Origin: Oscillospiraceae bacterium
GTDB lineage: Bacteria > Bacillota > Clostridia > Oscillospirales > Oscillospiraceae
DNA: 64,000 nt
Direction: 5' to 3'
Assembly (NCBI GenBank): GCA_017416245.1
Contig: JAFQCX010000018.1
Coordinates: forward strand, 50,285-114,284
Below the pieces are notes generated by a model, which was not told where the DNA came from, ran no database searches, and worked only from the letters and a program-made list of their open reading frames with translations. Of the stretch, positions 1-64,000 are shown one piece after another. How positions within the stretch are numbered: position 1 is the first letter of the stretch; each line of letters begins with the position of its first letter. The translations under genes were made by a program, and so were the position numbers.

Positions 1-776
1 CCCTTCCACCGGCAGAACACATCACCAAAGTAGTTGGCGCTGGAGAAACCGCACTGCTCGGCGATCTCACCCATAGAAAGGTCCGTATTACGCAACAGCT
101 GTTCAGCTGCCTGCAGGCGGGTTTGGGTCAGATATTCCTGAAAACCAAAGCCGGTAAGGGTTTTGAACCGTTTGGAAAAGGATGTGCGCTCCATAAAGGC
201 TCTGTCCGCCGCATCGGCCAGGGTGATAGGCTGGGCGTAGTTCAAGGCAATGTACTTCGTCAGCGCCAGCACCTTATCCATACTCTCCCCCCGGACCGGC
301 TCTTTGGGAGCGCCGTGCAGCAAAGCGCACAGCAGGATATCCTGCAGCAAATGCAGGGCCGTGGCATCGGTATATGCGCTGCGGTGGGTCAGCTCCCACT
401 CCAGCCGGGTCATATCCCGATGGATCTGCTGGGAGATGTGCGTGGGCAGCTGCAGGCAGCCGCAGCTTAGCAGGCGGTCAAATTGTTCCCGACCCAAATC
501 CTCGATAAAGGTATGGATGCGGTCCTCCATAAAGTTGCACAAATATCGCTCGTAGCCCACCGGGCGGGGTGATATGGTGCGGTGGAGCTGATTCCGGGGG
601 ATGAACACCAGATCGCCCGGCGTCACATCGTAGACGGTGTTTCCGATAAAATATCTGCGCTGCCCGGAGATGAGGTAATACAGTTCGTGGGATGTATGGG
701 CGTGATGCTCCGGCATATCCCACACGTTTTGAGATGTGCTGTGTTGAATAAAGATACCCAAGGACTTATCTATCAT
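1..776 (-). CDS. AraC-family transcriptional regulator (C-terminus cut by window edge)
   Basis: The minus-strand reading starts MIDKSLGIFIQHSTSQNVW. A cupin-like sugar-sensing N-terminus follows, with HHAHTSHELYYLISG and a TPGDLVFIPRNQLH strand. Near the window edge the AraC helix-turn-helix appears as IGEIAEQCGFSSANYFGDVF, so only the last residues are missing. An AGGAG ribosome site sits about 8 bases before the ATG. The gene diverges from the galacturonate operon starting at 1231, which is the usual arrangement for a pathway-specific activator, so control of that operon by a uronate signal is a reasonable inference. A MITE begins 24 bases upstream of the start codon, immediately before the ribosome site, so the original promoter has been pushed away or replaced. 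Confidence 0.9.
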   Translation of the reverse strand, partial: MIDKSLGIFIQHSTSQNVWDMPEHHAHTSHELYYLISGQRRYFIGNTVYDVTPGDLVFIPRNQLHRTISPRPVGYERYLCNFMEDRIHTFIEDLGREQFDRLLSCGCLQLPTHISQQIHRDMTRLEWELTHRSAYTDATALHLLQDILLCALLHGAPKEPVRGESMDKVLALTKYIALNYAQPITLADAADRAFMERTSFSKRFKTLTGFGFQEYLTQTRLQAAEQLLRNTDLSMGEIAEQCGFSSANYFGDVFCRWK

Positions 777-799
777 ATGGATCAGCTCCTTTCGCCTTA

Positions 800-1074
800 G
801 GGTAGAGCGACAAATCCGAACCCGCCTGAAAGCGGCTGATTTCGGCGCTTTTCGCCCTATTGTGCCTCGCAAGGCACAAAGCATTCCTTCGCCCCAATAG
901 AACGAAAATCATCCAAAATCTCCTCGCTTTCAGGTCAGAGATTTTACAAAGAGAGGGTTTTTGTTCTAGCAAGGCAAAAACGCAGCAAATACTTTGTGTA
1001 TTTGCGAGTATTTTAACGCAGATAGAGCAATAAACCATCCTTTGTAAAACGGGTTCGGATTTATCGCTCTACCC
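800..1074. mobile_element. 275-bp MITE-like element with 25-bp terminal inverted repeats and TA flanks
   Basis: The terminal repeats at 800-824 and 1050-1074 are inverted copies differing at one base; the left one begins gggtagagcga. Each end abuts a TA dinucleotide (798-799 and 1075-1076), as expected of a target duplication made by a Tc1/mariner or IS630-type transposase. There is no transposase inside. A minus-strand open frame crossing it has no recognisable domain and I treat it as incidental. It sits between araC and its likely promoter region. Confidence 0.75.
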
Positions 1075-1230
1075 TATTGTAACATAGTTCCGCTGAAATT
1101 GCAATATTTCTGTAGCTGTAACAAAAGATAGCCAATTATTTGGTAGCGTATACTGTTTTCTTGCGTTACAATAATACTGCGATTGGAAAAAGCGTAATAC
1201 CCAAACCAATTTTATATGGAGGAATACAAA
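1075..1230. other. Divergent control region between MITE and GH4 gene
   Basis: This AT-rich stretch must hold the operon promoter and any AraC operators. I see no -35/-10 pair convincing enough to report. The only firm element is the ribosome site TGGAGGA at 1217-1223. Confidence 0.4.
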
Positions 1231-2625
1231 ATGAAATATACGGATCACAACACTGTGGAAGAATTAAAGATCGCCTATGTGGGCGGCGGCTCTCAGGGTT
1301 GGGCATGGCACCTGATGTCCGATCTGGCTGTTGCGGATGACATATCCGGTGAGATCGCCCTGTACGATATCAACTACAAGGCAGCCAAGACCAACGAGAT
1401 CATTGGCAACCGTTATAAGGACTTGCCCGATTGCGCTTCCAAGTGGAACTACTATGCCACCGAAACTTTGGAAGAGGCGCTGACCGGCGCTGACTTCGTG
1501 GTCATCTCCATTCTGCCCGGCACCTTTGACGAGATGGCAGTAGACGTACATACCCCCGAAAAATACGGCATCTATCAGTCCGTAGGCGATACCACCGGCC
1601 CCGGCGGTCTGATGCGCACACTGCGCACCGTTCCCCAGATCGAAGTCATCGCCCGCGGCATTGAGAAGTGCTGCCCCAATGCATGGGTCATCAACTACAC
1701 CAATCCTATGACACAGTGCATCAAGGCCCTGTATAACACCTTCCCCGGCATCCGCGCCTTCGGCTGCTGCCACGAGGTATTCGGCACTCAAAAGCTCCTT
1801 GTCTCTGCCCTGGCAGATATGCGCGGCATCAAAGATGTCCATCGCAGCGAGATCAAGATCAATGTAGTTGGTATCAATCATTTCACCTGGATCAACAAAG
1901 CTACCTGGCGCGGTGAGGATCTGCTTCCCATCTACCGGGAATTTGCCGAGAAGTATAAAGACACCGGCTTCAACGGCAAAGCGGAGATCAACTGGATGAA
2001 CAGCGCCTCTGCCAACAGTAGCCGCGTTAAGTTCGACCTGTTTTTGCGCTATGGCGCTATCGCCGCTGCCGGTGACCGTCATCTTGCTGAGTTCTGTCCC
2101 AAGTCCTGGTATCTGACAAGTGAGAAGCAGGCCAACAGCTGGGGCTTTGGCCTGACCACTGTAGACTGGCGCAAAAAGCGTCAGAGCGACCTGTTGGAGG
2201 AAGGCCGAAAGAAGGCCTCCGGTGAGCAGCCGGTAGTCATCCGTCGCAGTGAGGAAGAAGGCGTTATGCAGATGCGCGCTCTGCTGGGTCTGTGTGATTT
2301 TGTAACCAATGTAAACATCCCCAATATGGGTCAGATCCCCAATCTGCCTATGGGCACCATCGTAGAAACCAACGCCGCCTTCCGCGACGGTCAGCTGACA
2401 CCTGTATTTGCCGGCCCGATCCCCGCTGAGATCGACGCGATGGTTCGTCGGATCGCCAGCGCCCAGCTTATGCTGGCTGAGGCAGCCAAGGAACGGGATC
2501 TGGAGAAGGCTTTTGCCGTGTTTGTCAACGATCCTTTGGTAGATCTGCCTGTGTCTGAGGCACGCAAGCTCTTTGACGAGATGGTGGAAGGCACCAAGGA
2601 GTACTTGCAGGAATACCTGAAATAA
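1231..2625 (+). CDS. Glycoside hydrolase family 4, probable alpha-galacturonidase (LplD-like)
   Basis: Family 4 glycosidases use NAD+ and a divalent metal to cleave glycosides by oxidation and elimination. The N-terminus carries the nucleotide-binding loop AYVGGGSQGWAW. Further on are the substrate segment GDTTGPGGLMRTLRT, the NYTNPM motif, and the metal-ligand motifs CCHEVFGTQ (about residue 180) and GINHFTW. CHEVFG is the form I associate with LplD, the alpha-galacturonidase branch, rather than alpha-glucosidases or MelA. The start was placed at 1231 because the earlier in-frame ATG at 1216 overlaps the ribosome site TGGAGGA. The next two genes reduce tagaturonate and dehydrate altronate, so releasing galacturonate from pectin oligomers fits the context. 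The exact substrate is inferred. Confidence 0.85.
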   Translation: MKYTDHNTVEELKIAYVGGGSQGWAWHLMSDLAVADDISGEIALYDINYKAAKTNEIIGNRYKDLPDCASKWNYYATETLEEALTGADFVVISILPGTFDEMAVDVHTPEKYGIYQSVGDTTGPGGLMRTLRTVPQIEVIARGIEKCCPNAWVINYTNPMTQCIKALYNTFPGIRAFGCCHEVFGTQKLLVSALADMRGIKDVHRSEIKINVVGINHFTWINKATWRGEDLLPIYREFAEKYKDTGFNGKAEINWMNSASANSSRVKFDLFLRYGAIAAAGDRHLAEFCPKSWYLTSEKQANSWGFGLTTVDWRKKRQSDLLEEGRKKASGEQPVVIRRSEEEGVMQMRALLGLCDFVTNVNIPNMGQIPNLPMGTIVETNAAFRDGQLTPVFAGPIPAEIDAMVRRIASAQLMLAEAAKERDLEKAFAVFVNDPLVDLPVSEARKLFDEMVEGTKEYLQEYLK

Positions 2626-2664
2626 GAGCAGGTATTACGGAATATAAAATAAGGAGGAAAGCGT

Positions 2665-4023
2665 ATGATCAAGATTCTGCAGTATGGCCAGGGAAACTTT
2701 CTGCGTTCCTTTGCCGACCTTTATTTTGAAACGCTAAATCAGGAGCAGGATGCATACGAAGTACACGTTGTCACCTCCATCTCCAGAGATCTGACCCAGT
2801 TCACTGCCCAAAACAACCGCTACCACGTTGTTCTGCGGGGTGTGGATGCCGGACAGGTGGTGGAGCAGCCGTACCCGGTCAATGCGCTCAAGCAGGTCAT
2901 TGATCCCCTTCGCGACCCCCAGCCCTATTATGCGCTGGCGCGGGATCCTGAACTGAAGATCATCGTATCCAACACCACCGAGGCAGGCATCTGCTTCCGC
3001 AGTGAAGATAAAATGGGTGACTTTCAAGGGATGACCTATCCAGCCAAGCTGACGCTGTTCCTGTATGAACGGTTCAAATCCGGGCTGGATGGCGTGTATC
3101 TTCTGCCCGTTGAGCTTATCGATAACAATGCCGACGCGCTATACGCCTGTGTCGATCAGTACATCCGCCTGTGGAAGCTGCCGGAAGCTTTCCGCCGCTG
3201 GAATGAAACGCAAAACTTCTACTGCAACACGCTGGTGGACCGCATTGTGTCCGGCTATCCCAAAGATCAGCAGACCCTTCAGCATATGTGGGAGCTGCTG
3301 GGTGAGCAGGACAAGCTTATGAGTGTAGGCGAACCCTTCGGTCTGTGGGTGATAGAGTGTAAGGGCGCTTTAGAGCAGTACATCAAAGAAGGCCGCCATA
3401 ACATCGATGTTGTGCTCACCGACGATGTAAAGCCCTACAAAAAACGCAAAGTGCGCCTGCTCAACGGCAGCCACACCAATCTGGTGCCTGCCGGCTTAAT
3501 GCTGGGCGCTGAAACGGTGTACGACTGTATGCAGGATGCTAAACTGTCGGCCTTTGTAAAGAACACGCTGGATGCGGAAATCATTCCCTTTGTGCCCGGC
3601 TCGGAGCAGTTTGCTGCCGATGTACAGGAGCGTTTCCGCAACCCCTATCTGAACCACCAGCTGACCAGCATCGCGCTGAACAGTATCTCCAAGTGGAGAG
3701 CCCGAGTGCTGCCCAGCTTCCGGGATAACTATGAAAAAAACGGCGTGATCCCCAAGTGGCTGACCATTGGTTTTTCCTACCTTATGGCGCTGTATGCACG
3801 GGTGGAGAAAAGCGGTGACGGCTATTTGGCCAAGCTACCCACCCGCACCATTCAGGTGCTGGACGAGAAGCCTTATCTGGAGCATTTTGCCAATGGCGGC
3901 TCTATCGAAGCCTTTATGGCTGACCCGCAGATCTGGGGTGAGGATCTGACCGCCTATGCGGGGCTGCTGACCGCAGTACTGGAGAACGTAAATAAAATCA
4001 ATGCCGGGGAGTGCCTGCTGTGA
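2665..4023 (+). CDS. uxaB: Tagaturonate reductase (altronate oxidoreductase)
   Basis: This 452-residue mannitol-dehydrogenase-family enzyme should reduce tagaturonate to altronate with NADH in the cytoplasmic isomerase route of galacturonate breakdown. It opens with the dinucleotide-binding segment ILQYGQGNFLRSF. Later it has SNTTEAGI and the catalytic Lys/Asn/His stretch KVRLLNGSHTNL, which is typical of the polyol and uronate dehydrogenases. A strong AAGGAGGAAA ribosome site precedes the ATG. It lies 39 bases after the GH4 gene and overlaps uxaA. Fructuronate reductase (UxuB) is the main alternative; the adjacent altronate dehydratase favours UxaB. Confidence 0.9.
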   Translation: MIKILQYGQGNFLRSFADLYFETLNQEQDAYEVHVVTSISRDLTQFTAQNNRYHVVLRGVDAGQVVEQPYPVNALKQVIDPLRDPQPYYALARDPELKIIVSNTTEAGICFRSEDKMGDFQGMTYPAKLTLFLYERFKSGLDGVYLLPVELIDNNADALYACVDQYIRLWKLPEAFRRWNETQNFYCNTLVDRIVSGYPKDQQTLQHMWELLGEQDKLMSVGEPFGLWVIECKGALEQYIKEGRHNIDVVLTDDVKPYKKRKVRLLNGSHTNLVPAGLMLGAETVYDCMQDAKLSAFVKNTLDAEIIPFVPGSEQFAADVQERFRNPYLNHQLTSIALNSISKWRARVLPSFRDNYEKNGVIPKWLTIGFSYLMALYARVEKSGDGYLAKLPTRTIQVLDEKPYLEHFANGGSIEAFMADPQIWGEDLTAYAGLLTAVLENVNKINAGECLL

Positions 4024-5423
4024 ACAATACACTGATCATCAACGAAAAGGACAATATCGCCGTCTGTCTTGCAGGCAACGATACGATACCCGCCGGTCAC
4101 AAGATCGCGCTGCGTGACATTGCCCAAGGGGATTTTGTTATTAAGTACGGTCAAATTATCGGTCGGGCGACTCAGGACATTAAGGCCGGAGAATGGGTGC
4201 ACACCCACAACCTGCGCTCCCATCTGGACGAGGATGTGGCATACAGCTACCATTTCCAGGCTAAGACCTTCCCTGCTACCAGGCAGAGCTTCCGTGGCTT
4301 TGCCCGCAAGGGCCGTCGGGCCGGAATTCGCAACGAGATCTATATTATCCCCAGCGTGGGCTGCGTGAACAACGTGTGCCTGCGCCTTGCCAAGGAAGCG
4401 CAAGCGCTGATCTCCGGCTCTTTGGACGGCATTTTTGCTTTGACCCACCCCTTTGGCTGCAGCCAGCTGGGACAGGATCAGGAGAATATCAAGCACCTGC
4501 TGTCTGCCATCGCGCAGAACCCCAACGCCAGCTTTGTGCTGTTCGTGGGTCTGGGCTGCGAGAACAACGGGCTGGACGGGATCAAAGAATGTCTTGCCGA
4601 TCTTCCCAACGAGCACATCGCCTATCTGAACTGTCAGGATGTGGCAGATGAGCACGAAGCCGGAATGGCCATTTTGAAGGATTTTGCCGTCAGAGCCGCA
4701 GCGCTGGAACGGGTGGATGTGGATCTTTCTCAGCTTTGCATCGGTCTGAAGTGCGGTGGCAGCGACGGCTACTCCGGCCTGACCGCCAACCCCCTTGTGG
4801 GACGTGTCTGTGACCGGGTGGTGTCCGCCGGCGGCAGCGCTATCCTAACAGAGGTGCCCGAGATGTTCGGCGCTGAGCAGCTGCTCATGGACAAGTGCGC
4901 CACCCAAGCCGTGTTTGAGCGATATAAGGCTATGATCGTGGACTTTAAGCAATCCTACATTGCCCAGGGCTTCCCTGTTTATGAAAATCCCAGCCCCGGC
5001 AATAAGAAAGGCGGCATCACGACCCTGGAGGAGAAATCCCTGGGCTGCGTGGAAAAAGCCGGCTCTACTGCCATTGTGGATGTGCTGGACTACGGGCAGC
5101 TTGTGAGCAAGCAGGGCGTTTCTGCTCTGAATGCCCCGGGCAATGACCTGATCGCCGCCACCGCGCTGGCCGCCAGTGGCTGTCAAGTTGTGTTGTTCAC
5201 CACAGGACGGGGTACGCCCTTCAGCACCTTCGTCCCCACCATGAAGATCGCCACCAACACCCCCCTGGCTCAGAAAAAATCCGGCTGGATCGACTTTGAT
5301 GCCTATCCTATGGATGAAGACGCTCTATTCGACCTGCTGCTGCGTACCGCCAGTGGTGAATACCGCTGCAAGAGTGAGGATGTGCGGGAGATCGCCTTCT
5401 ACAAAACCGGCGTGACCCTTTAA
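4020..5423 (+). CDS. uxaA: Altronate dehydratase
   Basis: UxaA removes water from D-altronate to give 2-keto-3-deoxygluconate. The first 95 or so residues form an SAF domain. The body has the conserved segments GIRNEIYIIPSVGCVN, ALTHPFGCSQLGQD, GLGCENNGL, LKCGGSDGYSGLTANP and NPSPGNKKGGITTLEEK. At about 467 residues it is near family length. I chose the GTG at 4020, which overlaps the uxaB stop codon (4021-4023) and has GGGGAG about nine bases upstream, implying translational coupling. A GTG at 4011 is also in frame. The uronate isomerase (uxaC) and the KDG kinase and aldolase needed to finish the pathway are not in this window. Confidence 0.92.
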   Translation: MNNTLIINEKDNIAVCLAGNDTIPAGHKIALRDIAQGDFVIKYGQIIGRATQDIKAGEWVHTHNLRSHLDEDVAYSYHFQAKTFPATRQSFRGFARKGRRAGIRNEIYIIPSVGCVNNVCLRLAKEAQALISGSLDGIFALTHPFGCSQLGQDQENIKHLLSAIAQNPNASFVLFVGLGCENNGLDGIKECLADLPNEHIAYLNCQDVADEHEAGMAILKDFAVRAAALERVDVDLSQLCIGLKCGGSDGYSGLTANPLVGRVCDRVVSAGGSAILTEVPEMFGAEQLLMDKCATQAVFERYKAMIVDFKQSYIAQGFPVYENPSPGNKKGGITTLEEKSLGCVEKAGSTAIVDVLDYGQLVSKQGVSALNAPGNDLIAATALAASGCQVVLFTTGRGTPFSTFVPTMKIATNTPLAQKKSGWIDFDAYPMDEDALFDLLLRTASGEYRCKSEDVREIAFYKTGVTL

Positions 5424-5430
5424 ATAAACG

Positions 5431-5464
5431 AAATCGGCAACCCGTTGGGGTTGCCGATTTATCA
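5431..5464. terminator. Intrinsic terminator after uxaA
   Basis: A 13-bp stem (aaatcggcaaccc and its complement) with a GTTG loop ends in a T-rich tract. It separates the uronate operon from the convergent kinase gene and could act in both directions. Confidence 0.85.
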
Positions 5465-5485
5465 TATGTATCACAAAACTTTTCC

Positions 5486-6601
5486 TTACACAGAATACTT
5501 TTCTACAACTGCGGTCATAGCATCAAACTGCTCTTCCATATCCCTTACCAGCTTGAACTGGGTGCGGCAGCGACGGAGGTTTTGATCGGGCTCTGTGATG
5601 TGGAAGTAATGGTCTCCATCCAGGTAGTCCGTCAGAAAGCGGATGCCACATTCCAGTGTCATCAGACGGGCGCCCCAGGGCAGATATTCCAGCTCGGTTT
5701 TGGTCAGACCGCCTTGGGCCCCTTGCAGGTAGCCGCGGACATAACGCTCATACAGCCCGATGTCAAAATTCACCTTTGCAAGATCCGGCTCATCCTCTGC
5801 ATTGTGATTTGCGCCAAAGCGGATAGAATCGCCAAAATCATAAATGGAAAGACCAGGCATCGTGGTGTCCAGATCCACTACGCAAATGCCTTCCAAAGTA
5901 TCTTCATCGATCAGGATGTTGTTCAGCTTGGTATCGTTATGGGTAACCCGCAGGGGCAGCTTGCCGGCCCGCTGAGCATCCACCGCCACAGAACAATCTG
6001 CCTTTCGGTCAAGCACGAACCGAATCTCCTCCTGCACATCCTTGGCTCTGCCCAGCTTGTCTGCCTCCAAGGTGGCTATGAACTTGGCAAAACGGTCTTC
6101 CGTGTTGTGGAAATTCACAATGGTTTCGTGGAGGGTGTGGGCAGGATAGTCCGATAGCAGCATTTGGAAACGGCCAAATGCCCGGGCAGCCGCCTCAAAA
6201 AGCTCCGGTGTTGCCTGCTGCAGGCAGATGGTATGCTCCACAAAGGGCATCAGCCGCCAGATCTTACCGGTGGAATCGGTGTAATAATCCTTGCCGTCTT
6301 TTGTTTTGATCAGGTTCAGTGTCTCCCGCATAGGGTCGCCGCCCTGCTCCTGGATCTTTTTGCGCAGATGGGTGGTTACGCCAATGAAGTTCTCCATCAG
6401 CTCTACCTGCCGGGGGAATGCTGTCAAGGATAGTCCCTGCAGAATAAAGCGGATCGCCTTGCCCTCCCTGGGCTGACAGACAATACAGTAGGTATCGTTG
6501 ATATGGCCGGAGCCGTAGCGTACGGCCTCCAGCATTGTGGGCGGAAATTCGAATGCGTCAACAACTTCTTTTAATATGGAATTTTTCTCAGCAATTTCCA
6601 T
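5486..6601 (-). CDS. APH/choline-kinase-fold phosphotransferase, probable N-acetylhexosamine 1-kinase (NahK-like)
   Basis: The 371-residue protein has the aminoglycoside-phosphotransferase catalytic loop RVTHNDTKLNNILID and the metal-binding VVDLDTTMPGLSIYDFGDSI, which is close to the NahK form. NahK phosphorylates GlcNAc or GalNAc at C1 in the lacto-N-biose/galacto-N-biose pathway. The next gene upstream, 20 bases away, is galE, which in that pathway interconverts UDP-Gal and UDP-Glc (and the N-acetyl forms). The pairing supports a role in mucin or host-glycan sugar use. The phosphorylase LnpA and the uridylyltransferase are not nearby. AAAGGG lies about seven bases before the ATG. Substrate assignment is inference. 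Confidence 0.78.
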   Translation of the reverse strand: MEIAEKNSILKEVVDAFEFPPTMLEAVRYGSGHINDTYCIVCQPREGKAIRFILQGLSLTAFPRQVELMENFIGVTTHLRKKIQEQGGDPMRETLNLIKTKDGKDYYTDSTGKIWRLMPFVEHTICLQQATPELFEAAARAFGRFQMLLSDYPAHTLHETIVNFHNTEDRFAKFIATLEADKLGRAKDVQEEIRFVLDRKADCSVAVDAQRAGKLPLRVTHNDTKLNNILIDEDTLEGICVVDLDTTMPGLSIYDFGDSIRFGANHNAEDEPDLAKVNFDIGLYERYVRGYLQGAQGGLTKTELEYLPWGARLMTLECGIRFLTDYLDGDHYFHITEPDQNLRRCRTQFKLVRDMEEQFDAMTAVVEKYSV

Positions 6602-6621
6602 TTTACTATCCCTTTCTGGTC

Positions 6622-7638
6622 TTATTTATCATATCCGTTGGGATTCATACTCTGCCATTTCCAGGTATCGCGGCACATATCGGTCTGATCCTTTGCAGCC
6701 TCCCAGCCCAAAACTTTCTTGCTCTTGGCAGGGTCTGCATAGCAGGTGGCCAGATCGCCGGGACGGCGGGGCGCGATTTCATAAGGTACAGGTACACCGT
6801 TGGCGGTTTCAAAAGCCTTCACCATATCCAGCACAGAGTAGCCGGTGCCGGTACCCAGATTGAATACACTCTCGCCGGAATTTTTCATCAGATGGTCAAT
6901 TGCCGCAACGTGGCCCTTCGCCAGATCCACAACGTGGATATAATCCCGGACACCGGTGCCGTCGTGGGTGGGATAATCGTTGCCAAACACATTCAGATGG
7001 TCACGCTTGCCCACAGCCGTCTGAGAGATAAAGGGCATCAGATTGTTGGGGATGCCGTTGGGATGCTCGCCGATCAAGCCGCTGGCGTGGGCGCCCACAG
7101 GGTTAAAGTAACGAAGCAGCACCACAGACCACTGAGGATCCGCTACCGTCAGATCCCGCAGGATCTGCTCGCCCATATACTTGGTCCAGCCGTAGGGATT
7201 TGTGCAGTTGCCGGTTTTGGAGGTTTCCCGCAGGGGCATCTCATTGTCGCCGGAATAAACGGTAGCAGAAGAGGAGAAGACGATCTTTTTCACCCCGCGC
7301 TTTCCCATAACGCGGCACAGAGTCATAGTGGAACACAGGTTGTTCTCATAGTAATCAAGGGGCTTGGCTACGGATTCGCCTACCGCCTTCAAGCCGGCAA
7401 AGTGGATCACGCAGTCAATACGGTGTTTGGAGAAAATCTCGTCCAGCAACTTTTCATTCCGCACGTCGCCTTCATAGAAGGTGACCTCCTTGCCGGTGAT
7501 CCTTTTCACCCGGTTCAGACTTTCCCGGTTAGAGTTGACCAAATTGTCGATTACAATAGGCTCGTGACCTGCTTCAATCAGCTCCACGCAGGTATGGCTG
7601 CCGATATATCCGGCACCGCCGGTGACCAATACGTTCAT
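6622..7638 (-). CDS. galE: UDP-glucose 4-epimerase
   Basis: This extended short-chain dehydrogenase has 338 residues, normal for GalE. It begins MNVLVTGGAGYIGSHTCVEL with the GxxGxxG NAD loop. It has SSSATVYSG followed by YGWTK, the catalytic Ser and YxxxK. The substrate segment RYFNPVGAHASGLIGEHP and a late RPGDLATCYAD are also typical of GalE. It is the first gene of a two-gene minus-strand unit with the NahK-like kinase and probably shares its promoter. Activity on N-acetylated UDP-sugars would be needed for a NahK pathway and cannot be decided from sequence. Confidence 0.95.
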   Translation of the reverse strand: MNVLVTGGAGYIGSHTCVELIEAGHEPIVIDNLVNSNRESLNRVKRITGKEVTFYEGDVRNEKLLDEIFSKHRIDCVIHFAGLKAVGESVAKPLDYYENNLCSTMTLCRVMGKRGVKKIVFSSSATVYSGDNEMPLRETSKTGNCTNPYGWTKYMGEQILRDLTVADPQWSVVLLRYFNPVGAHASGLIGEHPNGIPNNLMPFISQTAVGKRDHLNVFGNDYPTHDGTGVRDYIHVVDLAKGHVAAIDHLMKNSGESVFNLGTGTGYSVLDMVKAFETANGVPVPYEIAPRRPGDLATCYADPAKSKKVLGWEAAKDQTDMCRDTWKWQSMNPNGYDK

Positions 7639-7683
7639 ATAAGTCCCCCTTATGGTCGTTGTACTTTAATATCTATTACCTCT

Positions 7684-7722
7684 TTAAAAAACCGCTATTG
7701 CATCGGGTTTGCAATAGCGGTT
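7684..7722 (-). terminator. Terminator of tRNA-Leu
   Basis: On the minus strand a 12-bp stem (aaccgctattgc and complement) is followed by a run of T at 7684-7689, just downstream of the tRNA 3' end. Confidence 0.8.
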
Positions 7723-7729
7723 GATTCGC

Positions 7730-7814
7730 TGGTGCGGATGACAGGACTTGAACCTGCATGCCTCGCAGCACTAGAGCCTAAATCTAGCGTGTCTGCCAAT
7801 TCCACCACATCCGC
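7730..7814 (-). tRNA. tRNA-Leu (UAG anticodon)
   Basis: The minus strand reads GCGGATGTGGTGGAATTGGC at the 5' end. The anticodon loop is TTTAGGC between CTAGA and TCTAG stems, giving anticodon TAG. There is a long variable arm, a TTCAAGTC T-loop, an acceptor stem GCGGATG/CATCCGC and an encoded CCA. Length is 85 with CCA, normal for a class II tRNA. Confidence 0.93.
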
Positions 7815-7857
7815 ATTTATTAAGTCCATATTATTTTTCAAGGAATCTTGGCAATGC

Positions 7858-7996
7858 GTCTGCCAATTCCCCCTGTTGCGGTGCCCGATATCTTCCTTGC
7901 CGCTAAAGCGTCTGCGTCAGCTATCGACCGCTGCCACTCGCGAAGCATCGCTCCTCCCGCCACCGGCGGCGCTCGCTTCGCTCCCCACATCCGCAT
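7858..7996 (-). pseudogene. 5' fragment of a tRNA-Leu interrupted by about 115 bp
   Basis: Upstream of the real tRNA-Leu the minus strand contains the first 12 bases or so of the same tRNA (ATGCGGATGTGG, complement of 7985-7996). About 115 bases later comes the D-arm segment GGAATTGGCAGAC (complement of 7858-7870). Both match the intact tRNA at 7791-7816 exactly. The intervening DNA is GC-rich and partly palindromic. There is no anticodon arm or 3' half, so this is a broken copy, not a functional gene. Confidence 0.6.
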
Positions 7997-8111
7997 ACTG
8001 AATTTTATGCAGCTTCCAGCGCTCCTGTTGCCCCTTGTGTCCGCATTGGGCTTATTTTAACACGGGAGCAAACCGTTGTCAACGAAAATGGGCTTTTTTA
8101 CGTAATTTTCC

Positions 8112-8154
8112 TTGACATTCCACCCCGTTGCAAGTAAAATAGATTCGGTATAAT
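8112..8154 (+). promoter_or_regulatory. Sigma-A-type promoter for rny
   Basis: TTGACA (8112-8117), 17 bases and TAAAAT (8135-8140) form a good promoter. An overlapping pair TTGCAA/TATAAT (8128-8133 and 8149-8154) has a shorter 15-base spacer. About 190 bases of transcribed leader with short palindromes follow before the rny start; I recognise no riboswitch in it. Confidence 0.6.
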
Positions 8155-8348
8155 GTACGCTGGTTGGAGTATTCCCGGCGTTTCATCATAACCTCGGCAT
8201 CTGCCGGAGTTGCGTATGCGCCTCATGGCGTTTTTATGGTTAAACATTTACCGGGATCCCCGGTACCTTTATTTTGCCAACTGAACAATATGGGGTCATT
8301 ACGACCACTCCTTTGACGATGCCTATTCTACAAAGGAGGTGCTTAGTG

Positions 8349-9899
8349 ATGATTGGACCTTTGGAAATCGCTTTGATTGCCGGTATCGTTGTGATGACGA
8401 TCGTCGGTTTCGCAGTGGGCGTTGCCTACCGTAAGCGTTTCAGCGAACGGGAGATCGGTTCTGCCGAAGCAGAGGCTACCCGTTTGATCAACGAAGCGAT
8501 CCGCAGCGGTGAGAGCCGCAAGAAGGAAATGCTTCTGGAAGCCAAAGAAGAGATCCATAAATCTCGCACAGAGTACGAAAAAGAAGTAAAAGAGCAGCGC
8601 GCTGAGCTGACCAAGCAAGAGCGCCGTCTGCAACAGAAGGAAGAATCCCTGGATAAGAAAACCGAAAACTTCGAAAAGAAGGAAGAGGAGCTGGCCCGCC
8701 GTATGGAGGAGGTCGCCAAGGTCAAGGAAGAGACCGAGGCTGTGAAGAAAGCTCACCTTGCCACCTTGGAGCAGATTTCCGGCTTATCTCAGGAGCAGGC
8801 CAAGCAGTTCCTGCTGAAGACCGTGGAGGAGGAGATCCGCCACGACACCGCTATGAAGATCAAGGAGATCGAGCAGGAGCTGAAGGACACTTCCGAGGAG
8901 AAGGCAAGAGAGATCCTGTCTATCGCTATCCAGCGCTGCGCCGCTGACCACGCAGCAGAAGCAACGGTTTCCGTTGTTCCCCTGCCCAACGACGAGATGA
9001 AGGGCCGTATCATCGGCCGTGAGGGTCGGAATATCCGCACTCTGGAAACCATCACCGGCGTTGATTTGATCATTGATGATACCCCTGAGGCCATCACTGT
9101 CAGTAGCTTTGACCCTGTCCGCCGCGAGGTGGCAAGACTGGCTCTTGAAAAGCTGATCGCCGACGGCCGTATCCACCCCACCCGTATTGAAGATTGCGTA
9201 GAGAAGGCCCGCAGAGATGTGGACCGCACCATTCGCGAAGAGGGTGAGCGCGCCTGCTTCGAAACAGGCGTTCACGGCTTGAATCCTGAGCTTGTTAAGA
9301 TCCTGGGCCGTCAAAAGTACCGTACCTCTTACGGTCAGAACGTGCTGAATCACTCCATTGAGGTTGCCCACATTGCAGGTCTGATGGCCTCCGAGCTGGG
9401 TGTGGACGTGACTTTGGCAAAGCGCGCAGGTCTGCTCCACGACCTGGGCAAGTCCATCGACCACGAGGTCGAGGGCAGCCACGTGCAGCTGGGCGCTGAC
9501 CTGGCGCGGAAGTACAAGGAGAATCCCGCCATCGTCAATGCCATCGAATCCCACCACGGCGACGTAGAGCCCAAGACCGTCATTGCAGTGCTGATCCAGG
9601 CTGCCGATGCTGTTTCCGCTGCAAGACCCGGCGCCCGCCGCGAGAATGTGGAAAACTACATTCGCCGTCTGCAGAAGCTGGAAGAGCTGACCGGCTCCTA
9701 CCCCGGCGTTGAAAAGGCATACGCCATCCAGGCCGGCCGTGAGGTTCGTATCATGGTCAAGCCCGAGGAGGTCACCGAGGACAATATGATCCTGCTGGCC
9801 CGCGACATCGCCAAGCAGATCGAAGCTGAGTTGGAATACCCCGGCCAGATCAAGATCAATGTGATCCGGGAAACCAAGGCTGTGGAATACGCAAAATAA
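8349..9899 (+). CDS. rny: Ribonuclease Y
   Basis: RNase Y is the membrane-anchored endoribonuclease that starts mRNA decay in Firmicutes. The 516-residue protein has an N-terminal membrane helix (about residues 5-24) and a long charged coiled coil to about residue 185. A KH domain with [20 protein letters not shown] follows, then an HD domain with [17 protein letters not shown]. Length and order match the family. The start is the ATG at 8349, just after the strong AAAGGAGG at 8332-8339; a GTG sits directly before it. It appears to be a single-gene unit with its own promoter and terminator. Confidence 0.96.
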
Positions 9900-9907
9900 A
9901 ACAACGC

Positions 9908-9940
9908 TTATGGGACGCATCCAAGGATGCGTCCCATATT
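9908..9940 (+). terminator. Intrinsic terminator of rny
   Basis: A 12-bp stem, tgggacgcatcc with its complement, around an AA loop is followed by a short T-rich tract. Confidence 0.75.
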
Positions 9941-9978
9941 TATATATTGTATAGGACGGTTTCCCGTCCCACGCCTCC

Positions 9979-10260
9979 GTCATTCCGAGCGGAGCAAAGC
10001 GAAGTCGAGGAATCTTACGGGAGCAGCAGCCTATCTGGCAACGGGAGATCCCTCGACTGCGCTCGGGATGACAAATAAAGAGACGCTATTGCGAGAAATT
10101 GCCCGCGGACGAGCAATGCCCGCCCCTACAATGCAATACGCCGTGCGTTCAACGTAGGGGGCGGATTTCCCGTCCCGCAAAAGAAGCGCTCACGTCATTG
10201 CGAGCCCCGCAGGGGCGTGGCAATCCCCCGAAAAAACGGACCGTCGAGGACGCCGGTTCC
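9979..10260. repeat. Cluster of dispersed palindromic repeats
   Basis: At 9979-10072 gtcattccgagc opens and gctcgggatgac closes a palindromic unit. A second type follows around 10105-10175 (gcggacgagcaatgcccgcc with a partial inverted copy). A third begins at 10194 (gtcattgcgagccccgcagg). The same families recur near 20750, 32002, 32712, 41516, 44732 and 61740. They are non-coding and resemble REP/BIME-type sequences. No gene is visible in this gap. Confidence 0.7.
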
Positions 10261-10313
10261 TACATCGTCGTTGCGATCCCCTGTTTTTTAGCTTTCTGCC
10301 GGTTTTGTTCGGC

Positions 10314-10421
10314 ACTTTACCAAACTAAAGCGGTAAATTGCCCCTTTCTTTTGTGCACAGTGCCAAAGATGCAAAAAAATGCAAAAAAGTACTTTACAAC
10401 TTTAGTTTGGTGAAGTATAAT
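10314..10421 (+). promoter_or_regulatory. Promoter of amino-acid ABC operon, with 17-bp inverted repeat
   Basis: TTTACA (10393-10398), 17 bases, TATAAT (10416-10421) form a near-ideal promoter. A 17-bp inverted repeat, one mismatch, lies at 10314-10330 and 10400-10416. Its right arm (ctttagtttggtgaagt) covers the spacer between the -35 and -10 boxes. It may be an operator pair or the ends of a small MITE of about 100 bp; I cannot tell which. Confidence 0.6.
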
Positions 10422-10506
10422 GCAGCTATCAACAAAACACGGGGCGCAACACCCCCAACAAAAATCGGAGGCATTGTCCCCCACGAAAATGAAAGGAAAG
10501 AAAATT

Positions 10507-11289
10507 ATGAAAAAGATTATCGCTCTCATCCTGGCAGTTTTGATGACCGCCGCCTGCTTCGCCGGCTGCTCCAAGCCCGCTGCAAAGACCGACTCCGAAT
10601 ACGTAACCGCCAACAAGAAGCTGGTCGTTGGTATCACCGACTACGCTCCCATGGATTACAAGGACGAAAACGGCAACTGGACCGGCTTCGACGCTGAGTT
10701 CGCTACCCTGTTCGCTAAGGAGCTGGGTGTAGAGGTTGAGTTCTTCGTAATCGCCGACTGGGGCAAGAAGTTCGTTGAGCTGGAAACCCAGCAGATCGAC
10801 GCAGTTTGGAACGGCATGACCATCACCGACGAAGCAAAGCTGAATGCTTCCGTTTCCGATCCCTACGTTTTGAACGCACAGGTCGTTGTTGCCAAGGCTG
10901 ACAAGATCGACTCCATCAAGACCGCTGCTGATCTGAAGGCTCTGAAGGTTGCTGTTGAGAACGGCTCTGCCGGCCAGGACGCTGCTGAAGCTGCTGAGAT
11001 CGCCAACATCATCAAGGTTCAGGACCAGGCCGCTGCTCTGCTGGAAGTCAAGTCCGGCACCTCCGAAGCTTGCGTGATCGACATCACCATGGCTAAGGCT
11101 ATGACCGGCGAAGGCACCGACTACGCTGAGCTGGCCGCAGGCATCAGCCTGACCGAGGAAGAATACGGCGTTGCATTCCGCAAGGGTTCCGACCTGACCG
11201 CTAAGTTCAACGCTTTCATGGATAAGCTGGTTGCCGACGGCACTCTGCCCGCTCTGGCAAAGAAGTACAATCTGACCCTGGCTGACTAA
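10507..11289 (+). CDS. Amino-acid ABC transporter, substrate-binding lipoprotein
   Basis: The 260-residue protein opens with a lipoprotein signal whose lipobox FAGC gives a lipidated Cys21. The mature part is a bacterial extracellular solute-binding protein family 3 domain: KLVVGITDYAPMDYKDENG, a WNGMTIT segment and a SAGQDAAEA loop. It would capture a polar amino acid outside the membrane and pass it to the permease and ATPase encoded next. Ribosome site AAAGGAAAG precedes the ATG. The hairpin after the stop codon may make this message more abundant than the downstream part, as is common for binding-protein genes. The ligand is not determined. Confidence 0.9.
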   Translation: MKKIIALILAVLMTAACFAGCSKPAAKTDSEYVTANKKLVVGITDYAPMDYKDENGNWTGFDAEFATLFAKELGVEVEFFVIADWGKKFVELETQQIDAVWNGMTITDEAKLNASVSDPYVLNAQVVVAKADKIDSIKTAADLKALKVAVENGSAGQDAAEAAEIANIIKVQDQAAALLEVKSGTSEACVIDITMAKAMTGEGTDYAELAAGISLTEEEYGVAFRKGSDLTAKFNAFMDKLVADGTLPALAKKYNLTLAD

Positions 11290-11301
11290 AATAAAACTCT
11301 G

Positions 11302-11328
11302 ATACGGGCGGCGCACAGCCGCCCGTAT
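11302..11328 (+). promoter_or_regulatory. Intercistronic hairpin between binding protein and permease
   Basis: An 11-bp stem, atacgggcggc with its complement, has no T-tract. It is more likely a message-stabilising or processing hairpin than a terminator. Confidence 0.55.
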
Positions 11329-11356
11329 AGGACTGTATAAACAAAGGATGTGCGCT

Positions 11357-11998
11357 ATGTTCATACCCGTAACCCTGCAGCTGCTGGACGGCTTTTGGGA
11401 ATCGTTAAAAGTATTTTTGCTGACCCTGGCATTTTCCTTGCCATTGGGTCTTATTGTCTGTTTTGGCTCTATGAGCAAGTTCTCCCCCCTCAAGGCGCTG
11501 ATCAAGTGCTTTGTGTGGGTCATCCGGGGAACGCCGCTGATGCTGCAGCTGATCATCATTTTCTACGGACCGGGTCTATTATTCGATCTGCCGGCTATGC
11601 CCCGTTTCACCGCCACCATCGTAGCATTCGCCATTAACTACGCCTGCTACTTCTCGGAGATCTACCGTGGCGGTATCGAGAGTATCGCCAAGGGGCAATA
11701 CGAAGCCGGTCAGGTACTGGGTCTGACCAAGGGACAGATCTTCTTTAAGATCGTTCTGCCTCAGGTGATCAAGCGGATCATGGCGCCTATGAGCAACGAA
11801 GTCATTACCTTGGTAAAGGATACCTCCCTTGCCCGTATCATCAGTGTGTATGAGATCATCTGGGCAGGTGAATCCTTCATTAAAAAGGGTCTGCTGTGGC
11901 CCCTGTTCTACACCGGCGCATTCTACCTGCTGTTTAACGGCGGTCTGACCCTGCTGTTCGGCTATATCGAAAAGAAATTAAACTACTACAGAGGTTAA
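11357..11998 (+). CDS. Amino-acid ABC transporter permease (HisM/GlnP type)
   Basis: This is a 213-residue inner-membrane permease with several hydrophobic helices. The polar-amino-acid permease signature includes VIRGTPLMLQLIIIFYG and the EAA loop YEAGQVLGLTKGQIFFKIVLPQ, which docks onto the ATPase. The start at 11357 is preferred over the ATG at 11348 because AAAGGA overlaps the latter. It lies between the binding protein and the ATPase, three bases from the ATPase start. Confidence 0.92.
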   Translation: MFIPVTLQLLDGFWESLKVFLLTLAFSLPLGLIVCFGSMSKFSPLKALIKCFVWVIRGTPLMLQLIIIFYGPGLLFDLPAMPRFTATIVAFAINYACYFSEIYRGGIESIAKGQYEAGQVLGLTKGQIFFKIVLPQVIKRIMAPMSNEVITLVKDTSLARIISVYEIIWAGESFIKKGLLWPLFYTGAFYLLFNGGLTLLFGYIEKKLNYYRG

Positions 11999-12001
11999 GC
12001 T

Positions 12002-12754
12002 ATGGCACTATTGGAAGTAAAAAATATCAAAAAGAGCTTCGGCAAGACCGAAGTTTTGAAGGGTGTCAGCTTTACCTTGGAGAAAGGACAGGTGCTTGCC
12101 ATCATCGGCTCCTCCGGCAGCGGTAAGACCACCTTACTCCGAAGCCTGAACTTTTTGGAAACTCCCGACGAAGGCGAAATTCTGGTAGGCGGAAAGCAGT
12201 TATTCTCTGCCGGAGTGAAATACACCGACGATCAGGTGCGGGAAAACCGCCTGCATTTCGGTCTGGTTTTCCAGAACTTTAACCTGTTCCCCCACTATAA
12301 TGTGCTGGAGAATATCACTCTCGCTCCTAACCTGCTGAATATAGCCAGCCCCGAGGAAAACAAGGTAACCGCTATGCACCTGTTGGAGCAGGTGGGTCTT
12401 GCCGACAGGGCAAACGCCTACCCCTACCAGCTTTCCGGCGGTCAGCAGCAGCGTGTGGCCATCGCCCGCGCCTGGGCAATGCACCCGGAGGTGCTTTGCT
12501 TTGACGAACCCACCTCCGCGCTGGACCCGGAGCTGACCGGCGAGGTGCTGCGGGTCATCAAGGGTCTGAAGGGCGAAGACAGAACCATGATCGTAGTCAC
12601 CCACGAAATGGATTTTGCAAAGAGCGTTGCCGACGTGATCATCTATATGGCCGACGGCGTGATCGAGGAAATGGGCACACCGGAAGAAGTGTTTGACCAC
12701 CCTAAGAGTGAGAAGACCCGGGCATTCCTGCAGGGCTTCCACGAATCCTATTAA
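12002..12754 (+). CDS. Amino-acid ABC transporter ATP-binding protein (GlnQ/HisP type)
   Basis: The 250-residue ATPase has Walker [10 protein letters not shown], the Q-loop in [18 protein letters not shown], signature LSGGQQQR, Walker [16 protein letters not shown] and the switch His in VTHEMDFA. These are the hallmarks of the polar amino-acid importer class. It is cotranscribed with the permease and followed 15 bases later by a TrpR-like gene. Confidence 0.94.
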
Positions 12755-12769
12755 CAGGAGGAATCCGTA

Positions 12770-13039
12770 ATGGGCAAAAACGAAAAAATCACAGAGCTTT
12801 ACAGGATCATCACCAAACTCTCCACCATAGAGGAGTGCGAGATCTTCTTTGAGGATCTGTGTACCAACAAGGAAGTGGAAAAAATGGCAGAACGGCTTTA
12901 CGCTGCAAAGCTGCTGTTAGCCGGCAAGACCTACAATCAGGTCATTGCAGAAACAGACATTTCCTCTGCCACATTAAGTCGTGTATCCCGCTGCGTACAA
13001 TACGGAGAAGGCTACTCCAAGCTCCTGAAAGAAAAATAA
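12770..13039 (+). CDS. TrpR-like DNA-binding protein, YerC/YecD family
   Basis: The 89-residue protein matches the YerC/YecD type of TrpR-superfamily repressors. Helical segments (TIEECEIFFEDLCTNKEVEKM) precede a helix-turn-helix with TYNQVIAETDISSATLSRVSRC. AGGAGG lies upstream of the ATG. It is the last gene of the amino-acid ABC operon and ends at a strong terminator, so it may repress that operon in response to an amino acid. That is inference; the ligand of this branch is unknown to me. Confidence 0.85.
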   Translation: MGKNEKITELYRIITKLSTIEECEIFFEDLCTNKEVEKMAERLYAAKLLLAGKTYNQVIAETDISSATLSRVSRCVQYGEGYSKLLKEK

Positions 13040-13040
13040 T

Positions 13041-13080
13041 AAGCAGGTGCATAGAACGTTCTATGCACCTGCTTTTATTT
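13041..13080. terminator. Strong bidirectional terminator
   Basis: A 16-bp stem (aagcaggtgcatagaa with its complement) is followed by a T-rich run. It serves the plus-strand ABC operon and could also serve the convergent minus-strand gene. Confidence 0.85.
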
Positions 13081-13084
13081 TTTA

Positions 13085-15322
13085 TCAAACAGAACGGGTC
13101 CACTCCGTAAACAGCAGCGCAGGAACCATCCACACCAGCTGATACAGGAACATATTGGCAGGGGTCAGCAGCTCCAGCGCGCCCAGAACTACCAGCAGCA
13201 CCATGATCGCCAAGCCAATGCCGCCGCCTACAATGTGAAGCGCCGTACCCAGCCGGCAGGTGGTCCGCAGCGCCCGGGCGCCTGTCACGCCAAAGGCAAG
13301 GGGCGCAAGTCCTGAGGCTGTGGTCAGCAGCAGGGTCTGCGCGTCTTCATCCGGCGTCTTTTCCCGCAGCTGCTCACGCACATCGTAGTCCGGCAGCAGG
13401 AACCGCTTCGGCTTCACGCCGAACTTGCTCCGCAGGAAGCCGTGGGTCAGCATAAAATCGTCGGAAACCAACGCGCACTGCAGTCCGCGATAGGCATTGA
13501 GGGTGGTTAAGCCTGCGGTTGCAGATTGGGTCTTCTCGTAGCTCACCGCAAACAGTCCGCTAAGCTCCCCGTCGATAGCCACATAAACCGCATAGCTGAG
13601 CTTGGCGTTCTCCGGCACCTCGATATCCATACTCTTCAAGAAGGATGCAGAACCCACCAGCACGGTTTCCCCTTCCACCACGCCGCAAATGCCGCCGTTA
13701 TCATAAGGGGTCAGGTTGTAAGCATTGTAGTGTCTGCCGTTATGGGCATCCAGCACATTGGCAAAGAGATTCGCCAGGCCACTGCCCTCTGCGGTGATCA
13801 CGGCGGCAGTATAAGCCACCACCAGATCCGGCTCGCGGCTGCCAAAATACTTCACACCGTTCAACCGCACCGCATCAGCAGGATACAAGTCGTTGAATGT
13901 GAGGGGGAACACGGTTTTGCCTGCAAGGCCCTCTACGCCCTGCCAGCCACACAGAACCGTACCCAATCTGTGAAGTCTGCGTTCCAGCACCCACGCAGGA
14001 CGGCTGTGGGCAATAAATGCCGTTGCGGGAACTGCCGCCAGCAGAGATACTGCCGCTACCTGCACACCTGCGGAAACACCCTCCATCACACCGGCAAAAA
14101 CGCCAATGGCAAGGGCGATACACATAGCAACAAAGCCATAGATGTTCAGCGCCTTTTCCGGCTTGCCGGGCTGGGCGTAGTTATCCATAAAGTCCTCGAC
14201 CTGACCTTCTACGCGGAGCAAGCCCTTTTTGCCATCCAGGTAATCGGAGCAAGCCGCCACGCCATCCAGGCGGGTGGCTTTTCGCATAGTATCCATACGG
14301 GACATTTCTGTGCTTCTGCGCTGATAAGCGCTCCACAGGGACATGGTCATTTCCAGGCTGAAGGCTGCGCAGCAGGGCACACGCACCTGACTCAAGCACA
14401 GAACACCGTCCACACAGCACACTAAAAAGGTTACCAGCAGCAGAGAATTCAGCGTAAAGCGCTTTCTGTAAATATCGCCGGCGCCCTCAATGAGCTGGTA
14501 GCTTCCCAGCAGCGCAGAGATCAGCATTGCCAAAAACTGACCGAACACCATTAGCCGCATACGGTTTTCCTGCACCATACCTAAAGCATACATCGCCGTG
14601 GAGGCAGCGCAGATCAGCACCACCAGCAGGCTTACAAAAATCGCCGCCTGCAGTTTGCCCACGCCCTTTTCCGACAGCTCATAAAACCGCTTTTCCGGGC
14701 CTTCTATCAGTTTTCTCTTCAGCTCCCGCAGACGGGAACGGGGTTGGAACGCAATGGGCTGGGGCGGAATGTACTCTCCCATAGGCTGCTCATATTCCGG
14801 CTCCCAATGCTTGGAGAAGGGCTCAGAATGAATGGTGTCGCCGGGTGTCCATATCCGCTCCACTTCCGTGTCCTCAGCCGGCGCTTCCACCTTGGGACGC
14901 TGGGCAAGGCCTTCTCCCAGCCCATCCAGACGAATGGTGTCGCCGGAGACCTCCTGGGTATGCTTTTCCTCAGTCACAGGGTCCATCCGGCGGGTCTGCT
15001 GCAGATCCACCGGCTCTATGCGGCGGGTCCGTTCCAGATCTGCCGCTTCTTCCGGCTGACTCTCCGTTTCCGTTATCGGCTCCATACGGCGGGTCTGCTG
15101 CAATTCTTCCGGCTGTTCCGGTCTGTTGTTAACAAAGGCAAGGAACGCATCCTCGTCAAAGTCCTCCAGTTCTTCCTCTTCCTGGGGTGCTTCCTGTTCT
15201 TCCTGAGGCGCTTCCTGCGCTTCTTCCTGAGGAGTTTCCTGAGAACCTTCCCCCGGCTGCTCCATGGCAGTACCGCCGAATTCCTTGATGATTTCTTCTA
15301 ATTCAAGTTCTTTTTCGTCCAT
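13085..15322 (-). CDS. Large membrane protein resembling a catalytically dead P-type ATPase
   Basis: The 745-residue protein has an acidic, low-complexity N-terminal 210 residues rich in Glu, Gln and Pro. It contains three near-repeats of TRRMEP/TRRIEP/TRRMDP and a DTIRLD. Hydrophobic helices follow at about 225-330 and 395-440. The region after that tracks P-type ATPase order: a GGICGVVEGETVLVGSASFL segment like the nucleotide-domain VDGKxVLVG, then YAVYVAIDGELSGLFAVS, then LVSDDFML where TGDN is expected. The phosphorylated DKTGT is absent (KTVFPLTFNDLYP in that place) and no GDGxND is seen. C-terminal helices end at residue 745. Transport is unlikely; a sensory or scaffold role is speculation. 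It lies three bases after rlmB, with its ribosome site inside the rlmB stop region. Confidence 0.7.
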   Translation of the reverse strand: MDEKELELEEIIKEFGGTAMEQPGEGSQETPQEEAQEAPQEEQEAPQEEEELEDFDEDAFLAFVNNRPEQPEELQQTRRMEPITETESQPEEAADLERTRRIEPVDLQQTRRMDPVTEEKHTQEVSGDTIRLDGLGEGLAQRPKVEAPAEDTEVERIWTPGDTIHSEPFSKHWEPEYEQPMGEYIPPQPIAFQPRSRLRELKRKLIEGPEKRFYELSEKGVGKLQAAIFVSLLVVLICAASTAMYALGMVQENRMRLMVFGQFLAMLISALLGSYQLIEGAGDIYRKRFTLNSLLLVTFLVCCVDGVLCLSQVRVPCCAAFSLEMTMSLWSAYQRRSTEMSRMDTMRKATRLDGVAACSDYLDGKKGLLRVEGQVEDFMDNYAQPGKPEKALNIYGFVAMCIALAIGVFAGVMEGVSAGVQVAAVSLLAAVPATAFIAHSRPAWVLERRLHRLGTVLCGWQGVEGLAGKTVFPLTFNDLYPADAVRLNGVKYFGSREPDLVVAYTAAVITAEGSGLANLFANVLDAHNGRHYNAYNLTPYDNGGICGVVEGETVLVGSASFLKSMDIEVPENAKLSYAVYVAIDGELSGLFAVSYEKTQSATAGLTTLNAYRGLQCALVSDDFMLTHGFLRSKFGVKPKRFLLPDYDVREQLREKTPDEDAQTLLLTTASGLAPLAFGVTGARALRTTCRLGTALHIVGGGIGLAIMVLLVVLGALELLTPANMFLYQLVWMVPALLFTEWTRSV

Positions 15323-15325
15323 AGT

Positions 15326-16138
15326 TTACCTCCGCTGGCGAACAGCCTCATAAAGTAAAATCGATGCTGCCGCAGATGCGTTCAGGGATGATATCTGACC
15401 CTTCATGGGAATGTGCACCAGCATATCGCAGTTTTTCCGCACCAGCTGGCTCATACCCTCACCCTCATTGCCGATCACAATGGCGGCAGGGCCGGTCAGA
15501 TCCGCCTGATACATAGGCACAGAGCCCTCGGCGGCAGTGCCGAAGATCCATACGCCCTTTTCCTTCAGCTCTGCAATGGCATTGTTGATATTGCTTACCT
15601 TTGCCACCTTCATATACTCCACCGCGCCGGCAGACGCCTTGGCAACGGTGGCTGTAAGACCCACGCTGCGGCGCTTGGGAATGATCACCCCGTGGGCGCC
15701 TGCGCATTCGGCAGAGCGAAGGATCGCGCCCAGATTATGGGGGTCGGACAGCTCATCGCAGATCACCAGCAGCGCATTTTCACCCCGGTCAGCCGCTTCC
15801 TGCAGCAGATCGTCGATGGTATAATACTCCCTTGCCGCAGCCAGGGCGATCACACCCTGATGGGCCCGGGTATAGCTCATAGCGTCCAGCTTTCTTCTGT
15901 CCACAGGCACCACCACAGCACCTGCCTCCTTAGCCTGGGCAGCCAAATGCTGCAAGGCTCTATCCGTATCGCCGGAGGCAATGAACACCTTGTCAATGGT
16001 CCTGCCGCTGCGCAGAGCCTCGGTCAAAGCATTTCTGCCTTCCAGCTGATTTTCGTTTTCTTCCACTTCTCTGCGTTCTTCCCGATGGACAGGCTTCCGC
16101 CTGTAATTGTCTTTTTCAGGTCGCATATCCTCTTTCAT
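15326..16138 (-). CDS. rlmB: 23S rRNA (guanosine-2'-O-)-methyltransferase RlmB
   Basis: This is a 270-residue SPOUT-class methyltransferase. An N-terminal substrate-binding domain begins at LEGRNALTEALRSGRTI. Motif 1 is DELSDPHNLGAILRSAECAG, motif 2 AIVIGNEGEGMS and motif 3 MKGQISSLNASAAASILLYE. It should methylate G2251 of 23S rRNA or a nearby ribose. A charged 30-residue N-terminal extension precedes the domain. An alternative start is the ATG at 16126. A promoter lies at 16174-16202. It is cotranscribed with the pseudo-ATPase-like gene. Confidence 0.9.
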   Translation of the reverse strand: MKEDMRPEKDNYRRKPVHREERREVEENENQLEGRNALTEALRSGRTIDKVFIASGDTDRALQHLAAQAKEAGAVVVPVDRRKLDAMSYTRAHQGVIALAAAREYYTIDDLLQEAADRGENALLVICDELSDPHNLGAILRSAECAGAHGVIIPKRRSVGLTATVAKASAGAVEYMKVAKVSNINNAIAELKEKGVWIFGTAAEGSVPMYQADLTGPAAIVIGNEGEGMSQLVRKNCDMLVHIPMKGQISSLNASAAASILLYEAVRQRR

Positions 16139-16173
16139 CCTTTCTTAAAAAGGTCACACTTCTCATAATATGT

Positions 16174-16202
16174 ATTATAACAGGTTTTTTCTCTGTTCTC
16201 AA
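16174..16202 (-). promoter_or_regulatory. Promoter for rlmB unit
   Basis: On the minus strand TTGAGA, 17 bases and TATAAT lie just upstream of rlmB. Confidence 0.7.
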
Positions 16203-16290
16203 CTGCTATTTTTGGGTGGCCGGCAGTGAAATTTCGCAACACCATCCCATATATTAACAGAAAATTTACCGACTAACTGGGTATCTTTCG

Positions 16291-16319
16291 TTGCGGTTCA
16301 GAGAAAAATGTGATATGAT
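16291..16319 (+). promoter_or_regulatory. Promoter for ftsH
   Basis: TTGCGG, 17 bases and TATGAT lie about 55 bases before the ftsH start codon. Confidence 0.55.
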
Positions 16320-16373
16320 AGAGCAAAAGAATTTGAACCCTGAAAAAAATCAAGCCCCCAAGGAGGCATTTTT

Positions 16374-18266
16374 ATGGACCAAAGCAACAATCAACCTCCC
16401 CGCAAGCCGGAGGACAAAAAGCCAAAACTCAACATCTGGCTGGCAATCGTTGCCACCGCCATTATTCTTTTCATCATCAGCTCTGTCTACAGCGCGATCC
16501 GGAACAGCCGCTACACCCAGACTACCTTCACGGATTTTATGACGGAAATGAAGGCCGATAACCTTTCCGAGGTAGAGCTGCACTACGACCGCATCCTTTA
16601 TATGACCAAAACCGAGGCAGAAAAGCCTGCAGCCAAGCAAAAGGCCTGCTACACGGGTCTTCCCGAGGGCGATATTCTGCAGTTGGCAAAGGACTTGGAT
16701 GCCCAGGGCATCAAAGTCAATGAGGTCATTACAGAGGACAATTCCTTTATCTATACCGTTCTGCTTTACATTATTATGTTTGGCGCCGTATTTGGCATGA
16801 TGACCCTGCTCACCAAGCGTATGGGCGGCGGTATGATGGGTTCAATCGGTTCCAACAAGGCCAAGGTCTATATGGAAAAGCAGACCGGCGTCACCTTCAG
16901 GGATGTGGCAGGACAGGACGAAGCCAAGGAATCTCTCCAGGAGATCATCGATTTTCTCCACAACCCCGGCAAGTACACAGAAATCGGTGCCAAGCTGCCC
17001 AAGGGCGCTCTGCTGGTGGGCTCCCCCGGTACGGGTAAAACGCTTCTTGCCAAGGCAGTTGCCGGCGAGGCAAATGTACCCTTCTTCTCCATCTCCGGCT
17101 CGGACTTTGTGGAGATGTTCGTGGGCGTTGGCGCCAGCCGGGTAAGAGATCTGTTCCGGGAGGCTGCAAAGGTTGCTCCCTGTATCGTATTTATCGACGA
17201 AATCGATGCTGTGGGCCGTTCCCGTGACTCCCGTTACGGCGGCAACTCCGAGCACGAACAGACCCTCAATCAGCTTCTGGGCGAGATCGACGGCTTTGAC
17301 TCCACCAAGGGCATTGTGTGCCTTGCCGCCACCAACCGCCCGGAGATCCTGGACAAGGCCCTGCTCCGGGCAGGCCGCTTTGACCGGCAGATCATTGTGG
17401 ACCGCCCCAATCTCCAGGGCAGACTGGACACCTTGAAGGTACACACCCGCAAAATCAAGCTGGCCGAGGATGTGGATCTGCGGAAGATCGCCCAGGCTAC
17501 CGCCGGCGCGGTAGGCGCAGATCTGGCAAACCTTGTAAACGAAGCGGCGCTGCGGGCAGTGCGCAAGGGCCGCAAGGCTGTGAACCAGGAAGACCTGATG
17601 GTTTCCTTTGAAACGGTCATCGCCGGCACAGAGAAGAAGAACACCGTACTCACCGACACAGAAAAGCGCATCGTCGCCTATCACGAGGTAGGCCACGCGC
17701 TGGTTGCCGCCCTGGAAAAGCATTCTCAGCCCGTATCCAAAATCACCATTGTTCCCCACACCTCCGGCGCGCTGGGCTACACCATGCAGATGCCTGAGGA
17801 GGAAAAGTACCTGCAGACCTCTCAGGAGCTGCTCACCGAGCTGCGCACCCTGGTAGGCGGACGGGCCGCCGAGGAGCTGGTATTCGGCGTGAAGACCACC
17901 GGCGCTGCCAACGACATCCAGCGGGCAACCGCTTTGGCCCGGAATATGGTCACCCTTTACGGTATGAGCGATGCCCTGGGCTTGATGGCGCCTGCCACAG
18001 TAAGCAATCAGTATCTGGACAACCAATCCTATCTGGATTGCTCCCAGGAGACCTCCGCCCGGGTGGACGAGGAGGTGCGAGAGCTTCTGCGCCTTTGCTA
18101 TCAGGATTCCAAAAACCTGCTCACCTCCCACCGTGCTATGCTGGATGAGATCTCTGAATACCTTCTGGCCAAGGAGACCATCACCGGTGACGAGCTGATG
18201 GCCTTCGTGAACACAGAAAACAGCGAAAACATCACCGAAGAGGACTTCGTTTCAGAGGAAGAATAA
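16374..18266 (+). CDS. ftsH: ATP-dependent zinc metalloprotease FtsH
   Basis: FtsH is a membrane-bound hexameric AAA+ protease for membrane and regulatory proteins. The 630-residue protein has membrane helices at about 22-43 and 124-145 around a short external domain. The AAA module has Walker A GSPGTGKT, Walker [12 protein letters not shown] and second region of homology [11 protein letters not shown]. The zinc site is HEVGH, where most family members have HEAGH; the substitution is conservative. The start follows AAGGAGG. It has its own promoter and a terminator, so it is probably monocistronic. Confidence 0.96.
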
Positions 18267-18277
18267 CCAAACCCACA

Positions 18278-18309
18278 GGCCCCTTGCCAAAAAGCAGGGG
18301 GTCTTTTTA
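18278..18309 (+). terminator. Terminator of ftsH
   Basis: An 8-bp G/C-rich stem (ccccttgc against gcaggggg with one G-T pair) is followed by a T-tract. Confidence 0.7.
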
Positions 18310-18348
18310 TATACTTTGCACAAACCTGTAAAAACACAAAAATAGCTA

Positions 18349-18415
18349 TTGACATTCGACAGGTTTTATGCCAATATATTGTGTAGAAACGCTTTGTGAC
18401 CACAAGATGTTGTGT
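18349..18415 (+). promoter_or_regulatory. nrdD promoter with tandem NrdR boxes
   Basis: TTGACA (18349-18354) pairs at 17 bases with CAATAT (18372-18377). Two 16-bp sequences, tgccaatatattgtgt (18369-18384) and ccacaagatgttgtgt (18400-18415), each match the ACACwATATATwGTGT NrdR-box pattern at 13 of 16 positions. Their starts are 31 bp apart, the spacing known for paired NrdR boxes. Box 1 covers the -10 element, so repression by NrdR with bound dATP/ATP is expected. Confidence 0.8.
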
Positions 18416-18451
18416 TTACAAGAATTCACAGCAGAAAGGATAGAAAGAAAG

Positions 18452-20734
18452 ATGATTCAGTCAATTATCAAGCGCGACGGTCGTGTTGTTTTGTACGACC
18501 AGAACAAGATCGCAGCCGCAATTTTGAAGGCCCTGGAGGCCTCCGGCGACGGCAACGCCGCCGATGCCGCCCGCGTTGCCAACGATGTGCAGCTGGAGCT
18601 GGAGGGCAAGTTTACCGACCAGTCCCCTAACATTGAATCCGTTCAGGACTCCGTAGAACGTCAGCTGATGAACCACGGCTTCAACGCCGCAGCAAAGGCT
18701 TACATCCTGTACCGCGCCAACCGTACCCGCGCCAGAGAGGCCAACACCAAGCTGATGAAGACCATCGACGAGATCACCAACATCGATGCCCGTATCAGCG
18801 ATATGAAGCGTGACAATGCCAACATTGACGGCAACACCGCCATGGGCTCTATGCTCCAGATCGGCGCTGCAGGCGCCAAGGCCTACAACGAGGCTTACCT
18901 GCTCCGCCCCGAGCACGCCAAGGCTTACCGCGAAGGTGACATTCACATCCACGACTTTGATTTCTACAGTCTGACCACCACCTGCTGTCAGACAGATATC
19001 ATCAAGCTGTTCAAGGATGGCTTCTCCACCGGTCACGGCTACCTCCGTGAGCCCCAGAGCATCCAGAGCTACGCTGCGCTGGCTGCCATCGCCATCCAGT
19101 CCAACCAGAACGACCAGCACGGCGGTCAGTCCATCCCCAACTTCGACTACGGTATGGCGCTGGGCGTTGCCAAGACCTACCGGAAGGCCTTCTCCCGTCG
19201 TCTGCGTGATGCTGTGGAAGATTACCTGGATATGGAAGATGCCGAGTATACCGTTTCCGCTGTCATCGCGGATGCGGAAAAGACCACCGGCGAGGTCGCA
19301 AAGCTCCAGAGCAGCGACGCTTACATTTCCGCTGTTGTGGCAGGTCTGACCAAGGCATTTTCTATGGACAAGGCCGCTGCCGAGAAGCTTGTCAAGCGGG
19401 CTGCCGAGCGCGCCTACAAGAAGACCGACCGGGACACCAAGCAGGCTATGGAAGGCTTCGTGCATAACCTGAACACCATGCACTCCCGCGCCGGCGCACA
19501 AACCCCCTTCTCCTCCATCAACTACGGTACAGACACCACCCCCGAAGGCCGTATGGTCATCAAGAACATCCTGCTTGCCCTGGATGCCGGTCTGGGTCAC
19601 GGTGAAACCTGTATCTTCCCCATTCACATCTTCAAGGTTAAAGAAGGCGTCAACTACAACGAGGCTGACCCCAACTACGACCTGTTCCGCCTGAGCTGCA
19701 AGGTCAGCGCCAAGCGTCTGTTCCCCAACTACACCTTCCTGGACGCACCCTTCAACCTGCAGTACTACGTTCCCGGCCGTCCCGAGACCGAGGTCGCAAC
19801 TATGGGCTGCCGTACCCGTGTTATGGGTAACGTTTACGATCCCAGCCGTGAGATCTCCTACTCCCGCGGCAACCTGTCCTTCACCTCTATCAACCTGCCC
19901 CGTCTGGCTATCGAAAGCAAGGGTGACGAGAAGGTGTTCTACGAAAAGCTGCAAGCTATGCTGGAGCTGGTTGCCCAGCAGCTGCTGGACCGCTTCGAGA
20001 TCCAGGCAAGCAAGCACGTTTACAACTATCCGTTCCTGATGGGTCAGGGCGTATGGCTGGATTCCGACAAGCTGGCTCCCAATGACACCGTTCGTGAGGT
20101 GCTGAAGCACGGCACCCTGTCCATCGGCTTCATCGGTCTGGCTGAGACCCTCACCGCTTTGTACGGCAAGCACCACGGTGAAAGTGAAGAGATCCAGGAA
20201 AAGGGCAAGGCGATCTTAAGCTTTATGCGGAAGTTCTGCGACGCTAAGTCTCAGGAAGTAAAGATGAACTTCTCCTTGCTGGGTACTCCTGCTGAAGGCC
20301 TGTCCGGCCGTTTCATCCGTATGGATCAGCAGCGCTACGGCAAGATCCCCGGCGTTACCGACAGAGAGTACTACACCAACTCCTTCCACATTCCTGTATG
20401 GTATCCCATCTCTGCCTTTGATAAGATCCGTCTGGAAGGTCCTTATCACGCTCTGTGTAACGCAGGTCACATCAGCTACGTGGAGCTGGACGGCGACACC
20501 GCACGGAACGTAGAGGCATTTGAGTCCGTTGTTCGCTGTATGCACGATAACGGCATCGGCTACGGCTCCATCAACCACCCCGTTGACCGGGATCCCATCT
20601 GTGGCTACGTGGGTATCATCGGTGACGTATGTCCCCGCTGCGGCCGTCGTGAAGGCGAGGAGATCCCCTTCGAGCGCGCAGAGGAACTGAGAAGAAAGTA
20701 TCCCAATATGCCTGCATTCCAGGGCATTGAGTAA
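18452..20734 (+). CDS. nrdD: Anaerobic ribonucleoside-triphosphate reductase, main subunit lacking the glycyl-radical tail
   Basis: Class III ribonucleotide reductase makes dNTPs under anoxia. The 760-residue protein starts with an ATP-cone (IKRDGRVVLYDQNKIAAAIL, about 1-90), the allosteric site. The catalytic barrel follows with HIHDFDFYSLTTTCCQTDI and NQNDQHGGQSIPNFDYGMA. Near the end is a cysteine cluster, PICGYVGIIGDVCPRCGRREG. The family's C-terminal RIRRITGYLVGT glycyl-radical loop is not in this reading frame; after EIPFER it runs to AFQGIE and stops. The loop is encoded by a separate gene at 20858. The start is the ATG at 18452, following AGAAAGGATAG. The gene is NrdR-controlled. Confidence 0.93.
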   Translation: MIQSIIKRDGRVVLYDQNKIAAAILKALEASGDGNAADAARVANDVQLELEGKFTDQSPNIESVQDSVERQLMNHGFNAAAKAYILYRANRTRAREANTKLMKTIDEITNIDARISDMKRDNANIDGNTAMGSMLQIGAAGAKAYNEAYLLRPEHAKAYREGDIHIHDFDFYSLTTTCCQTDIIKLFKDGFSTGHGYLREPQSIQSYAALAAIAIQSNQNDQHGGQSIPNFDYGMALGVAKTYRKAFSRRLRDAVEDYLDMEDAEYTVSAVIADAEKTTGEVAKLQSSDAYISAVVAGLTKAFSMDKAAAEKLVKRAAERAYKKTDRDTKQAMEGFVHNLNTMHSRAGAQTPFSSINYGTDTTPEGRMVIKNILLALDAGLGHGETCIFPIHIFKVKEGVNYNEADPNYDLFRLSCKVSAKRLFPNYTFLDAPFNLQYYVPGRPETEVATMGCRTRVMGNVYDPSREISYSRGNLSFTSINLPRLAIESKGDEKVFYEKLQAMLELVAQQLLDRFEIQASKHVYNYPFLMGQGVWLDSDKLAPNDTVREVLKHGTLSIGFIGLAETLTALYGKHHGESEEIQEKGKAILSFMRKFCDAKSQEVKMNFSLLGTPAEGLSGRFIRMDQQRYGKIPGVTDREYYTNSFHIPVWYPISAFDKIRLEGPYHALCNAGHISYVELDGDTARNVEAFESVVRCMHDNGIGYGSINHPVDRDPICGYVGIIGDVCPRCGRREGEEIPFERAEELRRKYPNMPAFQGIE

Positions 20735-20749
20735 GTAAAAACCACATTT

Positions 20750-20837
20750 GTCATTCCGAGGGTGCTGCAGCACCCGTGGGAATCCCCCTCTTATGGAGGA
20801 GATTGCCACGCCAGTGTTCGCACCGGCTCGCAATGAC
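20750..20837. repeat. Palindromic repeat inside the nrdD operon
   Basis: gtcattccgag at the left end and ctcgcaatgac at the right end bound an 88-bp unit of the dispersed repeat family. It separates nrdD from the glycyl-radical gene. Confidence 0.7.
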
Positions 20838-20857
20838 CCGTATAAGGAGGAAACATT

Positions 20858-21019
20858 ATGACTATTAAGACTACCAACGAAAAAATGGGCCAGGGTGTTG
20901 GCTTTGAGCGCATCCGCCGTATCACCGGTTACCTGGTAGGTACCATGGACAAGTGGAACAACGCAAAGCGCGCCGAGGAGCGTGACCGCGTGAAGCACAG
21001 CCTGAACAAAAATGCTTAA
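20858..21019 (+). CDS. Separate glycyl-radical domain of anaerobic ribonucleotide reductase
   Basis: This 53-residue gene reads MTIKTTNEKMGQGVGFERI and then RRITGYLVGTMDKWNNAKRA, ending EERDRVKHSLNKNA. The RxTGYLVGT loop is the glycyl-radical motif normally found at the C-terminus of NrdD, and the KRAEExDRVKH tail is the usual end of that protein. It has its own strong ribosome site, AAGGAGGAAACATT, and overlaps the start of nrdG by 8 bases. I infer that it binds the main NrdD subunit and carries the radical that NrdG installs. It has about 16 residues of its own N-terminus before the shared FER, so it does not look like a simple frameshift product. Confidence 0.85.
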   Translation: MTIKTTNEKMGQGVGFERIRRITGYLVGTMDKWNNAKRAEERDRVKHSLNKNA

Positions 21020-21524
21020 TTTAGCAGGCGTCCAACAGGACAGTATCGTAGACGGCCCCGGCATTCGAACAACCTTCTTCTGTCAGGGCTGTCCCCACCA
21101 CTGTGAAAATTGTCACAATCCGGAAACGTGGCCCTTTGAAGGCGGCACGCCTATGGACACCGAGGACCTGGTGGAAATGGTGACTTCCAACCCCCTGTGT
21201 AAGGGTGTCACCTTCTCCGGCGGCGAGCCCTTTGCCCAGGCCGAGGGCTTTGCGGAGCTGGCTGTGGCCTTAAAGGAAAAAGGCTACGATGTCGCCTCCT
21301 ATTCCGGCTACACCTTTGAGCAGCTGCTAAACGGCACACCTGCCCAAAAGAAGCTGTTAAGTCTGCTGGACATTCTGATCGACGGGCCGTTCATTCAGGC
21401 AGAGAAAAGCCTGGAGATCGCTTTCCGCGGCAGCAAAAACCAGCGGATCCTGGACGTTCCCAAGAGCCTTGCCGCCAAGCAGGCTGTTTGGACCGAAGCC
21501 CAGCGCTGGTTAGGTGAATACTGA
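21012..21524 (+). CDS. nrdG: Anaerobic ribonucleotide reductase activating protein (radical SAM)
   Basis: NrdG cleaves S-adenosylmethionine with a 4Fe-4S cluster to create the glycyl radical on NrdD. The 170-residue protein has IVDGPGIRTTFFCQGCPHHC followed by ENCHNPETW, giving the CxxxCxxC cluster motif. TFSGGEPFAQ follows, the GGE SAM-binding motif. The ATG lies inside the last codons of the glycyl-radical gene, so the two are translationally coupled, consistent with the small protein being its direct substrate. Confidence 0.95.
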   Translation: MLNLAGVQQDSIVDGPGIRTTFFCQGCPHHCENCHNPETWPFEGGTPMDTEDLVEMVTSNPLCKGVTFSGGEPFAQAEGFAELAVALKEKGYDVASYSGYTFEQLLNGTPAQKKLLSLLDILIDGPFIQAEKSLEIAFRGSKNQRILDVPKSLAAKQAVWTEAQRWLGEY

Positions 21525-21527
21525 AAA

Positions 21528-21563
21528 CAAAACCGGAAATGCTGTTGCATTTCCGGTTTTTAT
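21528..21563 (+). terminator. Terminator of nrd operon
   Basis: A 13-bp stem (aaaccggaaatgc with its complement) and TGTT loop end in a T-run. Confidence 0.85.
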
Positions 21564-21575
21564 TGCTACAGCAGG

Positions 21576-21604
21576 TTGCAGATTCTCTGTTTTTGTAGTA
21601 TAAT
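21576..21604 (+). promoter_or_regulatory. Promoter of AEC transporter
   Basis: TTGCAG, 17 bases and a perfect TATAAT precede the gene at 21637. Confidence 0.7.
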
Positions 21605-21636
21605 GCGGTTGATTTTGGTCCGAAAGAAGGCTTTTT

Positions 21637-22575
21637 ATGTTAGACGTATTTTTACTTACCCTAAACAAAGTCGTTACATTGCTGATCTATATTGCAATCG
21701 GCTACTACCTGCGACGCAAGCACCTTTTGCCGGAGCAAGCGGGGCGTATGCTGTCGCTGCTGTGCGTTATGCTTTTCTCCCCGGCCTATTCCATTTTGAA
21801 CATCAGCAAAAGTATGCAGCCGGAGGTCCTTTTGAAGAACGCCCTGCTGGTAGGTTGGGGTGTGCTCTTTATTGTGGTTGCTATTATCATCGGCCGTGTG
21901 CTTGCCAAGCCCTTGAGCCGCAGCCCTATGGAGAACAGTTCCCTTACCTACGCCTTCACCTTCCCCAACTACGGCTATTTCGGTTATCCCGTTATTGAAG
22001 GTGTGTTCGGTCAGGCGGGTCTTGGCAACTTTATGATTTTTGCCATTCCCAGCTCCTTGATGTGCTACTCCTATGGCTATGTGCTGTTCCGCAAAGAGGA
22101 AGGCTACAGCATCAAAAAGCTGCTGAAAGCACCCCTGGTGGTGTCTTTGATTATTGGTATTGTGATAGGTCTGTCCGGGATCAAGCTACCCGGGATCATC
22201 ACCGGTGTGCTGGACGGTGCAGGCAAATGTATGAGCCCCTGCTCTATGCTGCTGGCAGGCTTTATGCTGGGTAAATTCCCGCTAAAACAACTGTTTTCCG
22301 GTGTCCGTCCCTACCTGCTTACCGCTATCCGTATGTTGGGAATCCCCGCTGCGCTGGGCATTGTAATGTACCTGTGTGGCGTACGGGGCGATTACCTGTT
22401 CTGGCCGCTTATCTTCGTCAGCCTGCCCCTGGGTCTGAATCTGGTGGTATATCCCGAGAGTTTGGGCTACGAGAAAGAGGCTGCGGACAATGCCAAGCTG
22501 TGCTTCGTTTCCTATGTGCTGGCGCTGGTCATTCTTCCCTGCGTATTTGCATTCCTGCAATATATTTGCTACTAA
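21637..22575 (+). CDS. AEC-family (auxin efflux carrier type) transporter
   Basis: This 312-residue hydrophobic protein has about ten membrane segments in two halves. It contains the family pattern NSSLTYAFTFPNYGYFGYPVI and a late RMLGIPAALGIVMYLCG. Bacterial AEC members export or exchange small carboxylates such as malate and malonate, but the substrate here cannot be read from sequence. An AGAAGG ribosome site lies seven bases before the ATG. It appears monocistronic, between the nrd operon and the infC leader. Confidence 0.85.
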   Translation: MLDVFLLTLNKVVTLLIYIAIGYYLRRKHLLPEQAGRMLSLLCVMLFSPAYSILNISKSMQPEVLLKNALLVGWGVLFIVVAIIIGRVLAKPLSRSPMENSSLTYAFTFPNYGYFGYPVIEGVFGQAGLGNFMIFAIPSSLMCYSYGYVLFRKEEGYSIKKLLKAPLVVSLIIGIVIGLSGIKLPGIITGVLDGAGKCMSPCSMLLAGFMLGKFPLKQLFSGVRPYLLTAIRMLGIPAALGIVMYLCGVRGDYLFWPLIFVSLPLGLNLVVYPESLGYEKEAADNAKLCFVSYVLALVILPCVFAFLQYICY

Positions 22576-22584
22576 AAAAAGTCC

Positions 22585-22613
22585 TTGACAATCCTAACGC
22601 CCTGTGATAGAAT
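22585..22613 (+). promoter_or_regulatory. Promoter of infC-rpmI-rplT operon
   Basis: TTGACA (22585-22590), 17 bases and TAGAAT (22608-22613). Confidence 0.75.
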
Positions 22614-22619
22614 ACGTGA

Positions 22620-22744
22620 GTAATAAAGAAGGCATCGTATCCGCCTCACCCGCAGCAAACGCGACCGGGTCAATATTCCACCTTCCCTAACAGGGGATTT
22701 TTGTGAGGATATAAGCGGATGCTATGCATCCGCTTTTTTATTTA
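22620..22744 (+). ncRNA. infC/L20 leader with transcription attenuator
   Basis: A 125-base leader separates the promoter from infC and ends in a GC-rich hairpin (agcggatgc-tat-gcatccgct) with a T-run at 22734-22742, an intrinsic terminator before the first gene. In Firmicutes the infC-rpmI-rplT leader is bound by L20, which favours termination. The location and layout match that L20-leader class; I have not verified the L20-binding fold. Confidence 0.7.
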
Positions 22745-22760
22745 AATGGAGGTGCTTACC

Positions 22761-23279
22761 ATAGCCAAGTTAGAACATCAGCTCAATGAGGAAATCCAGG
22801 ACAAGGAAATTCGTGTCATCGGTAACGACGGCGCGCAGCTGGGTATTATGTCCGCTGAGGAGGCCAACAATCTGGCCGACGAGCAAGGCTTAGACCTGGT
22901 AAAGATTTCTCCCAATGCCACACCCCCCGTCTGTAAGATCATGGACTACTCCAAGTTCTGCTTCGATCAGAAGAAGCGGGAAAAGGAAGCCAAGAAGAAT
23001 CAGCGTGTGGTGGAAGTGAAGGAGATCCGCATGAGTCCCAGCATCGACACCAACGACCTGAACACCAAGATCAAGGCTGCTCAGAAATTCCTGGCAGACG
23101 GCAACCGTGTAAAGGTCAGCGTACGCTTCCGCGGCCGTGAAATGGCGCACACCAATTTAGGTGAAAAGCTGCTTATGGACTTTGCAGAGGCCTGTGCTGA
23201 GATCGCTACTATGGAGAAAAACCCCAAGCTGGAAGGCCGGTTCATGGGAATGTTCCTGGCCCCCAAAAACAGTAAGTAA
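22761..23279 (+). CDS. infC: Translation initiation factor IF-3, probable AUA start codon
   Basis: IF-3 binds the 30S subunit and proofreads start codons. The N-terminal domain is [20 protein letters not shown] and the C-terminal domain has [19 protein letters not shown] and [14 protein letters not shown] full-length protein is 172 residues from ATA at 22761. The only in-frame ATG (22746) overlaps the ribosome site GGAGGTG (22748-22754), leaving it without one. ATA sits six bases after that site, the correct distance. infC is known to use rare starts (AUU in several bacteria) so that IF-3 limits its own synthesis. Choosing ATA is inference. Confidence 0.93.
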
Positions 23280-23323
23280 CAATTTTTTGTTCTATTACCA
23301 ATGAAACGGAAGGAGAACCAATT

Positions 23324-23521
23324 ATGCCCAAGCTGAAAACCCATAGCGGTGCTAAGAAGAGATTCAACCTGACCAAGTCCGGCAAGGTTAAGAGAGCCCG
23401 CGCATACAAGAGCCATATCCTCACCAAGAAGGATACCAAGCGTACCCGTCGTCTTCGCACCACCGCCTACGCTGATGTTACCAACGTAGCAACCGTGAAG
23501 AAGATGATTCCCTACAAATAA
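23324..23521 (+). CDS. rpmI: 50S ribosomal protein L35
   Basis: The 65-residue basic protein begins [20 protein letters not shown], the L35 signature, with GAAGGAG-type ribosome site upstream. It is the second gene of the conserved infC-rpmI-rplT operon. Confidence 0.97.
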
Positions 23522-23541
23522 GCCAAGGAGGATATTGAGAA

Positions 23542-23898
23542 ATGGCAAGAGTCAAAGGCGCAATGATGACGCGCAAGAGAAGAAATGCTACCCTGAAGCT
23601 GGCTAAAGGCTACTGGGGTTCTAAGTCCAGACACTTTAAGATGGCCAAGCAGGCCGTTATGAAGTCCGGCAACTATGCATACGTTGGCCGTAAGCTGAAA
23701 AAGCGTGACTACCGCAGACTGTGGATCACCCGTATCAGCGCTGCTGTAAAGCCCTTCGGCCTGAACTACTCCACTTTCATGAACGGTCTGAAGAAGGCTG
23801 GCATCGAGCTGAACCGCAAGAGCCTGTCCGAGATGGCTATTCAGGACACCGCTGCTTTCGCTGCTCTGGTTGAGCAGGCAAAGGCTGCTTTGAAGTAA
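23542..23898 (+). CDS. rplT: 50S ribosomal protein L20
   Basis: This 118-residue protein starts [20 protein letters not shown] and has [20 protein letters not shown], which identify L20. It assembles early in the 50S subunit and is the expected autogenous repressor acting at the leader at 22620-22744. AAGGAGG precedes the ATG, 20 bases after rpmI. Confidence 0.97.
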
Positions 23899-23907
23899 GT
23901 TTCTTAT

Positions 23908-23942
23908 AAACTACCCTGTCAAACGACAGGGTAGTTTTTCTT
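23908..23942 (+). terminator. Terminator of infC operon
   Basis: An 11-bp stem (actaccctgtc with its complement) and AAAC loop end in a T-run. Confidence 0.85.
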
Positions 23943-24004
23943 TGCGTTTTTCGGTCATATGTATTGCAAAATTGCAGAAAATATGCTATACTGACCAAAA
24001 ATCC

Positions 24005-24232
24005 ATATTGTAACGTTTCTATGGAAATTGGAATGGGTATATCCCAGCGGTACCAAGCCGCCGTAGAGTGACATTATGCCGTAGCCGCCATTGATTGTAT
24101 CGAGAAGGCTGCTACACAGGGCGTCACGAGCCGGAATACAGCCTTAGAAGCGCAAACGAAGGACTCTTGGGGTGGTCATTCGTGGTTTTTTGTGCGTCAA
24201 AAGTCCCCAAATTGGGGGCTTTTTCTTTTTGG
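24005..24232 (+). ncRNA. Probable cobalamin riboswitch
   Basis: The segment holds a GGAA-GGGTATATCCC-AGCGG core, a GCCGCCGTA stretch where the family has GCCACTGT, and GAGCCGGAATACAGCC resembling the conserved AGxCxGGAxAC junction. About 40 bases later a hairpin (agtccccaaattggggg) with a T-run at 24220-24227 can act as the expression-platform terminator. The genes it precedes encode an ECF importer with a CblT-like S component, which agrees. The match was judged by eye, not with a covariance model. Confidence 0.68.
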
Positions 24233-24248
24233 GAAAGGAGGGATCAGC

Positions 24249-25124
24249 TTGCATAGTGACGGGTTTTCCAAATATCATCCTCTGACAAACTTTCTGTTCT
24301 TTTTAGGGGCGATCCTCTTTGGTGTGCTGTTTCAGCATCCGGCATATCTGCTTGCGGGTATGCTTTGCGCGGGGATCTATTATGTGCTTTTGCAAGGCAG
24401 AAAAGCCCTGAAAGCCATTGCAGGTATGCTGCTACTGCTGCTGATCGTCGCCCTTATCAATCCTATATTCAACACCCAGGGCAGCCACATACTCTTCCGG
24501 CTGTTTGGCAGGCCCTACACCCTGGAAGCATTGGTCTATGGCTTTGCCGTGGGAAGCATTCTGGTGATCACCCTCCTGTGGTTCGGTTGCTATAATCAAA
24601 TTATGACCGAGGACAAATTTACTGTCCTTTTTGGAAACCTTGCCCCCTCCCTGTCGCTGCTGCTGGTGATGGTGTTCCGGCTGATCCCCAACCTGTTATC
24701 CCGCGCCCGACAGATCAACGACGCCCGCCGCGCCATCGGTAAAGGTGGCGACGATCTGCCGTTAAAAGAGAAAATCACCCAGGGCATGGCAGTCCTCACA
24801 GCCCTCACCGGCTGGGCGCTGGAAGGCAGTATCGTCACCGCCGACTCTATGCGAAGCCGGGGCTACGGCGCAGCCAAACGCACCTGTTTTCAAATCTATC
24901 AAATGGGCTTTGGGGACTATCTGGTGATCCTTGCCGCGGTATTGGCAGCCATCGTCACCATCATCGGCGCCGTGACCGGCGCTACAGATGCCACCTACAC
25001 CCCCCTGCTTTGGTCTGCTCCCGTTAGCTTTTTCCTGCCCGTTTATTGCATTTATCTGCTGATCCCCACATTCATTCACGTAAAGGAGGTACTGCAATGC
25101 CGCATATTCATATCCAGGATCTGA
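24249..25124 (+). CDS. ECF transporter transmembrane T component
   Basis: This 291-residue protein has several membrane helices and the coupling-helix motif ADSMRSRGYGAAKRT, the Ala-Arg-Gly signature by which EcfT grips the two ATPases. TTG at 24249 was taken as the start because AGGAGG (24236-24241) lies seven bases before it. Translation further upstream would run through the riboswitch terminator hairpin. The 3' end overlaps the ATPase gene by 28 bases, indicating coupled expression. It is the first gene after the probable cobalamin riboswitch. Confidence 0.85.
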   Translation: MHSDGFSKYHPLTNFLFFLGAILFGVLFQHPAYLLAGMLCAGIYYVLLQGRKALKAIAGMLLLLLIVALINPIFNTQGSHILFRLFGRPYTLEALVYGFAVGSILVITLLWFGCYNQIMTEDKFTVLFGNLAPSLSLLLVMVFRLIPNLLSRARQINDARRAIGKGGDDLPLKEKITQGMAVLTALTGWALEGSIVTADSMRSRGYGAAKRTCFQIYQMGFGDYLVILAAVLAAIVTIIGAVTGATDATYTPLLWSAPVSFFLPVYCIYLLIPTFIHVKEVLQCRIFISRI

Positions 25125-26740
25125 GCTTTTCCTATCCCAATGCAGAGGCCCCTGTACTCCAGAATATCAGCCTGACCATTCACCAAGGCGAGTATATTGC
25201 CCTATGCGGGCAAAGCGGCAGCGGCAAAACCACCCTCCTGCGGCACTTAAAATCTGTGCTGACCCCCCACGGAGTGCGCACAGGCAGCATTCACTTGGAT
25301 GACACCCCTTTGGAAAACGTGCCTGCCATTACCCAGGCCAGCAAGATCGGCTATGTGATGCAGAATCCCCAGGAGCAGCCGGTCACCGCAAAGGTGTGGC
25401 ACGAGCTGTCCTTTGGGCTGGAAAATATCGGCTGCGATACCGCCACCATCCGCACGCGGGTAGCAGAGATGGCCTGCTATTTTGGCATTGCAGACTGGTT
25501 TCACAAGGATGTTTCCACCCTGTCCGGCGGCCAGATGCAGCTGCTGAATCTGGCATCCATTATGGCAATGCAGCCGGATATTCTGATTTTGGACGAGCCC
25601 ACCAGCCAGTTGGATCCTCTTGCCGCCTCGGACTTTCTTAACACCGTGCGGAAAATCAATCTGGAGTTGGGCACAACTGTGATCATCACCGAGCATCGTT
25701 TAGAGGATATTCTCCCCTCTGCCGACCGGGTTTTGGTTTTAGACCAAGGGCGGATCTCCGCATTGGATACTCCCAAGGCCGTAGGCGCTCTTTTGTGGGA
25801 GAAAAACAGCCCCATGTTCTCCGCTATGCCCACACCTATGCAGGTATTCTACCGGGCAGGCGCAACAGGACAATGCCCGCTGACGGTGCGTGAGGGCCGC
25901 AGCTGGCTGGGAAGCAGCATTCCCAAAACGCCGCCTGTCTCCTATCTTCCTGCCCCAAAGCCCTTTGACAGCGCCGCCACCGCCCTGGAGGTTAAGGACA
26001 TTTGGTTCCGATACAGCCGGGATTCCCAAGACATTCTGCGGGGCGCATCCCTATCCGTTCCTGCCGGCTGTATCCACGCCATTGTGGGCGGTAACGGCGC
26101 AGGAAAATCCACTTTTCTGAAGGCGATCTGCGGCAGCTGCAAGCCCTATCGGGGTAAGGTCGCCGTGTTCGGCACCAACACCAAGGCCTATAAAGGCAAC
26201 CTATTCCAAAACTGCCTTGCTATGCTCCCCCAAGACCCCAGAAGCCTTTTTGTCAAGGACACGGTCTTGGAGGATCTGCAGGAGGTCTCCAAGGATACCG
26301 CCCAAGTTTGCGAAACCTGCCAAATCACCCACCTGCTGGACCGCCACCCCTACGACCTGTCCGGCGGTGAGCAGCAACGGGCTGCCCTTGCCAAGGTGCT
26401 GCTGACAAAGCCCAGGCTGCTTTTGCTGGACGAACCCACCAAGGGTATGGATTGCTTCTTTAAGCAAACCTTTGCAGAAGTGTTATGTAAACTAAAGCAG
26501 CAGGGAGTCACCATTCTGATGGTTTCCCACGATGTGGAATTCTGCGCAAAGTATGCGGATTTTGTAAGTATGTTCTTCGACGGGCAGGTGCTCACCACCC
26601 ACACCCCCGCATCCTTTTTTGGCGGCAACAGCTTCTACACCACCGCCGCCAACCGGATGAGCAGAGCCTTCTTCCAAAATGCCGTCACCGCAGACGACGT
26701 GGTGGCTTTGTATCAAAAAAACCGGGAGGCTGCCCAATGA
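25097..26740 (+). CDS. ECF transporter ATPase, two fused ABC domains (EcfA-EcfA')
   Basis: The 547-residue protein contains two complete ABC modules. The first has Walker A GQSGSGKTT, signature LSGGQMQ and Walker B ILILDEPTSQLDP. The second has Walker A GGNGAGKST, signature LSGGEQQR and Walker B LLLLDEPTKGMD. In many ECF systems these are separate EcfA1 and EcfA2 proteins; here they are fused. The start at 25097 follows AAAGGAGGT by six bases. The stop overlaps the S-component start (ATGA). Confidence 0.92.
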   Translation: MPHIHIQDLSFSYPNAEAPVLQNISLTIHQGEYIALCGQSGSGKTTLLRHLKSVLTPHGVRTGSIHLDDTPLENVPAITQASKIGYVMQNPQEQPVTAKVWHELSFGLENIGCDTATIRTRVAEMACYFGIADWFHKDVSTLSGGQMQLLNLASIMAMQPDILILDEPTSQLDPLAASDFLNTVRKINLELGTTVIITEHRLEDILPSADRVLVLDQGRISALDTPKAVGALLWEKNSPMFSAMPTPMQVFYRAGATGQCPLTVREGRSWLGSSIPKTPPVSYLPAPKPFDSAATALEVKDIWFRYSRDSQDILRGASLSVPAGCIHAIVGGNGAGKSTFLKAICGSCKPYRGKVAVFGTNTKAYKGNLFQNCLAMLPQDPRSLFVKDTVLEDLQEVSKDTAQVCETCQITHLLDRHPYDLSGGEQQRAALAKVLLTKPRLLLLDEPTKGMDCFFKQTFAEVLCKLKQQGVTILMVSHDVEFCAKYADFVSMFFDGQVLTTHTPASFFGGNSFYTTAANRMSRAFFQNAVTADDVVALYQKNREAAQ

Positions 26741-27432
26741 AAAAATCCACGATCGCTACCCTGATCTCCCTGTTTGTTCTCATTCCCGCCACCTTGCTGC
26801 TGAGTCGCATTTTACCGGGGCGAGTCCATTATCTCACCTCCACGCTGGTCATCGTTTATATTTTAATTCCCTTTTTCCTTTCCTTTGAGGGAAAGAAGCC
26901 ATCGGCGCGGGTTTTGGTGCTGATCGCTGTGCTGTGCGCCCTGGCGGTGGCATCCCGGGCGATCTTTGCCATGCTCCCCAATTTTAAGCCCATTTACGGC
27001 ATTATCATCATCGCAGGCATCGCTTTGGGCGCGCAGGCGGGATTTTTGGTGGGCGCAGTCAGCGCCTTTGCCAGCAACTTTCTCTTTGGGCAAGGGCCGT
27101 GGACGCCCTGGCAAATGCTTGCCTACGGCACTTGCGGACTGCTTGCCGGATTGCTCTATTTCCGAAAAGACAAGCTGCCCAGAGATCCTGTAAGTCTGGG
27201 TCTGTTCGGCTTTATTTCGGTGCTGTTTGTTGTGTGTCCTCTGCTGGACACCTCCACGGTGCTCACCACCTTAACGGTGTTTACTCCCACCGCGATCCTG
27301 GGTATTTACACCACCGCCATTTTAACCAATCTCATACAGGCAGGCTGCACGCTGGTGACCCTGCTTGCCATCAGCAAGCCTATGCTGAGAAAAATAGACC
27401 GCATTATCACAAAATACGGTCTATTGGAATAA
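26737..27432 (+). CDS. ECF transporter S component, probably cobalamin-specific (CblT-like)
   Basis: The 231-residue membrane protein has about six helices. It carries the segment AIFAMLPNFKPIYGIIIIAG and then GFLVGAVSAFASNFLFGQGP and WTPWQMLAYG. I associate this pattern with the CblT group of substrate-binding ECF subunits. It overlaps the ATPase stop by four bases and is in the transcript led by the probable cobalamin riboswitch. Together these suggest vitamin B12 or a precursor as substrate. That specificity is inferred, not seen. Confidence 0.8.
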   Translation: MKKSTIATLISLFVLIPATLLLSRILPGRVHYLTSTLVIVYILIPFFLSFEGKKPSARVLVLIAVLCALAVASRAIFAMLPNFKPIYGIIIIAGIALGAQAGFLVGAVSAFASNFLFGQGPWTPWQMLAYGTCGLLAGLLYFRKDKLPRDPVSLGLFGFISVLFVVCPLLDTSTVLTTLTVFTPTAILGIYTTAILTNLIQAGCTLVTLLAISKPMLRKIDRIITKYGLLE

Positions 27433-27440
27433 CTGCAAAA

Positions 27441-27482
27441 AACAGTGGATGCACCCATAGGATGCATCCACTTCTTTTTATG
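27441..27482. terminator. Terminator between ECF operon and split host gene
   Basis: The stem agtggatgca/tgcatccact with a 9-base loop is followed by a T-rich run. It is between convergent genes and may serve both. Confidence 0.8.
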
Positions 27483-27888
27483 TGGTGGTGTAGCCACACT
27501 CCTCGCAATCGCATTGCCGGTCACAGCCGGTAGGCGCAAAGGCCTTTTCCGGGAACGGGATCTTGGCAAACATCTCGCAGGGATCCTCGGCACAGCCGGG
27601 ATTGTCGCAGCATTCCTTGGTGGGGATGCTGTAATCCAGCACAGGCACAACCAGCTGGGCATCCCGCTCCAGGCGGATGATTGAAAACTGCCCCAGAGTT
27701 ACCAGCAGCCGCTTTCCTTCGCCGGAGATCACCAGCTCCTCGTCAAAGCAGCCGCGGATCCAATCGGGAATCTGATGCACCGCGCACTCACGGGGACACT
27801 GGCAAACATCAATCACCTTGGAGCTGAGCACCATGGGATCCAGCACCTCCACCACGGCCACCAATTCGCCAGGTGAAATTACTGTCAT
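27478..27888 (-). CDS. 3' half of a conserved host gene split by the island
   Basis: From VVEVLDPMVLSSKVIDVCQC to the C-terminal CDRQCDCEECGYTTT this is a cysteine-rich sequence. It continues naturally from the other half at 50903-51394, which ends its host part with PTAVVEV. Both halves share VVEV at the break and are on the same strand. I recall one continuous clostridial protein of about 280 residues with this composition. The first 11 residues (MTVISPGELVA) come from the island end. The ATG overlaps the recombinase stop (ATGA), so the fragment may still be translated. Function is unknown; the many Cys and Clostridia distribution would suit a spore-coat type role, which is a guess. Confidence 0.75.
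   Translation of the reverse strand: MTVISPGELVAVVEVLDPMVLSSKVIDVCQCPRECAVHQIPDWIRGCFDEELVISGEGKRLLVTLGQFSIIRLERDAQLVVPVLDYSIPTKECCDNPGCAEDPCEMFAKIPFPEKAFAPTGCDRQCDCEECGYTTT
27845..27870. other. Putative attL junction
   Basis: The 15-base core acctccaccacggcc (27845-27859) matches the right junction core acctctaccactgcc (50934-50948) at 13 positions, in direct orientation. Island-side DNA then gives caattcgc (27862-27869), an inverted copy of gcgaattg at the other end. It lies 15 bases beyond the recombinase stop codon. Confidence 0.7.
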
Positions 27889-29381
27889 TGGGAATCTGCA
27901 AATTCCTTCAGCACCACACGGACGTTGCCGTTTTTATCAACCGAGATGTGGTCAACAAGTCGGCGCATATCCATATTGGTAACGGTTTCCAGTTCCAAAA
28001 ATCGAAGGATCTGCTGGCGGTAGCGCTGCATGATCTGCTCTGCGTTGCTGATCTGCCGGGGTTGAGAGATTTGTTCCAAATCTGCAGCCTTCAGCTCTTC
28101 CGCAACGCTTGCAAGCTTCCCTTTCAGCTCTGCCATACCGATCAGCTCATTGGCATACATCTCTTGATAGCGGTCTTTTTTGCGTAGCAGCTTTTTTCGC
28201 TTGGTTTCCATTTCCTGTCTGGCCTGTTCCGGCTTTTGGGCTTCCGGAAGCTGTTTATCCAGCCTTGCCAGGATGCTTGCCACAAAAATATCCTTGTCTT
28301 CTATCAAGGATGCAAAGTATTTGCGGAGCTCCGCTATCAGTTCCGGCTCGTCCAACGTCACCCGATTATCGCACTTCTCTGCGGTATACTGATCATTGGT
28401 AACGCATCGCCAGTAGACCCGGGTGTTTACGTATGTATAGGTCTTCCGGGTGAAGGATCTGCCGCAATGCGCGCACTTGATAAGGGTGGAGAATATGTGC
28501 CTGGAGCTGTATCTGGCATCTCTGAAGGGCTGGCCGGAGTCATATTTCGTCCGCCGGGAGTCCATAATTTCCTGCGTCTTTTGAAAGTCCTCCGGGGTCA
28601 CAATAGCCCAGGAGGGGCGCTGGTGACAGAAACGCTCCTCTTTGGGAACACTCACCTGCTTTCCTGTGAGAAAATCCTCGATCTCATACTTGTGGTTGAC
28701 CAAAACGCCGCAGTATAATGGGTTTACCAGCACCCGCCGAACACCCCGGGCATCCCAGTCATTTCCGTATTTGGTTTTGTCGTTATCTCGGTTTAGGGTC
28801 ATACTGATGGTACGGCAGCCTAAGCCCTGTTCGTTGTACAGAGAAAATATCTTGCGGACGATCCGGGCTTCCTCAGTGTTAATTTCCAATGTGAACTTGT
28901 CGATCCGATCATAGCCAAAGACCCTCTGGGGAACACGGCCCTTTTCCGCATTGATTCTCTTACCCCACTTGACACGCTTACTCAGATTATTGCTTTCCTC
29001 TTGCGCCATGGCAGAGAACAGGGTCAGCACAAACTCACTGTCCCCCATCGAATCCATATTGGCGGTGAGAAATAACGTGTTGATCCCCATTGCTTTCAGC
29101 TTGCGGATGCTCTGCAGGGCGTCCACGGTGTTTCTGGCAAAACGGCTGATATCCTTGACCACCACCATATCGAACAGGCCCAATTCTGCATCCCGTAAAA
29201 GCCGTTTGAATTCCTCACGTTTTTTTAGGCTTGTGCCGGTAATGCCCTCGTCCGCATATAAGCGGAACAGTTCATGGCCGTTCCGTTTGGCATACTGGGT
29301 GAAGAATTCCTTCTGATGAAGCAGGCTATCCAGCTGCTCATCCTTGTCCGTGGAAACACGGCAATAGGCTGCTATTTTCAT
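27885..29381 (-). CDS. Large serine site-specific recombinase
   Basis: The 498-residue protein begins MKIAAYCRVSTDKDEQLDSL with the catalytic Ser10. It continues with the resolvase-domain motif FDMVVVKDISRFARNTVDAL. A recombinase domain follows at about 160-280, then a zinc-ribbon CAHCGRSFTRK...WRC and a C-terminal coiled coil rich in Lys and Glu. This is the architecture of integrases that insert phages and islands at a single att site. The gene lies at the left end of the island, overlaps the 3' half of the split gene at its stop codon, and is coupled at its start to a 41-residue gene. Confidence 0.95.
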   Translation of the reverse strand: MKIAAYCRVSTDKDEQLDSLLHQKEFFTQYAKRNGHELFRLYADEGITGTSLKKREEFKRLLRDAELGLFDMVVVKDISRFARNTVDALQSIRKLKAMGINTLFLTANMDSMGDSEFVLTLFSAMAQEESNNLSKRVKWGKRINAEKGRVPQRVFGYDRIDKFTLEINTEEARIVRKIFSLYNEQGLGCRTISMTLNRDNDKTKYGNDWDARGVRRVLVNPLYCGVLVNHKYEIEDFLTGKQVSVPKEERFCHQRPSWAIVTPEDFQKTQEIMDSRRTKYDSGQPFRDARYSSRHIFSTLIKCAHCGRSFTRKTYTYVNTRVYWRCVTNDQYTAEKCDNRVTLDEPELIAELRKYFASLIEDKDIFVASILARLDKQLPEAQKPEQARQEMETKRKKLLRKKDRYQEMYANELIGMAELKGKLASVAEELKAADLEQISQPRQISNAEQIMQRYRQQILRFLELETVTNMDMRRLVDHISVDKNGNVRVVLKEFADSQ

Positions 29382-29503
29382 TTGTTCCCCCAGTATTGGC
29401 TGAGCAGTTTGTCCACCAAAATCTTTTGCAGTTGCCGTTCAAATGCTTTTGGTGTGTTTGGATTCACAAAAATATAGGTTCGTTGCGCTGCTTGCTTTGC
29501 CAC
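29378..29503 (-). CDS. Small 41-residue protein coupled to the recombinase
   Basis: A GTG start with a perfect GAGGAGGG ribosome site seven bases upstream begins MAKQAAQRTYIFVNPNTPKA. The sequence continues basic and amphipathic (FERQLQKILVDKLLSQYW) and ends GNK. The stop overlaps the recombinase ATG. I do not recognise a named family. Its position resembles small accessory genes placed before serine integrases. It could be a directionality or expression-coupling factor, but nothing in the sequence proves this. Confidence 0.7.
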   Translation of the reverse strand: MAKQAAQRTYIFVNPNTPKAFERQLQKILVDKLLSQYWGNK

Positions 29504-29582
29504 TATGCATCCCTCCTCAGAACACTTTATTCAATAAGGAGTGTTGCAATGCCCGTAATACCGGTAAGCCGCTTTATAAAAA

Positions 29583-29615
29583 ACACCGCCGTCCCCAAGA
29601 GTGGGACGGCGGTAA
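29583..29615 (-). terminator. Terminator after the LysM surface protein
   Basis: On the minus strand the stem accgccgtcccc and its complement are followed by GTTTTTTA. It ends the surface-protein transcript before the recombinase. Confidence 0.85.
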
Positions 29616-29627
29616 ATGTATGTAAGT

Positions 29628-30623
29628 TTACTGTAATGGCGCATCCGTTGTTTCCGTAACAGGCTGCGTTTCTTCAGGCAGTGTGGTCTGCGTAGTGGGC
29701 TGCGTTTCCTCGGGCAGGGTGGTCACAGGCTCTGTTTGCTCTGTTGGAGCAGTTGTTTCGGGAGTTGTAGCGCTATCGGGTATTTCCCAATCGGCAGGCG
29801 GTATTTCGATTTTCTGCCCGATTTGGATGACGCCGGGATTCTCGACATCGTTATAAGCAGCAAGCTTAGCTGAGGTCGTATCGTACTTTTTCGCAATCAG
29901 CGCCAAGGATTCCCCCTCTTGCACGATATGGACCGTTTCGGTAGCATTCGTAGTTGGAACTGTGGTCTCAACCGTCGTGCTTTCTGTTGTGTCATCCGTT
30001 GTGCTTTCCGTTGTGCTGTCGGGCTCGGTATTCTCAGGTTTCGTTTCATCGGTGTTATCTGCAACACCCTGCACAGCATCTACCACAATGGTCTTTTTCG
30101 ATTCGTTTTTAATGTAAAATTCGCTTTCTGCTACAGAGTCATACTGCGAATTTGTTCCCCAGCGGACATCAAACTGAACTTCTGCAGTTGCCTTCACATC
30201 CAGCTGAAAGCTAACTTCCTTGCGTTCCTGATTGGGCGCGTTCACATCCTTGCCCAGCTGCTGGGTGTAATACTTGGTGCCGTTCACAGTGATAACGCCA
30301 TAACCTGTGCCGGTCGTGCTATCGTCTGCGGTGATTGTTACAGTATACACGCCAGGCGTATTAAAGCGATAGCTTTGTATTTTTCCTTCTGTTTCAATTT
30401 CCTGGTCTTTCTCTATCTTTACAGAGGCAGAGAATCTGGAGGCTTTGATCGTATTGGAGCCGGAGGTTACAGTAGATGCGAAAAAGGCGTAGGCAGAAAA
30501 GGAAATTGCAGCCAAACAAATCAGCACAGTTGTGACAGTACGAAACAGCCGCTTCAGCATCATGCTGTCTGCATCGTTTCCGTATTTTGGCTTGTAGAAT
30601 AGCTTTCCGCACAGCTTTATCAT
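29628..30623 (-). CDS. Secreted LysM protein with SipW-type signal region and Thr-rich linker
   Basis: The 331-residue protein has a long N-terminal hydrophobic helix (TVTTVLICLAAISFSAYAFF) followed by ASTVTSGSNTIKASRF, the pattern seen in SipW/TasA substrates. A beta-rich domain spans about 50-195. A Thr/Glu-rich stalk leads to a LysM domain (VHIVQEGESLALIAKKYDTT to IGQKIEIPP), then a second Thr/Pro/Glu-rich tail with two copies of TLPEETQP. LysM binds peptidoglycan, so this could anchor the surface structure to the wall. I placed the start at 30623 because the earlier ATG overlaps the AAAGGAGGT ribosome site. Confidence 0.82.
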   Translation of the reverse strand: MIKLCGKLFYKPKYGNDADSMMLKRLFRTVTTVLICLAAISFSAYAFFASTVTSGSNTIKASRFSASVKIEKDQEIETEGKIQSYRFNTPGVYTVTITADDSTTGTGYGVITVNGTKYYTQQLGKDVNAPNQERKEVSFQLDVKATAEVQFDVRWGTNSQYDSVAESEFYIKNESKKTIVVDAVQGVADNTDETKPENTEPDSTTESTTDDTTESTTVETTVPTTNATETVHIVQEGESLALIAKKYDTTSAKLAAYNDVENPGVIQIGQKIEIPPADWEIPDSATTPETTAPTEQTEPVTTLPEETQPTTQTTLPEETQPVTETTDAPLQ

Positions 30624-30655
30624 ATTGCAACCTCCTTTCATAGATTTTCAAGCCT

Positions 30656-31306
30656 TTAGCTTGTGATCTGGTCCGCCTTGACGGTAATGCCCAGCTCTAC
30701 TTCAGGGGGACCATCTTTACGATAATTGGCGATATTGTTTACTTCCTTGGGCATACGGACCACCAAAGCAATATAGGCAGTCCCACCGGCCTTCAAAACA
30801 GCTGTCTTGGTTTCGTAGTTATGAAGCCTTATGTTGGCAATATCCTCTGCCGTTTCCCGGTTGGCAACACTGTTTTTCATAGCCTCCGGTGTGTCGGAGA
30901 CGGTAATACCAAATCGCAAATGATCCTGCAGCTTAAAGGTCTGCCCGAACACATTGGTTGCGGTGGTATAGCCATTCACATTCACAGCTGTGTGGAATTT
31001 AAAGGGAACAGAGCCCTTGTTTTCCACCTTCAGATATACCACCTGCACATAGCCTGGCTCATACAAGGCTTCTTTGTTGAATAGTTCCGTTTTGTCGGTG
31101 ATCTCTTCCCAGCTGCCGTCAGTTAACTGATGGGATACCACCAAATCAAAATCCGCAAAGTGGAAGATGTTGTTGATCTCCGGCGTGGTATCGGTAAACC
31201 AGGCCAGCGATGTGCCGGCGCCCAAAACGCCCCACACGATCAGTGCGCACACACTCAGGGCTAAGGCTATTTTTTTGTAGGGTTTCTTTCTTTTTTGGGT
31301 TTTCAA
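30656..31306 (-). CDS. TasA/camelysin-like SipW-dependent secreted protein
   Basis: This 216-residue protein has a basic N-terminus and a hydrophobic core ending in GTSLAWFTDTTPEINN, the typical AWFTD cleavage region of SipW substrates. The mature domain has NIFHFADFDLVVSH and EALYEPGYVQVVYLKVENKG. These are conserved features of TasA-like subunits that polymerise into surface fibres. It starts at TTG with AAGGAGGG upstream. It lacks any extra domain, so it may be a plain fibre or accessory subunit. Confidence 0.85.
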   Translation of the reverse strand: MKTQKRKKPYKKIALALSVCALIVWGVLGAGTSLAWFTDTTPEINNIFHFADFDLVVSHQLTDGSWEEITDKTELFNKEALYEPGYVQVVYLKVENKGSVPFKFHTAVNVNGYTTATNVFGQTFKLQDHLRFGITVSDTPEAMKNSVANRETAEDIANIRLHNYETKTAVLKAGGTAYIALVVRMPKEVNNIANYRKDGPPEVELGITVKADQITS

Positions 31307-31338
31307 ACCTTATCCCTCCTTCGTCTGTTTTGCGGCAA

Positions 31339-32109
31339 TTACTGCCGGTCCTTCTTCCTTGCAATCAGCAAAATGATGATCACAGCAGCGGAAACGATCA
31401 TTCCGCCTATCCACAAGCCCACGGTTGCATTATCGCCGGTCTGTGGTGGCTTGGGATCTTTCGGCTCTACAGGGAATTCTTCGACTCTGAATTCCCAATC
31501 CAAATAGCCGATTTGGTTTTGAAATGCGTTGTCCAGCTCTACGGGAACGGTCAAGGTCACATCCAGGTTGACCTGGCCGCCGGAGTAGAGCGTGCCTAAG
31601 CACACCCAATCTGTCAGCTGCGCAGTTTCGTTGGCTTTGGCATCAAACATATATGCCATTTGATTATCGCCACTCTTTTGCACCTTAAGACCCAGCTTGG
31701 AAAGGAACTCTGCAGATTCCTCATGGGCGCCCAGAGCGCGTAGGTAGATCTCCACCTTCACCTTCTTATCAGCCTTGTTATTTACGGTGATCTTTTGGGT
31801 GAGGGTGTCGCCGGGCATTACGTCCTTAAAATCAGGAAACAGGTCGGTCAGTGAGTGTTCGCTGCCGGGCTCAAACACAAAGCTACCGGCATTTCCGCTG
31901 TAAGTCACCTTGCCGTCAGCTGCAAAAGCAGGTGTGACGCAGGAAAGCAGCAACGCAATAACCATTGTCATTGCAAGCCAGCCCTCAGGCCGCTTTTTTC
32001 TGTCATTGCGAGGAGCGGAGCGACGTGGCAATCCCCCATATAAGAAGGGGATTCCCACGACCAGTTTGCGAACTGGTCTCGGAATGACACAATTTTTTGT
32101 ATTCTTCAT
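31339..32109 (-). CDS. Sortase-type anchored surface protein with repeat inserted in its signal peptide
   Basis: The C-terminus is a cell-wall sorting signal: PPQTGDNATVGLWIGGMIVS, a hydrophobic helix, and ARKKDRQ. The mature domain (ADGKVTYSGNAGSFVFEPGS onward) is beta-rich, with a DVMPGDTLTQKITVNNKADK segment also found in TasA-like families. The signal sequence is unusual. Between MKNTKN and RKKRPEGWLAM lie about 29 codons that are a copy of the dispersed palindromic repeat read in frame. The hydrophobic part (TMVIALLLSCVTPAFA) and classical AFA|AD cleavage site follow. Whether the long basic N-region still allows export is uncertain. A sortase gene is not in the window. Confidence 0.82.
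   Translation of the reverse strand: MKNTKNCVIPRPVRKLVVGIPFLYGGLPRRSAPRNDRKKRPEGWLAMTMVIALLLSCVTPAFAADGKVTYSGNAGSFVFEPGSEHSLTDLFPDFKDVMPGDTLTQKITVNNKADKKVKVEIYLRALGAHEESAEFLSKLGLKVQKSGDNQMAYMFDAKANETAQLTDWVCLGTLYSGGQVNLDVTLTVPVELDNAFQNQIGYLDWEFRVEEFPVEPKDPKPPQTGDNATVGLWIGGMIVSAAVIIILLIARKKDRQ
32002..32088. repeat. 87-bp palindromic repeat inside a coding region
   Basis: gtcattgcgagg and ggaatgac bound a unit of the dispersed family, 87 bases long, so the reading frame of the surface-protein gene is kept. Confidence 0.75.
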
Positions 32110-32122
32110 TTACACATCCTCC

Positions 32123-32689
32123 TTATTCTGCAGGCCAGCCGGAGGCGGTGTGGATATTGCCGTCTGTGATGGGGTTGTTTTCACTTTGCACGGCCTGGGC
32201 ATTTACGGTCAGACTAAGGGTCTTGCCGATGTGATTGGTTTGTACCTTATCGCCCACGATTTCCACGTGGGAGAATACATTGGGGGTCGTTTCACCGGGA
32301 TTGACAATGTTTTTGTAGTAGTACCAGCCCTCGTGGAGCTGCCAGTGCTCGCTATCAATGTTCAGCTTTAAGCAATCCTCAGGGGTCAGATCCTGAGCAG
32401 TTGTGCCGTAAATCATTTTCACCCGGAGGTAGAACGGATGGGCGCAATCATTTTCGATACTGACTTCCTTGGATACCACATCCCCGGGGATAATATACAC
32501 ACCCTCTGCAGGGAATTCCGTACCCTGATCGGTCTTTTCGTGAATGATGAGCTGAATGTTGCCGGAGGTCACCACATTGGTGGCTTTGCCTACGGTCTGA
32601 TAGTATGCAACAGTGGGCTGTACCATAAACGCAAACAGCGCAGCCACCACTGAAACAACAGCGATTTTCATTTTGATCTTGCCAAACAT
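32123..32689 (-). CDS. SipW-type secreted protein
   Basis: The 188-residue protein starts MFGKIKMKIAVVSVVAALFA with the signal region ending PTVAYYQTVGKATNVVTSGN, a variant of the SipW substrate pattern with AYYQ in place of AWFT. The mature beta-rich domain contains VYIIPGDVVSKEVSIENDC, then FYLRVKMIYG. AAAGGAGGA precedes the ATG at 32689. Open frame extends upstream but has no ribosome site. It is likely a fibre subunit or chaperone-like partner of the neighbouring TasA-like protein; this is inference. Confidence 0.78.
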   Translation of the reverse strand: MFGKIKMKIAVVSVVAALFAFMVQPTVAYYQTVGKATNVVTSGNIQLIIHEKTDQGTEFPAEGVYIIPGDVVSKEVSIENDCAHPFYLRVKMIYGTTAQDLTPEDCLKLNIDSEHWQLHEGWYYYKNIVNPGETTPNVFSHVEIVGDKVQTNHIGKTLSLTVNAQAVQSENNPITDGNIHTASGWPAE

Positions 32690-32711
32690 GGTGTATCCTC
32701 CTTTCTTAGTT

Positions 32712-32970
32712 GTCATTGCGAGGGCCGTAGGCCCGTGACAATCTTTTTCGGCAATCAAAAGGCACAAAATCCAAAGCCTTCTCCTTGAGGAGAAGGTGTC
32801 AAAAATCTCTGATTTTTGACGGATGAGGTGTAACACAACGCTATAGGCTCCCTCGGATCGGATGAGGGAAATAGACTTACACCTCATCAGTCACCTGCGG
32901 TGACAGCTTCCCCTCAAGGGGAAGCCTTTATGCCCTTTGATTGCCGCCTATCCCCCAAAGGGGATAGGTC
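32712..32970. repeat. Intergenic module A: long inverted repeat with insert and 3' hairpin
   Basis: A 20-base arm cggcaatcaaaaggcacaaa (32749-32768) pairs with tttatgccctttgattgccg (32927-32946). Between them is a palindromic insert with ttctccttgaggagaa and cttcccctcaaggggaag. A separate hairpin, cctatcccccaaaggggatagg, follows at 32947-32968 just after the next gene's stop codon. A short REP-type unit lies at 32712-32741. No gene is visible. Confidence 0.75.
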
Positions 32971-32985
32971 GGACTTTGGATAGAA

Positions 32986-35826
32986 TTACTTAATGTTGAT
33001 AGTAGTCTTGGTGCCGTTGGTGCTGTCCCAAGGAGAAACATATGCCATCTGACCATATGCAGGTGCAGTACAGCCTTCCATATTTACCTCGATACCAACA
33101 GAGAATTTGCTGCTGTTGATTTCAACACCGCCCTCAGAATTGGTGTCTGTGGTAGTAAAGGTGCAGTTCTTAAAGTTTACAACCTGCTTGCCGCCATCGA
33201 TATCGTCATCCTTGTAGCAGTTCACAGCGCGATTGCCATAGATAAAATCGCAATCAATAAAGTTGACGTTCTTCGCACCGTAGGTCCAAACAGAATGAGG
33301 CTGACCCATGGTATTCGCACTGGAATCGATCACACAGTTTTCAAAAGTAACCTTATCGCCGTACAGGATCTGCAGACCGGTGATGTGGCAGTTTTTGTAA
33401 GTCAAGCTTGCAGTGTTGGCAAAGCCCATATAAAGCTTGCTCGGATCACTTTCATTAAACTTGAGAGTCACACCGTCAAAGGCAACAGTAGCGCCCGTTA
33501 CAAACTGATCATTTGCGGAAATGGTTGACGTGTCAATTACAGTATCCTTCGTTCCGCTGATGGTAATGGTCTTGCCCTGAAGGAGAACATTGCCACCGTT
33601 CAGGCTTGCGGGCATAACGTAGTTACCTGCGGGCAGAGAAATGCTTTCTTTACCACTGGTGATTGCGTTATTCAGCGCAGTCTGAGAGGCTTCACGCAGC
33701 ATAAATACGCCGTCAATGGTCAGCTCGCCGGTAACCCAACGACCAATGTAGTCATTAAATACAGCGGTAGCATTGTTGTTGGAAACGGTGTTACCGGATA
33801 CGGTTACGTTGGTCAGAGTAGTGTTAGCATTGACAGTGCCAATCACAGCGCCTGCAAGAGGAAGCTTGGTTCCCTCGCGATCTTCAGTAGCAGTCACTTT
33901 GGTATTCTTAACGCTGCAATTCTCAATTGTGGTTACAGACTGAGAATAAGCAACCAGACCGGCCGCACCGCCAACTGCAGAAATCTCACAGTTTTCAACT
34001 GAGCAGTTCTTAATAGTCACGCTTTGGCCGGAAGTGTAGCCAACCAAGCCGGCGGCGCGCTCGTTACCATTAATGGTGGAGTTCTTGATGTGGCAATCCT
34101 CAAAGGTTACATTGCCGTATGCATCCACATAGGGGATGAATGCGCCACTGCCAAGACCGTTCTCAAATGCAGCAGGAGCCACAGTAGAATCAGCAACGGT
34201 CAAGCCGCTGATTGTTACCTTGCTGCTAACGCCGCCGGTCAGCAGAGGCAGGTTCAAATTGGTAATGGTGTTGCCGTTACCAATGATGGTCAGCTCACCG
34301 TTGGGCTTAACAGATGTCCAGGCATTGGCCATATCAATGTCATCTGCCACATAAACTACGCCACTGTTTGCAATAGCAGTTGCCAGCTCGGCAGCAGTGG
34401 AAACAACGCTGTTGATGTTCTCAGCAACAACATAGTACTTGCCGTTATTCTCAACAGCCTTGTAGCCGGTAGCAACTTTGTCAGCAACAGTACCGCCGCC
34501 GTAAGTCTTGGCAGCAGCATTCATAAAGGTACCGCCCTTAACCACAACATTTGCGCCTGCATAGCACAGAGCGCTGCCGGAAGAAGCATCAAAGGTGCCG
34601 CCGTTGATCTCAACAGCGCCGCCATCCCAAGTGCCAATCACGGGAGAGCCATTTGCGCTGGCGTATTGATCTGCAGCAAAGGTGAAATTACCACCATTGA
34701 TGATAATCTTACCGTTATTCCAAACGGAAACAACATAGTGGCTGGAATTAACCTCAACATTGGAGAAATTGCCACCGTTGATAATCAGCGTGCCACCAGG
34801 AACAGCAACGGCACCGAAACCGCCCTCGACAACAATGCCGTCATCCACGGTAACGGTACTGCCAGCCTGGGCGCGGACCACATACTGACCTGCATTGCCT
34901 TTAATTGTACCTTCACCGGTCAGGTTCAAATTGCCGTTGGCGCGAATTGCGGCGTCAGCAGTTGCTTCCAAAGTCTTACCATTCAGGTTCAGAGCAACAG
35001 TTTTGCCTTCAGGAATAACAACAGCTTCGGTAGCATCGATGTTGTCCATCAAGGTGATAGCAGACTCGCCCGCATTGATTGCACCCTGCAGCTCGTTAGC
35101 ACTGTAAACCTTAAAGCCCTTTACCCAAGCGTTCTTGTCGTAGAACTCGTCGAAGGAGTCTTCCTCAGCAGTATACTGAGTAGCATACAGGTTGATGCCC
35201 AACTCGATGGTGGGGATAGCGTCGCCGCGGTAGTTAGCCTCGTTGCCAACAGTCTCGGGCATATAAACGATCAGGGCTACGTAGTCCTCAGCGTTTGCGC
35301 CGCCCTTGGCATCCAGAGCAGTGGTCTTGCCGTTATAGTCGGTCAGGCCCTTCGCAGTGCCTGCGGCCAACTTAACAGCCTCACGGTCGGTGTAAGTAGT
35401 GAGTGCATCGGGCATCTCCACAACCTTGAACACCAGATATTCAGACAGCTTGATGTCTTCGCCGGTCTCGGTCTTGCCCAGGGTCTCCTTGATTACGTTC
35501 ACGCCCAGCTGATACTTCAGAGCCAAAGTGCCAAGGTTGGAAACCTTCAGGTAAACGACCTCAACATGGCCCGGCTCCCACAGAGCATTGGGGTTGAAAA
35601 TATCAGTCTTGTCCTTAACGCTGGCCCACTCGGTGGACACTACGCCGTTATCGACCTTTTTGTACTCCAGCTCAACGTCCAAATTTCCGGACTTGATGAT
35701 ATTATTGCCGGAAGTGACGCTGTCTGTGAACCAAGCGAAGGTGCTGCCTACCAGCATGGAAACGCACAGCAGCAAAGACAGTGCGCTCAGCAGCAAAGCA
35801 CGCTTGGTGCTTTTCTTATTTGTCAT
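32986..35826 (-). CDS. SipW-dependent beta-helix adhesin-like protein
   Basis: The 946-residue protein opens with KKSTKRALLLSALSLLLCVS and then MLVGSTFAWFTDSVTSG, the SipW-type signal. A TasA-like domain runs to about residue 235 and closes with ATQYTAEEDSFDEFYDK. The remaining 700 residues are repetitive right-handed beta-helix sequence with recurring INGGxF and ENCxI turns (IIINGGNFTF, VEINGGTFDASS, IKNCSVENCEIS). Such helices usually bind carbohydrates or surfaces. The start at 35826 follows GGGAGGT. It is exported and probably held in the fibre through its N-terminal module. Confidence 0.88.
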   Translation of the reverse strand: MTNKKSTKRALLLSALSLLLCVSMLVGSTFAWFTDSVTSGNNIIKSGNLDVELEYKKVDNGVVSTEWASVKDKTDIFNPNALWEPGHVEVVYLKVSNLGTLALKYQLGVNVIKETLGKTETGEDIKLSEYLVFKVVEMPDALTTYTDREAVKLAAGTAKGLTDYNGKTTALDAKGGANAEDYVALIVYMPETVGNEANYRGDAIPTIELGINLYATQYTAEEDSFDEFYDKNAWVKGFKVYSANELQGAINAGESAITLMDNIDATEAVVIPEGKTVALNLNGKTLEATADAAIRANGNLNLTGEGTIKGNAGQYVVRAQAGSTVTVDDGIVVEGGFGAVAVPGGTLIINGGNFSNVEVNSSHYVVSVWNNGKIIINGGNFTFAADQYASANGSPVIGTWDGGAVEINGGTFDASSGSALCYAGANVVVKGGTFMNAAAKTYGGGTVADKVATGYKAVENNGKYYVVAENINSVVSTAAELATAIANSGVVYVADDIDMANAWTSVKPNGELTIIGNGNTITNLNLPLLTGGVSSKVTISGLTVADSTVAPAAFENGLGSGAFIPYVDAYGNVTFEDCHIKNSTINGNERAAGLVGYTSGQSVTIKNCSVENCEISAVGGAAGLVAYSQSVTTIENCSVKNTKVTATEDREGTKLPLAGAVIGTVNANTTLTNVTVSGNTVSNNNATAVFNDYIGRWVTGELTIDGVFMLREASQTALNNAITSGKESISLPAGNYVMPASLNGGNVLLQGKTITISGTKDTVIDTSTISANDQFVTGATVAFDGVTLKFNESDPSKLYMGFANTASLTYKNCHITGLQILYGDKVTFENCVIDSSANTMGQPHSVWTYGAKNVNFIDCDFIYGNRAVNCYKDDDIDGGKQVVNFKNCTFTTTDTNSEGGVEINSSKFSVGIEVNMEGCTAPAYGQMAYVSPWDSTNGTKTTINIK

Positions 35827-35858
35827 GTTAATGACCTCCCTCTTATTATTTTGCCTAT

Positions 35859-36070
35859 CGGCAATCAAAAGACACAAAGGCCGACTATGTCGGCAGTGAA
35901 GAGTGAAAAGAGAAAAGTGAAAAAGTTTCGGTGTGCCGCAGCAGCGGCACGGATTGTAAAAATGTTTCGCACAGTGAAGCGCCGCATTTTTCTCTATTCT
36001 CTTTTATCTTTTCTCTCGCGTTAGCGTTTGTGCCCTTTGATTGCCGCCTATCCCCCGCAGGGGATAGGAC
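35859..36070. repeat. Intergenic module B: inverted repeat with insert (orientation 1)
   Basis: Arms cggcaatcaaaagacacaaa (35859-35878) and tttgtgccctttgattgccg (36027-36046) flank an insert starting gccgactatgtcggcagtga and ending cgcgttagcg. The same insert occurs reversed in module F (48250-48430). The hairpin ctatcccccgcaggggatag (36049-36068) follows. Confidence 0.75.
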
Positions 36071-36090
36071 AGCTAAATGTAATTGATAGA

Positions 36091-39000
36091 TTAGCCTAAA
36101 TGGATACTCAGCAGATAACGAATCTCGTCCCAGGTGATGTATCCCTTGGCAACGGAAACTTTGAAATGCTCAAAGCCGAAGCCAATGAATTGCTCGTACG
36201 TGCAATACTCAGCAAAGTCAGCATAGGTGTACAGACCGTATTTTTCAATATCCGCCTGCATCTTTGCTTCGTCGTACTTCATACCTTCGCCAATTTCGTA
36301 GGGCATTAAGTATGCGGGGCTACCTTCTACCTCAGCAGGTGTCAGAGTAAGCATACCTTCCAGCACGCAGTTGTAGTTAACCGCGGTAAGGATAGACCAG
36401 CTTTCGGTGTACTCAGACTTAACACTATAGGAGACCAACTTTGCAGTTGTCTTCTTTGCGGCATCTTTCACGAAGGTGTGACCAATATACTGCTCTGCAT
36501 TAGCCTTACTGAGAATCACGAATTGATTCTCCTGAGCATCGTAGAAGCCGTGGCCATTGATGGTGTTTACCACAGTACCATCATCGAAGGTCAGCGTTAC
36601 GACATCGTACCGATCATAGCCGTGATTCATGATGATGGAGGAGGGCATAGCGGCGTATTCACCCTTGTAGAAATCCCAAACCAACAGCTGATCGGAATAA
36701 GTCACCTGATCAATACGCTTCTGAGTACCGTCAGCCATAGTCACCAAAGTATCGGGAGTGACACAAATACTTGGTGCGTTCTTACCATTTGTGCTGTCAA
36801 AGGTCTTCCACTGTTTGGTGGATACACTGTCGTTGCTGGCCTTTGCGTTGTACCACTGCATCGTCTGTGGTGCTGTAGATTGACCGTTTGGATCTGTAAA
36901 TGTGTAGGTGATCTTCACATCAAAATCCTGATTGGTAGTCTTGGCACGGACATAGTTATCATTATCCAAAGACTGGGGATAGATATAAACCTTGTTGTTA
37001 TATGTGGTAAATTGATGGGTTGTTGCGCCGGATTTCCAACCGCTGGAGAACTTCATAGTCAATGTGGAACCATCGGCTAATGTATAAGTAAACGCATTGC
37101 TGTTGGAGTTAGCACTGCCGGTGGGGAGTGTTGTTGTGCCGGACAAGTCCAGGTTAACCAATGTGCCGGATTTGTTGTAGTAGTTAACCTTGATGCCTTC
37201 GTAAATCGGCACTGCCTCACCATAGCCTTGGCTGGTACTATAGTACGCATACACACAGTTTGAAGTATCAAACTGATAGTCGCCACCCATATTCCAAACT
37301 GGAGCAGGGTAGGACAGAACAGCAATCTCTACAGTGATGTTCCAGGTGTATTCAATGGAACCTGCGATGGGCTTGCCGTCCTTATCGTAACCGGCATCAT
37401 TACTGGATGCCTTGAAGGTCAATGTCTGCTTGGCGCCGTCGGCAGCTTTAATCGTTACAGAATTACCGCTAATCTGTGTGTCATTCAAGTATGCGGTGTG
37501 CGTAATGGCTGTGCCGTTTTTCGTAACAGTAACTCCAGACAAGTCCAGTGTTTTACTGTCGCCGGAAACACCGATCTTTAATGTGCCGTTTCCTTCGTCA
37601 TAGACACAGTAAGTGTCGTTTGCATCGTTTGCATCATCGGCATCATTATTAACTGTGTTATCAAAGCGCAAAGACGGTGCAATAGGATTGAAGCCAGGTG
37701 CAGTATAGCCGGGGTCTTTCAAATTGGCGTCTGCAATTGCATTGCCGCCTACAGTGTTAACCTTGGAGTATACACCACCGGCAACACCGGCTATGGTAGC
37801 ATCGGTTGTCCCGTAATCTACAGTTGTACGATTATCGTTAATTTTGCTGGTGTCCCAGTTACATGCAAAGATAAATGCCAGATTTACATAAGGGTCAGTG
37901 CCGCCGTTTAGATAATGCCAGTATTTAGAGAATGAATTACCTGTAAAGAATTTGGGGAACACACTCTGATATTCAGAGGGGACAATGCTATTCCACTGCG
38001 TTTGGTTCAGCCAGTTATATTGCTTCAGTTCACCCTCAACGTAGATATCAACAACACTGGAGTCTACAGCGATACCCAAACCGCGAGCAGTCTTTCCCTT
38101 ACCATAGGAATCCGCAACATCTACCTGCACTGTTGTTACATCCCGCAAGGTAACATTGGAGCCAGCGCAAATTTGCATATTTGCATAGGCACCGCCGGAC
38201 AGCGTGGTGTTTTCGATTACCACATTGTTACCACCGCGCAGACACAGTGCGGTACGGGAGCCGGAAATATAGGAATTGCTGATTGTGCAGTTACCACCAT
38301 AGACAATCACACTATTGCGGAAATAGCGCATATTGTTACCGTTGCCATAATCGGCATCGCTCGAATCGGTGATTTTTGCCTGGTCGCGGTAAATATACAT
38401 TTCGGGATACACAGGTCCCTCGATACGCACATTATCCAGATGACCACCGTTAGCAATACCATCGTCCTGAGATGCACCAATGCTGATATAGCCGGTAAAG
38501 CCGCTGCCAACTTCCTGTACGGAAGTAGTGGGAAGTGTTACAGTGAAGCCATTACCATAGAAGGTATATCCGTTGCTGACAGTGAACGTGCCGCTAATGT
38601 TATTCAGCAGCACCACATTGTTGGATGTTGCGCTGGTTGCAGTAGTTGCATTCGTTGCATCCACAACTTCAACGATCAACTCGGTAGGAGTACAGAAATT
38701 GTAGTCCTGAATGGTAATCTTTACAACACCAGTACCAGAGAACTGAATGATACCATTTGCCCAATCGGTGGCATTCGGGGTAAAAGTGCCAGATACGTTA
38801 CTATTCTCGTCTACCTTAGTGATAGTAACATAAACACTGCTGTTCTTGTTTACCTTGATTTGGCTATTGCTATTCTCGTTAAATTCGTCCTTAACATCAA
38901 AAAGCGTGCCAACAGATACTGTGCCCTTGTTACCAACGCGGTACAAGAAATCACCAGTGAATTTGGTCTCAAACTTCTCGACAGATTCTTCCTGATCACC

Positions 39001-41433
39001 TGCAGTAATACCAAGAACCTGAACACCTTGCCAGTTTTCCAAACCGATGCTGCTGACACCCCAGCTATAGCCGGTGAACAGCTGATGGAAGGGCAGGTAA
39101 ATTGCCTTGTTATTCTCTGCTGCAGTATGGTTATGCTTACAACCGATTACAGAGTCTCTTTCATCTGCATCAACGAAACCATTGCCATTAGAGTCAGTAA
39201 AATTCAACTCAGAATGAGGAACACGGCTGAATTTGTAATCGTCCGGGCCGGAATAGCTGGGATGACCGTTCTTCACAAATTCGCAGTAGTAGTAATCGTT
39301 CCAATCACCATAGTTAACGGTACAGTCAGAAGCGGAAATACCGGCCATATTGGGAACAACCTTGCCTTCGGTATTAGTGGTATTATGACGGACAGAACCG
39401 ATAATCATACCGGCATAGCGGTAGGCATAGTACTGATAGTTACCGCAAACGTCGTTATAAACATCGATAATTGCAGAAACGTGGCAGTTTTCAAAGGAAA
39501 TGGTGTCCTTAGACTCATCCACGTTGCCACGGAACATACCAACCAAACCGCCGCAGGCTACATCATAAGAACCCCACAAAGCAGAGATCTTATTGGAATT
39601 GTCTACTGTGATATTTCTTAAGGTAATGGCCTCGGTGGCTTCATTTTCACGGCCTGCGATGCCGATGATACCACCATTGCCGGTGTTATAAACACGGGGA
39701 TTACAGTTGGTAATTGCGATATTCTCAAAGGTGGAGTTGCAAGCATAAGCCGCAATGACGCCGGTGGGGGTGAACTCGCCGTCAGAGGAGAAATTGTCAA
39801 CCGTCAGGTTTTTAACAGTACCGTTCAACACATAGCCAAACAGACCCATGGCATCCTTGTAGTAGTTAGGAGTGCCACTATAGCCGTCGTTGTAATCACC
39901 GAACATCTCCCAGGTGTTCTGATAGAAATTGGCAATAGTATGGCCGTTTCCGTCAAAAGTACCGGAGAAGGAGGAAACATTACTGGTAACACCGGTCACC
40001 GGTTCGACAACATCGTCACGGTCATAAATGTTATCGGTATTGTTATAGTAACCAATAGGGTAGAATACCTTGGTTTTTTCTTCAACAATAGCCTTGCCGC
40101 CATTCAAGTTGATATCAGCAAGGAGTGTGACGGTTGCATCGTCAAAATCGTATGCATCTTCGCCATTCATACCACCGACAATCTTGGCAAATGCATAAAG
40201 CTGGTCGGCATTGGCAATTTTGAAATCCTTGGCATCCTTAGCTTCGTTGGTATACCAATCATAATCGGCCTCACCTTTCCAAGGATTGGTAGTATCCGCC
40301 ACCAGTGCAACCTCGGAGAAGGAGGCCATAGCCACCTTGACAGCGCCGGTCAGGGGATCGTAAGTAAACCGGTTATGCTGGGTCAGGTCAGCCTCGTTGT
40401 TCACCAGGGTCATCACGGAATTTCCGCCGTTTTCCACGTGGTACAGGTGATAGTTACCCATATTCATATACTTGGGCAGCACCTCTCCCAAATCGATCAC
40501 GATGGGGGTGGTATTGCCGGCAGCAATGCCGCTGATATGTACATCCACAGGGATGAGAATCTCGTTGTTGACAACGGTAATGTCACTGGTGGTGTGCTCC
40601 ATAGGAGTCACGGACAGAGTCAGCGCATCAGCGCCGTCAGCCATCTGGATACCGCCGGGAACAAAGGCAGAAATGCCATTGCCGGTCAGCGTCACACCGC
40701 CTGCAGGCACCTTGCCATCCACTGCATTCACCTGTTTGGTAACAGTACCGCCGGTGATAATGGTGGGATACTCTACATTTCCGTCGTAATCAGAGCCGAA
40801 GGAATCCTCCTCGAAGGAAGCCTGCGTAGCCAAAGCGGTAATGGTGAACTCGCCGGAATCCTTGTTCTGATAATCATTACCTGCTGTGGTGATCATATTC
40901 ATAGCGATAGTCATAATGACCTCGCCGGAGGGGTGCAGAGGACTCTGCTGATCCTTAGCCAGCAATGTGCCGTTGGCAGTAGCGCCGCCGTTCAGAACGT
41001 TGTTCAAAAGACCGATAGCGCCCAGCTTGGACAGGTCCTCACGACTCTGCACCTCCACAGCGTGATCAGCAAAGAACACATTGATAACCTCAGCCAGCTT
41101 ACCCACTGCGCCCTGGGGAGTCAGAGTCAGTTTATAGTTCAGCGCCAGGCTGCCGTTGTTCACCAGCTTGATGTACTTGACATCTGTGTAGCCGGGCTCC
41201 CAGTTATCATAACTGAAAATGGTATTGCGGGCAGCATCTTCCACGTTGTACCAAACATTGCTGCTCAGATCATCTGTCCAGTACATCTCAATGTCCAGAT
41301 TGCCGGACTGAATGACATTGCCCTTGCTGGTCACAGAATCCGTAAACCAGGCAAAGGTACTGCCGATCAGCATAGACACGCACAGAAGCAGCGCCAAAGC
41401 GCTTTTCAGCAAGGAGGTTTTTGTTCGTTTCAT
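36091..41433 (-). CDS. Giant SipW-dependent surface protein with GLUG/beta-helix repeats and C-terminal Hint domain
   Basis: The 1,780-residue protein begins with the SipW-type signal (VSMLIGSTFAWFTDSVTSKG) and TasA-like module ending LATQASFEEDSFGSDYDG. A ZU5-like segment, GLUG-type repeats (FSGTFDGNGHTIANF, GLFGYVLNGTVKNLTV) and beta-helix repeats follow, then Ig-like parts. From Cys1557 the sequence CVTPDTLVTMADGTQKRIDQ opens a Hint (hedgehog/intein) domain. A later VVNTINGHGFYD supplies the block-B His at about 1628. Hint domains break the peptide bond before their Cys. About 90 residues follow the domain. Self-cleavage or transfer of the N-terminal adhesin to another molecule is inferred, not shown. 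Confidence 0.85.
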   Translation of the reverse strand: MKRTKTSLLKSALALLLCVSMLIGSTFAWFTDSVTSKGNVIQSGNLDIEMYWTDDLSSNVWYNVEDAARNTIFSYDNWEPGYTDVKYIKLVNNGSLALNYKLTLTPQGAVGKLAEVINVFFADHAVEVQSREDLSKLGAIGLLNNVLNGGATANGTLLAKDQQSPLHPSGEVIMTIAMNMITTAGNDYQNKDSGEFTITALATQASFEEDSFGSDYDGNVEYPTIITGGTVTKQVNAVDGKVPAGGVTLTGNGISAFVPGGIQMADGADALTLSVTPMEHTTSDITVVNNEILIPVDVHISGIAAGNTTPIVIDLGEVLPKYMNMGNYHLYHVENGGNSVMTLVNNEADLTQHNRFTYDPLTGAVKVAMASFSEVALVADTTNPWKGEADYDWYTNEAKDAKDFKIANADQLYAFAKIVGGMNGEDAYDFDDATVTLLADINLNGGKAIVEEKTKVFYPIGYYNNTDNIYDRDDVVEPVTGVTSNVSSFSGTFDGNGHTIANFYQNTWEMFGDYNDGYSGTPNYYKDAMGLFGYVLNGTVKNLTVDNFSSDGEFTPTGVIAAYACNSTFENIAITNCNPRVYNTGNGGIIGIAGRENEATEAITLRNITVDNSNKISALWGSYDVACGGLVGMFRGNVDESKDTISFENCHVSAIIDVYNDVCGNYQYYAYRYAGMIIGSVRHNTTNTEGKVVPNMAGISASDCTVNYGDWNDYYYCEFVKNGHPSYSGPDDYKFSRVPHSELNFTDSNGNGFVDADERDSVIGCKHNHTAAENNKAIYLPFHQLFTGYSWGVSSIGLENWQGVQVLGITAGDQEESVEKFETKFTGDFLYRVGNKGTVSVGTLFDVKDEFNENSNSQIKVNKNSSVYVTITKVDENSNVSGTFTPNATDWANGIIQFSGTGVVKITIQDYNFCTPTELIVEVVDATNATTATSATSNNVVLLNNISGTFTVSNGYTFYGNGFTVTLPTTSVQEVGSGFTGYISIGASQDDGIANGGHLDNVRIEGPVYPEMYIYRDQAKITDSSDADYGNGNNMRYFRNSVIVYGGNCTISNSYISGSRTALCLRGGNNVVIENTTLSGGAYANMQICAGSNVTLRDVTTVQVDVADSYGKGKTARGLGIAVDSSVVDIYVEGELKQYNWLNQTQWNSIVPSEYQSVFPKFFTGNSFSKYWHYLNGGTDPYVNLAFIFACNWDTSKINDNRTTVDYGTTDATIAGVAGGVYSKVNTVGGNAIADANLKDPGYTAPGFNPIAPSLRFDNTVNNDADDANDANDTYCVYDEGNGTLKIGVSGDSKTLDLSGVTVTKNGTAITHTAYLNDTQISGNSVTIKAADGAKQTLTFKASSNDAGYDKDGKPIAGSIEYTWNITVEIAVLSYPAPVWNMGGDYQFDTSNCVYAYYSTSQGYGEAVPIYEGIKVNYYNKSGTLVNLDLSGTTTLPTGSANSNSNAFTYTLADGSTLTMKFSSGWKSGATTHQFTTYNNKVYIYPQSLDNDNYVRAKTTNQDFDVKITYTFTDPNGQSTAPQTMQWYNAKASNDSVSTKQWKTFDSTNGKNAPSICVTPDTLVTMADGTQKRIDQVTYSDQLLVWDFYKGEYAAMPSSIIMNHGYDRYDVVTLTFDDGTVVNTINGHGFYDAQENQFVILSKANAEQYIGHTFVKDAAKKTTAKLVSYSVKSEYTESWSILTAVNYNCVLEGMLTLTPAEVEGSPAYLMPYEIGEGMKYDEAKMQADIEKYGLYTYADFAEYCTYEQFIGFGFEHFKVSVAKGYITWDEIRYLLSIHLG

Positions 41434-41466
41434 AATGATCCCCTTTATATAAAGTAATGTTCACCT

Positions 41467-41736
41467 CGATAATCAAAAGGCACAAGCATCTTGGCTCTCC
41501 TATCCATCACCCGGTCATTGCGAGGAAGCGAAGCGACCGTGGCAATCCCTTCGATAAACGGTCATTGCGAAGGCGGCTTACCGCCTGTGCAATCCCCATC
41601 TTATGTGGGGGATTCTCACGGCTTGCTATGCAAGCCTCAGAATGACCGAAAGGGGTTCTTGCAAGTGCGGCGTAAGCCGTGACTGAGAGGGTTATGTCCT
41701 TTGATTACCGCCTGTCCCCCGAGGGGGACAGGTCAG
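41467..41736. repeat. Intergenic module C: inverted repeat with REP-type inserts
   Basis: Arms cgataatcaaaaggcacaag (41467-41486) and ttatgtcctttgattaccg (41692-41710) flank two repeat units starting gtcattgcgagg and gtcattgcgaag. The hairpin cctgtcccccgagggggacagg (41711-41732) follows. Confidence 0.75.
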
Positions 41737-41748
41737 TATTTTAAAGAG

Positions 41749-43491
41749 TTAAGGAATAACGATGGAACCGTTATTCAGGTCGATGTCGCCGCCCAACTGA
41801 ATGTTGGTGGAGCCATTGTTAATGGCATCCTGCAGCTCATCAGCGCTGTTAACAACAGTGGGGAAGGTGTAGGTGATGGTTTTTACATTGTAGAACTCAG
41901 ATCTATCCTCGGGATTGGTCAGACGGAGCATAACAGTGAAGGTTGCGCCCTCCAGAGAATTGCCCACGTTACCAACGCCGCAGATGAACTCGCCAACGTT
42001 CTGCACTACATCAACATACTTCCAGGAACCGGCAACACTGCCCAGCATGGGAATCTCGGTGTTAGCCTCCAGAGTCAGGTCGCCATTGTGGAAACCGATC
42101 CAGCCAAAGTCGCCGTAGTTACCGCCCAGGAAGATTTCGTTTGCGCCCAGATCACGGTCCAGCTTTACATAGAAATCGCATTCCCAGTAAGCGTAGGGAC
42201 TTGCCTCAGCCTCTGCCAGAGTATCCTGACAAGTGAACTTGTAGATGGTGTCCAGGTTAGCTTCCAGGCCCTCTGTGGGAGACCACTTACCGTAATTACC
42301 CCATTCAATCTCCTCTTCGGGAGTGTAAGGAGCAACGGTTGCCTTGGGCAGGTCCTCGGGCAGAACATCGGGATCCGCAACGGGAGGAAGCTCGGGAGCT
42401 ACATACTCAGAGTCTGCATCGTAAACGATCGTGAAGGGGCTGAAGGTAGCGCTTTCGAAGGTTACATAGCCATCGTAGGGATCGTAGGTGCAGGGGATTT
42501 CCGTGTCGTAGTGATATAACTTGAAGGTAGTGGGATCCATACCCTTACCAACATACACGAGAACCTTAACGGGAACATCGTTGTTTTCCTTCAGGTTGGA
42601 AACGCTGATGTGGAAGGACTTGGATTCCATACCAGTGCCAATAGTGAAGTTGCCTTCGTAGTCCAAGGGCTGGATCTTAGCCTTGGAGCTGGTAGCGCCG
42701 GGAGCCAGAGCCTCGGCAGGAATCGTAGCGTTACCAACCTTGGCATCGGTGCCGTCGGTTACGGGGATTTCAATAGCTCTCTGACCGGGTTCCAGAACGC
42801 CGGTGGACAGGCCGGGATACTGGGCATCCTTATCGTACTGATCGTTGAAGGAGTCCTTCTCCTTAGTAGCCTGAGTAGCAACCAGGTTGATACCAAAGGT
42901 GATTTCGGGAACATCGGTACCGTTGTGGTTAGCTTCATTGCCGACAGAGGTGGGCATCCAAATAGCCATACCAACAACAGCACTCCCCTTGGAAGCCAAA
43001 GTGCCCTCGCTCATATCGTAGCTGTTCTTCAAGGGTGTGCCAACCAGAGCCAGGATGTCGTTACGGGTAGCAGTTGTAGAAACCAAAGCGGTCTTGATGT
43101 AATCAGACAGCAGGAATTCTGTGTTTGCCTGATTCTTGCCGGCCTTTTCAGTGTAAACATCAGCAGCCAGCTGATACTTCAGTTCCAGAGAACCGTTGTT
43201 CACGATCTTGAAGTAAGCAACCTTGGTGTAGCCGGGTTCCCACAGGTTGTAACCGAAAACATCGGTATTAGAATCAACCTCGACCCAAGCAGTGCTGGTT
43301 GCATCAGCAGCAACAGCGGGATCGTAGGTGTAGAACAGCTGTACATCCAAATTGCCGGAAGCAATCTTGTTCTGGCCGGAGGTAACAGAGTCAGTAAACC
43401 AAGCGAAGGTGCTGCCTACCAGCATGGAAACGCACAGCAGCAAAGACAGTGCGCTCAGCAGCAACGCTCTCTTTGTGTTTTTCATTTTCAT
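41749..43491 (-). CDS. SipW-dependent surface protein, probably truncated beta-helix
   Basis: The 580-residue protein has the same signal (MLVGSTFAWFTDSVTSGQNK) and N-terminal module ending VATQATKEKDSFNDQYDKDA. A ZU5-like domain at about 235-365 and a Pro-rich linker lead to an unassigned beta-rich domain. The C-terminus reads NSADELQDAINNGSTNIQLG and stops after GSIVIP. In the two beta-helix neighbours the same motif continues with EGKTVALNLNGKT, so the helix seems cut off at its first turn. The start at 43491 follows TTTTGGAGG; an ATG two codons later is possible. Confidence 0.83.
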   Translation of the reverse strand: MKMKNTKRALLLSALSLLLCVSMLVGSTFAWFTDSVTSGQNKIASGNLDVQLFYTYDPAVAADATSTAWVEVDSNTDVFGYNLWEPGYTKVAYFKIVNNGSLELKYQLAADVYTEKAGKNQANTEFLLSDYIKTALVSTTATRNDILALVGTPLKNSYDMSEGTLASKGSAVVGMAIWMPTSVGNEANHNGTDVPEITFGINLVATQATKEKDSFNDQYDKDAQYPGLSTGVLEPGQRAIEIPVTDGTDAKVGNATIPAEALAPGATSSKAKIQPLDYEGNFTIGTGMESKSFHISVSNLKENNDVPVKVLVYVGKGMDPTTFKLYHYDTEIPCTYDPYDGYVTFESATFSPFTIVYDADSEYVAPELPPVADPDVLPEDLPKATVAPYTPEEEIEWGNYGKWSPTEGLEANLDTIYKFTCQDTLAEAEASPYAYWECDFYVKLDRDLGANEIFLGGNYGDFGWIGFHNGDLTLEANTEIPMLGSVAGSWKYVDVVQNVGEFICGVGNVGNSLEGATFTVMLRLTNPEDRSEFYNVKTITYTFPTVVNSADELQDAINNGSTNIQLGGDIDLNNGSIVIP

Positions 43492-43538
43492 AATTAATAA
43501 ATCCTCCAAAATTGATTCAGATCTTTATGGTTGGTCAA

Positions 43539-44645
43539 TTAATGGTAGATTTCCACAAAGCCGTTGGTGGTAGTCACATACTGGGCATAGTTGGACTCAT
43601 CAATCAGCACGCCATTGATTTCTACATTGTACAGAATGATCTGAGTGATCTCGCCAGAGTTGTCAACAACCAGCTTGCCGCCTGCGGGCAGAGTGAACTT
43701 AGAGTTCTCGATGATGATGGTGTTGTGAGCATCGGTCACGACAACATTGTCAACATCGCCGGTCACATTGGACAAATAAACAGTAGCAACAGTGTTCTCA
43801 CCATTGACAACAGCCTCGCCGGTCACATTGGCATCCTCAACATACATCATAGTGTATTTCTGGTTTTCGGGAGTAGCAATGGGAGCAGCGAAATCGCCGG
43901 TGTAGTACAGGTCGGAAGCGCCGGTATACACGGGAACGCCCTGCCAGTAGGTCTCGAAAGCAGCTTTAGCGGTGCTGATCATAGCGCCGGGGGTGGCAGG
44001 ATCAGCCAGATGCTCGGACTGGATAGCCTGGCCAACAATGTTGACCTCAAAGTTGCCCATCTTAGCTGCCTGATCGGTGGTCAGACCGGTAGGAATGACA
44101 ACTGCGTCAAACAGATCAGCGGTGGTGCCGCCAGCGGGCAACGTCTCCTGATAGTAGTAGACATAAACGAACTTGCTGTTGGTGCCATCGTTGGAGTAGC
44201 TGATGCTATCCAGTGCCCACTTGGTGGAATCGGTGCCGGCCAGGAACAGGTCGACCTTCTTCCAGTCATCGCCCATAGCGTCCTTCAGAACGCTTGCAGG
44301 GGTGACAGTGACGATGGCGCGTACAAACTGGGGATGGATTCCGGTGTTGACCAGATAAGGTGCCTTAGGCAGGATCTCGCCGGGCAGGATCGTCTCGTAC
44401 TTAGCGCCGCTGTCGTTGCCGACGCCTTCGCCGATGAGGTCACTATTGCCGTCACGGTCGGGATCAACCTTTTCCACCAAATCAATGCCGAACACCTTGT
44501 CGGGTGCGGTAGTGGAGTCGCCAACAAGGAAATTGTTGGTAACTTCATCTTCTGCGGTAAACCACGCCAGAGAGCCCATGGACAGGATGGCGATCAAACA
44601 TACTGCCAGAGCCAGCGCGACTACCTTTTTCTTGCTGAGTTTCAT
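43539..44645 (-). CDS. SipW-type secreted protein with beta-helical C-terminus
   Basis: This 368-residue protein has signal VVALALAVCLIAILSMGSLA followed by WFTAEDEVTNNFLVGD. A TasA/CalY-like domain follows, with ETILPGEILPKAPYLVNTGI and the QFVRAIVTVTP strand. The C-terminal 100 residues (VTGEAVVNGENTVATVYLSN onward) resemble a short beta-helix. It differs from the four large proteins in its N-terminus and is closer to single-domain fibre subunits. It lies 47 bases before the truncated beta-helix gene in the same direction. AAAGGAAG precedes the ATG. Confidence 0.83.
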   Translation of the reverse strand: MKLSKKKVVALALAVCLIAILSMGSLAWFTAEDEVTNNFLVGDSTTAPDKVFGIDLVEKVDPDRDGNSDLIGEGVGNDSGAKYETILPGEILPKAPYLVNTGIHPQFVRAIVTVTPASVLKDAMGDDWKKVDLFLAGTDSTKWALDSISYSNDGTNSKFVYVYYYQETLPAGGTTADLFDAVVIPTGLTTDQAAKMGNFEVNIVGQAIQSEHLADPATPGAMISTAKAAFETYWQGVPVYTGASDLYYTGDFAAPIATPENQKYTMMYVEDANVTGEAVVNGENTVATVYLSNVTGDVDNVVVTDAHNTIIIENSKFTLPAGGKLVVDNSGEITQIILYNVEINGVLIDESNYAQYVTTTNGFVEIYH

Positions 44646-44731
44646 GGTTTTTCTTCCTTTCATAAATATTATTTCAAAATCACGCCTACGGGCATGCCAT
44701 TCGCAAACGCGATCCTAAAACCGTTGTAAGT

Positions 44732-44950
44732 ATGTCATTGCGAGCCTACGCCTTCCCCTGGGGGAAGGTGGCCGAGCGTCAGCGAGGTCGGATAAGGGGA
44801 AACCCCACACCGTCCTTCCACACTGGGCCGTCGAGGACGCCGGCCCCTACGTATGTCATTCCGAGCGCTGTCGAGGAATCTCGCGGAATCAGAAGCCCCT
44901 CTTGCATTGAGATATTCCTCCATACGGCTTTGACTTAGTCGGAATGACAA
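44732..44950. repeat. Repeat-filled gap between SipW gene and secreted-protein gene
   Basis: The gap holds fragments of three dispersed families: gtcattgcgagcc, a ccttcccctgggggaagg hairpin, gccgtcgaggacgccggccc, and a gtcattccgag...cggaatgac palindrome. No gene or promoter was recognised. Confidence 0.65.
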
Positions 44951-44955
44951 AATGG

Positions 44956-45558
44956 TTATTGGTCGTTTTTCTCCGCCATTTCTGCGCGGAGCTTCTCGAT
45001 TTCTTCCTTCAGCCGCTGATTCTCCTCAGCGGTGGCATTATCCTCCGGCAACGGGTCATCTTCCTCTTTTTTCTTGCGCAGCATATCCGGCAGAAATACG
45101 ATCAAAATCAGCGCAAGACCCACGCCCAAGGTGATATAGGTGCCGGGGGGATGCTGAATAAAATCCGATACATAGCCAAGCATGGGGATCGCGAACTTGG
45201 GAACACCGATGACATTGTTGTAATGCACCGGATCACCATCTTCTATTTCGTTGGCATCGCCCTTGGTGTAGAATCGCTTATTCTCCCGGTCTACCCGGAC
45301 GACCCGGTGAGTACCCACTACCAGATCCTCGTTCACAAGGAAGGTGATAACATCGCCCTCTTTGATGGATTCAGGATCTGTGGATTTCACATAGATCAGA
45401 TCACCAACGCAATATTCCGGCTCCATACTGGGAGAAATTACGTTAAAGCACCGAAATCCCAACAAACGGGATCCCATCAGAAACACCGCACACAGCACGA
45501 TCAGCACCACCAAAATTGTGGAAACCACATTCCAAATCTTTTTTGCAGTAGTGACCAA
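44956..45558 (-). CDS. SipW-type (ER-type) signal peptidase I, copy 1
   Basis: The 200-residue membrane protein has an N-terminal helix and a catalytic Ser in CFNVISPSMEPEYCVGDLIY. The general base is His in VVGTHRVVRV, the Ser-His form of SipW and the eukaryotic/archaeal enzymes instead of the Ser-Lys dyad. A second membrane helix and a charged coiled-coil tail (ATAEENQRLKEEIEKLRAEM) follow. It should cleave the AWFTD-type signal regions of its neighbours at the membrane. TTG at 45558 was chosen as start because AAAGGAG lies eight bases upstream. Sequence further upstream is repeat DNA. Confidence 0.9.
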   Translation of the reverse strand: MVTTAKKIWNVVSTILVVLIVLCAVFLMGSRLLGFRCFNVISPSMEPEYCVGDLIYVKSTDPESIKEGDVITFLVNEDLVVGTHRVVRVDRENKRFYTKGDANEIEDGDPVHYNNVIGVPKFAIPMLGYVSDFIQHPPGTYITLGVGLALILIVFLPDMLRKKKEEDDPLPEDNATAEENQRLKEEIEKLRAEMAEKNDQ

Positions 45559-45581
45559 GTTATCAACTCCTTTCTTGTTTT

Positions 45582-45779
45582 CGGCAATCAAAAGATATAA
45601 AGTCCAAAGCCTTCTCCCGGAGGAGAAGGTGGCTCGCAGAGCCGGATGAGGTGGTGCCATTCCAATTACGGCTGCCTTGCAGCCTACACCTCATCAGTCA
45701 CCTGCGGTGACAGCTTCCCCTCAAGGGGAAGCCTTTATATCCTTTGATTGCCGCCTATCCCCCGAAGGGGATAGGTCGG
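45582..45779. repeat. Intergenic module E: inverted repeat with insert
   Basis: Arms cggcaatcaaaagatataaa (45582-45601) and tttatatcctttgattgccg (45734-45753) are perfect complements. The insert is homologous to that of module A in the same orientation (ccttctcccggaggagaagg and cttcccctcaaggggaag). The hairpin cctatcccccgaaggggatagg (45755-45776) follows. Confidence 0.78.
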
Positions 45780-45788
45780 TCTTAATAA

Positions 45789-48140
45789 TTACTGAATTTG
45801 TACACCGTCTACATAGACATTGGATGTGGTCATGCTAAAGTCGGTAGCAACATTGGAAGCAACTCCCTTAATGGTAGTACCTTCGATAGAGCATCCGTTG
45901 AATGTGTAGGTTGTACCATCTACATTCAAACCACCGGTAATAGCACCCATCAGATTGTCGTATACGCCACCAAAGCTACCATTGAAATCAACTACACAGT
46001 CCTTTACGGAACAGTTTTCAAAAGTACGGTTGCCGTTTTCGTTGGTGAGTCCGATGATAGCACCGGCAGCAGAGGGAGCATAGACCTCGGTGTTCTCTGC
46101 GGAACAATCGATAACATTACCGCTGTTGTGAAGACCAACAAGGCCACCTGCCTGCCAATAAGAGCTGAAAATCATAGAGTTCTTAACATGGCAGTTGGTG
46201 ATGGTACCGTAAATAGTACCGCCCAGCGCACCAACACGGCCATTGCCCTGAATCCGAGCGCCGTCGATGGTTACGTTCTTAATATCAACAGTACCATTGA
46301 AGAGTGCCTGATTATCGCTGCCGGAATTGCTGCTAATGTCCAAGTTGCTGATGGTGTAACCCTGACCGTCAAAGGTAGTCTTCATTTCAGGCTCCCAGAA
46401 TCTAATGGGTTTAATTGCAACATCGGCACAATCAATATCGTTCATCAGCTTCAGAGTCTTGTTTGCAAAATAGCTGTCTGCTTGTGCTTCTACCCATACA
46501 AAACCATTGGCGTTGTAAATTAAATAGTTGCCAGCCGCATCCGTCAGAACACCGTCAGCTACTTTTTCGTAACCATCAGGCATAACGACATAGGTGCCGT
46601 TGCCCATATCCATAGCCTGATAGCCGGTTGCAACATTGGTGTGCTTGTAGTTGAAGGTGCCGCCCTTAACAGTTACGTCGGGACGAACGGGATGACCTGC
46701 GGGGTTGCTCTCGTGTGCATTAAATACACCGCCGTTAATGACCATTTGGGAACCGGCCATCAAATAGGAGGTCTTCTCAACCTTGGTAAAGGTGCCGCCG
46801 TTGATGGTTGCAGGGGAGCTGTTGGAGTTGATAACCTCATTACCGTTACCGGAGAAATTACCACCGTTAACAATCAAGTTAGGACCTGCATGATAAATAG
46901 CGTGAGTAAATCCGCCTCTGTTAGTTGCGATTTCACCATCTTCAATGGTCAAGGTGCCCACATTGTAGATACCGCCGGTAACAATGGCGGTTTCAATGGT
47001 CATAGTACCACCTGCCTGATTGTTCAGGGAATAGCCGCCTACAGAGGTGAAGGTGCCGCTCTTAATATCTACGATGCCGTAATTGAAGATAGCAGCGCCG
47101 CCGTTGGTACCGAGTGCGTTGTAGACACCGTTCAGGACGGTAATCTTAGCGGTAGCAACATGTTCACCATCGGGATTATAACCGTTGTAAATACCGCGGG
47201 CATTGATAGAACCTGCAGAGGTGCTTCTCAGGCTGTATGTGGTAGCAGCCTTGGAGTCATACAGAGTCAGCTCGCCCAAGTTACGAATAGCATAGTCGTT
47301 GGCAGCGTCTTCAGCAGTGATAGACTTTCCGTTCAGGTCCAAAGCAACGGTCTTGCCCTCGGGAATAATGGGGGTGGTGTCGTTGGGGATGATGAAGTCC
47401 TCGGTAACCTTGAAGTTACCGCCCTGGTTGAAAGCAGCCTGCATAGATGCAGCATTGGAAATTTCACCGTCATAGTCAGCCAGCTTGTCGTAGAATTCGT
47501 CGAAGCTGTCTTCCTCGTAGGTGTACTGGGTAGCCAGGATCTTGATATCGAAGAAGCCGATGGTCTGCTCCTGATATTCGTTGCCGGCAGTCTCACGCAT
47601 CTTCAGAGCGATACCCAGATTAGCGGTTGCACCGGCAGTGCCCTTGGGAGTCAGGGTGCCATAAGTAGAAGCCTCGATGCCGCCCAGGAACTGACGAACA
47701 GTACCTGCATTGGTCCAGGTTGCCAGATCATCGCGGGTCAGGGCCTCAAACTCTGCCTCAGTAGCACCGGGCTTAACAAACACATCGATTACGTCAGCCA
47801 GGATGCCCAGCGCAGTGTCAGAAACAAATGCTGCCTTCCATTTCAGAGCCAGGCTGCCTTCGTTCTCAACCTTCAGAAGCTTGGCATCCACATAACCGGG
47901 CTCCCAATTCTGATAGGTAAAGATGGGGTCATTGTTTTCCTTGATGGAATTCCACTGATCTGTTTCTTTGTTGTACAGCTCCAGATCGACCGCCAAATTA
48001 CCGGCTTGGATCTTGTTGCTGCCGGAAGTAACGCTGTCAGTAAACCAAGCGAAGGTGGAGCCAATCAACATGGACACACACATCAGCAAGGACAAGGCGC
48101 TTAACAGCAGAGCGCGCTTGGTAGATTTACGCTTTGTCAT
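45789..48140 (-). CDS. SipW-dependent beta-helix adhesin-like protein
   Basis: The 783-residue protein opens KRKSTKRALLLSALSLLMCV and continues MLIGSTFAWFTDSVTSGSN. A TasA-like module to about residue 235 ends LATQYTYEEDSFDEFYDKLA. The rest is beta-helix with IIPEGKTVALDLNGKSITAE and many VNGGNFSG and INGGTFTK turns. It is a paralogue of the 946-residue protein at 32986, sharing both modules. AAGGAGGTCAT precedes the ATG. It is the first large structural gene after the SipW copy-2 group. Confidence 0.88.
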   Translation of the reverse strand: MTKRKSTKRALLLSALSLLMCVSMLIGSTFAWFTDSVTSGSNKIQAGNLAVDLELYNKETDQWNSIKENNDPIFTYQNWEPGYVDAKLLKVENEGSLALKWKAAFVSDTALGILADVIDVFVKPGATEAEFEALTRDDLATWTNAGTVRQFLGGIEASTYGTLTPKGTAGATANLGIALKMRETAGNEYQEQTIGFFDIKILATQYTYEEDSFDEFYDKLADYDGEISNAASMQAAFNQGGNFKVTEDFIIPNDTTPIIPEGKTVALDLNGKSITAEDAANDYAIRNLGELTLYDSKAATTYSLRSTSAGSINARGIYNGYNPDGEHVATAKITVLNGVYNALGTNGGAAIFNYGIVDIKSGTFTSVGGYSLNNQAGGTMTIETAIVTGGIYNVGTLTIEDGEIATNRGGFTHAIYHAGPNLIVNGGNFSGNGNEVINSNSSPATINGGTFTKVEKTSYLMAGSQMVINGGVFNAHESNPAGHPVRPDVTVKGGTFNYKHTNVATGYQAMDMGNGTYVVMPDGYEKVADGVLTDAAGNYLIYNANGFVWVEAQADSYFANKTLKLMNDIDCADVAIKPIRFWEPEMKTTFDGQGYTISNLDISSNSGSDNQALFNGTVDIKNVTIDGARIQGNGRVGALGGTIYGTITNCHVKNSMIFSSYWQAGGLVGLHNSGNVIDCSAENTEVYAPSAAGAIIGLTNENGNRTFENCSVKDCVVDFNGSFGGVYDNLMGAITGGLNVDGTTYTFNGCSIEGTTIKGVASNVATDFSMTTSNVYVDGVQIQ

Positions 48141-48249
48141 TTTTTATGACCTCCTTAATGTAATGCGTCAACGTTGGGAAATGATGAAACCATCCTCACG
48201 CTGACCGTTGACCCAACGCGGGAGAAGGTTAATTTTTACATTTGCCTTT

Positions 48250-48453
48250 CGGCAATCAAAAGACACAAACGCTAACGCGAGAGAAAAGATAAGAGAGAAT
48301 AGAGAAAAGAATCGGTGTTTCGCTGTGCGAAACAAATTTATAAGCTGTGCCGCTGTGGCGGCACACCGAAACTTTTCACTTTTCACTCTTCACTGCCGAC
48401 ATAGTCGGCCTTTGTGTCCTTTGATCGCCGCCCACCCCGAAGGGTGGAACGGC
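48250..48453. repeat. Intergenic module F: inverted repeat with insert (orientation 2)
   Basis: Arms cggcaatcaaaagacacaaa (48250-48269) and tttgtgtcctttgatcgccg (48411-48430) flank the reverse complement of the module B insert (cgctaacgcgag near the left end, gccgacatagtcggc near the right). A variant hairpin (ccaccccgaagggtgg) follows. Confidence 0.78.
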
Positions 48454-48504
48454 TTTCAATGAAAAGACGAATAGCAATGTAAGTAACGCTCCTTATTGGA
48501 GCAA

Positions 48505-48711
48505 TCAGTATTTCACAAACGGCAGCAGCGATAGCCACAATTTCCGCCGTCTGCGGATCCAATACTGTCGTTCAAGGCCGCTGTTATATTGGATTTTCTC
48601 ATTGATATTGCGTAGCTCTCGAGAAAACGCTACAAAGAACGCGATCAACGCACCTATCACCAAGACGAAAAAGACGCAAACAAAAAGATTCATAAGGAAG
48701 TTCATAGGCAT
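48505..48711 (-). CDS. Small membrane protein, unrecognised
   Basis: The 68-residue protein has one hydrophobic helix (NLFVCVFFVLVIGALIAFFV) followed by a basic segment with RRRRK. It lies four bases after the DUF3789-like gene and between the signal-peptidase copy 2 and the first adhesin gene. The ATG at 48711 is supported by CATAAGG-poor context only, and MNFLMN two codons later is possible. Function unknown; a role in secretion of the surface proteins is a guess from position. Confidence 0.65.
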   Translation of the reverse strand: MPMNFLMNLFVCVFFVLVIGALIAFFVAFSRELRNINEKIQYNSGLERQYWIRRRRKLWLSLLPFVKY

Positions 48712-48715
48712 AGAT

Positions 48716-48859
48716 TTATTCGTTATCCGTTGTTTCTTCTTTTTCTTCTTTCAGCATCCGATCAAACATCTTCTCTTCCTGTCTGGATGCGCTCAAGACC
48801 GCGCAGACGACAAAGCCAAAAGCCACGCCAATCAGTAAACCCAAAATAAAAGGAACCAT
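48716..48859 (-). CDS. 47-residue membrane protein, DUF3789-like
   Basis: The reading is MVPFILGLLIGVAFGFVVCA, then VLSASRQEEKMFDRMLKEEK and a short acidic tail. One N-terminal membrane helix with a charged tail matches the DUF3789 pattern seen in conjugative elements. AGAGAGTTAAG precedes the ATG, 13 bases after signal peptidase copy 2. It supports the mobile origin of the cluster. Confidence 0.68.
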   Translation of the reverse strand: MVPFILGLLIGVAFGFVVCAVLSASRQEEKMFDRMLKEEKEETTDNE

Positions 48860-48872
48860 CTTAACTCTCTCT

Positions 48873-49577
48873 TTATAAATTCTTTTCCTCCCCGGAAGCA
48901 GTTTCCGCGGGCAAAGCGCCCTCCAGCTGCGCTTTCAGAGCCATAAGCTCTTCCAGCATTTTGGCATTTTCTTCCTTTTCAGCCTGAAGCTTGTCCCGTT
49001 CGGCCTGCATCTGCTCCATCTGCTCCTGCTTGTATTTGCGGAACAGATTGAAGAAATTCACCGCCTCATATATGATAATCAGCATAAAGGGCGTGAAAAT
49101 ACAGACAAAATAGCCGGGAGTGGTCTTCAGGAAATTAAAGAATGTACCAAGTCCGGGAATTTGTTTTTGATATTTGCCCAGCACATAGGGGTATGTAACA
49201 ACGGTTTCGTCGTCCACGCCGGTGGTGGTGCCGTAGGTAACGAAGGCGGGATTGCCCTCGGCATCGGTAGTCAGGCGACGGATCTTATGGGTGACCGTCT
49301 CCCCGAAGCTGTTGGCATCCTGGGACATAAAGGTAATGATATCCCCTTCCTTCAGGGTAGACGGATCCACTTCCTTTGTCAGGATCAGCGCGCCGGCTTT
49401 GAAATCGGTGGCCGCCATAGAATCGGAATTGACAATGTACATCTTATAGCCGAACAGGCTGCGGTCGTTCCGGTTAAAGGTGGTAACGGAAACGACTGTA
49501 AAGATCATCATAAACACCGCCAGCAGAACAACCAGCCATACAAGGGTCGTTTTTAGAATTTTCAGTGCATTCTTCAT
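48873..49577 (-). CDS. SipW-type (ER-type) signal peptidase I, copy 2
   Basis: The 234-residue protein has an N-terminal helix (TTLVWLVVLLAVFMMIF). The catalytic Ser is in YIVNSDSMAATDFKAGALIL and the His base in ETVTHKIRRLTTD, again the Ser-His form. A second helix (GYFVCIFTPFMLIIIYE) and a long C-terminal coiled coil (KQEQMEQMQAERDKLQAEKE) follow. The stop of tetR overlaps its ribosome region, so both are cotranscribed. It is diverged from copy 1, which suggests the two peptidases serve different substrates. The start at 49577 follows GAGAGAGG. Confidence 0.9.
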   Translation of the reverse strand: MKNALKILKTTLVWLVVLLAVFMMIFTVVSVTTFNRNDRSLFGYKMYIVNSDSMAATDFKAGALILTKEVDPSTLKEGDIITFMSQDANSFGETVTHKIRRLTTDAEGNPAFVTYGTTTGVDDETVVTYPYVLGKYQKQIPGLGTFFNFLKTTPGYFVCIFTPFMLIIIYEAVNFFNLFRKYKQEQMEQMQAERDKLQAEKEENAKMLEELMALKAQLEGALPAETASGEEKNL

Positions 49578-49578
49578 A

Positions 49579-50175
49579 TTAAGCCTCTCTCTCCAATGTT
49601 CTTTTGAAGTATTGCTTGACCGAGACGTAAATGACCCGGAACACGTGCTCACTGTAATTGTCACTGCGCGACATAAGTTCGTTGTGAACCTTTACCGCAA
49701 AATCAAGCATTACATTTAATATGTGATTGAGAATCATCCACACATCCGCTTCTTCTATAAAGGCCGGTCTAAATGTTTCAACCAGCAACTTAAACCGGGC
49801 TTCGTGGATACGGCAAGAATACTTTTTGAAATAGGGGGAGTAGTAGTAACGGACATAGGCCAGACATTTCTCTTTGTTGCCGAGCAAGAACGCCCAAACC
49901 GCAAAGAAGAAGCGGCGGCAGCGCTGCTCAAAGTCCAATTCCGTCATGTCCATAACATGTATATGCTGAAACACCTGCTCTGCCAGCTCTGCATCTAAGC
50001 AGTCAAAGGTCTTTGCGAACATATCCTCCTTACCTGCAAAGCAACGGTAGATATACGCTTCGTTGACGGACGTTTCAGTACCGATTTGTTTGGTTGTGGC
50101 TTTGTCTAAACCATCTCTGGCGATAACCCGGATCGTGCCGTCAATCAACTTTTGACGGATCTCATCCTGCCTCAT
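49579..50175 (-). CDS. TetR-family regulator of the island
   Basis: The 198-residue protein has a TetR helix-turn-helix at about 10-55 (ATTKQIGTETSVNEAYIYRC followed by FAGKEDMF) and a helical ligand domain. It is the first gene of the surface-protein run, ending one base from signal peptidase copy 2. A perfect 19-bp palindrome lies 55 bases upstream of its start and is the likely operator. AAGGAG precedes the ATG. It probably represses its own operon; the inducer is unknown. Confidence 0.88.
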   Translation of the reverse strand: MRQDEIRQKLIDGTIRVIARDGLDKATTKQIGTETSVNEAYIYRCFAGKEDMFAKTFDCLDAELAEQVFQHIHVMDMTELDFEQRCRRFFFAVWAFLLGNKEKCLAYVRYYYSPYFKKYSCRIHEARFKLLVETFRPAFIEEADVWMILNHILNVMLDFAVKVHNELMSRSDNYSEHVFRVIYVSVKQYFKRTLEREA

Positions 50176-50230
50176 AATCTGCTACTCCTTCCTGCGTGTA
50201 AATGTTTGCTACATTTTTCTCCAAATTTTT

Positions 50231-50249
50231 GCAAACGCGTTGCGTTTGC
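50231..50249. promoter_or_regulatory. Probable TetR operator
   Basis: gcaaacgc-gtt-gcgtttgc is a perfect inverted repeat between the KTR gene and tetR, in the position expected for an autoregulatory operator. Confidence 0.65.
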
Positions 50250-50343
50250 CGAAAATGATGGATTTAAAAAGTAATTCTTACGCAGGCCTCAATACGGCCT
50301 GCCGGGAACCCCTTCGTGCCGTTTGAGAGATTATGCACCAAAT

Positions 50344-50547
50344 TCACAATTCATGACAGGGCACAGGCTCCAAGGGCACAGGCTCAGGTTTTACGCTTAC
50401 AATACTTTCCTTGCCGCATCGTTTGCACTTGATGGGCAAGTCCTTGATTTCAGTAGTGGGAAGCAACCAAAGTACCGTATGTTTTCCGCATTCCGGACAC
50501 AAAAACCGTCTTCGTTCTTCCATTTTTGTGCGTATCGTTTCTTCCAA
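50344..50547 (-). CDS. Cysteine-rich KTR-type protein
   Basis: The 67-residue protein has a zinc-ribbon pattern, FLCPECGKHTVLWLLPTTEI and DLPIKCKRCGKESIV, matching small KTR proteins carried by conjugative transposons. The C-terminus is PEPVPLEPVPCHEL, a short repeat. TTG at 50547 is the start, eight bases after AAGGAG. It is the first gene after the promoter near attR. Function unknown. Confidence 0.75.
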   Translation of the reverse strand: MEETIRTKMEERRRFLCPECGKHTVLWLLPTTEIKDLPIKCKRCGKESIVSVKPEPVPLEPVPCHEL

Positions 50548-50797
50548 TTTCCTCTCTCCTTATGTTTGTAACTGCCATCCTGTTCAACGGCAAAAAAGTA
50601 TGCGCCACGGATCGCGTTAAGCGATACAAGGCGCAGGCTCTAAGGCGCAGGCACAAACGAAGTACGCACGTTATTGTATAATCCTCTGTAATCGTAAGCA
50701 GACCAAGTCCTATGCGCTTACAAATAGCACAGATAGATATCGCTATAGCTATGTAAACTGATCGGAATCTCCCCCAATTTACATATATGGTGCTTAC
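50548..50797 (-). other. Long leader of the island transcript
   Basis: About 250 bases lie between the promoter and the KTR gene. A short tandem ggcgcaggctctaaggcgca occurs near 50630. I found no open frame with a ribosome site and no riboswitch I recognise. Confidence 0.4.
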
Positions 50798-50826
50798 ATT
50801 ATACAGGAAACCTTCTTGAAAATCAA
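50798..50826 (-). promoter_or_regulatory. Promoter at the right end of the island
   Basis: On the minus strand TTGATT, exactly 17 bases, TATAAT, about 110 bases inside attR and facing the island genes. Confidence 0.7.
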
Positions 50827-50902
50827 GTAAAATATAGCAAAAAAGCATTTGAGTTTTCTGCATTTTCTTGTGCATTATGATAGCGCCCAAAGCCATATTA
50901 TT

Positions 50903-51394
50903 CTACATCCCCCCTTGCGAATTGTGGGCAGTGACCTCTACCACTGCCGTAGGATTGTTGGCGATCACCTTTGTGATGCCGTCCGGCCCGTTCAGACAGG
51001 TGGTGCTGGTGAAGATATGGGCGCGGCTGTCCTCTCCGCAAAGCACCGCCCGCTTGGAGAACATAGCCAGACCTGTCAGTGTCACAGGTCTGCAGGTCCC
51101 CACCACAACGTCCGCCAGTATGCGATAGTAGAATGTAGCATCCACACAGTAATGGTTGCGGTCGAACGCCACAGGCTCTACATCTATATAAGTATACAGC
51201 AGCTCTGCGCAACGTACCTTTGCCCCGTTGCTGGTATCCAGAATGTTCTGGGATGCAGTGGTCAGATACACCCGCAGATCCTCGATGCAGTCCTTATCCC
51301 GACAGCTGTCAGTGATCTTCCTGGTGTGAATGGAGAGAGCCTCCTGCAAATCCTCTATATTGCAGCGCACGCTCCCCTGACAAAACTCACGCAT
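50903..51394 (-). CDS. 5' half of the conserved host gene split by the island
   Basis: The protein begins MREFCQGSVRCNIEDLQEAL and continues RDKDCIEDLRVYLTTASQNI and RCAELLYTYIDVEPVAFDRN. Host sequence ends at PTAVVEV; the last residues (TAHNSQGGM) come from island DNA, then a stop. The missing remainder is the fragment at 27478-27888. GGAGGTAATACT sets the start at 51394. The intact gene would be about 276 residues. I recognise the pieces as one conserved Clostridia protein but cannot name its function. Confidence 0.78.
   Translation of the reverse strand: MREFCQGSVRCNIEDLQEALSIHTRKITDSCRDKDCIEDLRVYLTTASQNILDTSNGAKVRCAELLYTYIDVEPVAFDRNHYCVDATFYYRILADVVVGTCRPVTLTGLAMFSKRAVLCGEDSRAHIFTSTTCLNGPDGITKVIANNPTAVVEVTAHNSQGGM
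50917..50948. other. Putative attR junction
   Basis: Core acctctaccactgcc (50934-50948) matches attL at 13 of 15 positions. Island-side arm gcgaattg (50917-50924) is the inverse of the arm beside attL, so joining the two island ends gives a roughly palindromic attP, as serine integrases use. Confidence 0.7.
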
Positions 51395-51472
51395 AGTATT
51401 ACCTCCGAAAAAGTTTTGGGAATAAGCCAACGCTTATGGGACAGTTTATGCGTTCAAGGGGCCAATGGTGCA

Positions 51473-51508
51473 AAAAAGACGGAAAGTTTAGAGCTTTCCG
51501 TCTTTTCC
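51473..51508 (-). terminator. Terminator of the oxidoreductase gene
   Basis: The stem aaaagacggaaag and its complement around a 7-base loop is followed by T residues on the minus strand. Confidence 0.85.
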
Positions 51509-51511
51509 ATT

Positions 51512-52459
51512 TTAAATCTGCGCGAATGCCCGTTCCAGAACGGAGATCACTTCCAGACCGTATTCCGGCGTTACCATTTCGTTTTCTTCACCGCTGAGCA
51601 GCTTTACGAATTCCACCATCTGGGCTTCGATCAGCCCGCTGTCGTTGCAGCCCTCCACCCGGGTGAATTCCCCGCCGGCCTCACACACCCACAGATCCCA
51701 TCCGTCTCTGATCTGAGCAGTGCCACCTGTGAAATAAAAGTCTGTGCGGTATTCCCGGGCGCCCTTGCAGCCGCAGTAGCAGAACGTACCGCTTACGCCG
51801 CCCTCAAAGGTGACCAGCAGCTGGGCGATGGCCTCCACCGAATCATCCGTCAGAAAATTGTTGCCGGAGGCAAACACATCCTTCACCTTCAGACCGGTGG
51901 TGTAAAACACCTTGTCCATGGTGTGGGCGCCAAAATTCATCAGAATGCCGCCACCTGCAAGGGCCTTATCCAAAAACCACGCCGGACGGTTGGTGAAATA
52001 GTCTACGTTACGCACCTCGCGAATTCCGCAAAGCCTGCCCAGCTGTTTGTTTTCGATCATTCTCTTCACGATGCGGTAGCATTTGTGGTATCTTTGCACG
52101 TGGCCAACGGCCAGCTTTGCGCCGGTTCTTTTGGCTGCGGCTATCATCGCGTCACACTCGGCAGTAGTGATAGCCATAGGCTTTTCCACCAGCACGGAGA
52201 TGCCCCTGTCCAAAAAGTACACGCTTGCCTTTTCGTGGAGAAAGTGAGGAAGATTCAGGATCACCGCATCCAGCTCTTCCCTTTCCTGCATAGTTTCATA
52301 ATTGTCATAAACACGGGCATCTGTGCTCTCTGCCAGCTTTTCAGCTTTTTCCTGCACGGTATCGCAGATCGCCACCAAGCGGCACTGCTCGTGCTCCAAA
52401 ATTGCTCTTTTGTGCGCGCTTGCAATTTTGCCTGCGCCAACTACACCTATTTTATACAC
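51512..52459 (-). CDS. Gfo/Idh/MocA-family oxidoreductase
   Basis: The 315-residue NAD(P)-dependent enzyme starts MYKIGVVGAGKIASAHKRAI with the GxGxxA nucleotide loop. It has the family EKP motif in ISVLVEKPMAITTAECDAMI and HVQRYHKCY further on, then GGGILMNFGAHTMDKVFY with the catalytic His region. It likely oxidises a sugar or inositol derivative; the substrate is unknown. The GTG at 52459 is preferred because AGAGGTG overlaps the earlier GTG at 52468. It stands alone, with its own terminator. Confidence 0.88.
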   Translation of the reverse strand: MYKIGVVGAGKIASAHKRAILEHEQCRLVAICDTVQEKAEKLAESTDARVYDNYETMQEREELDAVILNLPHFLHEKASVYFLDRGISVLVEKPMAITTAECDAMIAAAKRTGAKLAVGHVQRYHKCYRIVKRMIENKQLGRLCGIREVRNVDYFTNRPAWFLDKALAGGGILMNFGAHTMDKVFYTTGLKVKDVFASGNNFLTDDSVEAIAQLLVTFEGGVSGTFCYCGCKGAREYRTDFYFTGGTAQIRDGWDLWVCEAGGEFTRVEGCNDSGLIEAQMVEFVKLLSGEENEMVTPEYGLEVISVLERAFAQI

Positions 52460-52718
52460 GCCTATCACCTCTGTGCATTTTGCTCTGCCGCTAAGGGCAT
52501 AAGGTATTCAAATCTTCTATTATTATAGGGCAACTGCCGCCTCTTTGCAATTTTCTTTGGCATTTACGCTTCCGTTTTGTGCATTATGCACAGTTTTAAT
52601 GTTGATATTTTTACATTTATCATTCTTTTTTCACAGAAACCCTCTTGCAAAATCTTTTTTCGGTGCTATAATAACAATATAAATATCTCCCTTTTCATTT
52701 TCTTATCTCCCTTTTGCG

Positions 52719-52752
52719 AAAATCCCGGTATCAAACGATACCGGGATTTTCT
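52719..52752. terminator. Bidirectional hairpin
   Basis: aaaatcccggtatc and its exact complement around AAAC form a hairpin with T-tracts on both strands, at the end of the transposase remnant. Confidence 0.7.
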
Positions 52753-52753
52753 C

Positions 52754-52981
52754 TTATGCTTTTTTCGTGTCTGTTTTGCCTCCGGTCTCACAACTGTGTG
52801 ATTCCATCCGTTTCGTCGGATTGTTCTCCATGTATTCCCAAACCTCGTTGTAGTCCTGCTGATTGCGAATCACGTGGTCATAGTAAGACTTTTGCCACAA
52901 TTTTTGGTTAAAAGGCGGTAAAGCCCCCGTTTTTACACCCCTGATATATACATTTGTTGTCATTGTCTTAAAAAAGCGCAT
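52754..52981 (-). pseudogene. Remnant of a REP-associated tyrosine transposase (RAYT)
   Basis: The 75-residue frame contains FNQKLWQKSYYDHVIRNQQD and YNEVWEYMENNPTKR, the C-terminal signature of RAYT/IS200-like transposases. The catalytic HUH region and the N-terminal half are missing. It is next to a palindrome (52993-53062) of the sort these enzymes act on. RAYTs can spread REP sequences, and this chromosome has many. Confidence 0.75.
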
Positions 52982-52992
52982 TACATCTTGTA

Positions 52993-53062
52993 GGGAACGG
53001 CCTATGTGTCGTTCCCCTTGAGCAAAAACAAAAAAGGGAACGGCACACAGGCCGTTCCCTAT
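52993..53062. repeat. REP-type palindrome, possible terminator of XRE gene
   Basis: tagggaacggcctatgtgtc near the left end and gccgttccctat near the right form a long imperfect inverted repeat. It lies between the RAYT remnant and the end of the XRE-TPR gene. Confidence 0.6.
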
Positions 53063-53068
53063 ATGCGT

Positions 53069-54193
53069 TTATTCGTGGGCTGTTTTTTTCAGTTCCTCCA
53101 CCACAGCAGCAAAGCGGGGATGATTGCGGATGGGGTCGAACTTACTGTCAGATAGTTTCTTTAGATACTCCATTGCGGCATTTTCTGTGGATGCAGTTGA
53201 TATTGTCTGGGTAAGTTGTGGATCATTTTCATCCCGAGGACGTGTCAAAAGAGAGGTGGGCCACTTATCCGCTGGCACAACAACAAGGCCCCCCAGTAAG
53301 CCTGCGCTGAATTGATCAAATTGGTGAATGTGTGAAAGCATCTTTTCCAGTTCGCTCAGTGCTGATTCCAGGTCATTCAGTGTTATAAATATGCAGGCTT
53401 TGTTAAAATGCGCATCAATGAGAAGCTGCTCGTCAAAACCGTAATCCCCGTTTTCGTAGAACACTTTTACCATATCGATGGATTTTTGCCAAAGCACAAG
53501 CCTCTCTTCTTCTGTAAACAAAGGGTGTTTTCCCTTAAACGAAAGTATAAGATTCCGCAGTTTCCAAATAAAAGAATTAAAGTCGAGTTGAATGCGGTTA
53601 CGCAGTTCATAAGCCCAATCTTCACCACGGAGAGTCATCAACCGGAAATCCACTTTTGTATATATCGGATCAGGTACACTTTCTGCGAGTTGCTTAGCAA
53701 TTTCTTCTTTGCCAACCTGCATATAAAGTTGGCAAAGATTGCCGATTGCAAAGTTTTTTGTTTTGTCATCGTTTGTAGAATTTCTTATACGTTCAAACAA
53801 AGAAATGCTCTCATCCTGTTTGGCTTGGTTGTTGGAACAACTTAGGAAGTAAGCCAAACTCCCCATCAGAATAGAAGAATCGGGAAATTGGGCAAGACCC
53901 TCCCGGCAGACCTTTTCTGCCTCAGTCCGCTGCCCCGCACACCAAAGCTCCCGGATTTCTTGGTAAATTTCGTCGATTCGTGCATCCTTGGTTTCCACAT
54001 CAATGCCAAGCAGCACATCTGCGCTGACGCGAAAGATATTGGCAAGGACGGGTAGCTGGGAAATGTCCGGGGCGGTTCTGTCACATTCCCATTGCGAAAC
54101 GGCGTTGGCGGTAATGCCAAGGAATTCTGCTAGCTGCTCCTGTGTCATATCCCGTTCACGACGGAGCTTTTTGATAGTTGCGCCAATAGACAT
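53069..54193 (-). CDS. XRE-family helix-turn-helix regulator with TPR-like region
   Basis: The 374-residue protein begins MSIGATIKKLRRERDMTQEQ and continues LAEFLGITANAVSQWECDRT, a textbook XRE DNA-binding domain at about 1-60. The remaining 300 residues are helical repeats, such as TEAEKVCREGLAQFPDSSIL, resembling tetratricopeptide units that may sense a peptide or protein. The start at 54193 is used because TGGAGGC overlaps the earlier ATG. Targets are unknown and it has no clear operon partner. Confidence 0.85.
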   Translation of the reverse strand: MSIGATIKKLRRERDMTQEQLAEFLGITANAVSQWECDRTAPDISQLPVLANIFRVSADVLLGIDVETKDARIDEIYQEIRELWCAGQRTEAEKVCREGLAQFPDSSILMGSLAYFLSCSNNQAKQDESISLFERIRNSTNDDKTKNFAIGNLCQLYMQVGKEEIAKQLAESVPDPIYTKVDFRLMTLRGEDWAYELRNRIQLDFNSFIWKLRNLILSFKGKHPLFTEEERLVLWQKSIDMVKVFYENGDYGFDEQLLIDAHFNKACIFITLNDLESALSELEKMLSHIHQFDQFSAGLLGGLVVVPADKWPTSLLTRPRDENDPQLTQTISTASTENAAMEYLKKLSDSKFDPIRNHPRFAAVVEELKKTAHE

Positions 54194-54310
54194 AGCATCT
54201 GCCTCCATTATTGATATTCAAAAGCGCTTTTGTATGGTCATTGTACCATATTCTCCGTGACTTTCCACATAGCAAATCCATATCCACACTGAAGCGCCAC
54301 TATAGTTTTG

Positions 54311-54376
54311 GTAGGGACACCCGTCCCCGGGTGTCCACAGGTACAGAAAAGGACACCCGGGGAGGGGTGTCCCTAC
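54311..54376. repeat. Palindromic repeat, gtagggacacccgt family
   Basis: gtagggacacccgtccccgg and ggaggggtgtccctac form an inverted pair over 66 bases. Another copy is at 61648-61720. Confidence 0.75.
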
Positions 54377-54381
54377 GCCTA

Positions 54382-55071
54382 TTACAACAAGGAATCCAGC
54401 AAGCCTTCCAACTCGGAAAGGGCCTTGATTTCATAATCCGGCTGGATGTTTTCAGGGGCTACCTTGCCGTTGGGGTTGACCCAGCAGGTTTTCATACCCG
54501 CCTGGATGCCCCCCAATATGTCCGACGTCAGACTGTCACCCACCATCATAGCTTTCGTAACATCAAAACCGGGGATCTCTGCAAAGCACCGCTGAAAGTA
54601 CAGTATATCCGGCTTATTGGCGCCAATCTCCTGAGATACGAAGATCTTCTGAAAATAGTGGCTGATGTTGGCGCTATTTAATCTGCCAGCCTGCACCTTG
54701 GCTGTGCCATTGCTAGCTAAGTACAGCTTATATTTTTTACTAAGGCTCTCCACTGCCTCGTAAGCGCCGGGGAGAAAATAATGACCAATGGACAGATTGT
54801 TCTCGTAGGCTCTTGCGCAGGCCTCGGGATCCACCTGCAGGCCAAATTCCTGAAACAGCGCCGCAAAGCGGCCCACCAGAACCTCCTCCCGGGTCAGCTC
54901 CTTTCGCTCCAAGCGTTCCCAGTGAGCCTTGTTGATCAGATGATAGCGGGTCAGCACTTCTTCTGTGGGCTCCAAGCCAAAGGATCGAAAGGTCTTTCCC
55001 AGCGCCAGGCGTTCCGCCTTGTGAAAGTCCAAGATCGTGTCATCCAAATCTAAGAACAAAAACTCAATCAC
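54382..55071 (-). CDS. HAD-superfamily hydrolase, YjjG-like nucleotidase
   Basis: The 229-residue enzyme has HAD motif I FLFLDLDDTILDFHKAE, motif II YLASNGT, motif III with a conserved Lys in GANKPDILYFQ, and motif IV MMVGDSLTSDILGG. The layout resembles YjjG/YfnB noncanonical pyrimidine nucleotidases. GTG at 55071 is the start, seven bases after TAGGAGG. It overlaps rsmA by 8 bases and so is translated with it. Confidence 0.85.
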   Translation of the reverse strand: MIEFLFLDLDDTILDFHKAERLALGKTFRSFGLEPTEEVLTRYHLINKAHWERLERKELTREEVLVGRFAALFQEFGLQVDPEACARAYENNLSIGHYFLPGAYEAVESLSKKYKLYLASNGTAKVQAGRLNSANISHYFQKIFVSQEIGANKPDILYFQRCFAEIPGFDVTKAMMVGDSLTSDILGGIQAGMKTCWVNPNGKVAPENIQPDYEIKALSELEGLLDSLL

Positions 55072-55933
55072 TGTGTTTCCTCCTAAAAATCTCGTTGGAA
55101 AGGTCGGCAAACTGGGCAATGTTCAAGGTTTCCCCCCGCACATTTTCAGGCAGACCGCAAGAGGCGATCACCTGCCCTGCCCCCTCCTTGCCCAGCTCGG
55201 GGAAGCCCGCCGCCAGGCCATTTTGCAGCTTCTTTCTGCGCATAGCAAAGCTTGCTCTGACTGTACGGAAAAAGGTCGCCTTATCCAGAATCTCCCAGGG
55301 CAGCTCCTTGCGGATCTTCAGCATCACCACCGCAGAGGTCACCTTCGGCTGGGGCATAAAGCAGTGGGCAGGCACATCAAAGAGGATCTCCGGCTCGCCA
55401 TAGAACTGGCAGAACACCGTGAAGGCACTGTAATCCGCCGTGCCGGGCTTTGCTGCGATCCGCAGCGCCACTTCCTTTTGCACCATTACCGTTACCGCCT
55501 CAAAGCATTCTGCTTCCAGCAGAGCCGTGAGAATGGGAGAGGTGATATAATACGGCAGGTTGGCGCAAGCCATAGGGCGCAGGCCATTCAGCTTCTCCTG
55601 CACCAGGGCGGGGATGTTCTGCTTCAGCACATCGTCCCAGACGATCTCCAAATTGGAAAACTCCCCTACTGTCAAATCCAAAATCGGCTCCAGCCGCTTA
55701 TCCAGCTCTACCGCGCAGACCTTCCCTGCCCGCAGACAAAGCTGCTGGGTCAGTGGGCCAATACCCGGTCCGATCTCCAGCACGCCCACCGTTTCATCTA
55801 CCCCTGCGTCCTCGGCAATTCTTTCCGGCACCCAATTGGCGATGAGAAAGTTCTGCCCCTTGGCCTTGGAGAAATGAAATCCGTGCTGGGCAAGGAGCGG
55901 CTTCATAATTTGAATATCACATACATTTATCAT
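55064..55933 (-). CDS. rsmA: 16S rRNA dimethyladenosine transferase
   Basis: RsmA (KsgA) dimethylates A1518 and A1519 in 16S rRNA. The 289-residue protein has HFSKAKGQNFLIANWVPERI, SAM motif LEIGPGIGPLTQQL and the catalytic ANLPYYITSPI (NLPY). AAAGGCGG lies nine bases before the ATG at 55933. The upstream neighbour is a YabE-like gene, the same order as yabE-ksgA in Bacillus. Confidence 0.95.
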   Translation of the reverse strand: MINVCDIQIMKPLLAQHGFHFSKAKGQNFLIANWVPERIAEDAGVDETVGVLEIGPGIGPLTQQLCLRAGKVCAVELDKRLEPILDLTVGEFSNLEIVWDDVLKQNIPALVQEKLNGLRPMACANLPYYITSPILTALLEAECFEAVTVMVQKEVALRIAAKPGTADYSAFTVFCQFYGEPEILFDVPAHCFMPQPKVTSAVVMLKIRKELPWEILDKATFFRTVRASFAMRRKKLQNGLAAGFPELGKEGAGQVIASCGLPENVRGETLNIAQFADLSNEIFRRKHSD

Positions 55934-55997
55934 AAAAGAAATCCGCCTTTCTCCTGCTATCATAGCAGAAAAAAGGCGGTTTTGCAAGTTTCTGTGT

Positions 55998-57074
55998 TTA
56001 GCTGTGCTTCCAATCGGCATCGCCCAGGAAATAGACCGTACAGTTACGACGACCAAACTGGAATGCCTCCTCCAGGGTGGGCATATACAGATCCAGCCGC
56101 TTATTCTTGATTGCACCGCCGCAGTCCTCTGCAGTGCTCAGTCCATAGATGTATGCGCCATCGTTGGACACGATAAACATACGGGTTCCATAGGGAATTA
56201 CCTTGGGGTCCACAGCCACAACGCCCCATTTTACAGGAGCGCCATTGGCGGTAAATTCGTCACAGCCGTCATCCATATGGGTGTAGGCAGTTGCCAGGAA
56301 GGTGTCCTTGCGGATGTAGGTCAGTACTTCGCCGGTGGGCAGCACGATAAAGCCGTCACCGATCAAGGGCTGGGTTGCGGTCTGACCCACCTGCTCGCCG
56401 GTACCTCTTGCAACCACCTGCTTCACAGGCTCTACGGTTACGGTCTGCTGATACACATTACGGCTGTTTTCAGCTCCGTTGAGGTAGGATACGTTGGCAG
56501 TGCACAGCATCTGGCCGTTCTTGCCTTCCACCAAAACCTTCTCCACGCCCACAGGCAGGGTAGGATCGTCACAGTAGCCGATCTCATAGGGCAGCTCCAT
56601 CGTGTAGCTCTCGGTGGTTTCCAGCACGCGGTCTGCGCGGACAGCCATGCCGGAGTAGGTTTGGGTGTCCAAAGGCAGGGACACCACCATATTTTCATCA
56701 ATCAAAATTCCCAGACGGACAAACAAGGCATCCAAGGTCTCGCCATAGCTGGTGGTTTCGATGACCTCATCGCCATAGTAAACCGTAATCGTCTGCAAGC
56801 GCTGCACCTTGATCTCGGACACGCCGTCAACAGACTCGGTTGTGTATGTATCCTCAGCAGACAGATTCACACCTGCTTCCTTCAAGACCGTAGCAGGGTC
56901 GGAAGCGTAGGTCGTGTGGACCGTGACATCATCGCCATCGGTGATCACGAAGGTGTTTTCTGCCTGTGCTGTCTGGGAAAGGGAACCTACAAGACAAATC
57001 AGCGCCAAAAGAAGCGCAATTGCTTTTATTGCGTTATTCTTTCTGCGCAGCACAAAGGGTGCAATAAAATCCAT
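55998..57074 (-). CDS. YabE-like cell-wall protein with DUF348, G5 and 3D domains
   Basis: The 358-residue protein has a signal sequence (IKAIALLLALICLVGSLSQT, cleavage after AQA). Two DUF348 ubiquitin-like repeats follow (FVITDGDDVTVHTTYASDPA and ITVYYGDEVIETTSYGETLD). A G5 domain spans about 175-250. The C-terminal 3D domain has FLATAYTHMDDGCDEFTANG, GVVAVDPKVIPYGTRMFI and AEDCGGAIKNKRLDLY, with three conserved Asp residues. This is the resuscitation/YabE class, probable lytic transglycosylases acting on peptidoglycan. AAAGGAGGT precedes the ATG. It is first in the unit with rsmA. Confidence 0.92.
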   Translation of the reverse strand: MDFIAPFVLRRKNNAIKAIALLLALICLVGSLSQTAQAENTFVITDGDDVTVHTTYASDPATVLKEAGVNLSAEDTYTTESVDGVSEIKVQRLQTITVYYGDEVIETTSYGETLDALFVRLGILIDENMVVSLPLDTQTYSGMAVRADRVLETTESYTMELPYEIGYCDDPTLPVGVEKVLVEGKNGQMLCTANVSYLNGAENSRNVYQQTVTVEPVKQVVARGTGEQVGQTATQPLIGDGFIVLPTGEVLTYIRKDTFLATAYTHMDDGCDEFTANGAPVKWGVVAVDPKVIPYGTRMFIVSNDGAYIYGLSTAEDCGGAIKNKRLDLYMPTLEEAFQFGRRNCTVYFLGDADWKHS

Positions 57075-57488
57075 CGTAGGTACCTCCTTTCACATAATTT
57101 GAGCACGACACCACATTTAGTTGGTATCAAAAAGTTACAAAGAAATACAATCTGAAATCAGATTGCTAGACCATTATAACAAAATTTTTAAAAAAGTCAA
57201 GTCTTTCCTTAAAAAAGCTAAAAAACGACAACTTTTCTAAAAAATAATTGTTACAGATTATGTCAACTTCTTGTCAATTTTTCGTGTTTTTTGGTAGATT
57301 CTACCACAATATATGGTAGAAATAGTAACATTTTTTGACATATTGTGGAAATAATGTTACGGAATGTGTAAACCAAATTATTTCCATATTATGGTAAACT
57401 ATTTCTGCATTTTTCCTCCCCACGTATTTTATTTTTCCGTTTTTTCGCGGCGGTCTCCTCCACTTTCTCCCCTTTTTGGGTATCAGGA
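57075..57488. other. AT-rich control region upstream of the YabE-like gene
   Basis: This 400-base AT-rich gap has no credible gene; a 64-codon minus-strand frame has no ribosome site. It holds a perfect inverted repeat tctacca-caatata-tggtaga (57299-57319) and related ccatattatgg (57382-57392) and ccacaatatatgg motifs. The yabE promoter is probably here. Confidence 0.45.
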
Positions 57489-57517
57489 TTGACAAGGCTT
57501 CAAAAATGTGTTATATT
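57489..57517 (+). promoter_or_regulatory. Promoter of thrS T-box transcript
   Basis: TTGACA (57489-57494), 17 bases and TATATT (57512-57517). Confidence 0.75.
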
Positions 57518-57529
57518 TTTGTGTGTTAA

Positions 57530-57764
57530 AAGCTGTGACGAAGACACGCGTTCCGGCAGGGCTTCCCAGAGAGAGATCCACCTTGGTGCAAGGGTCTTGT
57601 ATGCTCACCGTAACGATACCACTTCCGAGCCATCGGTTGGAAATAGCCGGTCGGGCGCACCCGTTATCGTGCCAATGAGTGGCGGAGCGATCCGCAACCA
57701 GGGTGGAACCGTGGAATACCTTTGTATCCCACCCCTGATTTTGTCAGGGGGTGGGTATTTTTTA
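57530..57764 (+). ncRNA. T-box leader of thrS, threonine specifier
   Basis: The leader contains stem-I landmarks cagagaga and ttggtgcaaggg. An ACC codon in gataccact (57618-57620) is a candidate threonine specifier. The T-box bulge agggtggaaccgtgg begins at 57700. A terminator hairpin (cccacccctg...cagggggtggg) with a T-run at 57757-57762 follows. Uncharged tRNA-Thr should block the terminator. Confidence 0.92.
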
Positions 57765-57796
57765 TACCTTCTCCCCAATAAAAAGGAGGAAATGTT

Positions 57797-59593
57797 ATGT
57801 CCGAAGAAAATCTGTACACCTTTGAAAACCCCGAATACCGCAAAACCTTTTGGCACACCAGCTCCCACGTAATGGCGCAGGCTGTGAAACGCCTGTGGCC
57901 AGAGGTGCAGCTGGCTATCGGCCCTGCCATCGACGAGGGCTGGTACTACGACTTTGATGCCCCCTTCTCTTTCACGCCTGACCATTTAGCCCAAATTGAG
58001 GCTGAGATGAAGAAGATCATCAAAGAGCGTATCCGCCTGGAGCGCACCGAAAAGCCCCGCGCAGAGGCCATCGCCTACATGGAGTCTATGAATGAGCCCT
58101 ACAAAGTAGAACTGATTCAGGATCTGCCCGAGGATGCGGTGATCTCTTTCTACACCCAGGGTGAGTTTACCGACCTGTGCGCAGGCCCTCACCTGGATCA
58201 CACCGGCCGCCTCCGTCACAACGGCTTCAAGCTGACCAAGGCCTGCGGCGCTTACTGGCGTGGCGACAGCAATCGCAAGATGCTGCAGCGTATCTACGGC
58301 ATCGGCTTCCCTACCAAGGACGAGCTGGATGCTTACCTGGAAGCACAGGCAGAGGCGCTGAAGCGCGACCACAACAAGCTGGGCCGTGAACTGGAATTCT
58401 TCACCACCGTGGAAGAGATCGGCCAGGGTCTGCCCATATTGCTGCCCAAGGGCGCAAGAGTCATTCAGACTCTCCAGCGCTGGGTGGAGGACGAGGAGCA
58501 GAAGCGTGGCTACCTGCTGACCAAGACTCCCCTTATGGCAAAGCGTGATCTGTATCGGATCTCCGGCCACTGGGATCACTATCTGGACGGTATGTTCATT
58601 CTGGGCGACCCCCACGATGAGGAAAAGGAGTGCTTTGCCCTGCGTCCTATGACCTGCCCCTTCCAGTATCAGGTCTATCTGAACCGCGCCCGTTCCTACC
58701 GGGATCTGCCTATGCGTTTGGGCGAAACATCTACCCTGTTCCGTAACGAAGACAGCGGCGAGATGCACGGTCTGATCCGTGTTCGCCAGTTCACCATTTC
58801 CGAGGGTCACCTGGTGCTCCGTCCCGACCAGTTGGAAGAGGAGTTCAAGGGTTGCCTGGAGCTGGCCAAGTACTGCCTGGACACCGTTGGTATGCTGGAA
58901 AACTGCACCTTCCGCTTCTCCCAGTGGGATCCTGCCCGGGCCGGCATTAAGTACGAAGGTACTGCCGAGCAATGGGAAGAGGCGCAGAAGGTTATGGGCA
59001 CCATTCTGGACAATCTGGGTGTGGAATACTCCATCGGCATAGACGAGGCTGCCTTCTATGGCCCCAAGCTGGACATTCAGTATAAGAATGTATTCGGCAA
59101 GGAGGATACCATCGTCACCATTCAGATCGATATGCTGCTGGCCCAGAAGTTCGGTATGGAGTATACCGACGCTGACGGTCAGAAGAAGACCCCCTATATC
59201 ATTCACAGAACCTCCCTCGGCTGCTACGAGCGTACCCTCGCCTACCTGATCGAGCGCTATGCCGGCGCCCTGCCTCTGTGGATGATGCCCACGCAGGTTA
59301 TGGTTATGCCCATCACCGACCGGGCACACGACCACGCCAGGAAGCTGGCTGAGCAGCTGAACGCTGTGAATATCCACGCGGAGACCGACTGCCGCAGTGA
59401 AAAGCTGGGCTACAAGATCCGTGAAGCGCAGCTGCAGAAGATCCCCTATATGCTGGTCATCGGCGACCGGGATATGGAAAACGGCACTGTTTCCGTCCGT
59501 ACCCGTAAGGGTGAGGATCTGGGCGCAATGACTCCCGAGGAGTTCACCGCCAAGTGCTTGATGGAAATCGCCACCAAGAGCAAGGAAGTATAA
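57797..59593 (+). CDS. thrS: Threonyl-tRNA synthetase without TGS domain
   Basis: The 598-residue enzyme starts almost directly in the editing domain (FWHTSSHVMAQAVKRLWPEV; HxxxH zinc-like site, later CAGPHLDHTG). The class II core follows, with motif 2 FRNEDSGEMHGLIRVRQFT and motif 3 YIIHRTSLGCYERTLAYLIE, and an anticodon-binding domain at the C-terminus. Most bacterial ThrRS are about 640 residues and carry an N-terminal TGS domain, which is missing here. AAAAGGAGG precedes the ATG at 57797, so truncation of the annotation is unlikely. Confidence 0.95.
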   Translation: MSEENLYTFENPEYRKTFWHTSSHVMAQAVKRLWPEVQLAIGPAIDEGWYYDFDAPFSFTPDHLAQIEAEMKKIIKERIRLERTEKPRAEAIAYMESMNEPYKVELIQDLPEDAVISFYTQGEFTDLCAGPHLDHTGRLRHNGFKLTKACGAYWRGDSNRKMLQRIYGIGFPTKDELDAYLEAQAEALKRDHNKLGRELEFFTTVEEIGQGLPILLPKGARVIQTLQRWVEDEEQKRGYLLTKTPLMAKRDLYRISGHWDHYLDGMFILGDPHDEEKECFALRPMTCPFQYQVYLNRARSYRDLPMRLGETSTLFRNEDSGEMHGLIRVRQFTISEGHLVLRPDQLEEEFKGCLELAKYCLDTVGMLENCTFRFSQWDPARAGIKYEGTAEQWEEAQKVMGTILDNLGVEYSIGIDEAAFYGPKLDIQYKNVFGKEDTIVTIQIDMLLAQKFGMEYTDADGQKKTPYIIHRTSLGCYERTLAYLIERYAGALPLWMMPTQVMVMPITDRAHDHARKLAEQLNAVNIHAETDCRSEKLGYKIREAQLQKIPYMLVIGDRDMENGTVSVRTRKGEDLGAMTPEEFTAKCLMEIATKSKEV

Positions 59594-59597
59594 AAGA

Positions 59598-59632
59598 AAG
59601 GGTGTGTTGTATTTACAACACACCCTTTTCAT
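59598..59632 (+). terminator. Terminator of thrS
   Basis: A 14-bp stem (aagggtgtgttgta and complement) is followed by TTTTC. Confidence 0.8.
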
Positions 59633-59654
59633 TTTTCCAACTTTATGCTATACT
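59626..59654 (+). promoter_or_regulatory. Possible promoter of LiaF-like gene
   Basis: TTTTCA, 17 bases and TATACT; the -35 overlaps the thrS terminator T-tract. Confidence 0.45.
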
Positions 59655-59697
59655 GTAAATAGAAGCCCTGTAAATTCTATAGAAAAGAGGAAATGCT

Positions 59698-60366
59698 ATG
59701 AAGAAATTGAATCGTGTGATTTGGGGCATCGTTCTGGCAGCAGTCGGCGTGCTGTTTGCGCTGAACGCGTTGGAAATCACCAAAATCGACATCTTCTTTG
59801 ACGGTTGGTGGACACTGTTCATCCTCATTCCCAGCTTTGTGGGTCTGTTCACAGAACGGGAGAAAACCGGCAATATCATCGGTATTCTGGTAGGCATATT
59901 CCTCCTGCTCTGCAGCCGGGATATTTTGGACTTTTCTATGGTTTGGAAGCTGTTGCTGCCTGCCATCATCTTCATCATCGGCATCAAGATGGTGTTTGGC
60001 GCATTTTTCGATAAGAAGCCTGAAACAATGCCGGCTATCCCCGAGAATGGGCCTGTGATCGCCAGTGCAATTTTCGGCGGTCGTGATCTGAACTACGACG
60101 GTCAGGTATTTAAGGGTGGAAATGTTACTGCTATTTTCGGCGGTGTGGATTGCAACCTGAAAAAGGCAGTGATTGAAAAGGACTGCTGCATTCAGGCAAC
60201 CGCCATATTCGGCGGTATCGACATCTTAGTTCCTGCCAATGTGAATGTGGTGGTCAACTCCGTCAGCATTTTCGGTGGTTTCTCCAATGAGACCTCCGCC
60301 CAGCCGGATGTGCCCACCATCTACATTAAGGGCTTTAGTATGTTCGGCGGCGTGGATATTAAGTAA
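59698..60366 (+). CDS. LiaF-like membrane protein
   Basis: The 222-residue protein has about four membrane helices in residues 1-105 (IWGIVLAAVGVLFALNALEI, then TLFILIPSFVGLF and onward). A cytoplasmic beta-helical C-terminus with recurring IFGG steps follows (ASAIFGGRDLNY, TAIFGGVDCNL, SVSIFGGFSNE). This is the layout of LiaF/VraT envelope-stress modulators, but no LiaRS two-component genes are nearby, so its partner is unknown. GAGGAAATGCT precedes the ATG. Confidence 0.82.
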   Translation: MKKLNRVIWGIVLAAVGVLFALNALEITKIDIFFDGWWTLFILIPSFVGLFTEREKTGNIIGILVGIFLLLCSRDILDFSMVWKLLLPAIIFIIGIKMVFGAFFDKKPETMPAIPENGPVIASAIFGGRDLNYDGQVFKGGNVTAIFGGVDCNLKKAVIEKDCCIQATAIFGGIDILVPANVNVVVNSVSIFGGFSNETSAQPDVPTIYIKGFSMFGGVDIK

Positions 60367-60379
60367 GTCAAAACAACGT

Positions 60380-60415
60380 AAAAAGAGCGTATCGCAAATG
60401 CGATACGCTCTTTTT
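60380..60415 (+). terminator. Terminator of LiaF-like gene
   Basis: A 15-bp stem (agagcgtatcgca and complement) ends in TTTTT. A 35-base stretch is repeated exactly at 61831-61865. Confidence 0.85.
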
Positions 60416-60483
60416 GTTTGCATATAGGGCTGGAGTAAACCCCCGCCCTACATTTATTTAATTAGATATTTATCAAATTACTA

Positions 60484-60512
60484 TTGACAAAAAGTGATTA
60501 GATGTATATAAT
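60484..60512 (+). promoter_or_regulatory. Promoter of the ArsR-linked pair
   Basis: TTGACA, 17 bases, TATAAT: a perfect consensus, 39 bases before the gene at 60551. Confidence 0.85.
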
Positions 60513-60550
60513 ATCACTGTAGCTACAAATCCTACGGAAGGAGTATCCCT

Positions 60551-61057
60551 ATGACTTATCTTGAAATTTACAACGCACTTCTTGCCATTAACCAAAATAT
60601 GTGCGACGAATGTAGAGCAAGACTGGACGCTATTACGAAAGAAAACAGCACAGAAAGAAAAGCTGTGCAGTTGGAATATGCTATGTACAAATTCTGCAAC
60701 GCAAGCGGTTTGTTTAACGCCTTTCGGACACAGCAAGCACTCCGAAAGCAACCTCACTCTTTGGTTTATGACAAATTGCTGCCGAAATACCCTAAAATGA
60801 ACAGTCTTTACGAAACCCTTGACACTGAGAAAAAATGGTGTTTTATTGCGGCACTGCACCCGGAACTGTTCATCCGGGATCAATGGGTGAATAAGAAAGA
60901 AGCCGAGCTTACTGCAGCCACCGCTGCCGGTGACGCGAAGAGTGTTTTTGAATTAACGATCCAGCTGGGTGCTGTGAAGAATATGTTTGCCGCTTGGGAA
61001 CAGTGGCGCGTGGAAAACAATGTTTTCCCCCATATGTTTGAAGGTGATTTTGAATGA
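60551..61057 (+). CDS. Hypothetical cytoplasmic protein
   Basis: The 168-residue protein starts MTYLEIYNALLAINQNMCDE, is largely helical, and has a CDEC motif near residue 18 and no signal or membrane segment. I do not recognise a family. It overlaps the ArsR-DUF2087 regulator by four bases (ATGA), so it is probably the regulator's target or partner. ACGGAAGGAG precedes the ATG. Confidence 0.8.
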   Translation: MTYLEIYNALLAINQNMCDECRARLDAITKENSTERKAVQLEYAMYKFCNASGLFNAFRTQQALRKQPHSLVYDKLLPKYPKMNSLYETLDTEKKWCFIAALHPELFIRDQWVNKKEAELTAATAAGDAKSVFELTIQLGAVKNMFAAWEQWRVENNVFPHMFEGDFE

Positions 61058-61584
61058 AAGAAAAACTCCGGCTTTTGAAGCTGCTTGCCGACGAAACACG
61101 GCTTGAGATTCTCAATATTTTATTGCGGGAAGATTCCTACGTGGAAAAAATCGCCTGCGAGCTCTCCCTTACCCCGGCGACCATCTGCTACCACCTGAAA
61201 AAATTGGAGTCAGCAGGCGTGGTCAACTGTTCCCGCTCCCAATTCTATATTATCTACTCACTGAATCGGGAGATTTTTGATAAGCCCCTTTTCGAGCTGA
61301 TTAAAAAGGACTCCCCTGCCGTTGACAGTGAGGAGAAATACAAGACGGAAGTTTTATCCCACTTTTTTAAGTTTGGAAAGCTAACGCAAATTCCCACCCA
61401 GCGGAAGAAACGGGAGATCGTCCTTGCAGAAATTGCAAAGAGCTTTGAGACAGGTCGCCATTACAGCGAAAATGAAGTGAACAAGATCATTCACCGTTTC
61501 CACGATGACCATTGCACCATTCGCCGTGAAATGATCGCCTGCGGCATTATGGCCCGGGAAAACGAAATCTATTGGCTAACGTAA
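61054..61584 (+). CDS. ArsR-family regulator with DUF2087 domain
   Basis: The 176-residue protein begins MKEKLRLLKLLADETRLEIL, and the winged helix (SLTPATICYHLKKLESAGVV) is a clear ArsR fold at about 5-80. The C-terminal part, KREIVLAEIAKSFETGRHYS onward with HDDHCTIRREMIACGIMARE, is a DUF2087 module. The pairing of both domains is known in other Firmicutes regulators. No metal-binding Cys motif is seen in the usual place. It likely controls its own two-gene operon; the signal is unknown. Confidence 0.88.
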   Translation: MKEKLRLLKLLADETRLEILNILLREDSYVEKIACELSLTPATICYHLKKLESAGVVNCSRSQFYIIYSLNREIFDKPLFELIKKDSPAVDSEEKYKTEVLSHFFKFGKLTQIPTQRKKREIVLAEIAKSFETGRHYSENEVNKIIHRFHDDHCTIRREMIACGIMARENEIYWLT

Positions 61585-61830
61585 TTACCCCTTTTCATTG
61601 GGTGACGGCAATGTCTGTTTTGCAGGCTTGCCGTCATCTTTTATTTGTAGGGACACCCGTCCTCGGGTGTCCGTAAAGCACAAATCTTTTAACGGACACC
61701 CCGGGAGGGGTGTCCCTACTTCTCCTCAAAGGGAAGGCTTGCGGACGAGCAATGCTCGCCCCTACAGATATACAGGGGGATTGCCACGTCGGGCATACGC
61801 CCTCCTCGCAATGACAATAACAGTTTGCAT
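61585..61830. repeat. Repeat-rich gap
   Basis: A gtagggacacccgtcctcgg/gggaggggtgtccctac palindrome spans 61648-61720, and gcggacgagcaatgctcgcc and attgccacgtcgggc fragments follow to 61816. No gene is visible. Confidence 0.65.
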
Positions 61831-61866
61831 AAAAAGAGCGTATCGCAAATGCGATACGCTCTTTTA
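61831..61866 (-). terminator. Terminator of the ribosomal operon
   Basis: The palindrome gagcgtatcgca and its complement with flanking A and T tracts ends the rplQ transcript. It is an exact copy of the hairpin at 60380-60414. Confidence 0.85.
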
Positions 61867-61882
61867 TTTACAATTGACTGGA

Positions 61883-62224
61883 TTAAACCAGCTCGATGAC
61901 TGCCATCTCAGCAGCATCGCCGCGGCGAGCGCCGGTGCGAGTCACTCTGGTGTAGCCGCCGTTACGGTCAGCATACTTGGGAGCAATCTCATCAAACAGC
62001 TTCTTTGCCACATCTTCCTTGGTGATGAAGGACAGAGCCTTACGATAGTTAGCCAGGCCAGCCTTCTTGCCCAGGGTAATCATCTTCTCAACAACGGGCT
62101 GAACTTCCTTAGCGCGGCAGAAAGTTGTTTCGATCTTGCCGTTTTCCAGCAGATCGGTCACCTGCTGACGCAGCAGCGCTTTTCTCTGTGCGCTGGTCTT
62201 GCCCAGTTTACGAGTACCGAACAT
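61883..62224 (-). CDS. rplQ: 50S ribosomal protein L17
   Basis: This is a 113-residue protein with [20 protein letters not shown] and [20 protein letters not shown], the L17 signatures. Last gene of the rpsK-rpsD-rpoA-rplQ run, 18 bases after rpoA. Confidence 0.97.
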
Positions 62225-62242
62225 GAACGTTTCCTCCTATAA

Positions 62243-63202
62243 TTAGTTGTTGCTGCCGGAATCCTCGCTGGCCAAAGACAGGCCCATCATTTCCAGCTTC
62301 TTCTGTACCTCGTCCAGGGACTTCTTGCCCATGTTACGCACCTTCATCATATCCTCACCGGTCTTGCTGATCAAATCAGCAACAGTGTTGATATTGGCGC
62401 GCTTCAGGCAGTTGAAGCTACGGACAGACAGATCCAGCTCATCGATGGTCATTGCCAGCTTGGTATCGGGGCGATCAGTAGACTTCTCCACAACGGTAGA
62501 ACCGGTGCTGACCGTATCGGAAAGGCTTGTGAACACTTCCAGATGGTCGGACATGATCTTCGCGCCCAGGGAAACTGCATCCTTGGCGGAAATCGTAGAG
62601 TCAGTCCAAACTTCCAGAGTCAGCTTGTCGAAGTCGGTCTTATCGCCAACACGAGTGGGCTCCACCGTGTAATTCACCTTGGTAACAGGAGAATAGATGG
62701 AGTCAATGGGAATCACACCGATAGAGGTCTGGGCGGTCTTGTTCCGGTCAGCCGGTACATAGCCGCGACCCTGAGACAGGGTGATTTCCATATTAAAAGT
62801 AGCGCCATCACCCAGAGTGCAGATATGCAGCTCGGGGTTCAGAATTTCAACCTCGCCATCAGCCTTGATGTCACCGGCGGTGACTTCACAGGGACCAACT
62901 GCATCAATATATACAGTCTTGGGCTCCTGGCTGTGGAGCGTCATAATCATACGCTTTACATTCAGAACGATTTCTGTCACATCCTCGGTAACACCGGGAA
63001 TGGTGGAGAACTCGTGCAGTACGCCGGCGATCTTTACGGAAGTTGCGGCGTAGCCGGGCAGGCTCGACAGCATAATTCTACGCAGTGAGTTGCCCAGTGT
63101 CATACCGTAGCCACGCTCCAGAGGCTCTACGACATACTTGCCGTAGGAAATATCCTCGGGAGTATCCAAGCAGGTAATGCGAGGCTTTTCAATTTCAACC
63201 AT
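62243..63202 (-). CDS. rpoA: RNA polymerase alpha subunit
   Basis: The 319-residue protein has the N-terminal assembly domain ([20 protein letters not shown] and [11 protein letters not shown]). The C-terminal DNA- and activator-binding domain has [20 protein letters not shown] and [11 protein letters not shown]-like [16 protein letters not shown]. Length is normal. It sits in the conserved order between rpsD and rplQ. AAGGAGGGTTAAG lies before the ATG. Confidence 0.98.
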
Positions 63203-63282
63203 GAATCTTAACCCTCCTTATGAAATGTGTGGGGTGTAGAATGCACACCACAAAAGCAATATGCGAACGGTTAGGGGGCCGA

Positions 63283-63879
63283 TTACTTAGAGTACAACTC
63301 GACGATGAGGTGAACAGCGATGTCGAAGTCGATATCTGCCTGCGTGGGCATAGCAACGACCTTACCGGTAAGGGTGTTCTTATCGCGGTCCAACCACTTG
63401 GGAGCAGCAACAAAAGTGTCAGCTTCTTTCAGTGCCTTGAAGAAAGCGTTGGAAACGCTCTTCTCGCAAACAGCAACCACGTCACCGGTCTTGATCAGGT
63501 AGCTGGGGATGTTTACCCGGCTGCCGTTCACGGTAAAGTGGCCGTGGTTCACCAGCTGGCGAGCCTGACGACGGGAGTTCGCAAAGCCCAGACGGTAGAC
63601 AACGTTGTCCAGTCTGCGCTCAACCAGAGTCAGCAGGTTGTCGCCGGTGTTACCCTCTTGACGAGCTGCCTTCTCGTAGTAGTTGCGGAACTGCTTTTCC
63701 TGAATACCATAAACAAATTTTACCTTCTGCTTCTCAGTCAGCTGAGTAGCATACTCGGACTTCTTCGCTCTTCTCTGACCGCCGGGGTTCTTGTTGGAAG
63801 TCTTGCTGTAACCCATTGCGGCAGGAGAAACGCCCAGCGTTCTGCAACGCTTCAGCACAGGCTGCATATTCTTAGCCAT
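63283..63879 (-). CDS. rpsD: 30S ribosomal protein S4
   Basis: The 198-residue protein has an S4 RNA-binding domain ([20 protein letters not shown] and [20 protein letters not shown]). It binds 16S rRNA early in assembly. It begins [20 protein letters not shown]. The N-terminal zinc Cys cluster of some S4 proteins is absent. Confidence 0.97.
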
Positions 63880-63902
63880 AACTCAAATTCCTCCTTGCAA
63901 AA

Positions 63903-64000
63903 TCAGACGCGACGTCTCTTGGGGGGACGGCAACCATTGTGGGGAATGGGGGTGACGTCCTTGATCATAACGACTTCCAGGCCTGCGGTCTGGAGAGCAC
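63903..64000 (-). CDS. rpsK: 30S ribosomal protein S11, C-terminal part
   Basis: The minus strand reads [20 protein letters not shown] followed by V and stop, the conserved C-terminus of S11. The 5' part lies beyond the window. Confidence 0.93.

What the first reader, a model, noticed from the sequence alone, without database searches (positions are those of the whole stretch)
27478..51394. A 23-kb island splits one conserved host gene, with halves preserved at both ends
The halves share VVEV at the break, lie on the same strand and complete each other into one cysteine-rich protein of about 276 residues. The serine recombinase at attL and the shared core indicate precise, reversible insertion. 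Elements of this kind in sporulation genes are known to excise on cue and rebuild the gene. If the target is a spore gene, this island could be a developmental switch carrying surface-fibre cargo.
Basis: partly seen in the sequence, partly recalled or inferred. Interest (0 to 1): 0.85.

Follow-up and report, generated by a model that had tools for sequence, protein, structure and literature searches.

The report
Mobile island splitting probable spore gene
A 23-kb DNA island sits inside a conserved gene of a gut bacterium, probably one used in making spores, in such a way that cutting the island out would exactly rebuild the gene; related bacteria carry different islands at the same place, which suggests a docking site that is cleared when spores form, although no excision has been observed.

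Summary
Confirmed. A minus-strand gene is cut at codon 153 by a 23,089-bp element (27848-50936) with a large serine recombinase beside the C half. Orthologues are intact in most relatives; joining the halves at the shared GA restores PTAVVE-VLDPM in frame. In the genus, 13 of 136 genomes are split at this codon; 12 of them, and no genome with an intact gene, carry this recombinase at >=64% identity (one intact genome has a 46% relative). Nine genomes of six other genera are split there too, two by a recombinase only about 25% identical. Upstream of 105 of 108 orthologues lies a sigma-K-like promoter (AC-N16/17-CATAnnnT[AG]; shuffle means under 0.3 per group), though only 8 of 108 fit the stricter TA-ending form. 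In four species sharing one element type both halves keep low dN/dS and no stops. Best reading: a skin-like intervening element in a new, unannotated target. Junctions, target conservation and the promoter motif are shown; excision, its timing and its cell type are inferred. Surface-fibre cargo is real here but not shared by all elements. New variant of a known kind.

The parts
50936..51394 (-). N-terminal half of the interrupted host gene (residues 1 to 153; the ORF runs on to 50903 with an element-encoded tail)
27478..27849 (-). C-terminal half of the interrupted host gene (residues 153 to 275 and stop)
51441..51472 (-). sigma-K-like promoter of the host gene: TGCACCAT-N13-GCATAAACTGT
27848..50936 (.). 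intervening element, 23,089 bp counted with one GA core copy
50917..50938 (-). attachment site on the N side: GA core plus arm GGTCACTGCCCACAATTCGC
27848..27869 (-). attachment site on the C side: arm GCGAATTGGTGGCCGTGGTG ending in the GA core
27885..29381 (-). large serine recombinase, 498 aa
29378..29503 (-). 41-aa ORF overlapping the recombinase start; candidate directionality factor (inferred)
29628..30641 (-). cargo: LysM-domain protein
30656..31306 (-). cargo: protein of unknown kind (DUF4179 below cut-off)
31339..32109 (-). cargo: protein with C-terminal LPXTG-type anchor (TIGR01167 over cut-off)
32123..32887 (-). cargo: BsaA-like SipW-dependent protein similarity, below cut-off
32986..35877 (-). 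cargo: SipW-dependent signal peptide protein with beta-helix
36091..41433 (-). cargo: 1780-aa SipW-dependent / camelysin-type protein
41749..43509 (-). cargo: SipW-dependent / camelysin-type protein
43539..44663 (-). cargo: SipW-dependent signal peptide protein
44956..45660 (-). cargo: signal peptidase I (TIGR02228 over cut-off; SipW model below its cut-off)
45789..48140 (-). cargo: SipW-dependent / camelysin-type protein
48873..49664 (-). cargo: second signal peptidase I (TIGR02228 over cut-off; SipW model below its cut-off)
49579..50175 (-). cargo: TetR-type regulator

Best explanation
This is a sporulation-type gene-intervening element. A mobile element with a large serine recombinase integrated at a fixed site (crossover GA in GTRGAGGT) inside a conserved Oscillospiraceae gene that carries a sigma-K-like (late mother cell) promoter. 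In growing cells the gene stays split. During sporulation the recombinase, probably with the small ORF beside it as directionality factor, excises the element from the mother-cell chromosome and rebuilds the gene, while the forespore chromosome keeps the element. Shown: the split, the intact relatives, the in-frame restoration, the recombinase-site link, the palindromic attP, the promoter motif, and purifying selection on both halves in four related species. Inferred: that excision occurs, when and in which cell, the role of the small ORF, and the spore function of the protein.
For: Intact orthologues. Genus: 13 of 136 genomes (own included) split at the same codon; 12 of the 13 carry the same recombinase family, and none of the genomes with an intact gene has a copy at >=64% (hypergeometric 2.6e-16, kinship ignored). 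Reconstructed attP is palindromic about GA (8-18 of 20 arm positions, shuffle mean about 5; host site 1-4 of 20; 11 elements). Joining at GA restores VVE-VLDP in frame in 11 of 11 genomes of the genus with both halves seen. Sigma-K-like motif: 54 of 55 in the genus set, 40 of 40 other genera, 11 of 13 other families; spoIVA upstreams 0 of 20. In C. difficile sigma-E and sigma-K share the -10 and differ at the -35, ATA against AC (PMC3789822, passages). SpoIVA over cut-off in 55 of 60 genomes, own included. Four species with one 5.5-kb element type: dN/dS 0-0.17 (N half), 0.014-0.12 (C half), no stops, while recombinase dS 0.32-0.47 resembles flanking host genes at 0.27-0.66.
Against: No excised form was seen: the attP pattern matched no viral contig. 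The promoter pattern was settled after viewing the sequences; with the stricter TA ending (AC-N15/18-CATAnnnTA) only 8 of 108 match, shuffle mean 0.88. Recombinase upstreams fit neither the target nor the spoIVA matrix, only the window's own marginally (11.5 against a shuffle maximum of 11.0); 0 of 17 have the sigma-K form and 3 of 17 an ATA-type sigma-E form. The ATAnAnT match before the small ORF (10 of 13; control 24 of 311; 6 of 9 lineages) was also chosen after looking. In the four species the host halves have lower dS (0.04-0.27) than the flanks, so codon constraint or local exchange may blur how long they have been apart. The phylum profile was uninformative. The own assembly holds a second, contig-truncated copy (G000:C47), so the split gene may be redundant. 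The target has no curated family (NCBIfam 0; Pfam chance-level in 2 of 18), no PDB relative and no fold match at E <= 0.001. yabG, wanted as a control, was absent in 45 of 45.
Confidence: 0.7

Rival explanations
1. An ordinary integrative element that uses a conserved gene as attachment site. The gene is simply inactivated in carriers and the element leaves only to transfer; there is no developmental role.
For: A same-genus element with an 84% identical recombinase is 59 kb and looks conjugative (VirB4 of the CD1110 family over cut-off, ParA-like protein below cut-off), and a predicted viral contig carries a 56% recombinase beside a C half. Split genomes are scattered on the gene tree (7 changes, weakly supported). 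The gene had no match in 6 of the 60 genomes.
Against: Both halves stay open and show low dN/dS in four species whose recombinase and flanks are about equally diverged; the sigma-K-like promoter is kept on the window's split gene; no stop in the joined frame of 11 of 11.
Confidence: 0.2
2. The two halves work as two separate proteins and never rejoin.
For: In the window the C-half ORF starts with an ATG overlapping the recombinase stop.
Against: No ATG precedes the junction in the C-half frame in 12 of 19 elements, and a Shine-Dalgarno-backed start was found in 2 of 19. Orthologues are one protein.
Confidence: 0.04
3. Excision does rebuild the gene, but on another cue (stress, phage induction, random low-level switching) rather than sporulation.
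For: SP-beta also excises on mitomycin C treatment (PMC4191935, passages); no mother-cell promoter was established for the recombinase here.
Against: The target promoter is of late mother-cell type, so rebuilding would matter mainly there.
Confidence: 0.05
4. Assembly or binning artefact.
For: The window is from a 66% complete assembly of 51 contigs.
Against: The same configuration lies on single contigs in five other genomes of the genus (G064, G141, G143, G149, G155) and six of other genera (G225, G416, G461, G443, G480, G322).
Confidence: 0.01

Closest known systems
skin element in sigK (B. subtilis; skinCd of C. difficile)
   Same: Element with a serine recombinase splitting a late mother-cell gene; excision restores the gene (PMC10747680, section 1 part 1; PMC5025042, passages)
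   Different: The target here is not sigK but an unannotated gene, and no phage genes were seen on the window's element. In C. difficile the directionality factor CD1234 is under sigma-E and SpoIIID; here one is only a candidate
SP-beta in spsM (B. subtilis)
   Same: Recombinase plus a small accessory protein (SprB, 58 aa); before sprB a perfect sigma-E/K -10 with an imperfect -35 (PMC4191935, passages), which the site before the small ORF here resembles
   Different: SP-beta is an active phage in another target; there sprA and sprB have separate promoters (passages)
gin element in gerE (B. cereus ATCC10987)
   Same: Non-phage island in a sporulation gene; gene content differs between strains (PMC5595907, section 1 part 1)
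   Different: gin has three serine recombinases and a 9-bp overlap, and its target is a transcription factor
yin element in yabG (C. botulinum)
   Same: Intervening element in a sigma-K-regulated gene of the Clostridia (PMC10747680, section 1 part 1)
   Different: Prophage-like and by its abstract not found in other strains; yabG had no match in 45 of 45 genomes here

Membership tests
Sporulation-specific gene-intervening elements | Element lies inside the coding sequence of a single host gene that is intact in relatives | tested here: met
Sporulation-specific gene-intervening elements | Element-encoded site-specific recombinase linked to the site | tested here: met
Sporulation-specific gene-intervening elements | Short shared core; excision restores the reading frame | tested here: met
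   (by sequence, not by experiment)
Sporulation-specific gene-intervening elements | Host gene is a sporulation gene | tested here: inconclusive
   sigma-K-like promoter in 105 of 108 orthologues, 8 of 108 with the strict TA ending; no phenotype, no curated family
Sporulation-specific gene-intervening elements | Recombination directionality factor | tested here: inconclusive
   small ORF of 35-51 aa upstream of the recombinase in most elements; role inferred
Sporulation-specific gene-intervening elements | Excision in the mother cell during sporulation | not testable with these tools
   needs cells or reads
skin (sigK-intervening) element | Inserted in sigK | tested here: not met
   no sigma-factor model among the Pfam or NCBIfam matches of 18 orthologues
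Large serine recombinase | Resolvase N-terminal, Recombinase and zinc-ribbon domains | tested here: met
ICE or prophage | Conjugation or phage structural genes on the window's element | tested here: not met
   none among 13 island proteins scanned with Pfam; PHROGs was run only on the recombinase and small ORFs. Another element, G155, has a conjugation ATPase

The most novel reading that the evidence does not exclude
A conserved, unannotated sigma-K-controlled spore gene of Oscillospiraceae is a family-wide developmental docking site. Conjugative elements, phage-like elements and 4-kb mini-elements with at least two unrelated serine recombinases enter at one codon, are tolerated because they leave the terminal mother cell, and ride in the germ line carrying vegetative-phase cargo such as matrix fibres or type IV pili, so that the bacterium separates germ-line from somatic DNA on a population-wide scale in the gut.
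Probability: 0.5. Interest if true: 0.82.

Novelty: new variant of a known kind. Interest (0 to 1): 0.72.

Why it matters
Programmed DNA excision in sporulation has been worked out in a few model species and targets. Here one target gene in gut commensals has been entered at the same codon by many different elements, giving natural replicates: lineages with and without an element, small and large, with related and unrelated recombinases. That makes the question of why mobile elements settle in late mother-cell genes directly testable. It also points to a conserved, unannotated protein as a probable spore component, and to a compact (3.8 kb) recombinase unit with a clear attP/attB pair.

Tried and rejected
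Phylogenetic profile with SpoIVA across the phylum: 13 of 149 genomes matched the target profile, all 13 with SpoIVA, and none of the 18 without SpoIVA matched; with 131 of 149 positive this is no test. yabG as a sigma-K control: no match in 45 of 45. Promoter matrices on recombinase upstreams: no convincing match. Fold search: no hit at E <= 0.001, model pLDDT 76.9. attP pattern in viral contigs: none. Scan for the target promoter in 949 kb of loci: 69 hits, 48 flagged as target and 2 more (L074, L152) at the target by position; of the other 19 I inspected five: four lie at one conserved place with no ORF behind them, one (L072) precedes a 104-aa ORF of unknown kind. A second insertion site near residues 60-78 (G037, G086, G124, G014) was not adopted: G086 and G124 are contig ends, and G037's N part has decayed. 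Rows left out of the split count of 13: G006 (overlapping pieces, frameshift-like), G016, G086, G087, G124 (contig ends), G065 (partial), G014's second fragment. In one search, G436, G454, G489 proved intact frames in two aligned pieces and G471 partial; they are not counted.
Full report
What is there. On the minus strand of the window a host gene starts at 51394 and is cut at codon 153; its end lies 23 kb away at 27849-27478. Joined at the shared GA, the two parts give 275 residues without a stop. The shared DNA right at the break is short, GAGGT within GTRGAGGT. The element, with one core copy, is 27848-50936, 23,089 bp. Next to the C half is a 498-aa large serine recombinase (Pfam Resolvase, Recombinase and Zn ribbon). 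A 41-aa ORF at 29503-29378 overlaps the recombinase start.

It is one gene elsewhere. N-half matches were found in 54 of 60 genomes and C-half matches in 52 of 60, the own genome included in both. tblastn of both halves on 31 loci found them colinear and abutting in 29; the two exceptions are L001 (the window's own N half) and L007 (a genome itself split). An alignment of 18 orthologues, six of the genus and twelve of other families of the order, runs across the junction with 31-75% identity to the first row. The protein has no NCBIfam match, chance-level Pfam matches in 2 of 18 members, and no PDB match; a predicted model (pLDDT 76.9) is mostly beta strand and matches no PDB fold at E <= 0.001.

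The same codon in other genomes. With an intact orthologue as query, 128 of 136 genomes of the genus matched. Thirteen are cut at codons 153-155: G000 (window), G020, G025, G064, G091, G114, G141, G143, G149, G154 and G155 with both halves seen, G031 with the N half only, G110 with the C half only. Six have both halves on one contig, with 5.5 to 59 kb between them. Searching the same 136 genomes with the window's recombinase at E <= 1e-100 gave 13 genomes: 12 are split-gene genomes (all but G031, whose contig ends), at 64% identity or more; the thirteenth, G024, has an intact gene and 46% identity (in some genomes only part of the first-look candidates was scored). The chance of that overlap is 2.6e-16 by the hypergeometric test, ignoring kinship. 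In a family-level sample, 170 of 200 genomes matched at E <= 1e-20 (whose match list is cut). I looked closer at 19 of these, picked for double or weak matches: nine outside the genus, in six genera, are cut at the same place (G225, G416, G461, G328, G443, G480, G322 with both halves; G392 N only; G372 C only). G443 and G480 carry serine recombinases only 24-25% identical to the window's, so an unrelated enzyme hit the same codon; G392's, beside its N half, is 41%. G225, G416 and G461 have elements of about 3.8 kb with recombinases 47-51% identical to the window's; G225 has a NagB-like gene (PF01182) and G416 one by eye, G461 was not checked. A predicted viral contig carries a 56% recombinase beside a C half.

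Attachment sites. Twelve N-side and eleven parsed C-side junctions place the crossover at GA. The attP reconstructed from 11 elements is palindromic about that GA: 8 to 18 of 20 arm positions against a shuffle mean near 5, with at most 4 of 500 shuffles reaching the value in 10 of 11 and 53 of 500 in G155; the host site gives 1 to 4 of 20. Joining at GA gives VVE-VLDP in frame in 11 of 11 (G154 was read because my script cut it short). The other-genus junctions, read by eye, fit the same place.

The target looks like a late mother-cell gene. Upstream of the orthologues the motif AC-N16/17-CATAnnnT[AG] occurs in 54 of 55 sequences of the genus set (assigned by sequence identity), 40 of 40 of other genera and 11 of 13 of other families, with dinucleotide shuffles giving means of 0.28, 0.23 and 0.11; spoIVA upstreams of the genus give 0 of 20, but 17 of 20 for TCTA-N14/18-CATAnnnT. 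I settled the spacing and the T[AG] ending after seeing the sequences. With the stricter form AC-N15/18-CATAnnnTA only 8 of 108 match (shuffle mean 0.88), while CATA alone is in 107 of 108 (mean 50). In C. difficile the sigma-E and sigma-K promoters share the -10 and differ at the -35, ATA against AC (PMC3789822, passages). The window's split gene keeps the motif at 51472-51441. SpoIVA is in the window's genome and over cut-off in 55 of 60 genomes. This is a promoter inference, not a phenotype.

Selection while split. Four species (G020, G064, G141, and L119 = G143) carry the same element type, 5.5 kb where it is on one contig; in G020 it spans two contigs. Pairwise dN/dS is 0 to 0.17 for the N half (G020 only residues 80-155), 0.014 to 0.12 for the C half and 0.095 to 0.155 for the recombinase. 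Recombinase dS (0.32-0.47) is like that of the host genes on either side (0.27-0.66 for the ABC gene in four species, 0.31-0.32 for the epimerase in three), so the element has probably been there since their common ancestor; separate acquisition from a diverse pool is not excluded. The two halves themselves have lower dS (0.04-0.27) than these flanks, by codon constraint or local exchange, which weakens the dating. Still, both halves kept their sense while apart, which fits a gene that is rebuilt.

Mobility. The gene tree asks for 7 changes of the split label (shuffled mean 10.3), but well-supported branches force only 1. The window's recombinase is 89% and 84% identical to those of G091 and G155, whose elements differ: G155's is 59 kb and looks conjugative, with a VirB4 of the CD1110 family over cut-off and a ParA-like protein. 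So the unit seems to move, yet some copies seem inherited.

Cargo. The window's island has two signal peptidases (TIGR02228 over cut-off, SipW model below), five proteins with SipW-dependent signal peptides over cut-off, three with camelysin domains over cut-off, and LysM, LPXTG-type and TetR proteins. G091 also carries proteins with SipW-dependent signals. G322 carries type IV pilus-type ATPases and a pilin-like protein. The 5.5-kb type carries a sigma-70-type factor, the 3.8-kb type NagB. Surface structures recur but are not universal.

How it probably works. In SP-beta, sprA is expressed in growth and sprB is induced in the mother cell (PMC4191935, passages); in skinCd the recombinase CD1231 is constitutive and the RDF CD1234 is under sigma-E and SpoIIID (PMC5025042, passages). 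By analogy the small ORF here may be the timing factor. The script's pattern found it in 13 of 18 loci; several of the five misses can be seen, G372 shows none. ATAnAnT lies within 45 nt of its start in 10 of 13, against 24 of 311 control genes, or 6 of 9 lineages; I chose that pattern after seeing the sequences, so it is a lead only. The tests on the recombinase upstreams were negative for the sigma-K form (0 of 17) and gave 3 of 17 for an ATA-type sigma-E form (shuffle mean 0.33, maximum 2).

Against it. No excised circle or joined gene was seen (one search found none in viral contigs; no reads were available). A second, truncated copy of the gene lies on another contig of the same assembly (G000:C47), either a paralogue, as in G144, or contamination (rated 2.4%). 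If it is contamination the argument stands; if a paralogue, the split copy may be redundant.

Novelty. Searches of the open-access library (of several only the top of the list was shown) listed intervening elements in sigK, spsM, gerE and yabG, and a passage names spoVFB; none of the listed papers concerned this target or an Oscillospiraceae case. Subscription papers and preprints were not searched.

Noticed in passing
G037: L035 3635-3754 (-) and L036 1531-2142 (+): In another family the same gene is broken at the codons of YIDV; the two pieces, 18 kb apart on opposite strands, share TACATTGATGTA, and a different serine recombinase lies beside the N piece, whose beginning has decayed.
   Followed up: partly
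L044 2780-4294: In G048 a serine recombinase gene lies directly upstream of the intact orthologue.
   Followed up: no
L161 (G144:C126) 7317-8135 and 10902-11732: Two full copies of the target gene lie on one contig in opposite directions; G000:C47 (L032) holds a second truncated copy in the window's own assembly.
   Followed up: partly
window 51422-51437: A small inverted repeat (ATAAGC...GCTTAT) follows the -10 of the target gene and recurs in many orthologues of the genus; possibly a 5' hairpin of the transcript.
   Followed up: no
window 36091-41433: The 1780-aa cargo protein has a weak match to an intein-containing family near its C terminus (residues 1553-1661), below cut-off.
   Followed up: no
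L157 and L158 (G086, G124): Two assemblies end inside the gene near residues 75-78, close to the YIDV codons; it may be chance or assembly trouble at a second insertion site.
   Followed up: no
L033 4158-4968 (G006): The orthologue is in two overlapping frames, a frameshift or assembly error.
   Followed up: no
L200 8270-9223 (G443): The element with the unrelated recombinase carries a Viral_Rep-type replication protein (PF02407).
   Followed up: no
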